A stretch of 46,408 nucleotides of DNA from an uncultured Lachnospiraceae bacterium (GTDB lineage: Bacteria; Bacillota; Clostridia; Lachnospirales; Lachnospiraceae): contig CAMOZY010000013.1 of NCBI GenBank assembly GCA_946631295.1, positions 1-46,408 on the forward strand, written 5' to 3'. Both the position numbers and the translations under genes were made by a program. How positions within the stretch are numbered: the first letter of the stretch is position 1; each line of letters begins with the position of its first letter. The notes beneath the pieces are model-generated. The model had not been told where the DNA came from and searched no databases. It saw only the letters and a program-made list of their open reading frames with translations. Below, one piece after another: positions 1 to 46,408 of the stretch.

Positions 1-1
1 T

Positions 2-886
2 ATTCCGTTTATAGGAATGTTCAGAGATCATTTTATCGGAAGTATCGGAAATGAATTGTCTTACTCGCTTGTATTTGCTATAGGAGTAGCGATAACATCC
101 ATACCTGTCATCTCCAAGATTTTCTTCGATATGGGTATCATGAATACCACATTCTCCAACACTGTTCTGACTGTATCCACATTTCAGGACCTGTGTCTCT
201 GGGTTCTTCTAAATGTAGCAACACGCGTTGCAAGATCCGGAGAGATCAGGCTGGGAGAAATGCTCCTGATTGTTTTTGTTACTATAGGTATTTTTTCTGT
301 GCTTGTAGTGATATCCCGATTCATTAAGCAGATAAAGAGCGAGTGGAAGCCAAATACATTCTATTCACTTAGTTTCGTCCTGTTGCTTATGATGTGTGGT
401 CTTCTGTATATGATAGGCATTAATATCATGTATTCGGCATTTGTTACAGGATACCTGATAAAGGCGGTATTCGGGACTGAGAAGACTACTAAGGATCGTA
501 TGCATTTTCTTGAAAACATCTCTTTTTCATTCTTTATCCCCATATATTTTGCACTTGTAGGAATACAGCTTAATGTAGTCAATGATTTTTCAATAAGCCG
601 ATTTATACTGTTTTTTGCTATAGCTTTTGGTTTGGAATTCGTTGGCACGTGGCTTCTTCTTATTCCTTCAGGACTTAAGATGAGCACAAGAATGAATTTT
701 GCCATAACGATGAATGCACGTGGCGGCCCAGGAATCGTACTTGCAACTGTTGCATATTCTTACGATATTATAAGTCTCGAATTTTTCACGGTACTTATTC
801 TTACAACCATGCTCAGTTCAATGATAGCAGGATATTATCTGAGATGGCAGCAGAAGAAGGATCCTAAAGTATTCGATATTCTTTGA
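2..886 (+). CDS. cation:proton antiporter, 3' part (CPA2/Kef-like)
   Basis: The reading frame is open from the first bases of the window, so this is the C-terminal part (about 294 residues) of a longer gene and its true start is not visible. The protein is almost wholly hydrophobic, with about eight membrane segments. It carries the glycine-rich MNARGGPGIVLATVAYS stretch typical of the late helices of Na+/H+ exchanger domains, and it ends in a short basic cytoplasmic tail (QQKKDPKV). The family exchanges H+ for Na+ or K+ across the cell membrane. No C-terminal RCK/TrkA domain is present. A hairpin terminator follows 28 bases after the stop, so it closes its own transcript. Family assignment is fairly safe; the transported ion is not known. 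Confidence 0.75.
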   Translation: MPFIGMFRDHFIGSIGNELSYSLVFAIGVAITSIPVISKIFFDMGIMNTTFSNTVLTVSTFQDLCLWVLLNVATRVARSGEIRLGEMLLIVFVTIGIFSVLVVISRFIKQIKSEWKPNTFYSLSFVLLLMMCGLLYMIGINIMYSAFVTGYLIKAVFGTEKTTKDRMHFLENISFSFFIPIYFALVGIQLNVVNDFSISRFILFFAIAFGLEFVGTWLLLIPSGLKMSTRMNFAITMNARGGPGIVLATVAYSYDIISLEFFTVLILTTMLSSMIAGYYLRWQQKKDPKVFDIL

Positions 887-913
887 TCTGAGTTTAAATG
901 GTTATGAATAATG

Positions 914-952
914 AGGGAATGCTGACTTATTTATGTGTCGGCGTTCCCTTTA
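914..952 (+). terminator. rho-independent terminator after the antiporter
   Basis: A 13-bp stem, 914-926 with 937-949, contains two G-U pairs and has a 10-base loop. It is followed by TTTATT. It separates the antiporter transcript from the promoter that starts at 953. Confidence 0.75.
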
Positions 953-1002
953 TTGCAATACCTGCAATCATGGTCTATAATGCCAAGTTAGGTAACGCTA
1001 AC
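953..1002 (+). promoter_or_regulatory. promoter with GTTAG-N6-CTAAC operator (site 1)
   Basis: The -35 is TTGCAA (953-958), then 17 bp, then a perfect -10 TATAAT (976-981). The palindrome GTTAGGTAACGCTAAC lies at 987-1002, five bases after the -10, so it covers the likely transcription start. This position fits repression. The downstream operon is methyltransferase, ATC-hydrolase-like protein and TetR regulator, so the TetR may control its own promoter here. Confidence 0.8.
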
Positions 1003-1071
1003 CCGATAACGCTCATATTAGATATAAAAGGTTTGTTGTTCTGAAATATTAAAGCATTGGAGATTTATGAT

Positions 1072-1911
1072 ATGCAGAAATACCATATCGAAAAAAATAC
1101 AGTTCAGGAAACGCTGATCATCCCTCTTTATGGAAGGAAGGTATGTTCAGACAGATTTCCCCGTTTATTTAATGATCCGGAAGCTGAACGCATCTGCGGT
1201 ATGCTGGATTATGATTTTGAGGAAAAGGGAAAAAGGATGGAGTCCGGAGTTGGACTCTTTGGTGCTCTTGAGGTAGCACAACGTCAGTATGATATAGCCT
1301 GTGAGGTTAAGGAATATCTCAGGGCCCATCCTAATGCTGCTGTAGTGAATCTTGGATGCGGACTGGATGACACTGTCCGGAAATGCGATAACGGCACCTG
1401 CAGGGGATACAATATAGATATGCCTGATGTAATAAAGGTTCGTAATGAATTATTGCCGGCCGGCGAAAGAGAGTATAACCTTGCATATGATCTCAATGAT
1501 GACAGTTGGATGGATGAGATAGAAGCAGATGATGGTGTTATTCTTTTCGCAACTGGCGTGTTCTATTATTTCAAAACGGAAGATGTAAGGATCCTGTTTG
1601 ATAAGATGGCATCTCGCTTTTCCGGAGGAACGATAGTATTTGACGCATGTAACCGGAGTGGTGCGAAGATGATGACAAAAACATGGCTTAAAGAGGCAGG
1701 TATAAGCGATGTTCAGGCATTCTTTTCAATTGAAAATGTGCATGAACTCGACACATGGAGCAGTGGATTCTCAAGCGTTTCAGCCAGGAGTTATATGCGT
1801 GGATACAGAGATATCTATAAAGAGGTAGGACTGCTTCATAAGTTCATGATAAAGTTCTGTGACAGTCTGGTGAATATGATCATAGTAAAGATCAGTTTCA
1901 AACGTGGATGA
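1072..1911 (+). CDS. class I SAM-dependent methyltransferase, PPM/TcmP-like
   Basis: The product is 279 residues long. The SAM-binding loop VNLGCGLDD (about residues 92-100) is followed by an acidic strand end, YNIDMPDVIKVR. This arrangement is typical of the leucine-carboxyl / TcmP-type O-methyltransferase superfamily, which methylates carboxylates or small molecules. The substrate cannot be told from sequence. I chose the ATG at 1072 because GGAG at 1059-1062 lies nine bases before it; an in-frame TTG at 1057 overlaps that Shine-Dalgarno site and is unlikely. It is the first gene after operator site 1, and the next gene starts 17 bases after its stop, so the two are co-transcribed. Confidence 0.75.
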   Translation: MQKYHIEKNTVQETLIIPLYGRKVCSDRFPRLFNDPEAERICGMLDYDFEEKGKRMESGVGLFGALEVAQRQYDIACEVKEYLRAHPNAAVVNLGCGLDDTVRKCDNGTCRGYNIDMPDVIKVRNELLPAGEREYNLAYDLNDDSWMDEIEADDGVILFATGVFYYFKTEDVRILFDKMASRFSGGTIVFDACNRSGAKMMTKTWLKEAGISDVQAFFSIENVHELDTWSSGFSSVSARSYMRGYRDIYKEVGLLHKFMIKFCDSLVNMIIVKISFKRG

Positions 1912-1927
1912 TAAGGAGATGATCGCG

Positions 1928-2578
1928 ATGAATTATAAGGGTATGCCAGCCGCAATGTGGATAATGTATAAGAAATCGTTCAGAGACCATCTTGTCACGG
2001 ATATGGGATTTGATGAATCTGCAGCTGTCAGAATAACACAAAAGGCTAAGCCTAAATACAGGGAGATAATTGAAAAACTGCCGGAATTCGAAGAAGGAGA
2101 CAGATTTAAGACCAATATCGTTAACTGTGCTCTGCTTGTTGCGTTTCTTCTAAGTATGGACAGAAGACCAACTGTGGAGGAACTTACAGTATTCTATGAA
2201 AATGCAATGACAATGCCCATGACAAAGATGTTCTGCAGAAAGGCCGGTAAGATCAAGTTTACTGATAAGGATATAGAGGGACAGAAAGCTACGGCAGCTC
2301 TGCGTGCAGGTGATCGTAATCCCTATTCATGGACAATGGATTATCTGCCTTATAAAGATGGAAGCGGATATGAAGCGAGATTCCATACCTGTGGTATCTG
2401 TACACTTATGGGAGAATACGGATTCTTTGATCTGGTTCCTGCCATGTGTCATCTTGACTATACAATGAGTGAACTTGGTGGAGCTTCGGTATTTGTACGA
2501 GAGTACACATTAGCCGGAGGAGGACCATACTGTGACTGTGGATATAAGAAGAAAAAAAGGATTGACTTCGAAAAATAA
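1928..2578 (+). CDS. L-2-amino-thiazoline-4-carboxylic acid hydrolase-like protein
   Basis: The product has 216 residues. The C-terminal half carries the pattern of the ATC-hydrolase family as I remember it (Pfam PF14196): a strand with cysteines, FHTCGICTL (about residues 157-165), then PAMCHLDYTMSE, and a final glycine-rich GGGPYCDCGYKK. Named members open the thiazoline ring of ATC, but most family members have no tested function, so the reaction here is not established. The ATG at 1928 is preceded by AAGGAG (1913-1918) at nine bases; the GTG at 1904 overlaps the upstream gene and has no such site. A second, diverged member is at 21226-21924. Confidence 0.6.
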   Translation: MNYKGMPAAMWIMYKKSFRDHLVTDMGFDESAAVRITQKAKPKYREIIEKLPEFEEGDRFKTNIVNCALLVAFLLSMDRRPTVEELTVFYENAMTMPMTKMFCRKAGKIKFTDKDIEGQKATAALRAGDRNPYSWTMDYLPYKDGSGYEARFHTCGICTLMGEYGFFDLVPAMCHLDYTMSELGGASVFVREYTLAGGGPYCDCGYKKKKRIDFEK

Positions 2579-2630
2579 ATATAGTAATCTTTGATAGCTA
2601 ACATTGATAACTTATATGGAGGCATAGATA

Positions 2631-3248
2631 ATGCCAAGAGATAAGTCATTAAGCCATGAGAAAGTAAAGATTGCTATCAGAGAAGAATTTCTTGAAAAAG
2701 GCTACGAAGGGGCTTCAATAAGAAGTATCGGAGCCAGAGCCGGAATGACATCTGCGGGACTGTACAGACATTATCCGGATAAGGAAGCGATGTTTAATGC
2801 TCTTGTAGAACCATTAGTTAACAGGATCAGTACGTGGACCAAAAGGCATATCGGCAGAAAGGATCAGCTTCTTGATAACGTGACCGGTGGTGAGGACCTG
2901 TTCGGTGAGACGTTTGTTGATCTTATAAGGGATGTAATCCTGCCTAACCGTGATGAATTTAGATTGCTGATGAATGCTTCAGCCGGTACGAAGTATGAGA
3001 ACTTCATTCATGATTTTGTGATAGATAATCAGAAGTCATTTCTTAATGCAATCCGCTATATGAGGAAAAACGGATATCCGGCAATGGATATCAGCGAGGA
3101 GGAATTACATATGCTGCTCTCAGCATATATCACAGCATGTTTCGAAACCATCGTTCATGATTACGATGATGAAAAAATAGAAAAATACCTTAATACGGTA
3201 CAGGAGTTCTTTATGCCGGGGTGGATGAAGATAATGGGAGTTAAGTAG
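2631..3248 (+). CDS. TetR/AcrR-family transcriptional regulator 1
   Basis: The protein has 205 residues, the usual TetR length. The N-terminal helix-turn-helix (about residues 10-55) includes GYEGASIRSIGARAGMTS and the recognition helix with GLYRHYPDKEAMF. The remaining residues form the variable ligand-binding domain. It contains the string GTKYENFIHDF, which recurs nearly unchanged in the second TetR (GTAYENFGHDF), so the two are paralogues. GGAGG (2618-2622) precedes the ATG. It is the third gene of the operon behind operator site 1 and lies just upstream of an ABC pair with the same operator, so it is a candidate (unproven) for the regulator of the whole GTTAG-N6-CTAAC set. Confidence 0.9.
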   Translation: MPRDKSLSHEKVKIAIREEFLEKGYEGASIRSIGARAGMTSAGLYRHYPDKEAMFNALVEPLVNRISTWTKRHIGRKDQLLDNVTGGEDLFGETFVDLIRDVILPNRDEFRLLMNASAGTKYENFIHDFVIDNQKSFLNAIRYMRKNGYPAMDISEEELHMLLSAYITACFETIVHDYDDEKIEKYLNTVQEFFMPGWMKIMGVK

Positions 3249-3251
3249 AAA

Positions 3252-3272
3252 AGAGCCGAAAGGCTCTTTTTT
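3252..3272 (+). terminator. rho-independent terminator after TetR 1
   Basis: Six-bp stem AGAGCC/GGCTCT with a GAAA tetraloop (3252-3267), followed at once by seven T residues. It begins three bases after the TetR stop. Confidence 0.9.
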
Positions 3273-3277
3273 ATTGT

Positions 3278-3311
3278 GTTAGTTATCAATATTGGGTTAG
3301 CGATAACTAAC
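3278..3311 (+). promoter_or_regulatory. GTTAG-N6-CTAAC operator (site 2) with a degenerate upstream copy
   Basis: A perfect arm pair GTTAGCGATAACTAAC lies at 3296-3311, about 30 bases before the first ABC gene. Eighteen bases upstream, GTTAGTTATC (3278-3287) repeats the reverse complement of one half of the same site without the matching second half. No convincing -35/-10 pair is visible here; CAATAT at 3287-3292 could serve as a weak -10. Confidence 0.7.
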
Positions 3312-3341
3312 GCAAAAGATATATAAGGAGGAGTGAAAAAA

Positions 3342-5105
3342 TTGGGAAAGACAGAAAAATATGATCACATGAAACTGATCAGACAGTATGCGGGAGGGCA
3401 CAGGAATCTTATAACCCTGGGCAGATTACTTGCAGCAGTAAGTGCAGTGCTTACCTTAATTCCATACTACGAACTATGGAAGGTCATAAGGACAGCGGTT
3501 AATGGAGAGGAACTTGATGATATCAAGGGGTATGCATGGTCTGCTGTGGCCATGATAGTTGGAGCCCTGCTCATATACATTGCAGCGCTTTTATGTACTC
3601 ATATAGCTGCATTCCGTGTGCAGGCCAATATGAGAAGTTCTCTGATGAGAAGGATCATCACACTTCCGCTCGGAGTATTTGACGAGGATGGAACCGGTAA
3701 GATAAGAAGGATCGTCAGTGACTCCACCGCGGCAACTGAGACCTATATAGCACATACTCTTGCGGATAAAACAGTTGCAGCAATCACACCTGTTGGATTA
3801 CTAGTGCTTGTATTTGCATTTAACTGGAAAATTGGTCTGATATGCATGATTCCAGCTGTTATCGGATTTGCCTGCATGATGTCCATGATGGGTAAAAATA
3901 TGCAGGAGAAGATGAGGGAGTATCAGAATGCTCTTGAGACGATGAACAGCGAAGCTACCGAATACGTCAGGGGTGTTCCTGTGGTTAAGACTTTCGGACA
4001 GACCATCCATTCATTTAAGAGATTTAAAGCATGTATTGACGGTTACGGAAAGTGGACTACAGATTATACACTGATGCTCAGACTTCCGATGACGGGATTT
4101 ATGACCTGTATAAATGCTATATTTGCATTTATCGTTATCGCAGCTTATGTGATACCCGGTAATGGTATATCTAATGCTGACATACTCAATGTGATGTATT
4201 ACATCATAATAACACCACTCATTACGATTGCACTCACGAAGATTGCTTATTCCGGTGAGGCCGAGATGAATCTTATCGATGCATTAAAGCGTGTCGACAG
4301 GATCATGGAAATGGAACCTCTTAAGGATGGAGCAGCAAGCAATAAACCTGCAGATCATGGCATCGTACTTAAGAATGTTACATACAGATATGAAGGAGCC
4401 TTACGTGATGCGGTAAGTGATGTATCGATAGATATATGCCCTGGTGAACATGTTGCACTGGTCGGTCCCTCCGGTTCAGGTAAGACCACACTGGCTGAAC
4501 TGATGGTGAGATTCTTTGATGTCAGCTCCGGTGAGATATTGATCGGAGGCGTAAATGTTAAGGATATACCTTCATCTGAACTTATGAAGTATGTATCATT
4601 TGTTTTTCAGGACAGCAGACTCATCAAGAAATCAATTCTTGAAAATGTCCGCATGTCCAAACCCGGTGCAAGCGAAGAGGAAGTGATGGATGCACTTCGT
4701 AAAGCACAGTGCATGGATATCATTGATAAGCTTCCGAATGGAATACATACGGTTATCGGAGAAAAGGGAACTTATCTGTCCGGAGGAGAGCAGCAGAGGA
4801 TAACCATTGCGAGAGCAGTTCTTAAGGATGCTCCAATACTTATACTTGACGAAGCAACAGCATTTGCTGATCCTGATAATGAAACTAAAGTTCAGGCTGC
4901 TTTTGAAGAATTATCCAGGGACAAGACACTCATAATGATCGCTCACAGGCTGAGTACTGTTATGAATGCTGACAGGATCTTTGTTATGGATGACGGAAGA
5001 TGTGTACAGTCCGGAACACATGATGAACTGATGACTCATGGAGGCTTGTATAAAGACATGTTTGATGAATATACAAGATCGATCGAGTGGAAGGTAGGTG
5101 CCTGA
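3342..5105 (+). CDS. ABC exporter-type transporter, fused TM-ATPase subunit, pair 1a
   Basis: The product is 587 residues: an N-terminal six-helix transmembrane domain (about 25-310) and a C-terminal ATPase. Walker A is GPSGSGKTT (375-383), the signature LSGGEQQR (479-486), Walker B ILILDE (499-504), and the switch histidine is in IAHRLS. The D-loop region reads DEATAFADPD. The GTG at 3333 directly abuts AAGGAGGA and cannot be used efficiently, so I take the in-frame TTG at 3342, ten bases after AGGAGG. The stop is two bases before the start of the partner gene, so the two half-transporters probably form a heterodimer. The cargo is unknown; such pairs export drugs, lipids or peptides, and some (YbtPQ/IrtAB type) handle siderophores. 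Confidence 0.85.
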   Translation: MGKTEKYDHMKLIRQYAGGHRNLITLGRLLAAVSAVLTLIPYYELWKVIRTAVNGEELDDIKGYAWSAVAMIVGALLIYIAALLCTHIAAFRVQANMRSSLMRRIITLPLGVFDEDGTGKIRRIVSDSTAATETYIAHTLADKTVAAITPVGLLVLVFAFNWKIGLICMIPAVIGFACMMSMMGKNMQEKMREYQNALETMNSEATEYVRGVPVVKTFGQTIHSFKRFKACIDGYGKWTTDYTLMLRLPMTGFMTCINAIFAFIVIAAYVIPGNGISNADILNVMYYIIITPLITIALTKIAYSGEAEMNLIDALKRVDRIMEMEPLKDGAASNKPADHGIVLKNVTYRYEGALRDAVSDVSIDICPGEHVALVGPSGSGKTTLAELMVRFFDVSSGEILIGGVNVKDIPSSELMKYVSFVFQDSRLIKKSILENVRMSKPGASEEEVMDALRKAQCMDIIDKLPNGIHTVIGEKGTYLSGGEQQRITIARAVLKDAPILILDEATAFADPDNETKVQAAFEELSRDKTLIMIAHRLSTVMNADRIFVMDDGRCVQSGTHDELMTHGGLYKDMFDEYTRSIEWKVGA

Positions 5106-5107
5106 AG

Positions 5108-6841
5108 ATGATAGAAAGATTACAGCATAAATATGCCCTTTCAAGACAGGGTGCAGTAGATATGGTCAAAGCATGCATATGCGTTCTTGTGGCGAATATC
5201 GTGCTTATGATGCCGGCAGGAATACTTTATACCCTGATAAACGATATGTTAAATGAAAATCTGAATAAAGACAGGATTCCGTTTTACGTAATAGCTTCGG
5301 TTATCATAATAATCCTGGTTGCGGTAACCAATTTCATACAGTACAATGCAACATTCCTTACAACCTACAGAGAGAGCGGTGTCCGCAGAACTACCATTGC
5401 AGAGAAACTCAGAAAACTTCCGCTTTCATACTTCGGTAAGAAGAATCTGGCTGATCTTACAACCAATATTATGGGTGACTGTGCAATGGTTGAAACTGCA
5501 TCCAGTCACTGGATTCCCGAGCTTATAGGTGCTCTCGGATCGGTAAGCCTGGTTGGCATAAGTCTTTTCTTCTTCTTTGACTGGAGAATGGTTCTTGCAA
5601 GCTTCTGGGTTATCCCTGTAGCTTTCATAATAGTCACAACATGTGCAGGTGCTGAGAGAAGAGCAGTCAGAAAAAACCAGGCCGTTAAGATGGAGCTTTC
5701 TGATGGAATTCAGGAATGTCTGGAATCAATCAGAGACCTCAGGGCAAATAATGCCGAAGACGGTTACATGACAGAACTTGACGGAAAGATCAAGAAAGTC
5801 GAAAAAATGGCTCTTTTCACCGAACTTAAGATGGCGGTATATGTCAATTCCGCAGCTATTATTTTGAAACTTGGTATTGGCACAACTGCTGTTGTCGGTG
5901 GTGCGCTGTTTGCGTCAGGGGATATTGATATTCTTACATTCTTTATGTTCCTGATGCTGGTATCGAGACTTTATTCTCCCATGGAAATCTCGCTTCAGAA
6001 CTTTGCAGCGATAATAGCAACAGGTATTCAGTGCGAGAGACTTGATGAAGTATTGTCACATGATATACAGACAGGTTCGGAGCAGATGAGCAACACCGGA
6101 TATGACATAGTGTTTGATCATGTCGGTTTCAAATATGCCGATGATACCGATGTTCTTAAGGATGTAAGCTTTACCGCAAAACAGGGTGAAGTAACCGCAC
6201 TGATCGGGCCTTCAGGCGGTGGTAAGACTACGATCTCAAGACTTGCCGCAAGATTCTGGGATGTAAATGAAGGTAAGATAACTCTCGGTGGAGAGGATAT
6301 CTCCGGAATAGATCCCGAAACGCTTTTGAAGAATTATTCAATCGTATTCCAGGATGTCACTCTTTTCAACAATTCCGTTATGGAAAATATAAGGATAGGA
6401 AAAAGCGGCGCTACAGATGAGGAAGTCATTGCTGCAGCAAAGCTTGCCAACTGTGATGATTTCGTCAATCTGCTTCCTGATGGGTACAATACAACTATAG
6501 GAGAGAACGGAAGTGAGCTGTCAGGTGGTGAGAGACAGAGAATATCCATTGCAAGAGCGTTTCTTAAGGATGCACCTGTCGTACTCCTTGATGAAGCAAC
6601 AGCATCTCTTGATGCCGAAAATGAGACGGCTATACAGGGAGCTCTGTCAAGACTCATTAAGGATAAGACTGTACTTATCATAGCGCACAGAATGAGGACC
6701 ATCGCAAATGCTGATAAGATAGTTGTTCTTAAGGATGGCGTGGTTGCGGAACAGGGAAGCCCGGAATTCCTGTCCGGATTTGACAGCTTCTACAGTCGTA
6801 TGACAGCTCAGCAGCTAATCTCACAGAATTGGAAGATGTGA
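5108..6841 (+). CDS. ABC exporter-type transporter, fused TM-ATPase subunit, pair 1b
   Basis: The product is 577 residues with six membrane helices followed by an ATPase domain. Walker A is GPSGGGKTT (367-375), the signature LSGGERQR (471-478), Walker B VVLLDE with DEATASLDAE after it, and the H-loop is IAHRMR. I prefer the ATG at 5108 over the upstream in-frame GTG at 5087, which lies inside the previous gene. GGTAGG stands about ten bases before it. It is the second half of the heterodimer encoded with the gene ending at 5105. A terminator follows at 6870. The same layout (TetR, ABC, ABC) recurs at 7017-11179. Confidence 0.85.
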   Translation: MIERLQHKYALSRQGAVDMVKACICVLVANIVLMMPAGILYTLINDMLNENLNKDRIPFYVIASVIIIILVAVTNFIQYNATFLTTYRESGVRRTTIAEKLRKLPLSYFGKKNLADLTTNIMGDCAMVETASSHWIPELIGALGSVSLVGISLFFFFDWRMVLASFWVIPVAFIIVTTCAGAERRAVRKNQAVKMELSDGIQECLESIRDLRANNAEDGYMTELDGKIKKVEKMALFTELKMAVYVNSAAIILKLGIGTTAVVGGALFASGDIDILTFFMFLMLVSRLYSPMEISLQNFAAIIATGIQCERLDEVLSHDIQTGSEQMSNTGYDIVFDHVGFKYADDTDVLKDVSFTAKQGEVTALIGPSGGGKTTISRLAARFWDVNEGKITLGGEDISGIDPETLLKNYSIVFQDVTLFNNSVMENIRIGKSGATDEEVIAAAKLANCDDFVNLLPDGYNTTIGENGSELSGGERQRISIARAFLKDAPVVLLDEATASLDAENETAIQGALSRLIKDKTVLIIAHRMRTIANADKIVVLKDGVVAEQGSPEFLSGFDSFYSRMTAQQLISQNWKM

Positions 6842-6869
6842 ATACATAATCATACTTTTATAAAGAATT

Positions 6870-6907
6870 TCTCTGTGTATGTCTATTAAGACATGCGCAG
6901 AGATTTT
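6870..6907 (+). terminator. rho-independent terminator after ABC pair 1
   Basis: A 15-bp stem (6870-6884 with 6889-6903, two G-U pairs), four-base loop ATTA, then a run of T residues. It ends the first ABC operon. Confidence 0.9.
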
Positions 6908-6946
6908 TTATATCTGTAGTTGAAATAGTTATTTGATTATGTATGC

Positions 6947-7000
6947 TTGACAATACTAAGTGATACTGATAATATGCTTATCGGTAATCAGATTATCAGT
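6947..7000 (+). promoter_or_regulatory. promoter and inverted repeat of TetR 2
   Basis: TTGACA (6947-6952), 17 bp, TAATAT (6970-6975). A nine-base inverted repeat, ACTGATAAT (6965-6973) and ATTATCAGT (6992-7000), straddles the -10 and the start region, with TTATCGGTAA between the arms. It differs from the GTTAG-N6-CTAAC motif, so TetR 2 probably regulates itself through its own operator. Confidence 0.75.
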
Positions 7001-7016
7001 ATAGAGAGGATGATAT

Positions 7017-7631
7017 ATGTCCGTAAGAGATACCAGTATAGATCCAAGATTGCTTGACAGTGCCCGAAGTGAATTCATGAAGCTCGGATTTATGAAAGCT
7101 GATCTGAAAACTATCTGTGATAATGCGGGCGTTACAACCGGAGCAGTATATAAAAGATATAAAGGGAAAGAAGAATTATTCTGTGCTGTTGTAAAGGATA
7201 CGGCAGATACCCTGGATGAATTTGTGAAAGTGCGTAACGGTCAGGAACTATCCGTATTGACCGATACGGAAGTGTATGATACATGGATCATGAATGAGAA
7301 GTTCATACTTGATCTGTTCAGGATGCTTTGGAAGGTTAGGAATGATTTTGTGCTTCTTCTGGAAAAATCATCCGGAACAGCTTATGAGAATTTCGGACAT
7401 GACTTTGCACTTCGTATGACCGATGCCTATATGCAGTATTATAACGAGGCAAGAAAACGCGGACTTGCACATGCAGATATTTCAAAAGAAGAAATGCATG
7501 TACTGTGCAGTTCTTTTTGGATGGCTATATATGAACCATTTGTTCATAAGATGTCGTGGAAAGAAATTGAAGAACATAGCAGGGCCATGTGCAGGTTTTA
7601 TGATTGGACGAAAGTGCTTGAAATGAATTAA
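7017..7631 (+). CDS. TetR/AcrR-family transcriptional regulator 2
   Basis: The protein has 204 residues. The N-terminal helix-turn-helix (about residues 8-53) includes FMKADLKTICDNAGVTT and the recognition segment AVYKRYKGKEELF. The ligand domain shares GTAYENFGHDF and DISKEEMHVL with TetR 1, marking the two as paralogues, but the recognition helices differ. The start ATG is preceded by GAGAGGA (7003-7009). Its promoter carries a private inverted repeat (6965-7000). The two ABC genes that follow have an operator of the other type, so which TetR controls them is open. Confidence 0.88.
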   Translation: MSVRDTSIDPRLLDSARSEFMKLGFMKADLKTICDNAGVTTGAVYKRYKGKEELFCAVVKDTADTLDEFVKVRNGQELSVLTDTEVYDTWIMNEKFILDLFRMLWKVRNDFVLLLEKSSGTAYENFGHDFALRMTDAYMQYYNEARKRGLAHADISKEEMHVLCSSFWMAIYEPFVHKMSWKEIEEHSRAMCRFYDWTKVLEMN

Positions 7632-7640
7632 TTGTTTATA

Positions 7641-7690
7641 AGCCGTCTTATGACGGCTATATAAATGGATTAAGGTTAGCATTACCTAAC
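7641..7690 (+). promoter_or_regulatory. hairpin, likely -10, and GTTAG-N6-CTAAC operator (site 3)
   Basis: A seven-bp hairpin (7641-7647 with 7652-7658) follows the TetR 2 stop but has no T-tract, so termination would be weak. TATAAA (7660-7665) is a possible -10; no good -35 is seen. The palindrome GTTAGCATTACCTAAC is at 7675-7690, twenty bases before the ABC start codon, with the Shine-Dalgarno site in between. Confidence 0.7.
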
Positions 7691-7710
7691 CAAAGGATGG
7701 AGGAATTAAA

Positions 7711-9444
7711 ATGTTCAAGAGAGTATCCCCGTACATTGGAGAGTACAAAAAGTATACTGTGTGGGCTGTAATATTGATGTCCATAGGTATTATTGCAAAT
7801 GTTACACCTTATTTCTTTATGTATCAGATAATAGCACCGCTCACCCGTGGAGAGCATATTGATACTTCCTATATTTTGTTAAGAGTTGTAGCTGTTGCTG
7901 TATGTGAAATTGTTTTCTCGGTTTCTTATGTACAGGGACTTGAGTTTTCACATATAAGTGCATACAACACCCTCAAGAATCTCAGAATATCGCTTCAGTC
8001 GAAACTTGAGAGGCAGCCTCTTGGTAATATAAGTGAACTTGGCACAGGGCGTATCAAGAAGGTTTTTACTGATGATATTGATCAGGTGGAACTTCTGCTT
8101 GCTCATGCGATTCCGGAGGGTATAGCCAATATTGCTATTCCAATGATCATAATCGTTATGATGTTTGTATTTGATTGGAAACTGGGACTTTTATCTCTGG
8201 TACCGCTTGTTGTGGGGATGTTTGCAATGGGCATGATGATGAAATCAGGACTAGAGAAGATGAATGCCTATTATGAATCCGCTGCAAAGATGAACAATAC
8301 GATAATTGAATACGTTAACGGAATGGAAGTCGTTAAAGTCTTTAATAAAGACGGTGATTCGTACAAGAGATTTGGTGAAAGAGTAAAAGATTACCGTGAT
8401 TTCACTCTTGACTGGTATAAAGTCTGCTGGCCGTGGATGGCAATATATTCAAGTGTTCTTCCATGTCTGGTTCTTCTGATGCTCCCGCTCGGATCTATGA
8501 TGGTCCTTGGTGGAGTTGTCACTTTGGACAGAATGGTGCTTGTATTCTGCATGTCCTTTGCAGTGGGGCCTTCGGTCCTTAAGGCACTTAATTTTGCTGG
8601 AAAATTTCCTCAGCTTGATTATAAGATTGCAGAACTTGAGAAGATGATGGAACATCCGCCACTTAAGGAAGGAGAGTCGGCATTCAAAGGGGATAATCTT
8701 GATGTAGAATTCAGGGATGTTCATTTCGGCTATGATGATGCAGAGGTTCTTCATGGTGTGAATCTGTCATTTAAGCAGGGAACAACTACTGCACTTGTAG
8801 GCGAATCGGGAAGTGGAAAGTCGACACTTGCCAAGCTTTTGGTCCACTATTATGATCTTGATTCCGGAACCATAGCCATAGGTGGGCAGGATATCACAGA
8901 TATGTCTCTTGAAGCACTTAATGATCAGGTGTCATTTGTTTCCCAGGAGCAGTTCCTTTTTAATACAACATTGTATGAAAATATCCTCATCGGAAAGCCG
9001 GATGCTACAAGAGAGGAAGTCCTCGAAGCGGCAAGGAGAGCTCAATGCAATGAATTTATTGCCAGATTCCCGGATGGGCTTGATACACAGGCAGGTGATG
9101 GAGGTAAGCAATTATCCGGTGGCGAACGCCAGAGGATATCACTTGCAAGAGCAATTCTTAAGGACGCACCAATTATAGTGCTTGATGAAGCAACAGCATT
9201 TATGGATCCTGAAAATGAGGAGAAGATGAATGCTGCTCTCGACGAGATTGTAAAGGATAAGACTGTACTTGTTATTGCACACAGGCTTTCCACTATAAAG
9301 AATGCCGATAAGATATGTGTCATGAAGGAAGGTAACTGTATATCAGCTGATACTCATGATAATCTGATCATTTCATGCCCTGAATATAAGAAATTGTGGG
9401 ATGCGTCGGTTTCAGCAAGCACATGGAAAGTGAGGGAGGCTTAA
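7711..9444 (+). CDS. ABC exporter-type transporter, fused TM-ATPase subunit, pair 2a
   Basis: The product is 577 residues with an N-terminal six-helix membrane domain and a C-terminal ATPase. Walker A is GESGSGKST (364-372), the signature LSGGERQR (468-475), Walker B IIVLDE with DEATAFMDPE, and the H-loop IAHRLS. The DEATAF motif in place of DEATA-S/V also marks the first subunit of pair 1, so the pairs keep matching a and b subunit types and probably arose by duplication of a two-gene unit. The ATG follows GGATGGAGG. The second subunit starts four bases after its stop. Substrate unknown. Confidence 0.85.
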   Translation: MFKRVSPYIGEYKKYTVWAVILMSIGIIANVTPYFFMYQIIAPLTRGEHIDTSYILLRVVAVAVCEIVFSVSYVQGLEFSHISAYNTLKNLRISLQSKLERQPLGNISELGTGRIKKVFTDDIDQVELLLAHAIPEGIANIAIPMIIIVMMFVFDWKLGLLSLVPLVVGMFAMGMMMKSGLEKMNAYYESAAKMNNTIIEYVNGMEVVKVFNKDGDSYKRFGERVKDYRDFTLDWYKVCWPWMAIYSSVLPCLVLLMLPLGSMMVLGGVVTLDRMVLVFCMSFAVGPSVLKALNFAGKFPQLDYKIAELEKMMEHPPLKEGESAFKGDNLDVEFRDVHFGYDDAEVLHGVNLSFKQGTTTALVGESGSGKSTLAKLLVHYYDLDSGTIAIGGQDITDMSLEALNDQVSFVSQEQFLFNTTLYENILIGKPDATREEVLEAARRAQCNEFIARFPDGLDTQAGDGGKQLSGGERQRISLARAILKDAPIIVLDEATAFMDPENEEKMNAALDEIVKDKTVLVIAHRLSTIKNADKICVMKEGNCISADTHDNLIISCPEYKKLWDASVSASTWKVREA

Positions 9445-9448
9445 TACA

Positions 9449-11179
9449 ATGTTAAAAATACTTCACAGACTTATATGTGTAACGGGAAAGTATAAAGCAA
9501 GGATCAGGGGTTCATATATAACCGCCTTTTTAAAGGGAATTATGATGAAAGCTCCATTGATGCTTTGTTTCATATGTATCTCACTGTTTATGCAGGATCA
9601 GATGGATATTACAAAATGTATTCTGCTGGGTATAGCAGTACTTGCAAGTGTTGTTCTGCAGACAGTATTCGAACATATATCCAATGTGCTTCAATCGGCA
9701 ACCGGTTACATGGTATTTGCCGATATGCGTTTGAGACTCGGAGATCATTTGAGAAAGCTTCCGATGGGGTATTTTACTGAAGGTAACATAGGAAAGATAA
9801 GTTCTGTTCTTGCTACCGATATGGTTTTTATCGAAGAGAACTGTATGGGGGTATTATCTGAACTTGTTACATTTATGATTTCACAGGGCATCATGACCAT
9901 CATGATGTTTGTGATGGATGTCAGACTTGGACTTCTGTCACTGATGATCGTTGCTGTATTTATAGTGATCGGAAATCTTATGCTTAAGACTACGATTAAG
10001 CATTCGGTTATCAAACAGGAAGCCAGTGAATCTCTGACTGAGGAAGTACTTGATTTCGCAGAGGGTATCGGAATCATTAAGTCATACAATATGCTTGGTG
10101 AAAAATCGAAGAGACTTACGGATGAATTTGAAAAAAGCTGTAAAGAAAGTATTGATTTTGAGATTGCATACAGTCCATGGTCAAGGGCACTTTATCTTAC
10201 ATTCGGTATAGGCACAGCACTCGTGCTTGCGTTATGTGCTTATCTGTTTAACGCAGGTGAAATATCGGATGTATATATGGTTGGAATGGCACTGTTCCTT
10301 TTTGATATGTTTGTTTCAATCAAGAGTTATTACTCACAGATGGCCAGACTTACCGTAACAAATGCAAGCCTTGACAGGATAGAAGAAGTATTTGCTGCTG
10401 AAGAATTAAAAGATGTCAGCCAAAAAGCATTGGCATCGTATGATGATGCAAAAGGACAGTATGAAATAGTGTATGACAACGTCAGTTTCGGTTATACAGA
10501 TAAGAATGTCCTTGAGAATGTCTCCTTTTCCGTAAAGAAAGGGCAGATGACAGCATTAGTTGGTCCTTCGGGAGGCGGTAAGTCGACGATTGCTTCGCTT
10601 TTAGCACGCTTTTGGGATGTTAAGAGTGGGAAGATACTGGTACGGGGTGAGGATATAAGAGACGTATCTCTGGGAAGTCTTATGGATCAGATCAGCATGG
10701 TCTTTCAGAGAGTATATCTTTTCCAGGATACGGTATATAACAATATCGCTATAGGCCGCCCTGATGCTACAAGAGAAGAAGTTGAAGAAGCGGCAAAAAA
10801 AGCAAGATGTTACGACTTCATAATGCAGCTCCCTGAAGGCTTTGATACTGTGATCGGAGAAGGCGGAGCTTCTTTATCGGGTGGCGAAAAACAAAGAATC
10901 TCTATTGCGAGATGTATCCTCAAGGATGCTCCGATAGTAATACTTGACGAAGCTACTGCAAGCGTGGATGCGGATAATGAAAGAGCCATTCAGGAAGCCA
11001 TATCCGAACTTTGCAGGAATAAGACGCTGCTTGTCATTGCTCACAGGCTTAAGACCATTAAGGATGCTGATCAGATATTAGTCATTTCAGATGGCAGGAT
11101 CATAGAACAGGGTGATCATTCATCCCTTATGGATATGAATGGAACCTATGCGCATATGGTTTCACTACAGGCCTCATAA
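9449..11179 (+). CDS. ABC exporter-type transporter, fused TM-ATPase subunit, pair 2b
   Basis: The product is 576 residues. Six membrane helices precede an ATPase with Walker A GPSGGGKST (372-380), signature LSGGEKQR (476-483), Walker B IVILDE with DEATASVDAD, and H-loop IAHRLK. GGAGG lies at 9434-9438 before the ATG. Together with the preceding gene it should form a heterodimeric transporter in the cell membrane. No terminator is seen before the promoter at 11197, only 17 bases after the stop, so some read-through into the next gene is possible. Confidence 0.85.
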   Translation: MLKILHRLICVTGKYKARIRGSYITAFLKGIMMKAPLMLCFICISLFMQDQMDITKCILLGIAVLASVVLQTVFEHISNVLQSATGYMVFADMRLRLGDHLRKLPMGYFTEGNIGKISSVLATDMVFIEENCMGVLSELVTFMISQGIMTIMMFVMDVRLGLLSLMIVAVFIVIGNLMLKTTIKHSVIKQEASESLTEEVLDFAEGIGIIKSYNMLGEKSKRLTDEFEKSCKESIDFEIAYSPWSRALYLTFGIGTALVLALCAYLFNAGEISDVYMVGMALFLFDMFVSIKSYYSQMARLTVTNASLDRIEEVFAAEELKDVSQKALASYDDAKGQYEIVYDNVSFGYTDKNVLENVSFSVKKGQMTALVGPSGGGKSTIASLLARFWDVKSGKILVRGEDIRDVSLGSLMDQISMVFQRVYLFQDTVYNNIAIGRPDATREEVEEAAKKARCYDFIMQLPEGFDTVIGEGGASLSGGEKQRISIARCILKDAPIVILDEATASVDADNERAIQEAISELCRNKTLLVIAHRLKTIKDADQILVISDGRIIEQGDHSSLMDMNGTYAHMVSLQAS

Positions 11180-11196
11180 AATCGTAAATATAATGC

Positions 11197-11248
11197 TTGA
11201 CAATAAAAGTTTGATATAATAATATAATCAAAGTTAGCAAATGCTAAC
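11197..11248 (+). promoter_or_regulatory. promoter with GTTAG-N6-CTAAC operator (site 4) before enolase
   Basis: TTGACA (11197-11202), 17 bp, TAATAT (11220-11225), the same hexamers and spacing as the TetR 2 promoter. The perfect palindrome GTTAGCAAATGCTAAC is at 11233-11248, seven bases after the -10, over the likely start point. This places a glycolytic gene under the same control as the transporters. Confidence 0.8.
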
Positions 11249-11268
11249 CCTTGAATAAATCATGTGAG

Positions 11269-12661
<1,393 letters not shown>

Positions 12662-12693
12662 TAGGACCGTAAATCTCATAGTTTTTTCTCTCT

Positions 12694-12734
12694 CAGAGCG
12701 GATAGTTGCTTGTTCAAAGCAATTATCCGCTCTG
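12694..12734 (+). terminator. strong hairpin after eno, no U-tract
   Basis: An 18-bp stem with one G-T pair (12694-12711 with 12717-12734) and a five-base loop lies 33 bases after the enolase stop. Neither strand has a T-run after the stem, so it is not a standard intrinsic terminator. It may be a 3' end stabiliser or a terminator needing help. The gpx promoter starts 14 bases later. Confidence 0.45.
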
Positions 12735-12747
12735 CTCAAAATAAGTG

Positions 12748-12776
12748 TTGACAAACAATATTTGATAAAATATAAT
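12748..12776 (+). promoter_or_regulatory. gpx promoter with palindrome over the -10
   Basis: A consensus promoter: TTGACA (12748-12753), 17 bp, TATAAT (12771-12776). The perfect inverted repeat ATATTT-GATA-AAATAT (12758-12773) overlaps the spacer and -10. Its core TTTGATA is shared with the palindrome before ohrR at 13375, so OhrR is the likely repressor of both. Confidence 0.75.
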
Positions 12777-12818
12777 ATAGTCAACATCAACAATGACTGC
12801 CTTATGGAGGTATACACT

Positions 12819-13361
12819 ATGGGATTCTATGATCAGAGTATTACAGCAGCTAATGGCGAAGAGATATCCATGAAGGATTATGAAGGAAAGGTTGTTTTGG
12901 TTGTGAATACCGCGACCGGATGTGGTTTTACTCCTCATTACAAGGATATCGAAGCAATGTATGAGAAGTATCATGACAAGGGATTTGAGGTGATCGATGT
13001 TCCTTGCAATCAGTTTGCGGGGCAGACTCCGGGAACAGATGAAGAGATCCATGAATTCTGTACCCTGAAGTACAAAACACAGTTTCCTCAGATGAAAAAG
13101 ACTGATGTAAACGGTGAGAATGCAACACCTCTTTTTAAGTATCTGAAGTCTCAGAAGGGATTTGAAGGATTCGGAAAGGGACCTGCTGCGCTTGCTATGG
13201 GTGTTATGCTCTCAAAGATTGATAAGGATTATAAGAACAATCCAGAGATTAAGTGGAATTTCACCAAATTTATTGTGGACAGAAGTGGTAATGTTGTTGC
13301 AAGATTTGAACCCACAGCTAAAATGGAAGAGGTGGATAAGTTCGTAGAGGGATTGTTGTGA
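12819..13361 (+). CDS. glutathione peroxidase family (thiol peroxidase)
   Basis: The product is 180 residues, the usual length. The peroxidatic cysteine is Cys35 in NTATGCGFTPHY. The partner motifs PCNQFAGQ and WNFTKFIVDR supply the conserved Gln, Trp and Asn. A second cysteine in EFCTLKY is where thioredoxin-dependent members keep the resolving cysteine, so thioredoxin is the likelier electron donor than glutathione. It reduces peroxides in the cytoplasm. The ATG at 12819 follows TGGAGG (12805-12810). An in-frame ATG at 12762 lies within the promoter and is rejected. It is followed by ohrR and copA, giving an oxidative and metal stress group. Confidence 0.93.
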   Translation: MGFYDQSITAANGEEISMKDYEGKVVLVVNTATGCGFTPHYKDIEAMYEKYHDKGFEVIDVPCNQFAGQTPGTDEEIHEFCTLKYKTQFPQMKKTDVNGENATPLFKYLKSQKGFEGFGKGPAALAMGVMLSKIDKDYKNNPEIKWNFTKFIVDRSGNVVARFEPTAKMEEVDKFVEGLL

Positions 13362-13374
13362 TATGATCTTTTTA

Positions 13375-13389
13375 AATTTGATACAAATT
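13375..13389 (+). promoter_or_regulatory. probable OhrR operator before ohrR
   Basis: Perfect 15-bp palindrome AATTTG-ATA-CAAATT, 20 bases before the ohrR start codon. OhrR-type MarR proteins bind AT-rich palindromes of about this size. The shared TTTGATA core with 12758-12773 supports one regulator acting at both sites. Confidence 0.55.
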
Positions 13390-13409
13390 ATGACATGAGG
13401 TAATTATTT

Positions 13410-13847
13410 ATGGCTCAGGAATATAACCAGCTTCTACTGGAGAATCAATTATGCTTTCCGATGTATGCATGCGGAAGAAAGATTGTTGCGGCATACACTC
13501 CGTATCTTAAGCCTCTTGGTCTGACCTATACACAGTATATTGTCTTTATGGTGCTGTGGGAGAAGGAGAATGTTACTGTAGGTCAGCTTGGCAAAACGCT
13601 TCATCTTGATGCCGGTACGCTTACACCACTGCTTAAGAATCTTGAAAAGGAAGGGTACGTTACCAGAGCCAGATCTAAAGAGGATGAACGTATTACCCTT
13701 ATAGGCATTACAAAAAAAGGTGATAAACTTAAAGAGAAATGTAAGGATATACCTTTAAAACTTGCAGAAAAAGGGTCTCCGCTGAATGAGAAGGAAGCAG
13801 AAGAATTATACAGATTGCTGTATAAATTCCTTGATTCAGATGAATAA
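13410..13847 (+). CDS. ohrR: OhrR-type MarR family peroxide-sensing repressor
   Basis: The product is 145 residues with a winged helix-turn-helix: helices around LTYTQYIVFMVLWE, recognition helix LDAGTLTPLLKNLEKEGYV, and wing RARSKEDERITLIGIT. The N-terminus LLLENQLCFPMYA places a cysteine at residue 15, the same position as the redox-active Cys15 of B. subtilis OhrR, whose oxidation by organic hydroperoxides releases DNA. The DAGTLTPLLK helix is also very OhrR-like. The gene sits between a thiol peroxidase and copA, 18 bases before the latter. There is no ohrA in the window, so gpx may be its main target here. Confidence 0.85.
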   Translation: MAQEYNQLLLENQLCFPMYACGRKIVAAYTPYLKPLGLTYTQYIVFMVLWEKENVTVGQLGKTLHLDAGTLTPLLKNLEKEGYVTRARSKEDERITLIGITKKGDKLKEKCKDIPLKLAEKGSPLNEKEAEELYRLLYKFLDSDE

Positions 13848-13865
13848 TACCAATAGGTAATAGGT

Positions 13866-16412
13866 ATGGAACAGTATACAGTTACCGGGATGAGCTGTGC
13901 CGCCTGTCAGACAAGAGTTGAGAAGGCGGTATCGGCAGTTCCCGGAGTTCAAAGCTGTGCGGTCAGTCTTCTTACAAATTCCATGGGAGTGGAAGGTTCA
14001 GCTTCTCCGGAAGATATCGTTAAAGCTGTAGAAGCTGCCGGGTATGGTGCAAAACTGAAAAATGGTGGAGGAAGTACAGGACAGAGTGATAGATATGAAG
14101 ATTCTCTGACTGATACCGAAACTCCAAAGATGCAGAGAAGACTTATAGCTTCTCTGCTTTTTCTGCTTCCGCTTATGTATGTATCCATGGGGCACATGTT
14201 ATGGGGCTGGCCACTTCCTCCGTTTTTGGACGGGAATCATGTGGCAATGGGGATTTATGAACTTCTTCTTGCCGGTATAATCATGGTGATCAATAAGAAG
14301 TTCTTCATAAGCGGATTTAAAGGACTGATCCACAGGGCTCCAAATATGGATACGCTTGTTGCACTTGGTGCTACGGCTTCATACGGATACAGTATAGTAG
14401 CTCTTTTTGCCATGACAGGGGCGGTGGCTTCCGGAGATGTTGAACTTACCATGTATTATATGGACCAGTTCTATTTCGAATCTGCTGCAACAATCCTTAC
14501 TCTTATCACTGTCGGCAAGATGCTTGAATCGAGGTCTAAGGGGAAGACCACGAATGCACTCAAAGCTCTGATGGATCTGTCTCCGAAAACAGCAGTCATT
14601 ATCATAGATGGAAGTGAAAAGACTGTTCCGATAGATGAAGTTAAAGTACGTGACAGGTTTGTTGTCCGGCCGGGAGACAGTATTCCTGTTGATGGGATAG
14701 TGACTGAAGGAGAGAGTGCTGTCAATGAATCTGCACTTACCGGGGAAAGTGTTCCGGTAGAAAAGAAGCCGGGTGACAAAGTATCGGCTGCTACGATCAA
14801 TACATTGGGATATCTGGTGTGCGAAGCGACAAGGGTTGGAGAGGATACGACACTGGCCGGGATCATCAGGATGGTCAGTGACGCTGCCGCTACAAAGGCG
14901 CCAATTGCAAAGATTGCTGATAAGGTTTCGGGTATATTTGTACCTTCAGTAATAACAATAGCTATCATTACATTCATTGCATGGATCATAGCCGGACAGG
15001 ATATGGGATATGCCATTGCAAGAGCAGTGTCTGTTCTCGTGATAAGCTGTCCATGTGCTCTTGGGCTTGCCACACCTGTTGCGATAATGGTTGGAAACGG
15101 CGTTGGTGCTAAAGCAGGAATACTTTTTAAGACTGCGGCATCACTGGAACAGGCCGGAAAAACCCAGATTGTAGCTCTGGATAAAACCGGCACGATCACT
15201 ACCGGTATTATGAAGGTCACTGATGTTTTTTCGTACGATGGGGTATCTGAAGATGATCTTCTAAAAACGGCATACGCCCTGGAAGCAAAGAGTGAACATC
15301 CTATTTCAAAAGCCATTACCGAATACTCTGCATCCATGAAAGTGTCTCTTGCTGATACCACGGATTTTGAAGCGGTTTCAGGCGGGGGATTAAAGGCAAA
15401 GATTTCAGGCAGAGAAGTATTCTGTGGAAATAAGGAATTTATATCAAAGAAGACCGGTGGGATTGTTTCGGAGCTGCATGATAAGTTAAAGGAATTATCT
15501 ATGCAGGGCAAAACTCCCGTAATTGTAGCTGAAAAGGGTAGAATTCTGGGAATAATTGCCGTAGCTGATACTATCAAGGAAGATTCCGCAGAGGCTGTAT
15601 CTGAGCTTAGATCACAGGGAATTCATGTAGTCATGATCACAGGAGACAATGAGATTACAGCAGGGGCGATTGCGGCACAGGCCGGAGTGGATGAAGTGGT
15701 CGCTTCAGTAAAACCCGATGGCAAGGAAGCAGTTATAAGAAAACTGATGGAACATGGTAAGGTAGCAATGGTTGGCGATGGGATAAATGATGCGCCTGCA
15801 CTTACCAGAGCGGATCTTGGAATAGCTATAGGTGCCGGTACTGATATTGCGATTGATGCTGCAGATGTCGTACTCGTTAAGAACAGTATCCGTGATGTAG
15901 CAGCAGCGATAAGACTGTCCAAGGCCACCATAAGGAATATTCACCAGAACCTGTTCTGGGCATTCTTCTACAATGTTATTGGAATCCCTCTTGCTGCCGG
16001 GTGTTATGTTAAGGCGTTTGGATGGACACTCAATCCTATGTTCGGAGCAGCTGCCATGGGACTTTCCAGCTTTTTCGTTGTATCCAATGCACTGCGTCTT
16101 AATTTTGTACATGTATATGATAAAAAGAAAGATAAAAGGATAAAAAATGCCATAAATGAGGATATAATAATACAAGATGAGTTTACAAACTCGGGAAAGG
16201 AAGAGAATATGAAGATTTCTGTTAAAGGTATGATGTGTGCTCACTGTGAGGCACATGTAAAGAAAGCATTGGAAGCAATAGATGGAATAGATTCTGCAAC
16301 TCCGTCACATGAAGAGAATCAGGTGGTTCTTGTTACATCGAAAGAAGTTAATGAAAACCTTATCAAGGCTGCAATAGAAGAGGCCGGATATGAATATGCA
16401 GGGATTCTGTGA
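13866..16412 (+). CDS. copA: copper-exporting P1B-type ATPase with N- and C-terminal HMA domains
   Basis: The product is 848 residues. Order of parts: HMA domain with GMSCAAC (Cys11, Cys14); membrane helices from about 90; actuator with TGES (about 293); the CPC ion site (Cys395-Pro-Cys397); the phosphorylation motif DKTGT (Asp439); SEHP in the nucleotide domain; GDGINDAP; the last two helices; a charged linker (about 755-780); and a second HMA domain with MMCAHC (Cys791, Cys794). This is the CopA pattern, moving Cu+ out of the cytoplasm. The C-terminal HMA domain resembles a free CopZ chaperone and is unusual at this end. The start has a poor ribosome site (TAGGTAATAGGT) and lies 18 bases after ohrR, suggesting coupling to that gene. 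Confidence 0.93.
16209..16412 (+). other. possible internal start producing a free CopZ-like chaperone
   Basis: Inside copA and in its frame, codon 782 is an ATG preceded by GGGAAAGGAAGAG. The AAGG core ends eight bases upstream, a better ribosome site than that of copA itself. Initiation here would yield a 67-residue protein that is exactly one HMA domain ([13 protein letters not shown] at its start), the size and form of CopZ. No separate copZ lies in the window. This is inference from the ribosome site and domain edge. Confidence 0.4.
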
Positions 16413-16487
16413 CCAGATCCAAACATCTCTCGTTAAATATAACAGACTTTGATTTATTATAAGTACTGCTTCTGTATAATAAAATCG

Positions 16488-16540
16488 TTGACATATTAAA
16501 GCGAACACTGTATTCTAACAAATGGTTAGTGATAACTAAC
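16488..16540 (+). promoter_or_regulatory. ZIP-gene promoter with GTTAG-N6-CTAAC operator (site 5)
   Basis: TTGACA (16488-16493), 17 bp, TATTCT (16511-16516). The palindrome GTTAGTGATAACTAAC lies at 16525-16540, eight bases after the -10. Confidence 0.8.
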
Positions 16541-16564
16541 TGGAGTTTTCCATCCTCACTTGTA

Positions 16565-16594
16565 TTTTTACTCCGTCTTCGGGCGGAGTAAAAA
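16565..16594 (+). other. leader hairpin with UUCG loop between two operators
   Basis: TTTTTACTCCGTC (from 16565) pairs with GGCGGAGTAAAAA (to 16594) around a TTCG tetraloop closed by C-G, an exceptionally stable RNA hairpin. The U-run lies in the 5' arm, so it is not a terminator in either direction. A hairpin with the same CTCCG/CGGAG core and A/T flanks stands at 28557-28588 in the same context. Confidence 0.7.
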
Positions 16595-16605
16595 TATGCA
16601 ATGGG

Positions 16606-16621
16606 GTTAGTGGTGACTAAC
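16606..16621 (+). promoter_or_regulatory. GTTAG-N6-CTAAC operator (site 6), second copy before the ZIP gene
   Basis: GTTAGTGGTGACTAAC, 81 bases downstream of site 5 and 30 before the start codon, hence inside the transcribed leader. With site 5 it brackets the UUCG hairpin. Two sites about eight helical turns apart could allow looping. Confidence 0.75.
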
Positions 16622-16650
16622 TGCATGCCTAATGAAAGGAAATTTATAAT

Positions 16651-17439
16651 ATGGACACTATCCTTACGGGATTGATGATACCTTTTATCGGAACTGCCGC
16701 CGGAGCGGGATGTGTTTTCTTTTTACAGAAGGATCTGAAGGCAGGAATTCAGAGAGCACTGACCGGATTCGCTGCCGGAGTGATGGTCGCTGCTTCAATA
16801 TGGAGTCTTATTGTTCCTGCGATAGAACAGGCATCGGATAAGGGGAGATTTGCATTTTTTCCGGCATTTATCGGTTTCTGGTGTGGAATATTGTTTCTTT
16901 TGTTCCTTGATCATGTAATACCTCATATTCACAGGAGCATTGAGAGGGCTGACCAGACTGAGGGCCCCAAGAGTAAACTTACAAGAACAGCTATGCTGGT
17001 TTTGGCAGTGACACTTCACAATATTCCTGAAGGCATGGCTGTCGGAGTGGTTTATGCGGGACTTGTTAATGAGTCATCAAATATCACTGCAGGAGGTGCC
17101 CTTGCCCTTGCTCTTGGTATCGCCATACAGAATTTTCCGGAAGGAGCTATCATCTCTATGCCCTTATATGCGGAGGGAAAGAGTAAACCGAAATCGTTTG
17201 TGCTGGGAGTTTTGTCAGGTGCAGTAGAGCCGGTATTTGGTGGATTGACAGTTATACTTGCCGGTCTTGTCGTGCCCGCAATGCCGTACCTTCTTTCTTT
17301 TGCCGCAGGCGCAATGCTCTATGTTGTGGTAGAGGAGTTGATACCGGAGATGTCAGAAGGAGAACATTCCAATATTGGAGTTGTTGCATTCGCCGCAGGA
17401 TTCAGCCTTATGATGGCACTGGATGTGGCATTGGGATAA
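16651..17439 (+). CDS. ZIP family metal transporter
   Basis: The product is 262 residues with about eight membrane helices. The metal-binding helices are clear: HNIPEGMA from His123 (helix 4) and QNFPEGA from Gln160 (helix 5), followed by a glutamate in SGAVEPVF. ZIP proteins move Zn2+, Fe2+ or Mn2+ across the cell membrane, usually inward. The loop before helix 4 holds a histidine-containing stretch (HVIPHIHRS) common in bacterial ZIPs. It is transcribed alone behind a double-operator leader. The C-terminal half of the protein at 27072-28433 is a paralogue of it. The metal cannot be set from sequence. Confidence 0.9.
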   Translation: MDTILTGLMIPFIGTAAGAGCVFFLQKDLKAGIQRALTGFAAGVMVAASIWSLIVPAIEQASDKGRFAFFPAFIGFWCGILFLLFLDHVIPHIHRSIERADQTEGPKSKLTRTAMLVLAVTLHNIPEGMAVGVVYAGLVNESSNITAGGALALALGIAIQNFPEGAIISMPLYAEGKSKPKSFVLGVLSGAVEPVFGGLTVILAGLVVPAMPYLLSFAAGAMLYVVVEELIPEMSEGEHSNIGVVAFAAGFSLMMALDVALG

Positions 17440-17490
17440 GAGAATTCATGAATCGATTGTAAAAAACATGTTTGAAAAAATATTTTTGAT

Positions 17491-17519
17491 TTGACAGTTT
17501 TTGCTATCTGTGTTAGGTT
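17491..17519 (+). promoter_or_regulatory. promoter of the riboswitch-ABC transcript
   Basis: TTGACA (17491-17496), 17 bp, and a poor -10, TAGGTT (17514-17519), helped by an upstream TGT that makes it an extended -10. It lies just before the riboswitch. Confidence 0.6.
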
Positions 17520-17532
17520 ACTATCAATAATT

Positions 17533-17703
17533 CCCATGGGGGAGTAGCAGGCGCTCAGCGCAACAAGTCAACATCATGGCCGTGAAGTATTTCCGGTCTG
17601 GCTTGTTTTAAATTGCGAGACTCATGTATAGTTTAACTATACGTGAGGTTTCTGATTCCGGATATGTAACCAGGTATAGTTAAAACTGTACTTGGTTTTT
17701 TTA
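17533..17703 (+). promoter_or_regulatory. yybP-ykoY (manganese) riboswitch 1 with intrinsic terminator
   Basis: Conserved yybP-ykoY elements are present in order: GGGGGAGTAGC, a small GCGC hairpin, GCAACAAGTCAACAT, a variable hairpin, GGCTTGT pairing back to ACAAG, and GCGAGAC closing the aptamer. Downstream lie two competing folds. CTCATGTATAGT (17621-17632) can pair with ACTATACGTGAG, which frees the terminator: 17669-17681 with 17684-17696, then a T-run. If the aptamer holds CTCATG, the released AACTATA can pair with TATAGTT in the terminator 5' arm and prevent termination. That logic is ON with bound Mn2+. A 35-base stretch (17598-17632) is identical to riboswitch 2. Confidence 0.85.
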
Positions 17704-17761
17704 TTGCAGATCAAGGGATACTTTTTCGAACAAACTATAGATTAACGTTTGGAGGAACAGT

Positions 17762-18472
17762 ATGAGCAGTGAAGCATTTTTGGAAATCAGTGATCTGAAG
17801 AAGAGTTTCGGAACGGGAGAGGCTAAGCAGGATGTTCTTCGTGGAATGGACTTTACCGTGAAAAAGGGTGAATTCTGTGTTCTTCTCGGACCTTCGGGTT
17901 CGGGCAAGTCAACTCTTCTTAACATCATCGGAGGTATCGATACTCCCGATTCGGGATATGTCAGCATTAACGGAGATAAGCTCGAGGATATGAACGAGCA
18001 TCAGCTTACTCTCTACAGAAGAAAACATCTCGGATATGTATTCCAGATGTATAATCTTATTCCAAATCTCAATGTTAAAGAGAATATTGAAGTCGGAGCA
18101 TATCTTTCGGATAAGCCTCTTGATGTGGAGGAGGTTATTACAACTCTCGGACTTCAGGATCATAAATATAAATACCCCAATCAGTTATCCGGAGGACAGC
18201 AGCAGAGAGTATCTATAGGAAGAGCTGTTGTTAAGAATCCGGATATTCTTATGTGCGATGAACCCACGGGAGCTCTGGATTATAAGACATCCAAGGAGAT
18301 ACTTGCGCTGATTGAGGACTGTAATAAGAAATATGGTAGTACGATCATAATGGTCACACATAATGAAGCCATCAAATATATGGCTGATCACGTGATCAAA
18401 CTCAGAGACGGCGTTGTTCGTCATAACGACCTCAATGATAAGAAAATTCCGGCTTCCGAGCTTGAATGGTAA
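17762..18472 (+). CDS. ABC transporter ATPase subunit, MacB/LolD type
   Basis: The product is 236 residues. Walker A is GPSGSGKST (43-51), the Q-loop is FQMYNLIPNLNV, the signature LSGGQQQR (142-149), Walker B ILMCDEPTGALD and the H-loop VTHN. The LNVKENIE and GALD motifs are typical of the LolD/MacB/FtsE-like group that works with FtsX-type permeases. It powers the permease encoded by the next gene, which starts 12 bases after this stop behind AAGGAGG. It is the first gene after the manganese riboswitch, so its expression should rise with Mn2+; this is inferred from the leader, not known for such transporters. Confidence 0.92.
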   Translation: MSSEAFLEISDLKKSFGTGEAKQDVLRGMDFTVKKGEFCVLLGPSGSGKSTLLNIIGGIDTPDSGYVSINGDKLEDMNEHQLTLYRRKHLGYVFQMYNLIPNLNVKENIEVGAYLSDKPLDVEEVITTLGLQDHKYKYPNQLSGGQQQRVSIGRAVVKNPDILMCDEPTGALDYKTSKEILALIEDCNKKYGSTIIMVTHNEAIKYMADHVIKLRDGVVRHNDLNDKKIPASELEW

Positions 18473-18483
18473 GGAGGCTGATC

Positions 18484-21177
18484 ATGAGAAATCCTCTTAT
18501 AAAAAGAATTCCGAAGGAACTTGTTTCGGAGTGGCATAAGTATCTGGTTATCATAGTGTTCATGGTGGTGATGATCAGCGTTATATCGGGTATGTATGTC
18601 GGACACGACAGCATGCTTGCTTCTGTCTATGCAAACAGGGATGATCTTAATCTCGAGGACGGACGTTTTGAATTGTCCAAAAAGGCTTCACAGGAACTGA
18701 TTGATGCCATAGCATCAGGCGAAATAGCTGATGTCCGTGAATACTTTATCAGTGAAGGAATGAAAGAGGCTGATGAAAAGGTAGCCGAAGCGATAGAAGA
18801 AGAACTGTCTGAAAGGGTTACGGAAGCGATAGAAGAAGGCGTCAGAACACAGTGCGAGTTCTACGGTATTACCGATGAAGAAGTTATTAAGGAGCAGATA
18901 GATAAGGCAATAGAAGAAAACTTTGACGAAGCGCTTGAAGAAGCAAGAGATTCTGATGAGTTCAGGAAGGCTGTAGATGAGGCATACGAGGAAGCTCATA
19001 ATGAGGTGATCAAAGCTGTTGATGAAGAATGGGATAAGATTGCAGACAGATATGAACTGAACGATGAAGGCTTTGTTCCTGTTCCTGTGACAGTATATGA
19101 GCATTTCTACAGGGAAGAAGATGAAGATGATAATAACGATGGTGTAACTGATGCCAATGTAAGGATATTTAGGAGTGATTCAACCATAGATATGGCATCT
19201 TTCAATTATGGACGTGCTCCCGAGACTGCTGACGAGATTGCCATAGACAGGATGCATGCATCCAATCTGGGGGTTGAGATAGGTGACAGTATCACAGTTG
19301 GAACTAAGAAGTTTGAGGTGGTTGGACTTCTTTCATATGTTAATTACCTGACACTTCATGAATCCAATAAAGACATGATGTTCGATGCGTTCGGATTTGA
19401 TGTTGCAATGGTAACTCCTGATGGCTTTGATTCACTCACATCAAGGATCCATTACAATTATGCTTTTAAATATGATACAAAACCTGCTGATAAAATCGAA
19501 CAGGCAGACTATTCCGAAAGATTCATGAAATCAATCATCACTCAGACTCTTGTTTATGATAATGAGATAGAGGATTATCTGCCTGAATATGCCAGTCAGG
19601 CAAGCAATTTTGCAATAACCGATATCGAAGGTGATTCGTCCGCTACGGCAATACTCTGTTATATCCTCATCGGAGTAATAGCCTTCATATTCGCAATCAC
19701 AATCAGTAATACCATTGATAAAGAGTGTACAGTAATAGGAACACTGAGAGCTTCCGGGTACAGCAGGAGAGAACTTACGATCCATTATATGTCCATGCCG
19801 GTAATCGTTACCCTGATAGGTGCAATCATCGGTAATGTTCTGGGCTATACGGCTTTCAAGGATTTTATGGTCAATATGTATTACGAAAGTTACAGCCTTC
19901 CGACATGCGGACTTGTATGGAGTTCTGACGCACTGGCCAAGACTACCGTAATTCCTCTTTTACTGATGTTCTTCATCAATCTGTTCATCATTGTCAGGAA
20001 ATTACAGATTAGCCCGCTTCGTTTTCTGAGACATGATCTGATAAAGACGAAGAGAACAAAGGCTATGAGACTTCCTCGATGGTCTTTTATGAGAAGATTC
20101 AGACTGAGGATTTTGTTCCAAAATATACCTAATTACATCGTACTTATTTTCGGTGTTATCTTCATTGAACTGATGCTTTGTTTTGCCTTTGGCCTTCCCG
20201 ATTCTCTTGATCATTATGCAAAAAAGGCTCCCGAAATGGTATTTGCGGATTATCAGTATATGCTGATGAGCAGCACCGATGACGATGATGAGATCATAAC
20301 CACATCTGAAGAATCAGCCGAACGCTTCGGAGCAGTTTCCCTGCTTTATCCCAAGGTAAGCAGCGGAATGCGTGAAGGAATGGGAACCGGAGGAGATGAG
20401 AGCGTAACAGTTTATGGTATTGTACCGGATAGTACTTACATTAATATCCCGGATGAAACTTCAGAAGGGAAAGTATATATATCCAGCGCATTCAGCAACA
20501 AGTTCGGATTAAAAGTCGGTGACCCCATAACGCTTCATGAGGAATATGAGAATCAGTCCTATGATTTTACCGTAGCAGGCTTTGTGGATTATGACGGTGG
20601 AATTGCCGCATTTATGAATATCGATAATTTTAATACGATATTTGAAAAAGATGAGGATGAATTCTCAGGATATTTTTCAAATAATGAGATCACTGATATA
20701 GATGATCAGTATATTGCAACAGTCATTACATCAGATGATATCAAGAAGGTAACAGTACAGCTCAATCATTCATTCGGAACGATCATCAGGATGTTCAAAT
20801 ATGCCCTTGTTATCCTGGCGGCAGCTCTCATATATCTTCTCGCCAAGATAATCATCGAAAGAAACGAACATTCAATTTCAATGGTGAAAATACTCGGCTT
20901 TAAAAATGGAGAAATAGGAGCGCTTTATATTATACCCACAGCCATAGTGGTAATCATATTTGCCATTGTCAGTTTTGTAATCGGATATTGTCTGATGATA
21001 TGGGTATTTGGCGTGTTCCTGATGAATTTTGACGGATACTTCGCATTCTATATGTCTGTAGAATCGATGGTTTTGTCCATCGTATATCTTCTGATCGGAT
21101 ATACATTTGTCTCTGTTATAGACTTCTTCAGGATCAAGAGGATTCCCATGGATGTGGCGCTTAAGAATGTGGAATGA
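18484..21177 (+). CDS. FtsX/MacB-type ABC permease with acidic helical insert
   Basis: The product is 897 residues. One N-terminal helix (about 20-40) precedes a large extracytoplasmic region. Three helices follow near 395-520 (around LCYILIGVIAFIFAITIS), then a helix near 555, a second outer domain, and three C-terminal helices, giving two FtsX domains. The first outer region contains, at about residues 65-190, a highly charged helical stretch full of Glu and Asp (EEELSERVTEAIEEGV, KAIEENFDEALEEARDSDEF) unlike ordinary MacB-type loops. It may be a coiled coil or bind divalent metal. The start at 18484 was chosen because AAGGAGG (18471-18477) precedes it; the ATG at 18466 overlaps the ATPase gene. 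Confidence 0.88.
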   Translation: MRNPLIKRIPKELVSEWHKYLVIIVFMVVMISVISGMYVGHDSMLASVYANRDDLNLEDGRFELSKKASQELIDAIASGEIADVREYFISEGMKEADEKVAEAIEEELSERVTEAIEEGVRTQCEFYGITDEEVIKEQIDKAIEENFDEALEEARDSDEFRKAVDEAYEEAHNEVIKAVDEEWDKIADRYELNDEGFVPVPVTVYEHFYREEDEDDNNDGVTDANVRIFRSDSTIDMASFNYGRAPETADEIAIDRMHASNLGVEIGDSITVGTKKFEVVGLLSYVNYLTLHESNKDMMFDAFGFDVAMVTPDGFDSLTSRIHYNYAFKYDTKPADKIEQADYSERFMKSIITQTLVYDNEIEDYLPEYASQASNFAITDIEGDSSATAILCYILIGVIAFIFAITISNTIDKECTVIGTLRASGYSRRELTIHYMSMPVIVTLIGAIIGNVLGYTAFKDFMVNMYYESYSLPTCGLVWSSDALAKTTVIPLLLMFFINLFIIVRKLQISPLRFLRHDLIKTKRTKAMRLPRWSFMRRFRLRILFQNIPNYIVLIFGVIFIELMLCFAFGLPDSLDHYAKKAPEMVFADYQYMLMSSTDDDDEIITTSEESAERFGAVSLLYPKVSSGMREGMGTGGDESVTVYGIVPDSTYINIPDETSEGKVYISSAFSNKFGLKVGDPITLHEEYENQSYDFTVAGFVDYDGGIAAFMNIDNFNTIFEKDEDEFSGYFSNNEITDIDDQYIATVITSDDIKKVTVQLNHSFGTIIRMFKYALVILAAALIYLLAKIIIERNEHSISMVKILGFKNGEIGALYIIPTAIVVIIFAIVSFVIGYCLMIWVFGVFLMNFDGYFAFYMSVESMVLSIVYLLIGYTFVSVIDFFRIKRIPMDVALKNVE

Positions 21178-21225
21178 TGTAATCTGCAAACGGTATTTGA
21201 TCCGGGAATCAAAGGAGATTAACAT

Positions 21226-21924
21226 ATGGCAGATAATCATATAATGATTTCTGATCTTCCGTATTGTGAACCGATAAAGGAATGGCTGGAAAAACGATAT
21301 GGCAGGGATGAAGCTGCAGAAATCTGGAGGAAAACAGAAGAGCAGTACAACGAATACCTGATCGATCTGCCTGATTATGGTGGCAGAAAAAATGTTCATG
21401 CAATGGCTATCTACGGTGGACTGATCATATTCTCAATGTATCCGAATCTTCCGGATCAGCCGCCTATATCTGAAATTCAGGATTTTGTTGCCAATCTGTT
21501 TATGGGGCCGTTTGTTAAGCTGGGTAATGTGATGAATCTCAACCGTTCATTCGATATGTGGCTTATTAATAAAGTATTCCAGAAAACCGGGGATGGTGAC
21601 AGAAGAGATATCGCAAAGTATCCTGAAGGATTCATAAATGTCGGAGTGCCATATGACAAGGAAAAGCATATAGCCAGATATAGTTTTACCCAGTGTCCCA
21701 ATGCAGAATTTGCCAAAAAGCATAATCTGCTACATGTCCTGCCGGTTTTATGCAACTCTGATTTCTTCGGGATAGAGCAGATTCATGGAACACTTATCCG
21801 ATGCGGTACTTGCGGCAATAGTGATCACTGCGATTACTGTGTTGTGGGTAGCGGGAATCCTATGGCAAATGAGTATGAGATTGCAACAGATGATAATGGA
21901 TTTCTTGTCAGCAGAAAGAAGTAA
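21226..21924 (+). CDS. ATC-hydrolase-like protein, second copy
   Basis: The product is 232 residues and soluble. The C-terminal half has the same cysteine and acid layout as the protein at 1928-2578: YSFTQCPNAEFAKKHN, then PVLCNSDFFGIEQI, then a cysteine-rich end CGTCGNSDHCDYCVVGS. I assign it to the L-2-amino-thiazoline-4-carboxylic acid hydrolase-like family with moderate confidence. The extra cysteines near residues 192-205 could bind a metal. AAAGGAG precedes the ATG, 48 bases after the permease gene, so it may belong to the riboswitch-controlled transcript. Substrate unknown. Confidence 0.55.
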   Translation: MADNHIMISDLPYCEPIKEWLEKRYGRDEAAEIWRKTEEQYNEYLIDLPDYGGRKNVHAMAIYGGLIIFSMYPNLPDQPPISEIQDFVANLFMGPFVKLGNVMNLNRSFDMWLINKVFQKTGDGDRRDIAKYPEGFINVGVPYDKEKHIARYSFTQCPNAEFAKKHNLLHVLPVLCNSDFFGIEQIHGTLIRCGTCGNSDHCDYCVVGSGNPMANEYEIATDDNGFLVSRKK

Positions 21925-21953
21925 TCATTTAGTGAGTATAGTGAGGAATGGAT

Positions 21954-22442
21954 ATGATCCTGTTTATTGAATGTCTTATAGCAATTGTGTTGTTTTCTCT
22001 GATAGTAGTGCCTATGACGGCAAAGGATCCAATTGGTGTGATCAGTGATTATCCGCCCGCAATACGTAATAGGCGTGTCCAACGAGGGCTGACCAAAGAG
22101 ACAGAAAGAAGATTTGAAGGGAAAGATCTGGTCCGTAAGGGAGTTGCCATCATTGTCCTGATAATAGTTGCTGCTTTGGTGATGGTTAAGATCAATCATG
22201 CTCAGACTTTCATACAGGGATTCGGATATACCTATATCATCTGGTTGTCAATTACATGGTTTGATGCTCTGGTACTTGACTGCATATGGTTCTGTCATTC
22301 AAAACGGGTACGCATTCCGGGAACAGAGGATATGAAAGAATACCATGACTATCTGTTCCACATTAAGCAAAGCTGCATTGGCTCTCTTTTGGGATTGCCC
22401 GCGTGCCTTGTAGTAGGCTTGGTTGTTATGCTGTTTGCTTGA
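21954..22442 (+). CDS. small membrane protein, PGTE family member 1
   Basis: The product is 162 residues with four predicted membrane helices. I do not recognise a named function. It carries DALVLDCIWFCHSKRVRIPGTEDM between helices 3 and 4. The same pattern (aspartates, W..H, IPGTED) recurs in the gene at 23787, and a related one (FPEVE) in the gene at 23275, so the three are paralogues. I use the ATG at 21954 because GAGGA (21943-21947) would abut the ATG at 21948. It lies 29 bases after the preceding gene. Confidence 0.65.
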   Translation: MILFIECLIAIVLFSLIVVPMTAKDPIGVISDYPPAIRNRRVQRGLTKETERRFEGKDLVRKGVAIIVLIIVAALVMVKINHAQTFIQGFGYTYIIWLSITWFDALVLDCIWFCHSKRVRIPGTEDMKEYHDYLFHIKQSCIGSLLGLPACLVVGLVVMLFA

Positions 22443-22478
22443 ATATGAATCTGCGAGGAATTTTAAAGGTAAGATTGT

Positions 22479-23180
22479 ATGAAGGCTGAATACGTGAAAC
22501 CGGATTGGGACAGGATAGCACATCTATTTAAACTTGGAATAATAGCTTCTCTTTTAGCACTAGTCGGCGGAGACATGGTCCTTGGATGGGGAACACCTGA
22601 TCCGGCGCTGACAGGGATGGAACAGTATTTTTCCAGATATAATGAGGTTTCGGATTCGAGGATATTCTGGTCTGCTACGTTAGGTATGATAGGAATAACT
22701 ATCGAGACCATGTGTTTCTTTGGAATATACAGACTCATTGCATCCAAATCTCAAAAGTATGCACATGCTTACAGGGCAGGACTTATCGGAATGCTTGTTT
22801 TCGGTCCGTTCTGTCATGTGATGTGTTGTGCCACAATATATCATCATAATGCTGTCGCCAGGATAGATTATTTTCATGCAATAGATGAAGCACTGAAATT
22901 TGCCAAGATGTTTCTTCTTCCTGTCACAAGTATATTTTTTGTGTTTTTTATGGTCATGAATATAGTTCAGATAATGGCCTTTGCAAAGGGAAGGACACCA
23001 TATCCGGGATGGTGCTGGGTTTTTTCGATGCTTGTGGGAATAATCGATATAGTGGTCATGAAACTTGCAGGTGAACATGCATGGGCATATGCGATATCGA
23101 CAGGATGGCTGAGCTTCGGTAGCCTTGTTACATTCACCGGACTGCTTCTGAATATGTCAAAAGCCAGGAAGAATGAATAA
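22479..23180 (+). CDS. multi-pass membrane protein, DUF6796-like (paralogue 1)
   Basis: The product is 233 residues with about six membrane helices. The N-terminal helix ends in GGDMVLGWGTP. The same GD-M/F layout occurs in the proteins at 25915 (GDFMFAATG) and, less well kept, at 30269 (GITDCMLAYT), so I treat the three as a paralogous family. From memory the fold resembles proteins labelled DUF6796; this was not checked. His and Cys residues cluster near the middle (GPFCHVMCCATIYHHN), which is notable among metal-linked genes. Function unknown. It starts 36 bases after the preceding gene and has a fair ribosome site (AAAGGT). Confidence 0.65.
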   Translation: MKAEYVKPDWDRIAHLFKLGIIASLLALVGGDMVLGWGTPDPALTGMEQYFSRYNEVSDSRIFWSATLGMIGITIETMCFFGIYRLIASKSQKYAHAYRAGLIGMLVFGPFCHVMCCATIYHHNAVARIDYFHAIDEALKFAKMFLLPVTSIFFVFFMVMNIVQIMAFAKGRTPYPGWCWVFSMLVGIIDIVVMKLAGEHAWAYAISTGWLSFGSLVTFTGLLLNMSKARKNE

Positions 23181-23185
23181 GAGTA

Positions 23186-23218
23186 TATAATTTTGCTATT
23201 AGGTTAGCTGATGCTAAT
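23186..23218 (+). promoter_or_regulatory. GTTAG-N6-CTAAT operator (site 7) with possible -10
   Basis: GTTAGCTGATGCTAAT (23203-23218) matches nine of the ten arm positions. TATAAT at 23186-23191 is a possible -10, eleven bases upstream; no good -35 is seen. It stands before the membrane-protein and hydrolase run that begins at 23275. Confidence 0.65.
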
Positions 23219-23274
23219 TGTTGATTGCAGAAAATAGAAATACAGGTCTGCTGTAGAAATGGAGGAGTTATATC

Positions 23275-23772
23275 ATGTTTTTAACATTATTTCTCGCAAT
23301 TGTCTTTTGCGTAGCAATCACGCTTATGATGTTCGCAGCAGTTGCTTTTATTCAGGATAAGAAATTCTTTTCTTCTGCACCGAAAGAGGCACAGGAAGCA
23401 CTTATACCAAGGGATAAGGAACTGTTCTATGGTGCAAGATGCATCGGATGGACACTTATGGTTTTCAGTTTTCTTATGATCATCGGTGTTGGAGTGATCT
23501 CCATCTGGGATGGCTTCAGAAGTGAGTTTTCATTTTTGCAGTTCTTTCTTAGGTTTGTGCTGATCTTTACCATATATAAGATCTACGACATGGTCTGCTT
23601 TGACTATTTTCTACTTATGAAGTTTCATTTTTTTCAGTTTTATTTTCCGGAGGTTGAAAGTGTGTATGCGAACAGAAAGTATGGGTACAACATCAAGAGT
23701 CAGCTTCTGAAACTTCTGGTGATATTTCCTGCAGCTTCAGCTCTTGCAGCATGGATTTGTTCACTATTTTAA
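23275..23772 (+). CDS. small membrane protein, PGTE-like family member 2
   Basis: The product is 165 residues with four predicted helices. The segment YDMVCFDYFLLMKFHFFQFYF ending in PEVE corresponds to the D...D...H...PGTE region of its paralogues at 21954 and 23787. No named function is recognised. GGAGGAG precedes the ATG, and the gene is first behind operator site 7. The paralogue at 23787 begins 14 bases after its stop, so the two may act as a pair. Confidence 0.65.
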   Translation: MFLTLFLAIVFCVAITLMMFAAVAFIQDKKFFSSAPKEAQEALIPRDKELFYGARCIGWTLMVFSFLMIIGVGVISIWDGFRSEFSFLQFFLRFVLIFTIYKIYDMVCFDYFLLMKFHFFQFYFPEVESVYANRKYGYNIKSQLLKLLVIFPAASALAAWICSLF

Positions 23773-23786
23773 AAGGAGGATATCTA

Positions 23787-24281
23787 ATGCTTTTCTTGAA
23801 AGTTATCTTTGAAGGTCTCGGTCTTGGATTTCTATTGTATCTTATATGTGCCATAGGTATCAGAAACGGTGCGGTTGGTATGGTTCATATGTATAGCAGC
23901 GAAGTTCAAAATCGTGTGATTAAAAAAGGACTTACCACAGCTGAGAAGATAAAAAGAAGAAGCATAATATTTAAATGCTTGTGCATCCCCGGATATTTCG
24001 TTTATGTTCTTGTGTGTGCTTATGCAATCAACGGAGCGAGAGGCTTTAAAAGCGGATTCTGGCAGATGTTTATGATCCTTTCAATCATGAATCTCATTGA
24101 CAGGATTCTTGTTGACGGATACTGGGTTGGACATACAAATTCCTGGATCATTCCCGGAACAGAGGATCTGAGACCATACATCACGACGAATGACAAGAAG
24201 AAAAAATGGATCATGGGCACTGTGGGAATGGCAGTCATATCAGCAATTCTTTCAGGCATTATGTGCCTGATCATAAAATGA
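23787..24281 (+). CDS. small membrane protein, PGTE family member 3
   Basis: The product is 164 residues with four predicted helices and the segment DRILVDGYWVGHTNSW then IIPGTEDLRPY. It is closest to the protein at 21954. The ATG at 23787 follows AAAGGAGG (23772-23779). An in-frame ATG at 23751 is inside the preceding gene and is rejected. The short loop KKGLTTAEKIKRR is strongly basic and likely cytoplasmic. Function unknown. Confidence 0.65.
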   Translation: MLFLKVIFEGLGLGFLLYLICAIGIRNGAVGMVHMYSSEVQNRVIKKGLTTAEKIKRRSIIFKCLCIPGYFVYVLVCAYAINGARGFKSGFWQMFMILSIMNLIDRILVDGYWVGHTNSWIIPGTEDLRPYITTNDKKKKWIMGTVGMAVISAILSGIMCLIIK

Positions 24282-24302
24282 TAATAAAAGTGTGATAATA
24301 GG

Positions 24303-24950
24303 ATGAGACACGAGGATTTCAATTATAAACAACACGGTTTTGTCGGACATCTTGCTGAACCTGATAACGGAAGTGACAGGGCTGTGATAATTGTCATGGT
24401 TAGTCCTACGCATGTACCGTTTGAAGGTACCTTAAATGATAAAAAGACAATGACAGGTCAAAGCGTTGCAACATGGAAAGGTGAGGATATACCGTTTGTG
24501 ACAGCGGATTTCTCAAAGGTCAAAGCAGGAAAATACCAAAAACATCAGGATGCAAAATGCAAAGTAACAGGAATGTGGGTGGCATATCACGATGCATATA
24601 CGAACATTGAAAAGGTAAAGTCAGCAAAACTAACTCCTGATACATCAGGTGCCAGGATACTTCTTATAGCAGGTGATGAGGATGAGGCCTGGCCCGCTGA
24701 ATATTCAGTCAGAGTGCTTGAATATGGCCTTAAGACTGCCGGGTACAGTAAAGATGTAAAAGTCATTATATACCCTCATGGGAGTCACCTAAATGGTCTT
24801 ATGCCAAACAGGGAACGAGAAAAGAAATTGTATCGCATGATCCCACTCATTGGAATGATGTACAGGACTTTTGGAAAATACAGAAAAGAAAATCTGTTCT
24901 ACTTTGAAAAAACGGAAAAAGAGATCATCGACTGGATAACAAGTGATTAA
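24303..24950 (+). CDS. alpha/beta hydrolase fold protein with the nucleophile region deleted
   Basis: The product is 215 residues. It lines up with the next protein (24981) at both ends but lacks about 85 residues in the middle. Its strand RAVIIVM runs straight into VSPTHVPFEGTLNDKKTM, which corresponds to FTPSDFVMEGFYQDGKDG far beyond the nucleophile in the intact paralogue. The acid (GDEDEAW) and histidine (PHGSHLNG) regions remain; the Ser/Cys elbow is gone. The deletion keeps the frame. It is therefore probably inactive as a hydrolase, or has another role. The ribosome site is weak, and a stop is reached normally. Confidence 0.7.
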   Translation: MRHEDFNYKQHGFVGHLAEPDNGSDRAVIIVMVSPTHVPFEGTLNDKKTMTGQSVATWKGEDIPFVTADFSKVKAGKYQKHQDAKCKVTGMWVAYHDAYTNIEKVKSAKLTPDTSGARILLIAGDEDEAWPAEYSVRVLEYGLKTAGYSKDVKVIIYPHGSHLNGLMPNREREKKLYRMIPLIGMMYRTFGKYRKENLFYFEKTEKEIIDWITSD

Positions 24951-24980
24951 GTAAAGGAAAGTCAGAAAAGAGATAACACT

Positions 24981-25901
24981 ATGAAAGGTATTTTGTTTGA
25001 GCCGGATAAAGATGGATTTTATGGGGCATACTATCCGAATAAGAGTATGAGTGATCATGCTTTTATTGTTATGCTGGGAGATGACGTAGATGGATTGCTG
25101 TGCAGAAATGCCGTGAGATGGCTTCGCGGAAGAGGGTACAACTGTCTTGCAATGGCACCTGCAAAAAAGGATTACGGTCACCACAATTATCCCTTGGAGC
25201 GTTTTGAAAAGGCTATAGCTTATTTGAAATCTCAGGGAAATATAAAGATTGGTATAATCGGTGGATCCACAACGGCGATGCTTGCACTTATTGCAGCTTC
25301 TTATTTTAGCGATATCACCATGACGCTGGCGTTTACTCCAAGTGATTTTGTTATGGAGGGATTCTATCAGGATGGTAAGGATGGAATGAAGGAAAGGCCC
25401 GGAGACGGAGAATCAACGGTTTCATATAATGGAAAGCCTATTAAATATTTTCCTTTTGCATACAGACATCCTGAATACTGGCAGAAGATCATGGAAGAGA
25501 CTAAAGGAACCGGCAATATGCTCTGTTCGGTAGAGATGTTCGAGGAAAGTGAGAGAAGGCATCCACTGCAGGAGGATGAGAAAATCAGGGTCGAAAACAT
25601 CCATGGACATGTCCTTATGGTAGGGGCTAAAGACGATACACTGTGGAATGCATATAAGTATGTTCAGAGAATGGATGAAAGACTGAAGTCTATTCCACAT
25701 GCGTGTACATATGATGCCCTTACCTATGAATATGGTACGCATTTTGTCTTTCCGGAATCCATGATCAAAATGGTTTTACCATTCGGAAGTAAGTTTATTC
25801 TTGGTAAGCTTTTTAAATCAGCAAAGGAACATCCGGAGGAATGCAGGAAGACCAGGATGGATATAGACAGAAAGGTGCAACAGGTACTTAAAAACTGGTA
25901 G
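24981..25901 (+). CDS. alpha/beta hydrolase, BAAT/acyl-CoA thioesterase C-terminal-like
   Basis: The product is 306 residues. The nucleophile elbow is IGIIGGSTTAMLAL with Ser96. The acid is in VGAKDDTLWN (about 217-219) and the histidine in EYGTHFVFP (about 256). This order and the GGSTT elbow resemble the BAAT C-terminal / dienelactone hydrolase-like group, which cleaves thioesters or esters. The substrate is unknown. It lies 30 bases after its truncated paralogue and 13 before the next membrane protein, so all belong to one transcript. Confidence 0.75.
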   Translation: MKGILFEPDKDGFYGAYYPNKSMSDHAFIVMLGDDVDGLLCRNAVRWLRGRGYNCLAMAPAKKDYGHHNYPLERFEKAIAYLKSQGNIKIGIIGGSTTAMLALIAASYFSDITMTLAFTPSDFVMEGFYQDGKDGMKERPGDGESTVSYNGKPIKYFPFAYRHPEYWQKIMEETKGTGNMLCSVEMFEESERRHPLQEDEKIRVENIHGHVLMVGAKDDTLWNAYKYVQRMDERLKSIPHACTYDALTYEYGTHFVFPESMIKMVLPFGSKFILGKLFKSAKEHPEECRKTRMDIDRKVQQVLKNW

Positions 25902-25914
25902 AAGAGGTCAAAAA

Positions 25915-26649
25915 ATGAGTACATATGAAAGAAATAGGATACTACTGATCGCAGGTATTATAGGATGCCTTTTATATGTGATTGGAGATTTTATGTTTGC
26001 CGCAACCGGAAATGGACAGACTACGGAAAGCATAGGTTTCATGGTCCGTATCGCATATCTTGAAATGGGAACCTGGCGAATGTATGCCAGTATTCTCTGT
26101 GGTTTTGTTGGAACATTTCTTTACTACATGGGTTTTCATTGTATGTATGGTCTTTTGAAAAAACATGTTCTGCTACAGGGTGATTCCAGAAATCATATAT
26201 GGGTAAGATTGTTCAGGATTGCCTATATAACAGGCACTGTTTCATGGGCATATGTGCATGCCATTTTTATGACCGTAGCACTGATATTTAAATATGTATA
26301 TCAAACCTATGGTGACATGCAGACTGCGGCAGATATTGCGAACAGAGTCTTCTATGCCAATGCCGCACCTATGATCATTGCCTATGTTTTGTGTGACATC
26401 GGATTGACAGTGATCATGATAACTCTGGTCTGGAAGAGGGTTATACCTCTTAAGAGTACAGCAGCGAGAATCGTGGCTACACTTTGCAATCCTATGATGT
26501 TGCCGGGGGTGATCGGTAATCTGTTCACATTATTCCCATGGCCTGTAAATCAGCTTGATCATGGAACAGAATCCTTTGGACATGCGCTCGTTCTGATACT
26601 TGGTCTGGTCTTACTGAAAGAGATGGGACACACTGGAGAAATTAAATGA
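25915..26649 (+). CDS. multi-pass membrane protein, DUF6796-like (paralogue 2)
   Basis: The product is 244 residues with about six helices. It has IGDFMFAATGNGQ near the N-terminus and GFHCMYGLLKKH after helix 2, matching the layout of the protein at 22479. Function unknown. GAGGT precedes the ATG. Its stop codon overlaps the ATG of a hydrolase remnant (ATGA at 26646), showing that a downstream gene was once translationally coupled to it. Confidence 0.65.
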   Translation: MSTYERNRILLIAGIIGCLLYVIGDFMFAATGNGQTTESIGFMVRIAYLEMGTWRMYASILCGFVGTFLYYMGFHCMYGLLKKHVLLQGDSRNHIWVRLFRIAYITGTVSWAYVHAIFMTVALIFKYVYQTYGDMQTAADIANRVFYANAAPMIIAYVLCDIGLTVIMITLVWKRVIPLKSTAARIVATLCNPMMLPGVIGNLFTLFPWPVNQLDHGTESFGHALVLILGLVLLKEMGHTGEIK

Positions 26650-26815
26650 ATATTCATGAGTTTGGAGAAAAATCTAATCCGGTAATAATGCTGTTGCCCG
26701 TTACAGAAAGTATTTTAAGAATCCGGTGATACACGAACAGGATATGCGCCATGAAGAATTCCTTGGGGTTCATCCTGATGAATGGTGTGGACTTGTAAAA
26801 AGTATATGTATATGA
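26646..26815 (+). pseudogene. alpha/beta hydrolase remnant
   Basis: The first 19 codons read MNIHEFGEKSNPVIMLLPV, a typical hydrolase N-terminus (first strand before the oxyanion loop), then a stop comes soon after. In another frame the 3' end encodes NPVIHEQDMRHEEFLGVHPDEW. This is recognisably the C-terminal histidine region: compare PDMMHGEFVMMHPGEF in the intact hydrolase at 29364. The middle of the gene, roughly 200 codons, is missing and the frame is broken. It overlaps the preceding stop by ATGA. Confidence 0.75.
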
Positions 26816-26842
26816 TCTGTTTTGATGGTGACTGGTACTGAT

Positions 26843-26872
26843 TTGACAGTATTTTCTCTCATGTGCTAATAT
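26843..26872 (+). promoter_or_regulatory. promoter of the riboswitch-mntP transcript
   Basis: TTGACA (26843-26848), 18 bp, TAATAT (26867-26872), just before riboswitch 2. Confidence 0.75.
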
Positions 26873-26884
26873 ACCTCAGTAATT

Positions 26885-27041
26885 TCATGAGGGAGTAGCA
26901 AGCGCACAGCGCAACAAGTCAACATACTGGTCGGAAGACCTGGCTTGTTTTAAATTGCGAGACTCATGTATAGTGATACTATGCGTGAGGTTGACAGGTG
27001 TCATGGTGACCCGGGTATAGGTAAGGCTATATCCGGGTTTT
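26885..27041 (+). promoter_or_regulatory. yybP-ykoY (manganese) riboswitch 2 with intrinsic terminator
   Basis: P1 forms from CATGAG (26886-26891) and CTCATG (26963-26968). Between them are GGGAGTAGC, a GCGC hairpin, GCAACAAGTCAACATAC, a GGTC-GGAA-GACC hairpin with a GNRA loop, GGCTTGT and GCGAGAC. As in copy 1, CTCATGTATAGT (26963-26974) can instead pair with ACTATGCGTGAG (26978-26989). A 12-bp terminator stem (27009-27020 with 27027-27038) with a TTTT tail follows. The gene controlled has a MntP domain, which is the best known target of this riboswitch class and supports the call. Confidence 0.9.
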
Positions 27042-27071
27042 AAAATGCAATAGCAGATCGGAAGAAATGTT

Positions 27072-28433
27072 ATGGGATTGATTGAATTATTGCTCCTTGG
27101 GATAGGACTTTCCATGGATGCATTTGCTGTTTCTATATGTAAGGGTATAGAAACAAAAAAGGCTAACTTAAAACAGGTGCTTTTGTGTGGTATATGGTTT
27201 GGTTTCTTTCAGGGACTTATGCCATTTACTGGATATGTTCTTGGATCGAAACTTGAGTTTATAATAAACAAAATAGCACCATGGCTGGCGTTTGTTCTGC
27301 TTTCAATTATCGGTGTAAATATGATAAGGGAAGCGTTTTCCTCGGAGGAAGAGGAGACCAGAGCAGGTTTTGATGTAAGATCCATGTTCATACTTGCGGT
27401 TGCCACATCAATTGATGCACTTGCTGTCGGAATTACTTTTGTGGCGGTTCCCGTGTCTTTGATCGATGCCCCTGAACTGATCAATACTGTTATCGGATGT
27501 CTGATCATCATGGCGACAACATTTGCTTTTTCATGCCTGGGGGTCAAAATAGGCAATGTTTTTGGAACACGATTCAAGTCAGGAGCTGAAGCGGCAGGTG
27601 GATTTGTACTTGTATTCATAGGCCTCAAGATATTATTTGAACATCTCGGACTACTGGAATTTATGGATAATGGAGATGTTCTGTTCGGACTACTTATCCC
27701 TCTGCTCGGGACTGTACTTGGTTCATCACTGGTATTTGTTACTGACAAAAAGATTAAGGATGGTTTTAAGTCAGTTATGATGGGAATGGCCGGTGGTATT
27801 ATGATGGCATGTTCCATGTGGACCCTGTTATATCCGTCAATTCTTCAGGGTAAGGTAACAACAGCTGCTGTCGGATTTATACTGGGTATAGGATTTCAGT
27901 ACATGCTTGATAAGATAGTGCCCCATACGCATGTTTTTATAAATGCTGAGGAAGGTCTTTCCAACAGATTGAAGTATTCATTTAAGGTGATGCTGTCTGA
28001 AGTGATACATCACGTTCCTGAAGGAATGGCAATTGGAATTATGTTTGCCGGGGCTCTTAACAAATCAGATGAAGTATCACTTGCGGCAGCTTTTGCTCTT
28101 ACCATTGGTATTGCTGTTCAGAATATTCCGGAAGCAATCATTGTATCAGCACCTATACGATCAGGTGGCGAGGAAAAAAGCAAGTCATTCCTGATGGGAG
28201 TTGTCTCCGGTATTATTGAACCCTTTATTGGTATTCTGATGTTGATGATAGTGACTGCTTTTCCCGGAATTCTTCTGTTTACAATGTCGCTTGCCGGTGG
28301 TGCAATTGCCTTTTTGGTAATAGAAGAGAACATACCATCGATGAATGCCGGGAAGCATTCTGATAAAGGAACCATATCATTTGCGTTTTTCTTCTGTCTT
28401 ATGATGCTGATCACATTCTCTAATCTTGTATGA
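27072..28433 (+). CDS. MntP manganese exporter fused to a ZIP transporter
   Basis: The product is 453 residues in one unbroken frame. Residues 1 to about 190 are a complete MntP (DUF204) unit: LSMDAFAVSICKGIE with Asp16, and the pseudo-repeat SIDALAVGIT with Asp115, ending at GLKILFEHLGL. Residues from about 203 to 453 are a complete ZIP unit with HHVPEGMA (from His313), QNIPEAI (from Gln350) and SGIIEPF. In the QNIPE motif the usual final Gly is Ala. MntP exports Mn2+; ZIPs usually import divalent metals, though GufA-like ones may differ. The Mn2+ riboswitch upstream suggests an export role. The ZIP part is a paralogue of the protein at 16651. I do not recall this fusion being described. Confidence 0.9.
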   Translation: MGLIELLLLGIGLSMDAFAVSICKGIETKKANLKQVLLCGIWFGFFQGLMPFTGYVLGSKLEFIINKIAPWLAFVLLSIIGVNMIREAFSSEEEETRAGFDVRSMFILAVATSIDALAVGITFVAVPVSLIDAPELINTVIGCLIIMATTFAFSCLGVKIGNVFGTRFKSGAEAAGGFVLVFIGLKILFEHLGLLEFMDNGDVLFGLLIPLLGTVLGSSLVFVTDKKIKDGFKSVMMGMAGGIMMACSMWTLLYPSILQGKVTTAAVGFILGIGFQYMLDKIVPHTHVFINAEEGLSNRLKYSFKVMLSEVIHHVPEGMAIGIMFAGALNKSDEVSLAAAFALTIGIAVQNIPEAIIVSAPIRSGGEEKSKSFLMGVVSGIIEPFIGILMLMIVTAFPGILLFTMSLAGGAIAFLVIEENIPSMNAGKHSDKGTISFAFFFCLMMLITFSNLV

Positions 28434-28487
28434 TCATAACCTGAAAGACTGCCTGAAATATGGCAGGAATTATTTTGCAAAAAGCCA

Positions 28488-28538
28488 TTGATTATAATAA
28501 ATACAAATGCTAATATATTTCAGTTAGATATCGCTAAC
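28488..28538 (+). promoter_or_regulatory. promoter with GTTAG-N6-CTAAC operator (site 8)
   Basis: TTGATT (28488-28493), 17 bp, TAATAT (28511-28516). The palindrome GTTAGATATCGCTAAC lies at 28523-28538, six bases after the -10. A weak hairpin (CTGCC/GGCAG, about 28450-28467) between the MntP-ZIP stop and this promoter may act as a partial terminator. Confidence 0.78.
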
Positions 28539-28556
28539 TAAATATCAATATAATTC

Positions 28557-28588
28557 TTTTTATACTCCGCTTGAATGCGGAGTAAAAT
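28557..28588 (+). other. leader hairpin between two operators (second instance)
   Basis: ACTCCGC (28564-28570) pairs with GCGGAGT (28577-28583) around TTGAAT, flanked by T-rich 5' and A-rich 3' sequence. Core, flanks and position match the hairpin at 16565-16594. Confidence 0.7.
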
Positions 28589-28594
28589 TATGAG

Positions 28595-28615
28595 GTTAGG
28601 TTAGCTGAATCTAAC
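28595..28615 (+). promoter_or_regulatory. GTTAG-N6-CTAAC operator (site 9) with an extra half-site
   Basis: GTTAGCTGAATCTAAC (28600-28615), 77 bases after site 8, preceded directly by another GTTAG (28595-28599). It lies in the leader, 66 bases before the start codon. Confidence 0.75.
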
Positions 28616-28681
28616 CATAAACCATTCGATATCATGATAATTTAATACTGAACATAAATGTTTATAAGGAGGAAATCGGAG

Positions 28682-29305
28682 ATGGGTCTTTTTAAGAATT
28701 TTGTAAGTCAGACAAGAAAGCCTGAAGGTGTACTTGGAAAAATGATGGTAAATGGTATGAACGGTGGGCATGCAAAAATGGCAGACTGGGGAATGTCTCA
28801 TCTTACGATTGTCAGACCTGAACATATAATTGAGCTAGGATGCGGTGGAGGAAGAAATGCCGGAGAATTGCTAAATAAATATCCGAATGCAAAGGTTACT
28901 GCAATTGATTATTCGGAAGTATCGGTTCAAAAGGCAACAGAATACAATTCTGAAGCCATTAAAAGCGGACGGTGTAAAGTGCAGCAGGGTGATGTATCAG
29001 CACTGACACTTCCGAAAGAGAGCTTTGATCTTGCAACTGCGTTTGAAACTATCTATTTTTGGCCCGGACTTGAAAAATGCTTTACTCAGGTTGCCGGAGT
29101 ACTTAAACCCGGCGGAGTATTCATGATTGTCAATGAATCCGACGGAACCGATGAGGCAAGTCTTAAATTTGAACAGATTATCGAAGGTATGAAGTGTCAT
29201 ACCATTAATGAGATTGAGGCAGCTCTTAAGAGCGCAGGTTTTTCTGAAGTTCAGTCAGATCACCATAAGGATAAACCCTGGATTACCGTAATAGCAAAGA
29301 AATAG
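28682..29305 (+). CDS. class I SAM-dependent methyltransferase
   Basis: The product is 207 residues. Motif I is IIELGCGGGRN (about 49-59), the following acidic strand end is VTAIDYSEVSV, the adenine-side motif is QQGDVSALTLP, and post-motif VLKPGGVFMIVNE is typical of the Methyltransf_11/25 group. The first residues (GVLGKMMVNGMNGGHAKMADW) resemble small-molecule or arsenite-like methyltransferases of Clostridia, but no cysteine set for arsenic is present. The substrate is unknown. The ATG at 28682 follows AAGGAGG (28666-28672). An ATG at 28658 lies upstream of that site and is rejected. It is not related to the methyltransferase at 1072 beyond the fold. Confidence 0.82.
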   Translation: MGLFKNFVSQTRKPEGVLGKMMVNGMNGGHAKMADWGMSHLTIVRPEHIIELGCGGGRNAGELLNKYPNAKVTAIDYSEVSVQKATEYNSEAIKSGRCKVQQGDVSALTLPKESFDLATAFETIYFWPGLEKCFTQVAGVLKPGGVFMIVNESDGTDEASLKFEQIIEGMKCHTINEIEAALKSAGFSEVQSDHHKDKPWITVIAKK

Positions 29306-29363
29306 TTGACATGTATTGATGCATGGCCGGTAGTTTTTTTATTTGTAGTGAAAGGGCAAGAGT

Positions 29364-30137
29364 ATGTATATCAGGGAGTATGGAAGAGAAAAGGACAGAG
29401 TATTGCTGTTTTTTCCCGGAAGCTGTGAATCATGGCAGGATCATGCATATGCAGCCGAAGAACTGGCAGAATCTTTTCATGTGCTGCTGGTTGTGCCTGA
29501 TGCTCAGGATCCTGAAGAACACACTGATTTTATATCTGTTGAGAAAACCGTGGACGATGTGTCAGAATGGCTTGGAAAGCATGGGATAAGCAGGTTGGAT
29601 GCACTTTATGGTCTCAGTTATGGCGGCGGTATGGCCACGCGCTTTTTGGTGACTGCGGGTATTCCTGTTAAGAAAGCAATAATAGATGCCGGGACAGCAC
29701 CATATGAGTATCCGAAAATAATCTGTAAACTGCTGTGTGTAAGAGATTTTCTGGTGTTTAAAGCAGGAAGGGCATCGATAGAACTAATGAAAACAGCTTT
29801 TCCACCAGAGCGATTTGCCAGAAATCCTGAAAGAGCAGATGAAGAATATAAAGAGATCAAAGAGTACCTGAAAACCTACAGTAATAAGACAATCTGGAAT
29901 ATATTCTGGTCTGCAAATAACTATGCTGTTCCTCATCCTGCACCAAAGCTTGGTACTGAAATACAATTCTGGCTTGGGACTGAAGAATGGGGATCCAGAT
30001 TCCGTGATCTGAAGTGGTATCAGAAATATCTTCCTCAGATTGAACTTGTAAAGATACCGGATATGATGCACGGAGAATTTGTAATGATGCATCCAGGGGA
30101 GTTCGCCTCAAAGGCATTAGAGTTTTATAACAGGTAG
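29364..30137 (+). CDS. alpha/beta hydrolase
   Basis: The product is 257 residues. FFPGSCESWQDH forms the oxyanion region, the nucleophile elbow is LYGLSYGGGMA with Ser85, and the catalytic histidine is His236 in DMMHGEF. This is the general serine hydrolase set, closest to the proline iminopeptidase / MhpC-like group. The substrate is unknown. AAAGGG precedes the ATG, 58 bases after the methyltransferase, so the two are probably co-transcribed under operators 8 and 9. Its C-terminal region matches the pseudogene at 26646. Confidence 0.78.
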   Translation: MYIREYGREKDRVLLFFPGSCESWQDHAYAAEELAESFHVLLVVPDAQDPEEHTDFISVEKTVDDVSEWLGKHGISRLDALYGLSYGGGMATRFLVTAGIPVKKAIIDAGTAPYEYPKIICKLLCVRDFLVFKAGRASIELMKTAFPPERFARNPERADEEYKEIKEYLKTYSNKTIWNIFWSANNYAVPHPAPKLGTEIQFWLGTEEWGSRFRDLKWYQKYLPQIELVKIPDMMHGEFVMMHPGEFASKALEFYNR

Positions 30138-30268
30138 TGAGTTGTTGTATATAAAGGGATATCCGGACATGCCGAGTTGGTACATAAGGAGCCGAAGAAA
30201 TTAATTATGATAATAAATAAAGCATATGATGGAAATCTGACATAAGAGGATACGGTAGGGGGATGACC

Positions 30269-30877
30269 ATGAAGATCAGTCTTATAATAGCCGCCATAGG
30301 ACATGTAATCTGCGGTATCACGGATTGTATGCTGGCATATACAAAGGATGGAAGATTTGATTTTTCGGATATAAGGGACAATGAGAAGATGCAGAAGACT
30401 TTTTCATCAATGTCCTTAAAGCAGATTGAACTGGCGATGCTCATCGGAGTGGTTGCGCTGTTTATGGCGTGTTTCGGCTACATAGAGATAAGCAGATGGA
30501 TTTGTACGACAAATCCGGCCATCGGAAACATCATGCTCATTGCATCTATGTTCTTTATGGTTTTAATCTCAGCGCATCATGTTCTGTGTGGGGCTGTTGA
30601 GTGGTTTTATGTAAAGCTGGGAAGAACGGATGATGCTCTTAAGGCTGTTACGGATTTCTTCAGGAGTACTATCATTGCAGCGATTGCATATGTGGGACTG
30701 TTGGTATATGCTGTCATGCTGTTTGTTCTTGTGGTAGCCGGAAAGACGGACCTGCCCTGGTGGGCGTGTGTTTTTAATACTTTTCCGGCATTCCTTATAC
30801 TTGCGCCTACTAAAGTTCCGGCAAAAGGAAACATCGCAAATGCTTTTATGTTTTTCGGACTGGCTATTCTGCTTTGA
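30269..30877 (+). CDS. multi-pass membrane protein, DUF6796-like (paralogue 3)
   Basis: The product is 202 residues with about six helices. The N-terminal GHVICGITDCMLAYTKDG corresponds to the GD motif region of the proteins at 22479 and 25915. Function unknown. I use the ATG at 30269, about six bases after AGGGGG; the ATG at 30263 abuts that site. The 131 bases before it hold no clear feature apart from this ribosome site. Confidence 0.6.
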   Translation: MKISLIIAAIGHVICGITDCMLAYTKDGRFDFSDIRDNEKMQKTFSSMSLKQIELAMLIGVVALFMACFGYIEISRWICTTNPAIGNIMLIASMFFMVLISAHHVLCGAVEWFYVKLGRTDDALKAVTDFFRSTIIAAIAYVGLLVYAVMLFVLVVAGKTDLPWWACVFNTFPAFLILAPTKVPAKGNIANAFMFFGLAILL

Positions 30878-30927
30878 TAATGCTGTATCAGTCACTTTTA
30901 CGCGTTTGTTCTGCAAATAAGAATATT

Positions 30928-30985
30928 GTGTTTGATAAACACGATATTGAGTTGTATATTAACGCAATAGTTAGCAGATGCTAAC
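30928..30985 (+). promoter_or_regulatory. orphan promoter with GTTAG-N6-CTAAC operator (site 10)
   Basis: A perfect GTGTTT-GAT-AAACAC palindrome (30928-30942) overlaps a -35, TTGATA (30932-30937). After 17 bp comes TATATT (30955-30960), and the perfect operator GTTAGCAGATGCTAAC follows at 30970-30985. On the plus strand the next start codon (31017) opens a three-codon frame only, and the transcript would then run antisense through mgtE. Either a small or antisense RNA is made, or the gene once served was lost. Confidence 0.65.
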
Positions 30986-31058
30986 CTCAATAAAATATTA
31001 AAAAAGAGAAGAGAAAATGGAAGAGTAGGGTATCTGAGACCGGTAGAGAGGACCGATT

Positions 31059-32405
31059 CTATAACTTCAGAATCATAGTTGCAATCCTGAAATATGCCAG
31101 CAGGGAGAGTGCATCTACGATAGTTGTGATGAAGGGGCTGGCCATGACCGCAGGGTCAAAACCGAGACGTTTAGCCCCAACCGGAAGCATACATCCGATA
31201 AGCATGGCCATCAGAACTGCCGCAATAAGTGTGAGGCATATGGTAAGTGCTACGGGGATGGTAAGGCGGTCGAATACAAGGAGTTTTACGAAGTTGGCCG
31301 CAGCAAGAGTCAGACCGCAGAATACGGCAACTCTTACTTCTTTCCATATAACTCCGGGAACGTCGGAGTATTCTATCTCTCCAAGAGAAAGACCACGGAT
31401 TACTGTTACGGATGCCTGACCGCCGGCATTTCCGCCTGTATCCATCAGCATAGGTATATATGCTACAAGTACGGCACATACGCTGAGTGCATCTTCAAAT
31501 GACTTGATGATGGCACCGGTAAATGTTGCACTGACCATGAGAAGGAGAAGCCATGGAATCCTCTTTTTATAGGTTTCCATCACTCCGGTCTTCATATATG
31601 TTTTATCAGACGGGAGAATAGCTGCCATTTTTTCCATGTCTTCGGTAGCCTCTTCTTCCATGATATCGACGATATCATCGACTGTAATAATTCCGACAAG
31701 TCTGTTTTCATTATCAACAACCGGCATTGTTGTAAAGTCGTATTTTTTGAACTGGGAAGCAACCTCTTCCTGGTCCATCAGTGTATTAAGGGCAATGACA
31801 TTTTCATGCATTATATCCCCGATTATCTCATCATCATCTGAAAGCAGGAGATATCTTAGAGCCACGGTTCCAAGGAGATGCCTTCCGCTGTCAAGGACAT
31901 AACAGACATTGATGGTCTCTGAATCAACACCGACTCTGCGGATGCGGTTGATGGCTTCTTTTACGGTGGAACTTTCCTTAAGATCCACATACTCGGTGGT
32001 CATTATGCTTCCGGCGCTGTCATCGGGATAGCGCAGGAGCTGATTGATCTCGCGTCTTGTGTCGGGGCTTGCATTGGCAAGGATCCTTGTGACCATATTT
32101 GCCGGCATTTCATCCATGAGGTCTGCAGCATCATCGGCCATCAGGTTATCGATGATCCCTGCAGCTTCCTTATCGGACATGGCGCTTATGATCTTTTGCT
32201 GGAGATCGACATCAAGGTATGAAAAGACGTCCGCAGCCTGGTCTTTGGTCAAGATACGGAACAGCTTCAGCATATGTTCTTCATTGAGTTCTTCTATCCA
32301 TGCAGCAACATCGGCATCGTTGTGTTCGGACAAAATCTCACGAAGTTTCTTATACTCCTTGTTTTCCAGGAGAGACAGAAGCTCATCGAAGTTTTTTTCT
32401 TCCAT
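31059..32405 (-). CDS. mgtE: MgtE-type magnesium transporter
   Basis: The product is 448 residues. An N-terminal helical domain (about 15-125, DAADLMDEMP) is followed by two CBS domains (about 130-255, with MPVVDNENRLVGIITVDDI), a linker helix and five membrane helices from about 280. The TM part has YIPMLMDTGGNAGGQASVTVI, the pore region of MgtE, and a conserved DALSLLAYF near the end. It is a Mg2+-gated Mg2+ channel in the cell membrane; the cytoplasmic domains sense Mg2+. It is the only gene on the minus strand here. GGAGG precedes the ATG. Its leader is about 195 bases long and structured. Confidence 0.95.
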   Translation of the reverse strand: MEEKNFDELLSLLENKEYKKLREILSEHNDADVAAWIEELNEEHMLKLFRILTKDQAADVFSYLDVDLQQKIISAMSDKEAAGIIDNLMADDAADLMDEMPANMVTRILANASPDTRREINQLLRYPDDSAGSIMTTEYVDLKESSTVKEAINRIRRVGVDSETINVCYVLDSGRHLLGTVALRYLLLSDDDEIIGDIMHENVIALNTLMDQEEVASQFKKYDFTTMPVVDNENRLVGIITVDDIVDIMEEEATEDMEKMAAILPSDKTYMKTGVMETYKKRIPWLLLLMVSATFTGAIIKSFEDALSVCAVLVAYIPMLMDTGGNAGGQASVTVIRGLSLGEIEYSDVPGVIWKEVRVAVFCGLTLAAANFVKLLVFDRLTIPVALTICLTLIAAVLMAMLIGCMLPVGAKRLGFDPAVMASPFITTIVDALSLLAYFRIATMILKL

Positions 32406-32570
32406 TTTAAATCCTCCGTTAAGACGGCAAAGCCCGCCTCAACCGGTGGATTTTTTATTTCTGGGAATTCCGGGTGGTGAGGCGAAAAAATGCCGTGATC
32501 ATATAATGCGTACTTCGGGGAACAGAATCGGTACTTCGACTGTCGCTGTTCATATGATCACCACCCTTCT
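32406..32570 (-). promoter_or_regulatory. structured mgtE leader with competing pairings
   Basis: Read on the minus strand, GTGATCATAT (32561-32552) can pair with ATATGATCAC (32504-32495), enclosing a GAACAG/CTGTTC hairpin and two CGAAGTAC repeats. A run of six T residues (32489-32484) follows soon after, so this is a plausible terminator. The overlapping segment GGGTGGTGA (32566-32558) can instead pair with TCACCACCC (32480-32472) beyond the T-run. These folds exclude each other, as in attenuators. I do not see the M-box (ykoK) consensus. Confidence 0.5.
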
Positions 32571-32580
32571 TTGAGAATTG

Positions 32581-32634
32581 GAAAATCAGGTTGATTTTCG
32601 ATTTCATTTTAGTTTCGTAACATGGCAAAGTCAA
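32581..32634 (-). promoter_or_regulatory. mgtE promoter with palindrome at the start point
   Basis: On the minus strand: TTGACT (32634-32629), 17 bp, TAAAAT (32611-32606). The perfect inverted repeat GAAAATCA-GGT-TGATTTTC (32581-32599) lies directly after the -10. It could be an operator or the first hairpin of the leader. Confidence 0.7.
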
Positions 32635-32690
32635 TAAAAAAGGACCATGGAAAAGAAAGACAAGGCAATAATTAAATATGGTGACGGAAT

Positions 32691-32719
32691 TTGAAAAAAG
32701 AGTCTGAGTGTGCTATTTT
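32691..32719 (+). promoter_or_regulatory. ychF promoter
   Basis: TTGAAA (32691-32696), 17 bp, TATTTT (32714-32719), about 70 bases before the ychF start. It is divergent from the mgtE promoter. Confidence 0.6.
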
Positions 32720-32788
32720 AAAGCGTACGCATTTAGGCTTATTTATATTGTAGAAAACCTGAAATATATTTAAGGAGACATAAGAAAA

Positions 32789-33886
32789 ATGAAACTGGGA
32801 ATCGTCGGTCTTCCTAATGTAGGAAAGAGCACACTTTTTAATTCGATAACAAAGGCGGGAGCACAGGCTGCGAATTTCCCGTTCTGTACAATAGATCCCA
32901 ATGTGGGAGTGGTAGCCGTTCCTGATGAAAGGATTGAAAAGCTCGGAAAGTTATACAATACCAAGAAAGTTACCCCCGCTACTATCGAGTTCGTTGATAT
33001 CGCGGGTCTTGTAAAGGGTGCATCCAAGGGCGAAGGTCTTGGAAACCAGTTCCTTGCCAATATCCGTGAGGTTGATGCTATCGTTCATGTTGTAAGATGT
33101 TTCGATGATGATAACGTAATCCATGTGGATGGAAGCGTAGATTCCATAAGAGATATCGAGACTATTAATCTTGAACTTATCTTTGCTGATCTTGAAGTCC
33201 TTGAAAAGCGCATCGCCAAGGTCGCCAAGACTGCGAGAATGGACAAGACTGCAGCGAAGGAACTTGATCTGCTTGAAAGATTCAAGGCGCATCTTGAGGC
33301 GAATAACGCCGCCAGAAGCCTTGTTACAGAGGATGAGGATGAACTGAAATTCCGTAAAGAGTTCAATCTCCTTACTGATAAGCCCGTGATCTATGCTGCC
33401 AATGTGGAAGACGGAGATCTGTCCGATGACGGTGCATCCAACGAGCAGGTAAAGAAGGTACGCGACTTTGCCGCAAAAGAAGGCTCTGAGGTATTCGTTA
33501 TTTCTGCAAGAACGGAAGAAGAGATATCTGAACTTGATGAAGAAGAGAAGAAGGAATTTCTTGATGCACTCGGACTTAAGGAATCAGGTCTTGAGAAGCT
33601 TGTCAGGGCAAGCTATGATCTTCTCGGACTTATGAGTTTTCTTACTGCCGGTGAGGATGAGTGCCGTGCATGGACGATTAAGAAAGGCACCAAGGCTCCT
33701 CAGGCTGCAGGCAAGATCCACACCGATTTTGAGAGAGGTTTTATTAAGGCTGAAGTGATCAATTACCAGGATCTTCTTGATAACGGTTCGATTGCTGCCG
33801 CAAAGGAAAAGGGAATCGTGCGTATCGAGGGAAAAGAGTACGTGGTCCAGGACGGCGATGTTATCCTTTTCAGATTTAACGTATGA
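32789..33886 (+). CDS. ychF: YchF/OLA1 ribosome-associated ATPase
   Basis: The product is 365 residues. The P-loop is GLPNVGKST (7-15), switch II region is DIAGLVKGASKGEG, and the base-recognition motif is NVED rather than NKxD, which marks YchF as preferring ATP. A coiled-coil insertion (about 135-200) and the C-terminal TGS domain (about 280-365, ending VVQDGDVILFRFNV) complete the family layout. It binds ribosomes and is linked to stress responses. AAGGAG precedes the ATG. Its stop overlaps the lgt start by four bases. Confidence 0.97.
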   Translation: MKLGIVGLPNVGKSTLFNSITKAGAQAANFPFCTIDPNVGVVAVPDERIEKLGKLYNTKKVTPATIEFVDIAGLVKGASKGEGLGNQFLANIREVDAIVHVVRCFDDDNVIHVDGSVDSIRDIETINLELIFADLEVLEKRIAKVAKTARMDKTAAKELDLLERFKAHLEANNAARSLVTEDEDELKFRKEFNLLTDKPVIYAANVEDGDLSDDGASNEQVKKVRDFAAKEGSEVFVISARTEEEISELDEEEKKEFLDALGLKESGLEKLVRASYDLLGLMSFLTAGEDECRAWTIKKGTKAPQAAGKIHTDFERGFIKAEVINYQDLLDNGSIAAAKEKGIVRIEGKEYVVQDGDVILFRFNV

Positions 33887-34785
33887 TGAATCCTACAGAT
33901 ATATCATTTCCAAATCTGCATATATATTTAAAGAATGTTCCTGACTGCTTCACTGTATTTGGCTTCGATATTAAATTCTATGCCATTGCGGTTGTCCTTG
34001 GCATGTTTGCCGGAGGCACACTTGCTGCATGGATTGCAAAGCGCGAGGGTTGGAGCAAAGAGATTATCTGGGACTTTTTCTACTACGGAGTTTTTTTCGG
34101 TGTCCTTGGCGCGCGAATTTATTATGTGATATTCGCCTGGGATTATTATAAGAACGATCCGAAGCAGATATTTAATATCAGGCAGGGCGGACTTGCAATA
34201 TACGGCGGTGTCATTGCCGCGTTTCTTACTGTGTACATATATAGCCGGATAAAGAAACTGAACGCCCTCAGACTGCTGGATACCTGTGTTCCGGGACTAA
34301 TACTCGGACAGGCGATAGGCAGATGGGGCAATTTCTTTAACCGGGAAGTGTTTGGAGAATATACTGATAATATCTTCGCAATGCGTCTTCCGATAGCTGC
34401 GGTAAGAGCCAGAGATATATCCGAGTCATTACAGGCACATATAGGAGAAGGAGAGAACTTTATTCAGGTTCACCCCACATTCCTTTATGAAAGTCTGTGG
34501 AATATCGGAATTGTGATCCTTCTGGTCCTCTTCGGAAAAGTAAGGAAATTTTACGGAGAGATTGCACTTTTGTACTTGGCAGGTTATGGCCTGGGGAGAT
34601 TCTGGATAGAAGGCATCCGCACGGATACACTTTTTATCCCCGGCACAACGCTTGCGGTTTCCCAGGTTCTGGCAGTGGTGATGCTCGTTTTCAGCATTAT
34701 ATGTGATGCGGTTGTACGGTATCTGATTTCCCACGGAAAATTAAAATCTATCGTTTTTTGCCCACCTAATCCCACCGAAAACTAA
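33883..34785 (+). CDS. lgt: prolipoprotein diacylglyceryl transferase
   Basis: The product is 300 residues with about seven membrane helices. The hallmark GQAIGRWGNFFNREVFG (about 145-161) includes the essential arginine, and HPTFLYESLWN follows. It transfers diacylglycerol from phosphatidylglycerol to the lipobox cysteine of prolipoproteins in the cell membrane. The start overlaps the ychF stop (ATGA), so translation is coupled; a second ATG at 33886 is equally possible. A strong terminator follows at 34810, ending the ychF-lgt operon. Confidence 0.97.
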   Translation: MMNPTDISFPNLHIYLKNVPDCFTVFGFDIKFYAIAVVLGMFAGGTLAAWIAKREGWSKEIIWDFFYYGVFFGVLGARIYYVIFAWDYYKNDPKQIFNIRQGGLAIYGGVIAAFLTVYIYSRIKKLNALRLLDTCVPGLILGQAIGRWGNFFNREVFGEYTDNIFAMRLPIAAVRARDISESLQAHIGEGENFIQVHPTFLYESLWNIGIVILLVLFGKVRKFYGEIALLYLAGYGLGRFWIEGIRTDTLFIPGTTLAVSQVLAVVMLVFSIICDAVVRYLISHGKLKSIVFCPPNPTEN

Positions 34786-34809
34786 ATCTTGTATCGTTTG
34801 TATAATCTT

Positions 34810-34842
34810 ACCCCCGAAATGTAGATTTTGGGGGTGCTTTTT
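34810..34842 (+). terminator. rho-independent terminator after lgt
   Basis: Ten-bp stem (34810-34819 with 34826-34835, one G-T pair) rich in C/G at the base, six-base loop, then GC and six T residues. Confidence 0.92.
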
Positions 34843-34889
34843 TGTCATTTTTTACCCAAACAAATTATTAAATTTTTTTTATAAATCCC

Positions 34890-34964
34890 TTGCCAAATGC
34901 CCGATTATTCGGTATTATTTACTTGTTCGTGGGAAGAAGTGGGCAGAATTACCCCAAAAGTGGG
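34890..34964 (+). promoter_or_regulatory. division-cluster promoter and MraZ operator
   Basis: TTGCCA (34890-34895), 17 bp, TATTAT (34913-34918). Directly downstream stand three GTGGG repeats, at 34929, 34939 and 34960, spaced by one and about two helical turns. MraZ proteins are known to bind such GTGGG/TGGGN direct repeats and repress their own operon. Confidence 0.88.
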
Positions 34965-34991
34965 CAAAACCCGAACGAGGAAAATGCTGAA

Positions 34992-35432
34992 ATGACAGGC
35001 CTGATAGGCGAATACAACAGAACAATAGACGCCAAGGGCCGTATGTCAGTACCTTCCAAATTCACTGCAGTTCTGGGAGATTCTTTTGTTATTTCAAAAG
35101 GTTTTGACGGATGCCTTGTCATCTATACGGACGAAGAGTGGGAAGAATTTTCGGCAAAACTTAAAAATCTTTCCAATGCAGACAGAACGGCTCGTGAACT
35201 GAAGAGATTCTTCGGATCCGGCGCTTCAAGAGTTGATATAGATGCACACGGAAGAGTTCTGGTTCCTGCATCACTCATAGAATATGCGGGACTTTCCAAG
35301 GATGTAACGATAGTTGGAACCGCGGACGGACGCGCAGAAGTCTGGGATACAGCAAAGTGGAATTCCCAGAATGAAGAGATAAGTCCTGAAGAAGCTGCAC
35401 AGAGCCTTTTCGAAAAAGGAATCATTCTTTAA
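34992..35432 (+). CDS. mraZ: MraZ transcriptional regulator
   Basis: The product is 146 residues with two SpoVT/AbrB-like domains. DAKGRMSVPSKF (about 13-24) and DAHGRVLVPASL (about 85-96) are the paired DNA-binding motifs. It represses the division and wall cluster by binding direct repeats, and here three such repeats lie over its own start point. I chose the ATG at 34992 because MTGLIGEYNRTIDAKGR is the usual N-terminus and CGAGG lies about eleven bases before it. A longer in-frame version would run through the operator. It begins the division operon. Confidence 0.96.
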   Translation: MTGLIGEYNRTIDAKGRMSVPSKFTAVLGDSFVISKGFDGCLVIYTDEEWEEFSAKLKNLSNADRTARELKRFFGSGASRVDIDAHGRVLVPASLIEYAGLSKDVTIVGTADGRAEVWDTAKWNSQNEEISPEEAAQSLFEKGIIL

Positions 35433-35435
35433 AAG

Positions 35436-36365
35436 ATGGAATTCAAACATACCTCGGTACTGCTTAACGAAACAATAGATTACATGATGGTCCGCTCCGA
35501 TGGGTTATACCTCGACGGTACTCTCGGCGGAGCGGGCCACTCCTCCATAATCGCTTCAAAGCTTGTGACCGGACATCTTTACGGAGTTGATCAGGATGCA
35601 GATGCGATAGAAGCGGCAACACAAAGATTAAAGCCTTATGAAGATAAGGTGACGATAATAAGAGCCAATTACCGGAATGCGGTAGGAATCCTTAAAGAGA
35701 TGGGGATTCAGGGAGTTGACGGAATATTACTTGATCTTGGAGTCAGCTCCTGGCAGTTCGATAACGGCGAAAGAGGCTTTTCCTATAATACCGATGCTCC
35801 TCTTGATATGAGGATGGATACCAGAAAGGATCTGTCAGCGGCGGTGATCGTAAATGAATATCCGGAAGAAGAGATAAGAAGGATATTAAGAGATTACGGA
35901 GAAGAGAAATTTGCACCGCAGATTGCATCGAACATAATCAGGGCACGCGGTGAAAAAAGGATAGAGACCACTTTTGAACTGAACGATATCATAAGAAATT
36001 CGATACCGGCGAAATTCAGGGCAAACGGTCATCCGTCAAGGCAGACATTTCAGGCACTCAGGATAGCGTGTAACGAGGAACTGGATGTACTTGAAGGATC
36101 TCTGGATGAAATGGTTGATTTCCTTAATCCGGGAGGCAGGCTTTGCATCATAACTTTCCATTCACTTGAAGACAGGATAGTTAAAAATGCATTCAAAAGA
36201 TTTGAAAATCCCTGCACCTGTCCTCCTAACTTCCCGAAATGCGTATGCGGAAAGGTATCAAAAGGGAAGATTGTAACAAGAAAACCTATAGCTCCTTCGG
36301 ATGAAGAGATAGGGGATAATCCCAGATCCAGGAGTTCCAAATTAAGGGTATTTGAACGCAGCTGA
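35436..36365 (+). CDS. rsmH: 16S rRNA (cytosine-1402-N4)-methyltransferase
   Basis: The product is 309 residues. The N-terminus HTSVLLNETIDYM and the SAM motif DGTLGGAGHSSII are typical, as are ILLDLGVSSWQFD, RGFSYNTDAPLDMRMD and the late FHSLEDRIVK. It methylates C1402 in the decoding centre of 16S rRNA. It starts three bases after the mraZ stop, and its Shine-Dalgarno site lies inside mraZ. Confidence 0.97.
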   Translation: MEFKHTSVLLNETIDYMMVRSDGLYLDGTLGGAGHSSIIASKLVTGHLYGVDQDADAIEAATQRLKPYEDKVTIIRANYRNAVGILKEMGIQGVDGILLDLGVSSWQFDNGERGFSYNTDAPLDMRMDTRKDLSAAVIVNEYPEEEIRRILRDYGEEKFAPQIASNIIRARGEKRIETTFELNDIIRNSIPAKFRANGHPSRQTFQALRIACNEELDVLEGSLDEMVDFLNPGGRLCIITFHSLEDRIVKNAFKRFENPCTCPPNFPKCVCGKVSKGKIVTRKPIAPSDEEIGDNPRSRSSKLRVFERS

Positions 36366-36435
36366 AAGCTGAAGGCCCAGACAAAATGCAGAAAGGCTCT
36401 TTTAGAAAGGATTCTTTAAGAGAGGGGAAAAACAA

Positions 36436-36879
36436 ATGGCAATTCGTAACAATTATTCAGATTTCGTACAGGGAACAGCAGCAAGGAAGGAAGCACCTGT
36501 CCAGAGACCTTATGTGCGTCCTGCAAAGCAGACAGCACCTAAGAATAAGGCAGTAAGAAGGAGAATATCTCTTCCTGAGGTGGCAGCTGCGATGCTTGCA
36601 TTGTTTTCTTTTGCTATATGTGCCTATATGATGGTATCATATGTGAGGCTTCGCAGTGAACTCACGGAAATGAACCGTTCGGTAACTTACAAAAGATCCG
36701 AGCTCAGTTCCATGATCTCTCACAATGATGCAGAGTATAACCGCATCATGGCAAGTGTTGATCTTGCTGATATCGAAGCTATCGCAAGAGGAGAACTCGG
36801 AATGACATATGCGAGTGAAGGTCAGATCTGTTTCTACTCGGGCGAGACGAGCGATTATATGAGAAGGTACGGAAACTGA
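36436..36879 (+). CDS. ftsL: FtsL-like cell division protein
   Basis: The product is 147 residues: a basic cytoplasmic N-terminus (about 1-45), one membrane helix (VAAAMLALFSFAICAYMMVS), then a short coiled-coil region (RSELTEMNRSVTYKRSELSSM). This bitopic layout and the place between rsmH and the division PBP identify FtsL, which joins FtsQ/DivIB and FtsB/DivIC to activate septal wall synthesis. Sequence identity in this family is low, so the call rests on layout and context. GAGGGG precedes the ATG. Confidence 0.85.
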   Translation: MAIRNNYSDFVQGTAARKEAPVQRPYVRPAKQTAPKNKAVRRRISLPEVAAAMLALFSFAICAYMMVSYVRLRSELTEMNRSVTYKRSELSSMISHNDAEYNRIMASVDLADIEAIARGELGMTYASEGQICFYSGETSDYMRRYGN

Positions 36880-36883
36880 TCTG

Positions 36884-39193
36884 ATGGCATCAAAGAAAAA
36901 GACTGAAAATAAAAGTTCTGAAAATAAGAAGAAATCTTCGCGGGGAACGTACTCAGCCAAACAGATAAGAATGGGAAAGCTGAGTGCGTTGTTTGCTGCT
37001 ATGCTGATACTCATGGTGGCACTGTCGGTCAAGCTTGTTATGATAGTAAATGATCATGGTGAGGAGTATCAGAGGATCGTTTTATCCAATCAGAGATATG
37101 ACTCAGTAATAATCCCCTTCAGAAGAGGGGATATTGTTGACTGTAAGGGTACCATTCTTGCAACGAGTGAGAAGGTATATAACCTTGTTGTCGATCCTTC
37201 CGTCATGATGACATATGAGGACAACAGGTATCTGGAACCAACTCTTAATGCTATTTCTGCATGTTTTCCAAGCATTAACATAAGCGAACTCAGAGCGTAT
37301 GTGGTCAATAATGAAACCAGCCAGTACCGAATTCTTCTGAAGAGGCTTTCATATGGCGAAATAAGCGAGTTCCTGACTATGCAGGAAAACAATTCCTACA
37401 TCAGGGGAGTTACGTTTGAGGAAGAATACAGAAGAATCTATCCCATGGGAACCATGTGTTCCACCGTACTCGGATATACTACCGGCAATAACAATTCCGG
37501 TGGAATGTACGGACTCGAAGAGTATTATGAGTCAGTTCTTACAGGTACGGACGGAAGAGAGTATGGTTATCAGAATGAAGATGCAACTCTTGAAAGAACC
37601 ATCAAGCCTGCTGTGGACGGCTATACAATCCATACAACGATAGATGCTACCATCCAGAGGATCGTTGAAGAAAAACTTAATGAGTTCAACGAGACCTATA
37701 AGAATAATTATCGTGCCGGAAACGGTGCTGAAAACTTAGGCTGCATCATAATGGATGTCAACTCGGGCGAGATCCTTGCCATGGCTGATTTTCCCGGATA
37801 TAATCCCGCTGATTACATGAATACCGCTCCGCTTATCGGATGCAAATATTATGAAGCTGTAACCAATGCGGGCGGATATACCGAATACAGAAAAACCCAG
37901 GATGTCATCACTCAGGAAATGCTTGATGAGATGACCCAGGATCAGATCAACGTCAATCTTTACAATCTCTGGAAAAATCAGTGTATAAGCTACACCTATG
38001 AACCGGGATCTACCGCAAAGCCTTTTACCGTTGCTGCGGCTCTTGACTGTGGTGCTATAACAGGCGATGAGGTTTATACATGCAACGGTGCGCTTCAGGT
38101 TTCAAATTATTACATCAAGTGTCATACATATGATTCAGGCGGAGACGGTGTTGTTTCTGTTCAGGATTCGATCGCATGGAGCTGTAACGTAGCGCTGATG
38201 AAGATCGCACAGACTCTTGGAACCGATGAGATGTGCAAGTATCAGAGGATCTTCAATCTGGGACTTAAGACAAATATTGATCTTGCGGGTGAAGCAAGAA
38301 CAGATACTCTTGTATATAATGCCAAGTCCATGGGCCCTGTTGACCTTGCAACCAATTCATTCGGACAGAACTTCAATGCTACGATGATCCAGATGATCAC
38401 CGGATTCTGTTCACTTATAAACGGCGGATATTATTACGAGCCTCATATCGTAAGCCAGATAACCGATTCGACCGGAGCCATAATCCAGAATATTGAGCCC
38501 AGGGTTCTCAGACAGACTGTTTCCGAATCTGTATCTGAAAGGATGAGACAGTACTGCAGAGCAACAGTTATGGAAGAGGGCGGTTCAAGGCGAAGCGGAA
38601 GAAATGCAAGACCTTATGGTTATGCAATCGGCGGAAAGACCGGTACTGCGCAGACTATTCCCCGTGAGACAGGACAGATAGTTATTTCTTTCATGGGATT
38701 TGCACCTGCCGACGATCCTCAGATAGCAATCTATGTTGTTATCGACAGACCTAATTTTGCGAAGCAGGATAATGTTAAGTATGCATGTCTTCTCTGCAGG
38801 GATATCCTTCAGGAAGTACTTCCCTATATGGGAATCTATATGACTGAACCTCTGACCGATGAAGAAATCAGATATCTTGAGGAAAGACAGCTTGAGAATA
38901 CTCTGAGATATACTCAGGGAGATGGAAACGGTGAAGGAGGAAGCGACGTTGAGGATCCTTATGAGAGGATCGAAATGACCCAGATCACTGATTCCACAGG
39001 CGAAACAGCCAATGTTTTCCCGAGATGGATGTCGTATCCCATCGATCCTTCAACCGGATATCGTATCGGGCCCGACGGAAAGAGATATGATGCGGATACG
39101 GGAGAACTTGCAACGGAAACATCGAATATCCTTGATGATTCAATACCTGTAAATGATAATCTGGGAACTGATACAGTAAGCAACGGTAATTAA
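36884..39193 (+). CDS. class B penicillin-binding protein (FtsI/PBP2B/SpoVD type)
   Basis: The product is 769 residues. A basic N-terminus and one membrane helix (about 28-50) precede the PBP dimerisation domain and a transpeptidase with STAK (Ser376 nucleophile), SCN (433-435) and KTGT (585-588). A hydrophilic, acidic C-terminal tail of about 100 residues follows, with no PASTA domain. It cross-links septal peptidoglycan outside the membrane together with FtsW. Whether it is the vegetative enzyme or the sporulation-specific SpoVD cannot be told; it is the only such gene in the cluster, so a division role is likely. Confidence 0.93.
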   Translation: MASKKKTENKSSENKKKSSRGTYSAKQIRMGKLSALFAAMLILMVALSVKLVMIVNDHGEEYQRIVLSNQRYDSVIIPFRRGDIVDCKGTILATSEKVYNLVVDPSVMMTYEDNRYLEPTLNAISACFPSINISELRAYVVNNETSQYRILLKRLSYGEISEFLTMQENNSYIRGVTFEEEYRRIYPMGTMCSTVLGYTTGNNNSGGMYGLEEYYESVLTGTDGREYGYQNEDATLERTIKPAVDGYTIHTTIDATIQRIVEEKLNEFNETYKNNYRAGNGAENLGCIIMDVNSGEILAMADFPGYNPADYMNTAPLIGCKYYEAVTNAGGYTEYRKTQDVITQEMLDEMTQDQINVNLYNLWKNQCISYTYEPGSTAKPFTVAAALDCGAITGDEVYTCNGALQVSNYYIKCHTYDSGGDGVVSVQDSIAWSCNVALMKIAQTLGTDEMCKYQRIFNLGLKTNIDLAGEARTDTLVYNAKSMGPVDLATNSFGQNFNATMIQMITGFCSLINGGYYYEPHIVSQITDSTGAIIQNIEPRVLRQTVSESVSERMRQYCRATVMEEGGSRRSGRNARPYGYAIGGKTGTAQTIPRETGQIVISFMGFAPADDPQIAIYVVIDRPNFAKQDNVKYACLLCRDILQEVLPYMGIYMTEPLTDEEIRYLEERQLENTLRYTQGDGNGEGGSDVEDPYERIEMTQITDSTGETANVFPRWMSYPIDPSTGYRIGPDGKRYDADTGELATETSNILDDSIPVNDNLGTDTVSNGN

Positions 39194-39204
39194 GAAAGAC
39201 ATTT

Positions 39205-40440
39205 ATGGCAGCAAACAGGAACACAAAACAGAATAAATCCGGCGAGATAATTAAAGGAAACTTTAAAAATGCAGCCGATTCTATCAGCAGCTATGTAGAG
39301 ACAGATATCGATATGAATCTGGTATTCATAGTTCTGTTCCTGCTTGGTTTCGGCCTGCTGATGGTTTATTCAGCCTCTTCATATGTCGCATTCAGGGATT
39401 TCGGAAATTCTGCCTACTTTTTCAGGAAGCAGATCATATCCGATCTTCTTGGACTTGTGTGTATGGTTGTTACCATATTTGTCCCTCTGAGATGGGTTGA
39501 ACAGAATAAAAATATCAAATATCTGATCCTTGCTCTTGCAAATGTGGTTCTGCTTCTGGTCATTCCTTTCGGAATCGAATCACATGGTGCGAGAAGATGG
39601 ATACAGATACCTGGAATAGGCGGAAGCCTACAGCCCGCAGAGATCACGAAGCTTCTTATGATCATTTTCCTTGCGGCAATGATCAATTCCATGGGAAATG
39701 CATATATCAGCTCATGGAAGGGATTCCTTTTCTGCATGGGAGCTGCTGCTTTATCATCAGTGCTTTTGTATACGATCACTGATAACCTGAGTTCTGCACT
39801 GATCGTATTTATGATAGCTTTTGTAATGTGCTTTGTTGCATCACAGGATTTCAAAAAATACATTTTACTCGTGATGCTCGGACTTGCGGCGGCGGGAGGT
39901 ATTGTGGCCTATGTTGCTTCAAATGATTCTGCATCCGAAGGTTCATTCAGACTTACACGTATTTCATCATGGCTCCATCCCGAGAATTCGGCTGAAACCT
40001 CAGCTCATCAGATGCTCCAGGGATTGTATGCGATTGGAAACGGAGGATGGTTCGGAAGAGGACTGGGACAGAGCGTTCAGAAAGTATCGGTTCTTCCCGA
40101 GCCTCAGAACGACATGATTTTCGCGGTTATCTGTGAAGAACTTGGAATAGTCGGTGCGATATCACTGATGATAATGTTCGCGCTTCTTATATATAGAATG
40201 CTGATAATAGCAAAGAATGCAAAGGACAGATTTTCATTCCTTATCGTATCGGGAGTTATGGCACATTTTGCCATACAGGTAATACTTAATATAGCGGTTG
40301 TTACTGGATCGATACCCAATACCGGAGTATCGCTTCCATTCATAAGCTACGGCGGTTCATCTGCTCTTTTCCTTCTCATAGAGGTAGGTCTTGTTCTTAA
40401 TATTGACAGGGCATCCAGAGCGGAAAGCAGGGAGCGTTGA
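39205..40440 (+). CDS. ftsW: FtsW peptidoglycan glycosyltransferase
   Basis: The product is 411 residues with ten predicted helices. SEDS signatures are GARRWIQIPGIGGSLQPAEI (including the glycosyltransferase-essential region), the catalytic-loop area QNDMIFAVICEELG, and the late PFISYGGSS. It polymerises lipid II at the septum and works with the adjacent class B PBP. The hydrophilic N-terminus is longer (about 35 residues) than in many FtsW. It starts 11 bases after the PBP gene and overlaps the start of ftsQ. Confidence 0.95.
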   Translation: MAANRNTKQNKSGEIIKGNFKNAADSISSYVETDIDMNLVFIVLFLLGFGLLMVYSASSYVAFRDFGNSAYFFRKQIISDLLGLVCMVVTIFVPLRWVEQNKNIKYLILALANVVLLLVIPFGIESHGARRWIQIPGIGGSLQPAEITKLLMIIFLAAMINSMGNAYISSWKGFLFCMGAAALSSVLLYTITDNLSSALIVFMIAFVMCFVASQDFKKYILLVMLGLAAAGGIVAYVASNDSASEGSFRLTRISSWLHPENSAETSAHQMLQGLYAIGNGGWFGRGLGQSVQKVSVLPEPQNDMIFAVICEELGIVGAISLMIMFALLIYRMLIIAKNAKDRFSFLIVSGVMAHFAIQVILNIAVVTGSIPNTGVSLPFISYGGSSALFLLIEVGLVLNIDRASRAESRER

Positions 40441-41183
40441 GCCGGGAGAGAGGCACGGGCATTCGCAGGATAATGGTTCCTGTGCTGATATTTCTTCTGA
40501 TATTTGCCTGCGTGATGGGAATTGCATATTTCCTGGAAATCTACAGGGTTGATCCGGCCAAGATATATGTTGACGGTAATACTCATTATACTAACCAGGA
40601 GATCTCCGATATCGTTATGACCGGCCCTCTCGGAGATAATTCGATAGTTCTTTCTCTTAAATATAAAAACAGAAAGATCACGGATGTTCCTTTTGTGGAT
40701 GCAATTACGGTCGAGGTTATTGCTTCGGATTCCATAAGGATCAGAGTGTTTGAAAAAGCACTTGCGGGATATGTAAGGTATCTTGACAGATATATCTATT
40801 TTGACAAGGACGGGACTGTTGTAGAAAGCTCGGATGTGCTTACAAAGGGCATCCCTCAGGTTACAGGTATCAGCTTTTCCGGAATTCAGGTGGGAAAGCC
40901 TCTTTCATCGGATGACACCGATATTTTTGCCAGGACTCTTGATCTGACAAAGCTTCTGGGAAAATACGAGTTGTCTGCTGACAGGATTCATTTCCATGAA
41001 AACGGGGAAGTTACCGTATACTTTGGCAATGCCAGAGTTGATCTTGGAAAGGACGAACAGGGAATAGAGGATAAGGTAATGCTCCTTGGTACATTCCTGG
41101 AAAGAGTAGGAACTCTCAGCGGTGTTCTTGACATGGAAGAGTACAGCCCTGAAGGAATTTATGTGTTTACCCCCGACGATTAG
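40437..41183 (+). CDS. ftsQ: FtsQ/DivIB cell division protein
   Basis: The product is 248 residues. One membrane helix (about 13-32) is followed by a POTRA-like domain (YRVDPAKIYVDGNTHYTNQEI) and the beta domain (VEVIASDSIRIRVFEKALAGYV), the arrangement of FtsQ/DivIB. It forms a complex with FtsL and DivIC at the septum. The start is uncertain: a TTG at 40437 overlaps the ftsW stop as TTGA with GGAG only two bases away. The next in-frame ATG (40473) would cut the basic N-terminus. Confidence 0.88.
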   Translation: MSRERGTGIRRIMVPVLIFLLIFACVMGIAYFLEIYRVDPAKIYVDGNTHYTNQEISDIVMTGPLGDNSIVLSLKYKNRKITDVPFVDAITVEVIASDSIRIRVFEKALAGYVRYLDRYIYFDKDGTVVESSDVLTKGIPQVTGISFSGIQVGKPLSSDDTDIFARTLDLTKLLGKYELSADRIHFHENGEVTVYFGNARVDLGKDEQGIEDKVMLLGTFLERVGTLSGVLDMEEYSPEGIYVFTPDD

Positions 41184-41213
41184 GCGGCTCAAACACAAGA
41201 TATTGAAAAAAAT

Positions 41214-41243
41214 GTTGAAAATTAAGCATTTTTCAACTATTAT
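41214..41243 (+). promoter_or_regulatory. ftsZ promoter with inverted repeat
   Basis: TTGAAA (41215-41220), 17 bp, TATTAT (41238-41243). GTTGAAAA (41214-41221) and TTTTCAAC (41230-41237) form an inverted repeat that covers the -35 and spacer, a possible operator or hairpin. Confidence 0.65.
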
Positions 41244-41281
41244 TAAACAGAATGTTGACACTTATGTAGGAGGACAAAGCC

Positions 41282-42532
41282 TTGTATGAGATAAAAGAGT
41301 CCACGAAGCCCAACGGTAAAGCAAGAATCATAGTTGTGGGTGTCGGCGGTGCCGGCAACAACGTTGTCGACAGAATGATAGAAGACAGTGTCACGGGTGT
41401 TGAATTCGTGGCTATGAATACAGACCTTCAGGATCTTGAGCTTTCACTTGCTCCCGAGAAGGTTCCTCTTGGCGAAAAGGAAACACAGGGCCTCGGTGCA
41501 GGCGCTGATCCTGAAATCGGTGAGAGAGCTGCTCAGGAGAGCATTGATGAAATAAGGGATCACATCAAAGATGCCAATATGATCTTCATCGTATGCGGCA
41601 TGGGTGGCGGTACCGGAACCGGTGCAGCACCTGTTATCGCACACGAAGCAAGAGAAATGGGCATTCTTACTGTTGGTGTAATGACCACACCTTTCTCAAT
41701 CGAGAGAGCCGTAAGAAGAGAGAATGCAGAAATGGGTATCGCTAAGATCCGTGAAGATCTTGATACCATTCTTGTTATCCCCAATGACAAGCTTTTCAAT
41801 CTTGCAAGCAAATCCACTCCTATAAAGGAAATGTTCAGACTTGCAGATGAAGTTGTTAAGCAGGCTGTCAGAGGTATTACCGATATAATCAACGAAGACG
41901 GTATTCTTAATCTCGATTTTGCTGATATCAAGCGTGCAATGAAGGATAAGGGAACCGCTCTTATCGGTATTGGTGAAGCAGAAGGCGAGGGAAGAGCATC
42001 TGCTGCAGTCAAGGCTGCTGTCGAGTCCAAACTCCTCGATTCCAAGATCAATTCCGCTACCGCTATCATTGCAAATGTTGTCGGTAATGTTACAGCCGGA
42101 GATATTCAGGAGGTTCAGGAATATCTTAATGAACTTGTCGGTGAGAGAGTTGAGTTCTTCCTCGGCATGAGAGGCGATGACAGCTACGGTGAGAAGATCA
42201 GCGTTACCATTATCGCTACAGGCATAGAAGATAACAATGCATACGGCGGTGGATTTGTATCACGTCCGATGCCTGCTGCTAACAGCAGATTCGGAACCGG
42301 ACATATTCCGTCTGTCGACAGTGTTTCTTCATTCAGACCTTCACCTTCACCTGCTCCTTCACCTTCACCCGCACCTGCTCCTTCTCCCATTACCGAGAGA
42401 AGCGTCAGCAATGTAAGGACAGTCAATCCCACAAGTTTCCCTGCTGGCGGAGAAACTACAGGGCTCAAGAGCAGAATTAAGGATGTTCACATGGAAGTTC
42501 CTTCTTTCCTCAGGAAAAAGAGCGACGATTGA
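41282..42532 (+). CDS. ftsZ: cell division GTPase FtsZ
   Basis: The product is 416 residues. The GTP-binding loop is GMGGGTGTG (106-114), the N-terminal VVGVGGAGNNVVDRM contacts nucleotide, and the T7 loop NLDFADIKRAM carries the catalytic aspartates. The globular core ends near 320, then a Pro/Ser-rich linker with repeated SPAP units, and the C-terminal anchor peptide VPSFLRKKSDD. It polymerises into the Z-ring. The start is a TTG at 41282, seven bases after AGGAGGA (41268-41274); no in-frame ATG exists near it. The linker repeat is encoded by CTTCACCTTCACC-type DNA repeats. Confidence 0.97.
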   Translation: MYEIKESTKPNGKARIIVVGVGGAGNNVVDRMIEDSVTGVEFVAMNTDLQDLELSLAPEKVPLGEKETQGLGAGADPEIGERAAQESIDEIRDHIKDANMIFIVCGMGGGTGTGAAPVIAHEAREMGILTVGVMTTPFSIERAVRRENAEMGIAKIREDLDTILVIPNDKLFNLASKSTPIKEMFRLADEVVKQAVRGITDIINEDGILNLDFADIKRAMKDKGTALIGIGEAEGEGRASAAVKAAVESKLLDSKINSATAIIANVVGNVTAGDIQEVQEYLNELVGERVEFFLGMRGDDSYGEKISVTIIATGIEDNNAYGGGFVSRPMPAANSRFGTGHIPSVDSVSSFRPSPSPAPSPSPAPAPSPITERSVSNVRTVNPTSFPAGGETTGLKSRIKDVHMEVPSFLRKKSDD

Positions 42533-42556
42533 TTTTATGTACGCATGAGGTGATCC

Positions 42557-42892
42557 ATGATCAGACGTGAAGACATCCTGCCCATGGGTTTCTTGAAAAA
42601 GTCGGATTATTCGGGATCATGCGGCGGATTAAGATACAGACTTAAGAAGGTGACGGAGACCGTTACCGATGATTCGGGCGAAGAAAAGAAAAAGGATTCA
42701 CTTTTATGTGAAATTTGGCCTGGACCGTTTAATTACATCACTACACCTGATGAACTTAAGCAATCCGAAAAGTTCACCTTTGATGAGGATGGAGTGGGTG
42801 ATGCCATATTCTGGATGAATAATAAACTGGCTGAAGATCCTGCAAAGTGGGATAAAGCTGCTTCCGACTGGGAGAGCTACACCGGGAGATAA
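42557..42892 (+). CDS. small conserved protein of unknown function
   Basis: The product is 111 residues, soluble and acidic towards its end. Features are MIRREDILPMGFLKKSDYSGS, a central strand-rich part (LRYRLKKVTE, LLCEIWPGPFNY), and a C-terminal helix ending DWESYTGR. I recall similar small proteins beside ftsZ and nrdR in Lachnospiraceae but no function. GAGGTGAT precedes the ATG, 24 bases after ftsZ, and nrdR starts 21 bases after its stop. Confidence 0.7.
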   Translation: MIRREDILPMGFLKKSDYSGSCGGLRYRLKKVTETVTDDSGEEKKKDSLLCEIWPGPFNYITTPDELKQSEKFTFDEDGVGDAIFWMNNKLAEDPAKWDKAASDWESYTGR

Positions 42893-42913
42893 GCCTTTTA
42901 TGAGGAGAAGGGT

Positions 42914-43369
42914 ATGAAGTGTCCATATTGTGGCAGCGACGACACAAGAGTTATCGATTCCAGACCTGCTGATGATAATTATTCCATCAGAAGACGCAGG
43001 ATCTGTGATAACTGTAATAAGCGTTTTACCACCTATGAAAAGGTGGAGACCATTCCTCTTATAATCATCAAGAAGGATAATAACAGGGAGCAGTACGACC
43101 GTGCCAAGATCGAATCCGGTGTACTGAGGGCTTGTCATAAGAGACCTGTCAGTGCTACCCAGATCACCCAGCTTGTTGATGAAGTTGAGAACGAGATCAG
43201 TACACTTGAGGATAAGGAGATCCCTTCACGTGTTATCGGAGAGATCGTAATGAGAAAACTCAAGGATCTCGATGCTGTTGCATATGTAAGATTTGCATCT
43301 GTTTACAGGGAATTCAAGGATGTTGATTCCTTTATGGATGAACTCAAGGGCTTCATAGGGAAGAAATAA
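42914..43369 (+). CDS. nrdR: NrdR transcriptional repressor
   Basis: The product is 151 residues. A zinc ribbon with Cys3, Cys6, Cys31 and Cys34 (CPYC and CDNC) is followed by RRRRICDN/KRFTTYEKVE and an ATP-cone domain (about 48-138). It senses ATP/dATP and represses ribonucleotide reductase genes. No nrd genes or clear NrdR boxes are in the window. GAGGAGAAGG precedes the ATG. Confidence 0.97.
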   Translation: MKCPYCGSDDTRVIDSRPADDNYSIRRRRICDNCNKRFTTYEKVETIPLIIIKKDNNREQYDRAKIESGVLRACHKRPVSATQITQLVDEVENEISTLEDKEIPSRVIGEIVMRKLKDLDAVAYVRFASVYREFKDVDSFMDELKGFIGKK

Positions 43370-43462
43370 TTTATTTTTTCTTTATATTCTTCGTATCAAT
43401 GAATCAGTGCCATATGCCGATATATGTATTGCAGGCGCTGAACATGACACGGAGGTCATAAT

Positions 43463-43846
43463 ATGAGAATAGGTAATTCTTTTGATCATTCACAAATATA
43501 TAATGATCCATATGCACTGAAGATACGTGAGTCTCTTGCTGCAAAACAGGCTGACAATGTTCAGGAAGATAAGAATGCCACTCCTCAGGAAGCTGTTAAG
43601 GTTCCGGGTTCTGCAGATGAGAATTCCGTAAGGCGTGAAAGACTCCTCGGACTTGAAGATATATCACTTACATTTAATGCCAAGGATGATTTTGATCTGA
43701 TAGGCAAGACCAGCGATATAACAGATCTTGATCTTGAGAAGGCTGTATCGTTTGCAAAGAAGGACGATATCCTTACCCAGTACCGCAATACGGAAAATTC
43801 ACTTCCTGTTTACTCGGGAGAGGACGGCCTGGTTATTGCAAAATAA
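43463..43846 (+). CDS. small protein of unknown function
   Basis: The product is 127 residues, hydrophilic, without membrane segments or cysteines. It starts MRIGNSFDHSQIYNDPYALKIRESL and has a mid-part rich in charged residues (DENSVRRERLLG), which suggests mostly flexible or helical structure. I recognise only a general likeness to short Lachnospiraceae hypothetical proteins. ACGGAGGT lies nine bases before the ATG. The 93-base gap before it shows no clear promoter. A strong terminator closes it at 43862. Confidence 0.65.
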   Translation: MRIGNSFDHSQIYNDPYALKIRESLAAKQADNVQEDKNATPQEAVKVPGSADENSVRRERLLGLEDISLTFNAKDDFDLIGKTSDITDLDLEKAVSFAKKDDILTQYRNTENSLPVYSGEDGLVIAK

Positions 43847-43861
43847 TAAATGTATATGTTT

Positions 43862-43892
43862 CAGAGGACAGGTTATCCTGTCCTCTGTTTTT
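43862..43892 (+). terminator. rho-independent terminator
   Basis: Perfect 11-bp stem (43862-43872 with 43877-43887), TTAT loop and five T residues. It ends the transcript containing nrdR and the small protein. Confidence 0.95.
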
Positions 43893-43918
43893 GTGGTTAT
43901 GTTTTGTTGTGGTATAAT
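43891..43918 (+). promoter_or_regulatory. promoter of the cysteine desulfurase operon
   Basis: TTGTGG (43891-43896), 16 bp, and a perfect TATAAT (43913-43918) preceded by TGG, an extended -10. It follows the terminator directly. Confidence 0.7.
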
Positions 43919-43985
43919 GAACAAAGTCTGTGAACAAAAGGATCATCCCGTTGTTCATGCTCAATATTGATCTTTTCGTAAAAAT

Positions 43986-45161
43986 ATGACAGAGATGATA
44001 TATCTTGATAATGCCGCTACAACTAAATTGGAATCTTGTGCCTTAGATGCAATGCTTCCCTATCTGACGGAACTTTACGGAAATGCCTCAGCAGTTTATG
44101 AGATTGCAAGGAAGTCTAAAAAAGCAGTATTTGATTCCAGAAGACAGTGCGCCCGGCTGATAGGTGCTGCTCCTAATGAAATCTTTTTTACTTCCGGAGG
44201 AAGTGAATCGGATAACTGGGCTTTGATCGGAGCATATGAAGCTTACAGGAGAAAAAAAGGCACCTGCGGGCATATTGTCACAACGTCAATAGAACACCAT
44301 GCTGTGCTCAGAACTGCGGAATATCTGGAATCCCAGGGAGTTAGTGTTACATATCTGAAGCCTGACAGTGAGGGCTTTATAAGTGTATCTCAGGTGGGGA
44401 AAGCAATACGTCCCGATACATTTCTGATATCTGTGATGACTGCCAATAATGAGATAGGTACCATTGAACCGGTAACGGAGATTGCTGATGCGGTAAGATC
44501 GGTCAGAAAGGATATCCTGATCCACACGGATGCAGTACAGGCTTATGGTCAGATTCATTTGGAAAATATAGCGGGGAAGGTCGATCTGCTTTCTGCAAGC
44601 GCTCATAAACTGGGCGGACCAAAGGGAACGGGGCTTCTATATATCAGGGATGGTATTAAATTTCCGCCATATATCAGAGGAGGAATGCAGGAAAGCGGAA
44701 GAAGATCCGGAACTGAAAATATTCCCGGAATTGTCGGTTTTGGTGCTGCTGCAGAGGCTGCACTTAATGAATTGGACGATAAGATATTGCTTGAAACCGG
44801 TCTTCGTGATTTCTTTTTCGGGAAGATCAGGGAAATTCCGGATGTATTGATTAATGGTCCCGGGCCCGATGATTCGGACCTTGCAAGGCTTCCGGGCAAT
44901 ATATCTGTATGTATAAAAGGCATTGAAGGAGAATCGGCACTTATCATGATGGACAGGGAGGGAATCTGTGCATCAAGCGGATCTGCCTGTGCATCGGGTG
45001 CAAGAGAGCCTTCACATGTGCTTAAGGCAATCGGGAGAGCTGATGATGAAGCTAAGGGATCGCTGAGATTTACGCTTTCACATCATAATTCACGTGAAGA
45101 GATTGAAACAGCAGCAGTAAAACTGTCTGAAATAGTATTGAAATTAAGGGATAGAAGATAG
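43986..45161 (+). CDS. cysteine desulfurase (NifS/IscS family)
   Basis: The product is 391 residues. MIYLDNAATTKL opens it, the PLP lysine is Lys208 in SAHKLGGPKG, and the catalytic cysteine is Cys335 in SSGSACASGA, on a loop typical of IscS/NifS-type enzymes. It removes sulfur from cysteine as a persulfide. It lies 12 bases before mnmA, so its likely main task is to supply sulfur for tRNA 2-thiolation, as for the YrvO-type desulfurase paired with mnmA in Bacilli. No iscU or iscR is nearby. The ribosome site before the ATG is poor. Confidence 0.95.
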   Translation: MTEMIYLDNAATTKLESCALDAMLPYLTELYGNASAVYEIARKSKKAVFDSRRQCARLIGAAPNEIFFTSGGSESDNWALIGAYEAYRRKKGTCGHIVTTSIEHHAVLRTAEYLESQGVSVTYLKPDSEGFISVSQVGKAIRPDTFLISVMTANNEIGTIEPVTEIADAVRSVRKDILIHTDAVQAYGQIHLENIAGKVDLLSASAHKLGGPKGTGLLYIRDGIKFPPYIRGGMQESGRRSGTENIPGIVGFGAAAEAALNELDDKILLETGLRDFFFGKIREIPDVLINGPGPDDSDLARLPGNISVCIKGIEGESALIMMDREGICASSGSACASGAREPSHVLKAIGRADDEAKGSLRFTLSHHNSREEIETAAVKLSEIVLKLRDRR

Positions 45162-45173
45162 AGATTTTTCAAG

Positions 45174-46265
45174 ATGAAGGAAACGGTAGTTGTAGGAATG
45201 AGCGGAGGCGTTGATTCATCCGTCTGCGCATATCTGTTAAAAGAACAGGGATATGATGTTATCGGAGTTACCATGCAGATATGGAGACCTGAGAATGCAT
45301 GTGATGTTTCCGATAACGGCGGATGCTGTGGGCTTTCGGCAGTCGATGATGCAAGGCGTGTGGCGGAGGTCATCGGTATACCGTATTATGTAATGGACTT
45401 CAGGGAGAAATTCCAGAAATCCGTTATTGATCATTTTGCAGCACAGTATGTAAGGGGAAGAACTCCCAATCCCTGTATTGAATGCAACAGGCATGTTAAA
45501 TGGGAGGCTCTTCTTCGTAAGGCACGTGATATAGGTGCGGACTATCTTGCAACGGGTCATTATGCGCGCATAATACAGCTTGAAAACGGAAGATATTCGA
45601 TATGTGCATCAAAGACTGCGGCTAAGGATCAGACCTATGCACTATATGCTCTGACGCAGGATCAGCTTGCTCATACTATCTTGCCGATAGGCGAATATGA
45701 AAAGAGTGATGTAAGGAGAATTGCCGAAGATGCCGGACTTCCGGTGGCACATAAGAAGGATTCGCAGGAGATCTGTTTCGTTCCTGACGGAGACTATGCA
45801 TCATTTCTGGAAAAAGAACCGGGACTTACTGTTCCGGGCCCCGGTGATTTCGTGACTCCTTCCGGAGATTTTATCGCCAGGCATAAAGGTATAACACATT
45901 ACACTGTAGGACAGCGCAGGGGACTTGGGGTTGCTGCGGGTGAGCGCATTTATGTCACCAATATAGATCCTGAGACAGACCGTGTAACTCTTGGCTCTGA
46001 TGACGATCTGCTCACATCTGTTGTTACTGCAGAGGATGTCTGCTGGATGGGAATTGAAGGTATTACTGAAGGAATGCAGGTTCGTACCAGCGCCAAGATA
46101 AGATACAATCACTGCGGAGAATACGGAGTGCTGGAGAATGCAGGTGAAGGAAGAGTTCGTGTGATTTTTGATAAGCCTGTAAGAGCAGCAGCTCCCGGCC
46201 AGGCACTTGTATTTTATGATGAATCAGGAACATATATATATGGCGGGGGAACTATTATTCGTTGA
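45174..46265 (+). CDS. mnmA: tRNA-uridine 2-sulfurtransferase MnmA
   Basis: The product is 363 residues. The PP-loop is SGGVDSS (10-16). The catalytic cysteines are Cys101 in NPCIECN and Cys201 in SQEICFVPDGDY, and TGHYAR and HYTVGQRRGLG are conserved family motifs. It makes the 2-thio group of s2U34 in tRNAs for Lys, Glu and Gln, using ATP and persulfide sulfur from a cysteine desulfurase such as the one encoded just upstream. Confidence 0.97.
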   Translation: MKETVVVGMSGGVDSSVCAYLLKEQGYDVIGVTMQIWRPENACDVSDNGGCCGLSAVDDARRVAEVIGIPYYVMDFREKFQKSVIDHFAAQYVRGRTPNPCIECNRHVKWEALLRKARDIGADYLATGHYARIIQLENGRYSICASKTAAKDQTYALYALTQDQLAHTILPIGEYEKSDVRRIAEDAGLPVAHKKDSQEICFVPDGDYASFLEKEPGLTVPGPGDFVTPSGDFIARHKGITHYTVGQRRGLGVAAGERIYVTNIDPETDRVTLGSDDDLLTSVVTAEDVCWMGIEGITEGMQVRTSAKIRYNHCGEYGVLENAGEGRVRVIFDKPVRAAAPGQALVFYDESGTYIYGGGTIIR

Positions 46266-46290
46266 AAGAGCGCTATAAAAATATTATTTT

Positions 46291-46408
46291 ATGGACATAA
46301 TCGCCTACTATAAATCAGATATATCGGAAAAATTCGGTGCTCCAAGACAGAGCGGACTGGCTCCGCATCTTATGGGCCGTGTTGTATTTGAGGAAAAGTA
46401 TTCGGATC
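46291..46408 (+). CDS. trmO: TrmO-like tRNA m6t6A37 methyltransferase, 5' part
   Basis: Only the first 39 codons lie in the window. IAYYKSDISEKFGAPRQSGL followed by APHLMGRVVFEEKYSD matches the N-terminus of the TsaA/TrmO family, whose PRQSGL motif belongs to the SAM-binding beta-barrel. TrmO N6-methylates t6A at position 37 of threonine tRNAs. Together with mnmA it would make a small tRNA-modification operon. The gene begins 25 bases after mnmA and runs off the window. Confidence 0.85.
   Translation, partial: MDIIAYYKSDISEKFGAPRQSGLAPHLMGRVVFEEKYSD

Follow-up and report, generated by a model that had tools for sequence, protein, structure and literature searches.

The palindrome GTTAG-N6-CTAAC, which recurs between genes of the window (the whole 46,408-nt stretch of DNA analyzed here), is very probably the operator of a Feo-linked, short two-domain repressor of the DtxR family, predicted from sequence to bind as one dimer per site and probably to sense Fe(II). 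This assignment draws on what the sequences show: the site and its exact spacing, its placement in promoters, the regulator's fold and conserved ligand positions, and the link to feoB and dtxR over many genera.

The window contains nine exact copies and a tenth with one mismatch (T as last base, a 9-of-10 match). A rescan returned all ten coordinates of the preliminary description unchanged. Its estimate of about 0.05 exact matches by chance is replaced by a mean of 0.02 in dinucleotide-preserving shuffles, of which 0/100 reached nine, leaving the observed number far above expectation. When up to two mismatches are allowed, the window has 16 matches against 12.85 by chance, which is no excess; two-mismatch sites were therefore ignored, and only exact and one-mismatch sites are counted. 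The predicted operators and their targets are as follows.

Predicted operator 1, 987-1002: GTTAGGTAACGCTAAC, 5 bases 3′ of TATAAT; heads the 1057-3248 operon
Predicted operator 2, 3296-3311: 5′ of the first ABC half-transporter pair (3333-6841)
Predicted operator 3, 7675-7690: between TetR 2 (7017-7631) and the second ABC pair (7711-11179)
Predicted operator 4, 11233-11248: follows TTGACA-N17-TAATAT; upstream of enolase (11303-12661)
Predicted operator 5, 16525-16540: preceded at 8 bases by TTGACA-N17-TATTCT; lies 5′ of the ZIP transporter (16651-17439)
Predicted operator 6, 16606-16621: also 5′ of the ZIP transporter, as its second site
Predicted operator 7, 23203-23218: the one-mismatch site; upstream of a 165-aa protein (23275-23772) with no Pfam match
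Predicted operator 8, 28523-28538: upstream of the methyltransferase (28658-29305)
Predicted operator 9, 28600-28615: second site upstream of the methyltransferase; an extra GTTAG lies 5 bp upstream
Predicted operator 10, 30970-30985: 9 bases after TTGATA-N17-TATATT; no gene downstream on the + strand
Target, 1057-3248, + strand: operon of an LCM-type methyltransferase, an ATC_hydrolase-like protein and TetR 1
Target, 3333-6841, + strand: ABC exporter-fold pair 1
Target, 7711-11179, + strand: ABC exporter-fold pair 2
Target, 11303-12661, + strand: enolase (NCBIfam eno, 658 bits); no other enolase was found in this genome
Target, 16651-17439, + strand: ZIP-family metal transporter
Target, 28658-30137, + strand: methyltransferase and alpha/beta hydrolase

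For each ABC protein (four in all), the best 25 of about 189 NCBIfam matches are to MsbA, CydCD and similar proteins, all below cut-off, and do not decide for or against these pairs being siderophore importers.

All ten sites lie between genes taken as real, as first described; an 87-codon antisense frame that overlaps the sites at 16525 and 16606 is judged spurious. The preliminary description also placed the palindrome over the start point, just after a -10 box, at sites 1, 4, 5, 8 and 10. This arrangement largely holds, with promoter elements ahead of sites 1, 4, 5 and 10, but the -10 box at site 8 was not picked by the promoter scan. Site 10 is located between the convergent genes DUF6796 (+) and mgtE (-) and so does not stand in front of a gene, which corrects the preliminary description. 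No known RNA family accounts for this orphan site, given that Rfam at gathering thresholds has no match in the window or contigs C47 and C88.

The regulon was initially described as local, which a wider scan does not support. The window's own genome contains 16 exact sites on three contigs, seven of them on two contigs other than the window's, and no exact match to the pattern read backwards. The spacer is six bases in 16 of 18 GTTAG-N0..15-CTAAC pairs; the backward control yields 26 pairs spread over all 16 spacers, so that the evidence for spacing resides in the concentration at six and not in the pair total. Across 24 genomes of the genus there are 172 exact sites (22 for the backward pattern), with sites in 23 of the 24, among others at feoB, dtxR, enolase, flavodoxin and ZIP genes. 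Fifty-five of the 172 lie upstream of a FeoB match (within 900 bp) or a DtxR C-domain match (within 700 bp), where uniform placement predicts 0.18; the genus genomes hold 44 strong FeoB and 35 DtxR C-domain matches.

Among 80 named DtxR loci, an exact or one-mismatch site is present in 50/50 of those divergent from feoB (45 exact) and in 8/26 of those without feoB. An unguided count of 5-mer inverted repeats with spacers of 0-15 ranks GTTAG-N6-CTAAC first (54/80 loci). The sites avoid coding sequence, with fewer than 8 bases inside a frame in 143 of 164 site rows even though frames fill 91% of those loci; the rows include duplicates from the overlapping loci L150 and L151, which were removed for the promoter and second-palindrome counts, and the frame-overlap and second-palindrome counts lack a fetched locus for 10 of the 172 genus sites. 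The -10 element of the best promoter starts 18-27 nt before the palindrome center in 52/128 site/gene pairs, against 10/128 with shuffled flanks. The wider scan thus bears out the expectation of a regulon with promoter-overlapping, repressor-type sites. Flavodoxin and FeoA each account for 6/122 proteins encoded within 200 bp of a site (raw counts; one of 123 frames, window:16363-16626, was left out).

In the window's genome the link to iron uptake is found on C47, where four sites occupy 15239-15352, between feoA-feoB and a divergent dtxR.

feoA, C47:14956-15204, - strand
feoB, C47:12915-14906, - strand
dtxR, C47:15423-15833, divergent from feoA-feoB: short two-domain regulator (122-136 aa)

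The encoded protein comprises a Fe_dep_repress winged helix and a Fe_dep_repr_C dimerization domain (Pfam); neither Pfam matches nor the structure model contain an SH3-like C-terminal domain. MntR D8M is its best PDB match in sequence and fold comparisons alike (TM 0.89 to MntR). The metal-ligand positions His78, Cys100, Glu103 and His104, matched by alignment to what we take to be the DtxR residue numbers, are invariant in 29/29 regulators. A DtxR-type metal sensor encoded elsewhere was the second candidate of the preliminary description, and the sites at feo-dtxR and at all 50 named loci divergent from feoB support it. It had also raised the one-base spacing of the DtxR box as an objection. 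The published 19-bp DtxR box, TTAGGTTAGSCTAACCTAA, is two overlapping TTAG-N6-CTAA words offset by 5 bp, so the half-sites of one dimer pair with the very spacing found here and the objection falls. It is this single-dimer half of the canonical box that the sites contain. A canonical double-dimer box was rejected, as an exact second TTAG-N6-CTAA shifted by 5 bp occurs in 0/162 sites; one half of a second word is present in 5/162. Binding of a half-box by a single dimer has been reported for IdeR by gel shift (PMC8464063).

From the operator's position at ferrous-iron uptake and dtxR promoters, as in a DtxR-type iron regulon, we infer Fe(II)-dependent binding and repression by this predicted DtxR. 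When Fe(II) is sufficient, the two recognition helices of a dimer would bind one palindrome, so that the protein covers the start point just 3′ of the -10 box and blocks RNA polymerase; as iron falls, the repressor would be released and the genes switched on. At the feo-dtxR promoter, tandem copies 30-35 bp apart could hold several dimers on roughly one helix face, adding autoregulation. The ABC pairs, methyltransferases, ZIP transporter, enolase and TetR 1 of the window would all be members of this regulon. In a large group of anaerobes from gut and rumen the palindrome is likely a master iron operator, and it can now be searched for as an iron-regulon marker.

Several observations run against the DtxR reading. 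An exact site is present upstream of 25/44 strong genus FeoB matches but absent from the other 19, two of which are in the window's genome, and from 24/35 genus DtxR matches. Of the genus sites, 117/172 have neither feoB nor dtxR as a neighbor; genes at these sites include ABC exporters and DUF6796, which have no obvious tie to iron. One genome (G017) encodes a DtxR but lacks the site, and four of 40 genomes, the window's included in the 40, have no detected DtxR (G005, G025, G032 and G035) and 1-5 sites each, although two of the four are incomplete (69-72%). The window's genome encodes a second DtxR (P0002), so that which protein binds is judged from position, and two DtxR classes that differ in their recognition helices (KKSSVSVAM and SKPSVSRAM) nevertheless appear to share this operator motif.

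Other readers of the site were weighed. TetR 1 (2631-3248), a product of the first controlled operon, was one of the two initial candidates: its gene sits between sites 1 and 2, and its orthologues in G013, G015, G018 and G019 likewise have a site and an ABC gene as neighbors. However, sites do not track with it. Orthologues of at least 69% identity occur in 5/24 genus genomes against 23/24 for sites, in eight genus genomes that carry sites no TetR 1 match exceeds 60 bits, and feoB-dtxR promoters bear the palindrome across many genera; on this distribution TetR 1 was rejected, and its control of the window sites is very improbable. A Fur-family reader, suggested by Fur-like frames close to sites in nine genomes of the genus (about 1 kb off in two, within about 240 bp in the other seven), is just as hard to sustain, given that G018 (17 sites) and G008 (two sites, at feoB-dtxR) have no Fur match and the single Fur match of the window's genome is on C53, a contig without sites. 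Fur boxes moreover differ in sequence from this palindrome.

A less remote, though still unlikely, alternative leaves the DtxR-family operator unchanged and has the repressor sense manganese, as MntR does. The two-domain architecture with MntR as nearest fold and the presence of ZIP and enolase genes among the targets speak for it, as does Asp in one genus-common DtxR class at the position that we take, following a PDB title, to be MntR Asp8. Iron is favored by the concentration of sites at feoAB, by flavodoxin as a target, and by the feo-linked class, in which Met and Cys occupy the two positions presumed to distinguish iron from manganese sensors, the Cys being invariant in 29/29.

The predicted operator at enolase suggests a coupling between iron supply and a central step of sugar catabolism. 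Of 109 family enolases, an exact operator lies upstream of 20/45 close to the window's and 0/64 others, the two kinds being split at 69% identity, a cut set after seeing the data and checked against a tree; three of the 64 have short upstream DNA (50, 206 and 325 bases). The survey covered 123 places, of which 110 were read (L329 unparsed) and 13 left out (fragments, remote homologues, and G049 at 76%). A second enolase in G056 has two one-mismatch sites. We tentatively propose two Lachnospiraceae enolase lineages, one of them a DtxR-controlled iron-starvation enolase, the only one found in the window's genus, such that lower glycolysis might be iron-gated and dispensable when iron is plentiful. 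The same proposal places a cofactor-dependent phosphoglycerate mutase of some genomes with this enolase. In the window's genome the lower-glycolysis theme is only partial, as no site directly precedes the phosphoglycerate mutase gene on C47, in a check confined to loci fetched for holding sites.

Enolase loss is described in rumen Butyrivibrio and Pseudobutyrivibrio (PMC6912079, PMC7523725), in whose main text a word search finds no word beginning with "iron". Among open-license PMC papers, the titles and abstract openings listed by literature searches describe no DtxR regulon of this family and no iron-regulated enolase; PMC7762939 and PMC7576875, which carry DtxR and Feo terms, are covered at that level. 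If true, iron gating would explain why these rumen relatives can lose enolase altogether, and a known puzzle gains a testable cause.

The regulator shares its two-domain size and fold with MntR of Bacillus, but the feo-linked class has Met and Cys for what we take to be Asp and Glu in MntR, and is linked to feoAB. It resembles the DtxR/IdeR regulons of Actinobacteria in regulator family, in the conserved Cys, Glu and His, and in iron-uptake targets, and one dimer's half of their box is the same TTAG-N6-CTAA. In contrast to DtxR/IdeR, the regulator lacks the SH3-like domain, each site holds one palindrome with the G/C pair at its outer rather than inner edge, and copies are arranged in tandem. 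The IdeR half binding site (PMC8464063) is likewise one dimer on one palindrome; there it concerns a designed probe and one natural site, whereas here it seems to be the rule. The patchy occurrence of enolase among rumen Lachnospiraceae, described in the Butyrivibrio and Pseudobutyrivibrio reports, parallels the situation found here.

The ten positions of GTTAG-N6-CTAAC listed in the preliminary description are correct: nine of these sites are exact and one carries a single mismatch. The mean number of exact sites expected in the window is 0.02 (100 dinucleotide shuffles), and nine was never reached. The genome as a whole (2.54 Mb, 95 contigs) contains 16 exact sites (nine in the window, six on contig C47 and one on contig C88, upstream of a DUF6796 gene) and no match to the reversed pattern. 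With the spacer left free between 0 and 15 bases, 16 of the 18 GTTAG/CTAAC pairs in the genome have a spacer of six; the backward control gives 26 pairs, so the overall pair total is not raised and the excess is confined to spacer six. The palindrome is a real feature, and its spacing is strict. DUF6796 proteins recur within operator-bearing stretches (window 22479–23180, 25915–26649 and 30263–30877; locus L018, 231–1528), and window 27072–28433 encodes a 453-residue protein with an MntP-like manganese exporter half and a ZIP-like half.

Four sites on C47 (locus L016), at 15239, 15273, 15307 and 15337, occupy the gap that separates feoA from a divergent DtxR-family gene:

C47 12915–14906, minus strand: feoB, on the feoA side of the four-site gap
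C47 14956–15204, minus strand: feoA (Pfam FeoA)
C47 15423–15833, plus strand: DtxR-family gene (Fe_dep_repress and Fe_dep_repr_C domains), divergent from feoA and feoB
C47 8078–8548: DtxR-like gene, partner of a second feoB

The ATG at 15465 is a more likely start for the DtxR-family gene than the listed TTG. C47 additionally encodes this second feoB, a heavy-metal P-type ATPase and a phosphoglycerate mutase.

Sites are present in 37 of the 40 genomes compared, a set that counts the genome of the window and in which gaps in MAGs limit the comparison. The 24 genomes of the genus hold 172 exact sites, against 22 for the backward pattern, and 55 of the 172 lie upstream of a strong FeoB or DtxR match (0.18 expected); an exact site is present at 25 of the genus's 44 strong FeoB matches and at 11 of its 35 DtxR matches. 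Within 500 bp upstream of the 30 DtxR loci in the 40 genomes, five have an exact and another eight a one-mismatch site. The loci retrieved around sites cover 162 of the 172 in 164 rows; 143 of these rows are intergenic, though frames cover 91% of those loci. Orthologues of TetR 1 (window 2631–3248), one of the two regulators suggested in the preliminary description, are limited to five of the 24 genus genomes, which argues against TetR 1 as the regulator. A TetR 1–operator–ABC cassette (window 2631–5105; loci L202–L205) is found in five genus genomes including the window's, with TetR 1 at 69% identity or more.

Named genomes were sampled through the best 80 of at least 541 relatives. Most come from rumen and gut MAGs that carry the label Lachnospiraceae; Butyrivibrio, Saccharofermentans, Ruminococcaceae and others are also represented. 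Within this best 80, the 450 bp before dtxR contain an exact site at 54 loci and an exact or one-mismatch site at 60, and GTTAG-N6-CTAAC, at 54 of 80, ranks first among all 5-mer inverted repeats with spacers of 0–15. Where dtxR is divergent from feoB, these counts are 45 and 50 of 50; at loci without feoB they are 7 and 8 of 26, and at the other four, two and two. Three dtxR–operator–feoB arrangements (L253, L271, L281) come from MAGs labelled Treponema or Spirochaetales, reflecting either gene transfer or the assignment of contigs to the wrong bin.

Among solved structures, 1on2 (the D8M variant of Bacillus MntR, per its PDB title) is closest in sequence to the C47 DtxR protein, and it is again the top fold match (TM 0.89) of an AlphaFold2 model with a mean pLDDT of 93. 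His78, Cys100, Glu103 and His104 are invariant in 29 of 29 DtxR-like proteins from the own and related genomes. The feo-linked class combines Met at position 9, aligned with MntR Asp8, with Cys; in another DtxR class that is frequent in the genus, those two places are taken by Asp and Cys. Met plus Cys, which we take to be the iron-type ligands of DtxR, favors Fe(II), and this is probably the metal sensed by the feo-linked protein. Two recognition-helix classes of DtxR appear to have the motif in common. Four genomes (G005, G025, G032, G035) have sites and no detected DtxR. Nine genus genomes (G003:C23, G005:C283, G006:C74, G009:C60, G011:C9, G013:C94, G014:C5, G015:C98, G020:C105) have a Fur-like frame in the vicinity of a site; its product is possibly a second regulator under DtxR.

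The −10 box of the best promoter starts 18–27 nt before the palindrome center in 52 of 128 site/gene pairs, against 10 of 128 with shuffled flanks, so that the site covers the start point, bearing out the overlap first noticed in the window. Such a position would be that of a repressor, and repression is the predicted direction of control. The genes that directly follow genus sites encode 122 proteins, for which the raw family counts are ABC_tran 15, enolase nine and ZIP eight; FeoA, DtxR, DUF6796, flavodoxin, Fer4_12 and His_Phos_1 six each; TetR and M24 peptidase five each. The ABC_tran and TetR counts mean little, as both families are common. Operator 10 lies over a good promoter, TTGATA-N17-TATATT, that has no gene. 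The region (window 30942–31059) is where the convergent genes for DUF6796 and mgtE end; transcription from this promoter would run antisense into mgtE, and a search of the window against Rfam gave no match.

Enolase is found in 11 of the 24 genus genomes (many assemblies are incomplete), one copy each, with an exact operator upstream of nine (exceptions G013 and G022). Other families in the order contribute eight enolases, of which seven can be tested (G028 offers only 82 upstream bases); even when one mismatch is allowed, no site lies upstream of any of the seven. The family survey covered 120 genomes, nearly all of different genera, and upstream DNA was read for 109 of 123 enolase places. 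At 69% identity or more to the window enolase (the first kind), 20 of 45 have an exact operator within approximately 420 bp and 25 lack one; below 69%, none of 64 has one upstream. A tree of 68 enolases has a branch (support 100/92) that parts 41 rows from 27; the 23 operator-bearing rows all belong to the 41, and none to the 27. The family has two enolase lineages, and the operator is confined to that of the window (window 11303–12661; L308–L437). Eight genomes encode both (G042, G066, G067, G077, G121, G141, G151, G157; in G067 and G077 the first-kind gene was assigned by identity alone), with the operator at the first kind in six (exceptions G077 and G151) and at the second in none. In G053, G056 and G106, where the second copy is difficult to assign to a lineage, only the first copy has an exact site; of two first-kind enolases in G048, one has an exact site and the other one-mismatch sites. 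A cofactor-dependent phosphoglycerate mutase has an upstream operator in four genus genomes (G004, G012, G018, G021; L122, L140, L125, L193); among fetched loci, the site is absent at this gene in the window's genome (L016 2211–2957) and G010. Were enolase expressed only under iron shortage, cells would otherwise have to do without it, and its loss in rumen Butyrivibrio and Pseudobutyrivibrio, noted as an oddity in passages of PMC6912079 and PMC7523725, would be easy to understand.

Beyond the ten fixed bases, the 162 genus sites show a clear preference at the next base alone (A or G). Neighboring sites within 110 bp are spaced 30–35 bp, approximately three helical turns, in 29 of 41 pairs. 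A one-base half-site spacing had been held against a DtxR-type reader; this objection falls away, as the published DtxR box, the 19-mer TTAGGTTAGSCTAACCTAA (PMC1382209), includes the word TTAG-N6-CTAA exactly twice, at an offset of five. An exact second word occurs in none of the 162 genus sites, and one half of it in five. The genus sites are hence predicted to be single-dimer sites, comparable to a designed half-box reported to be bound by one dimer with an apparent KD of 78 nM (PMC8464063).
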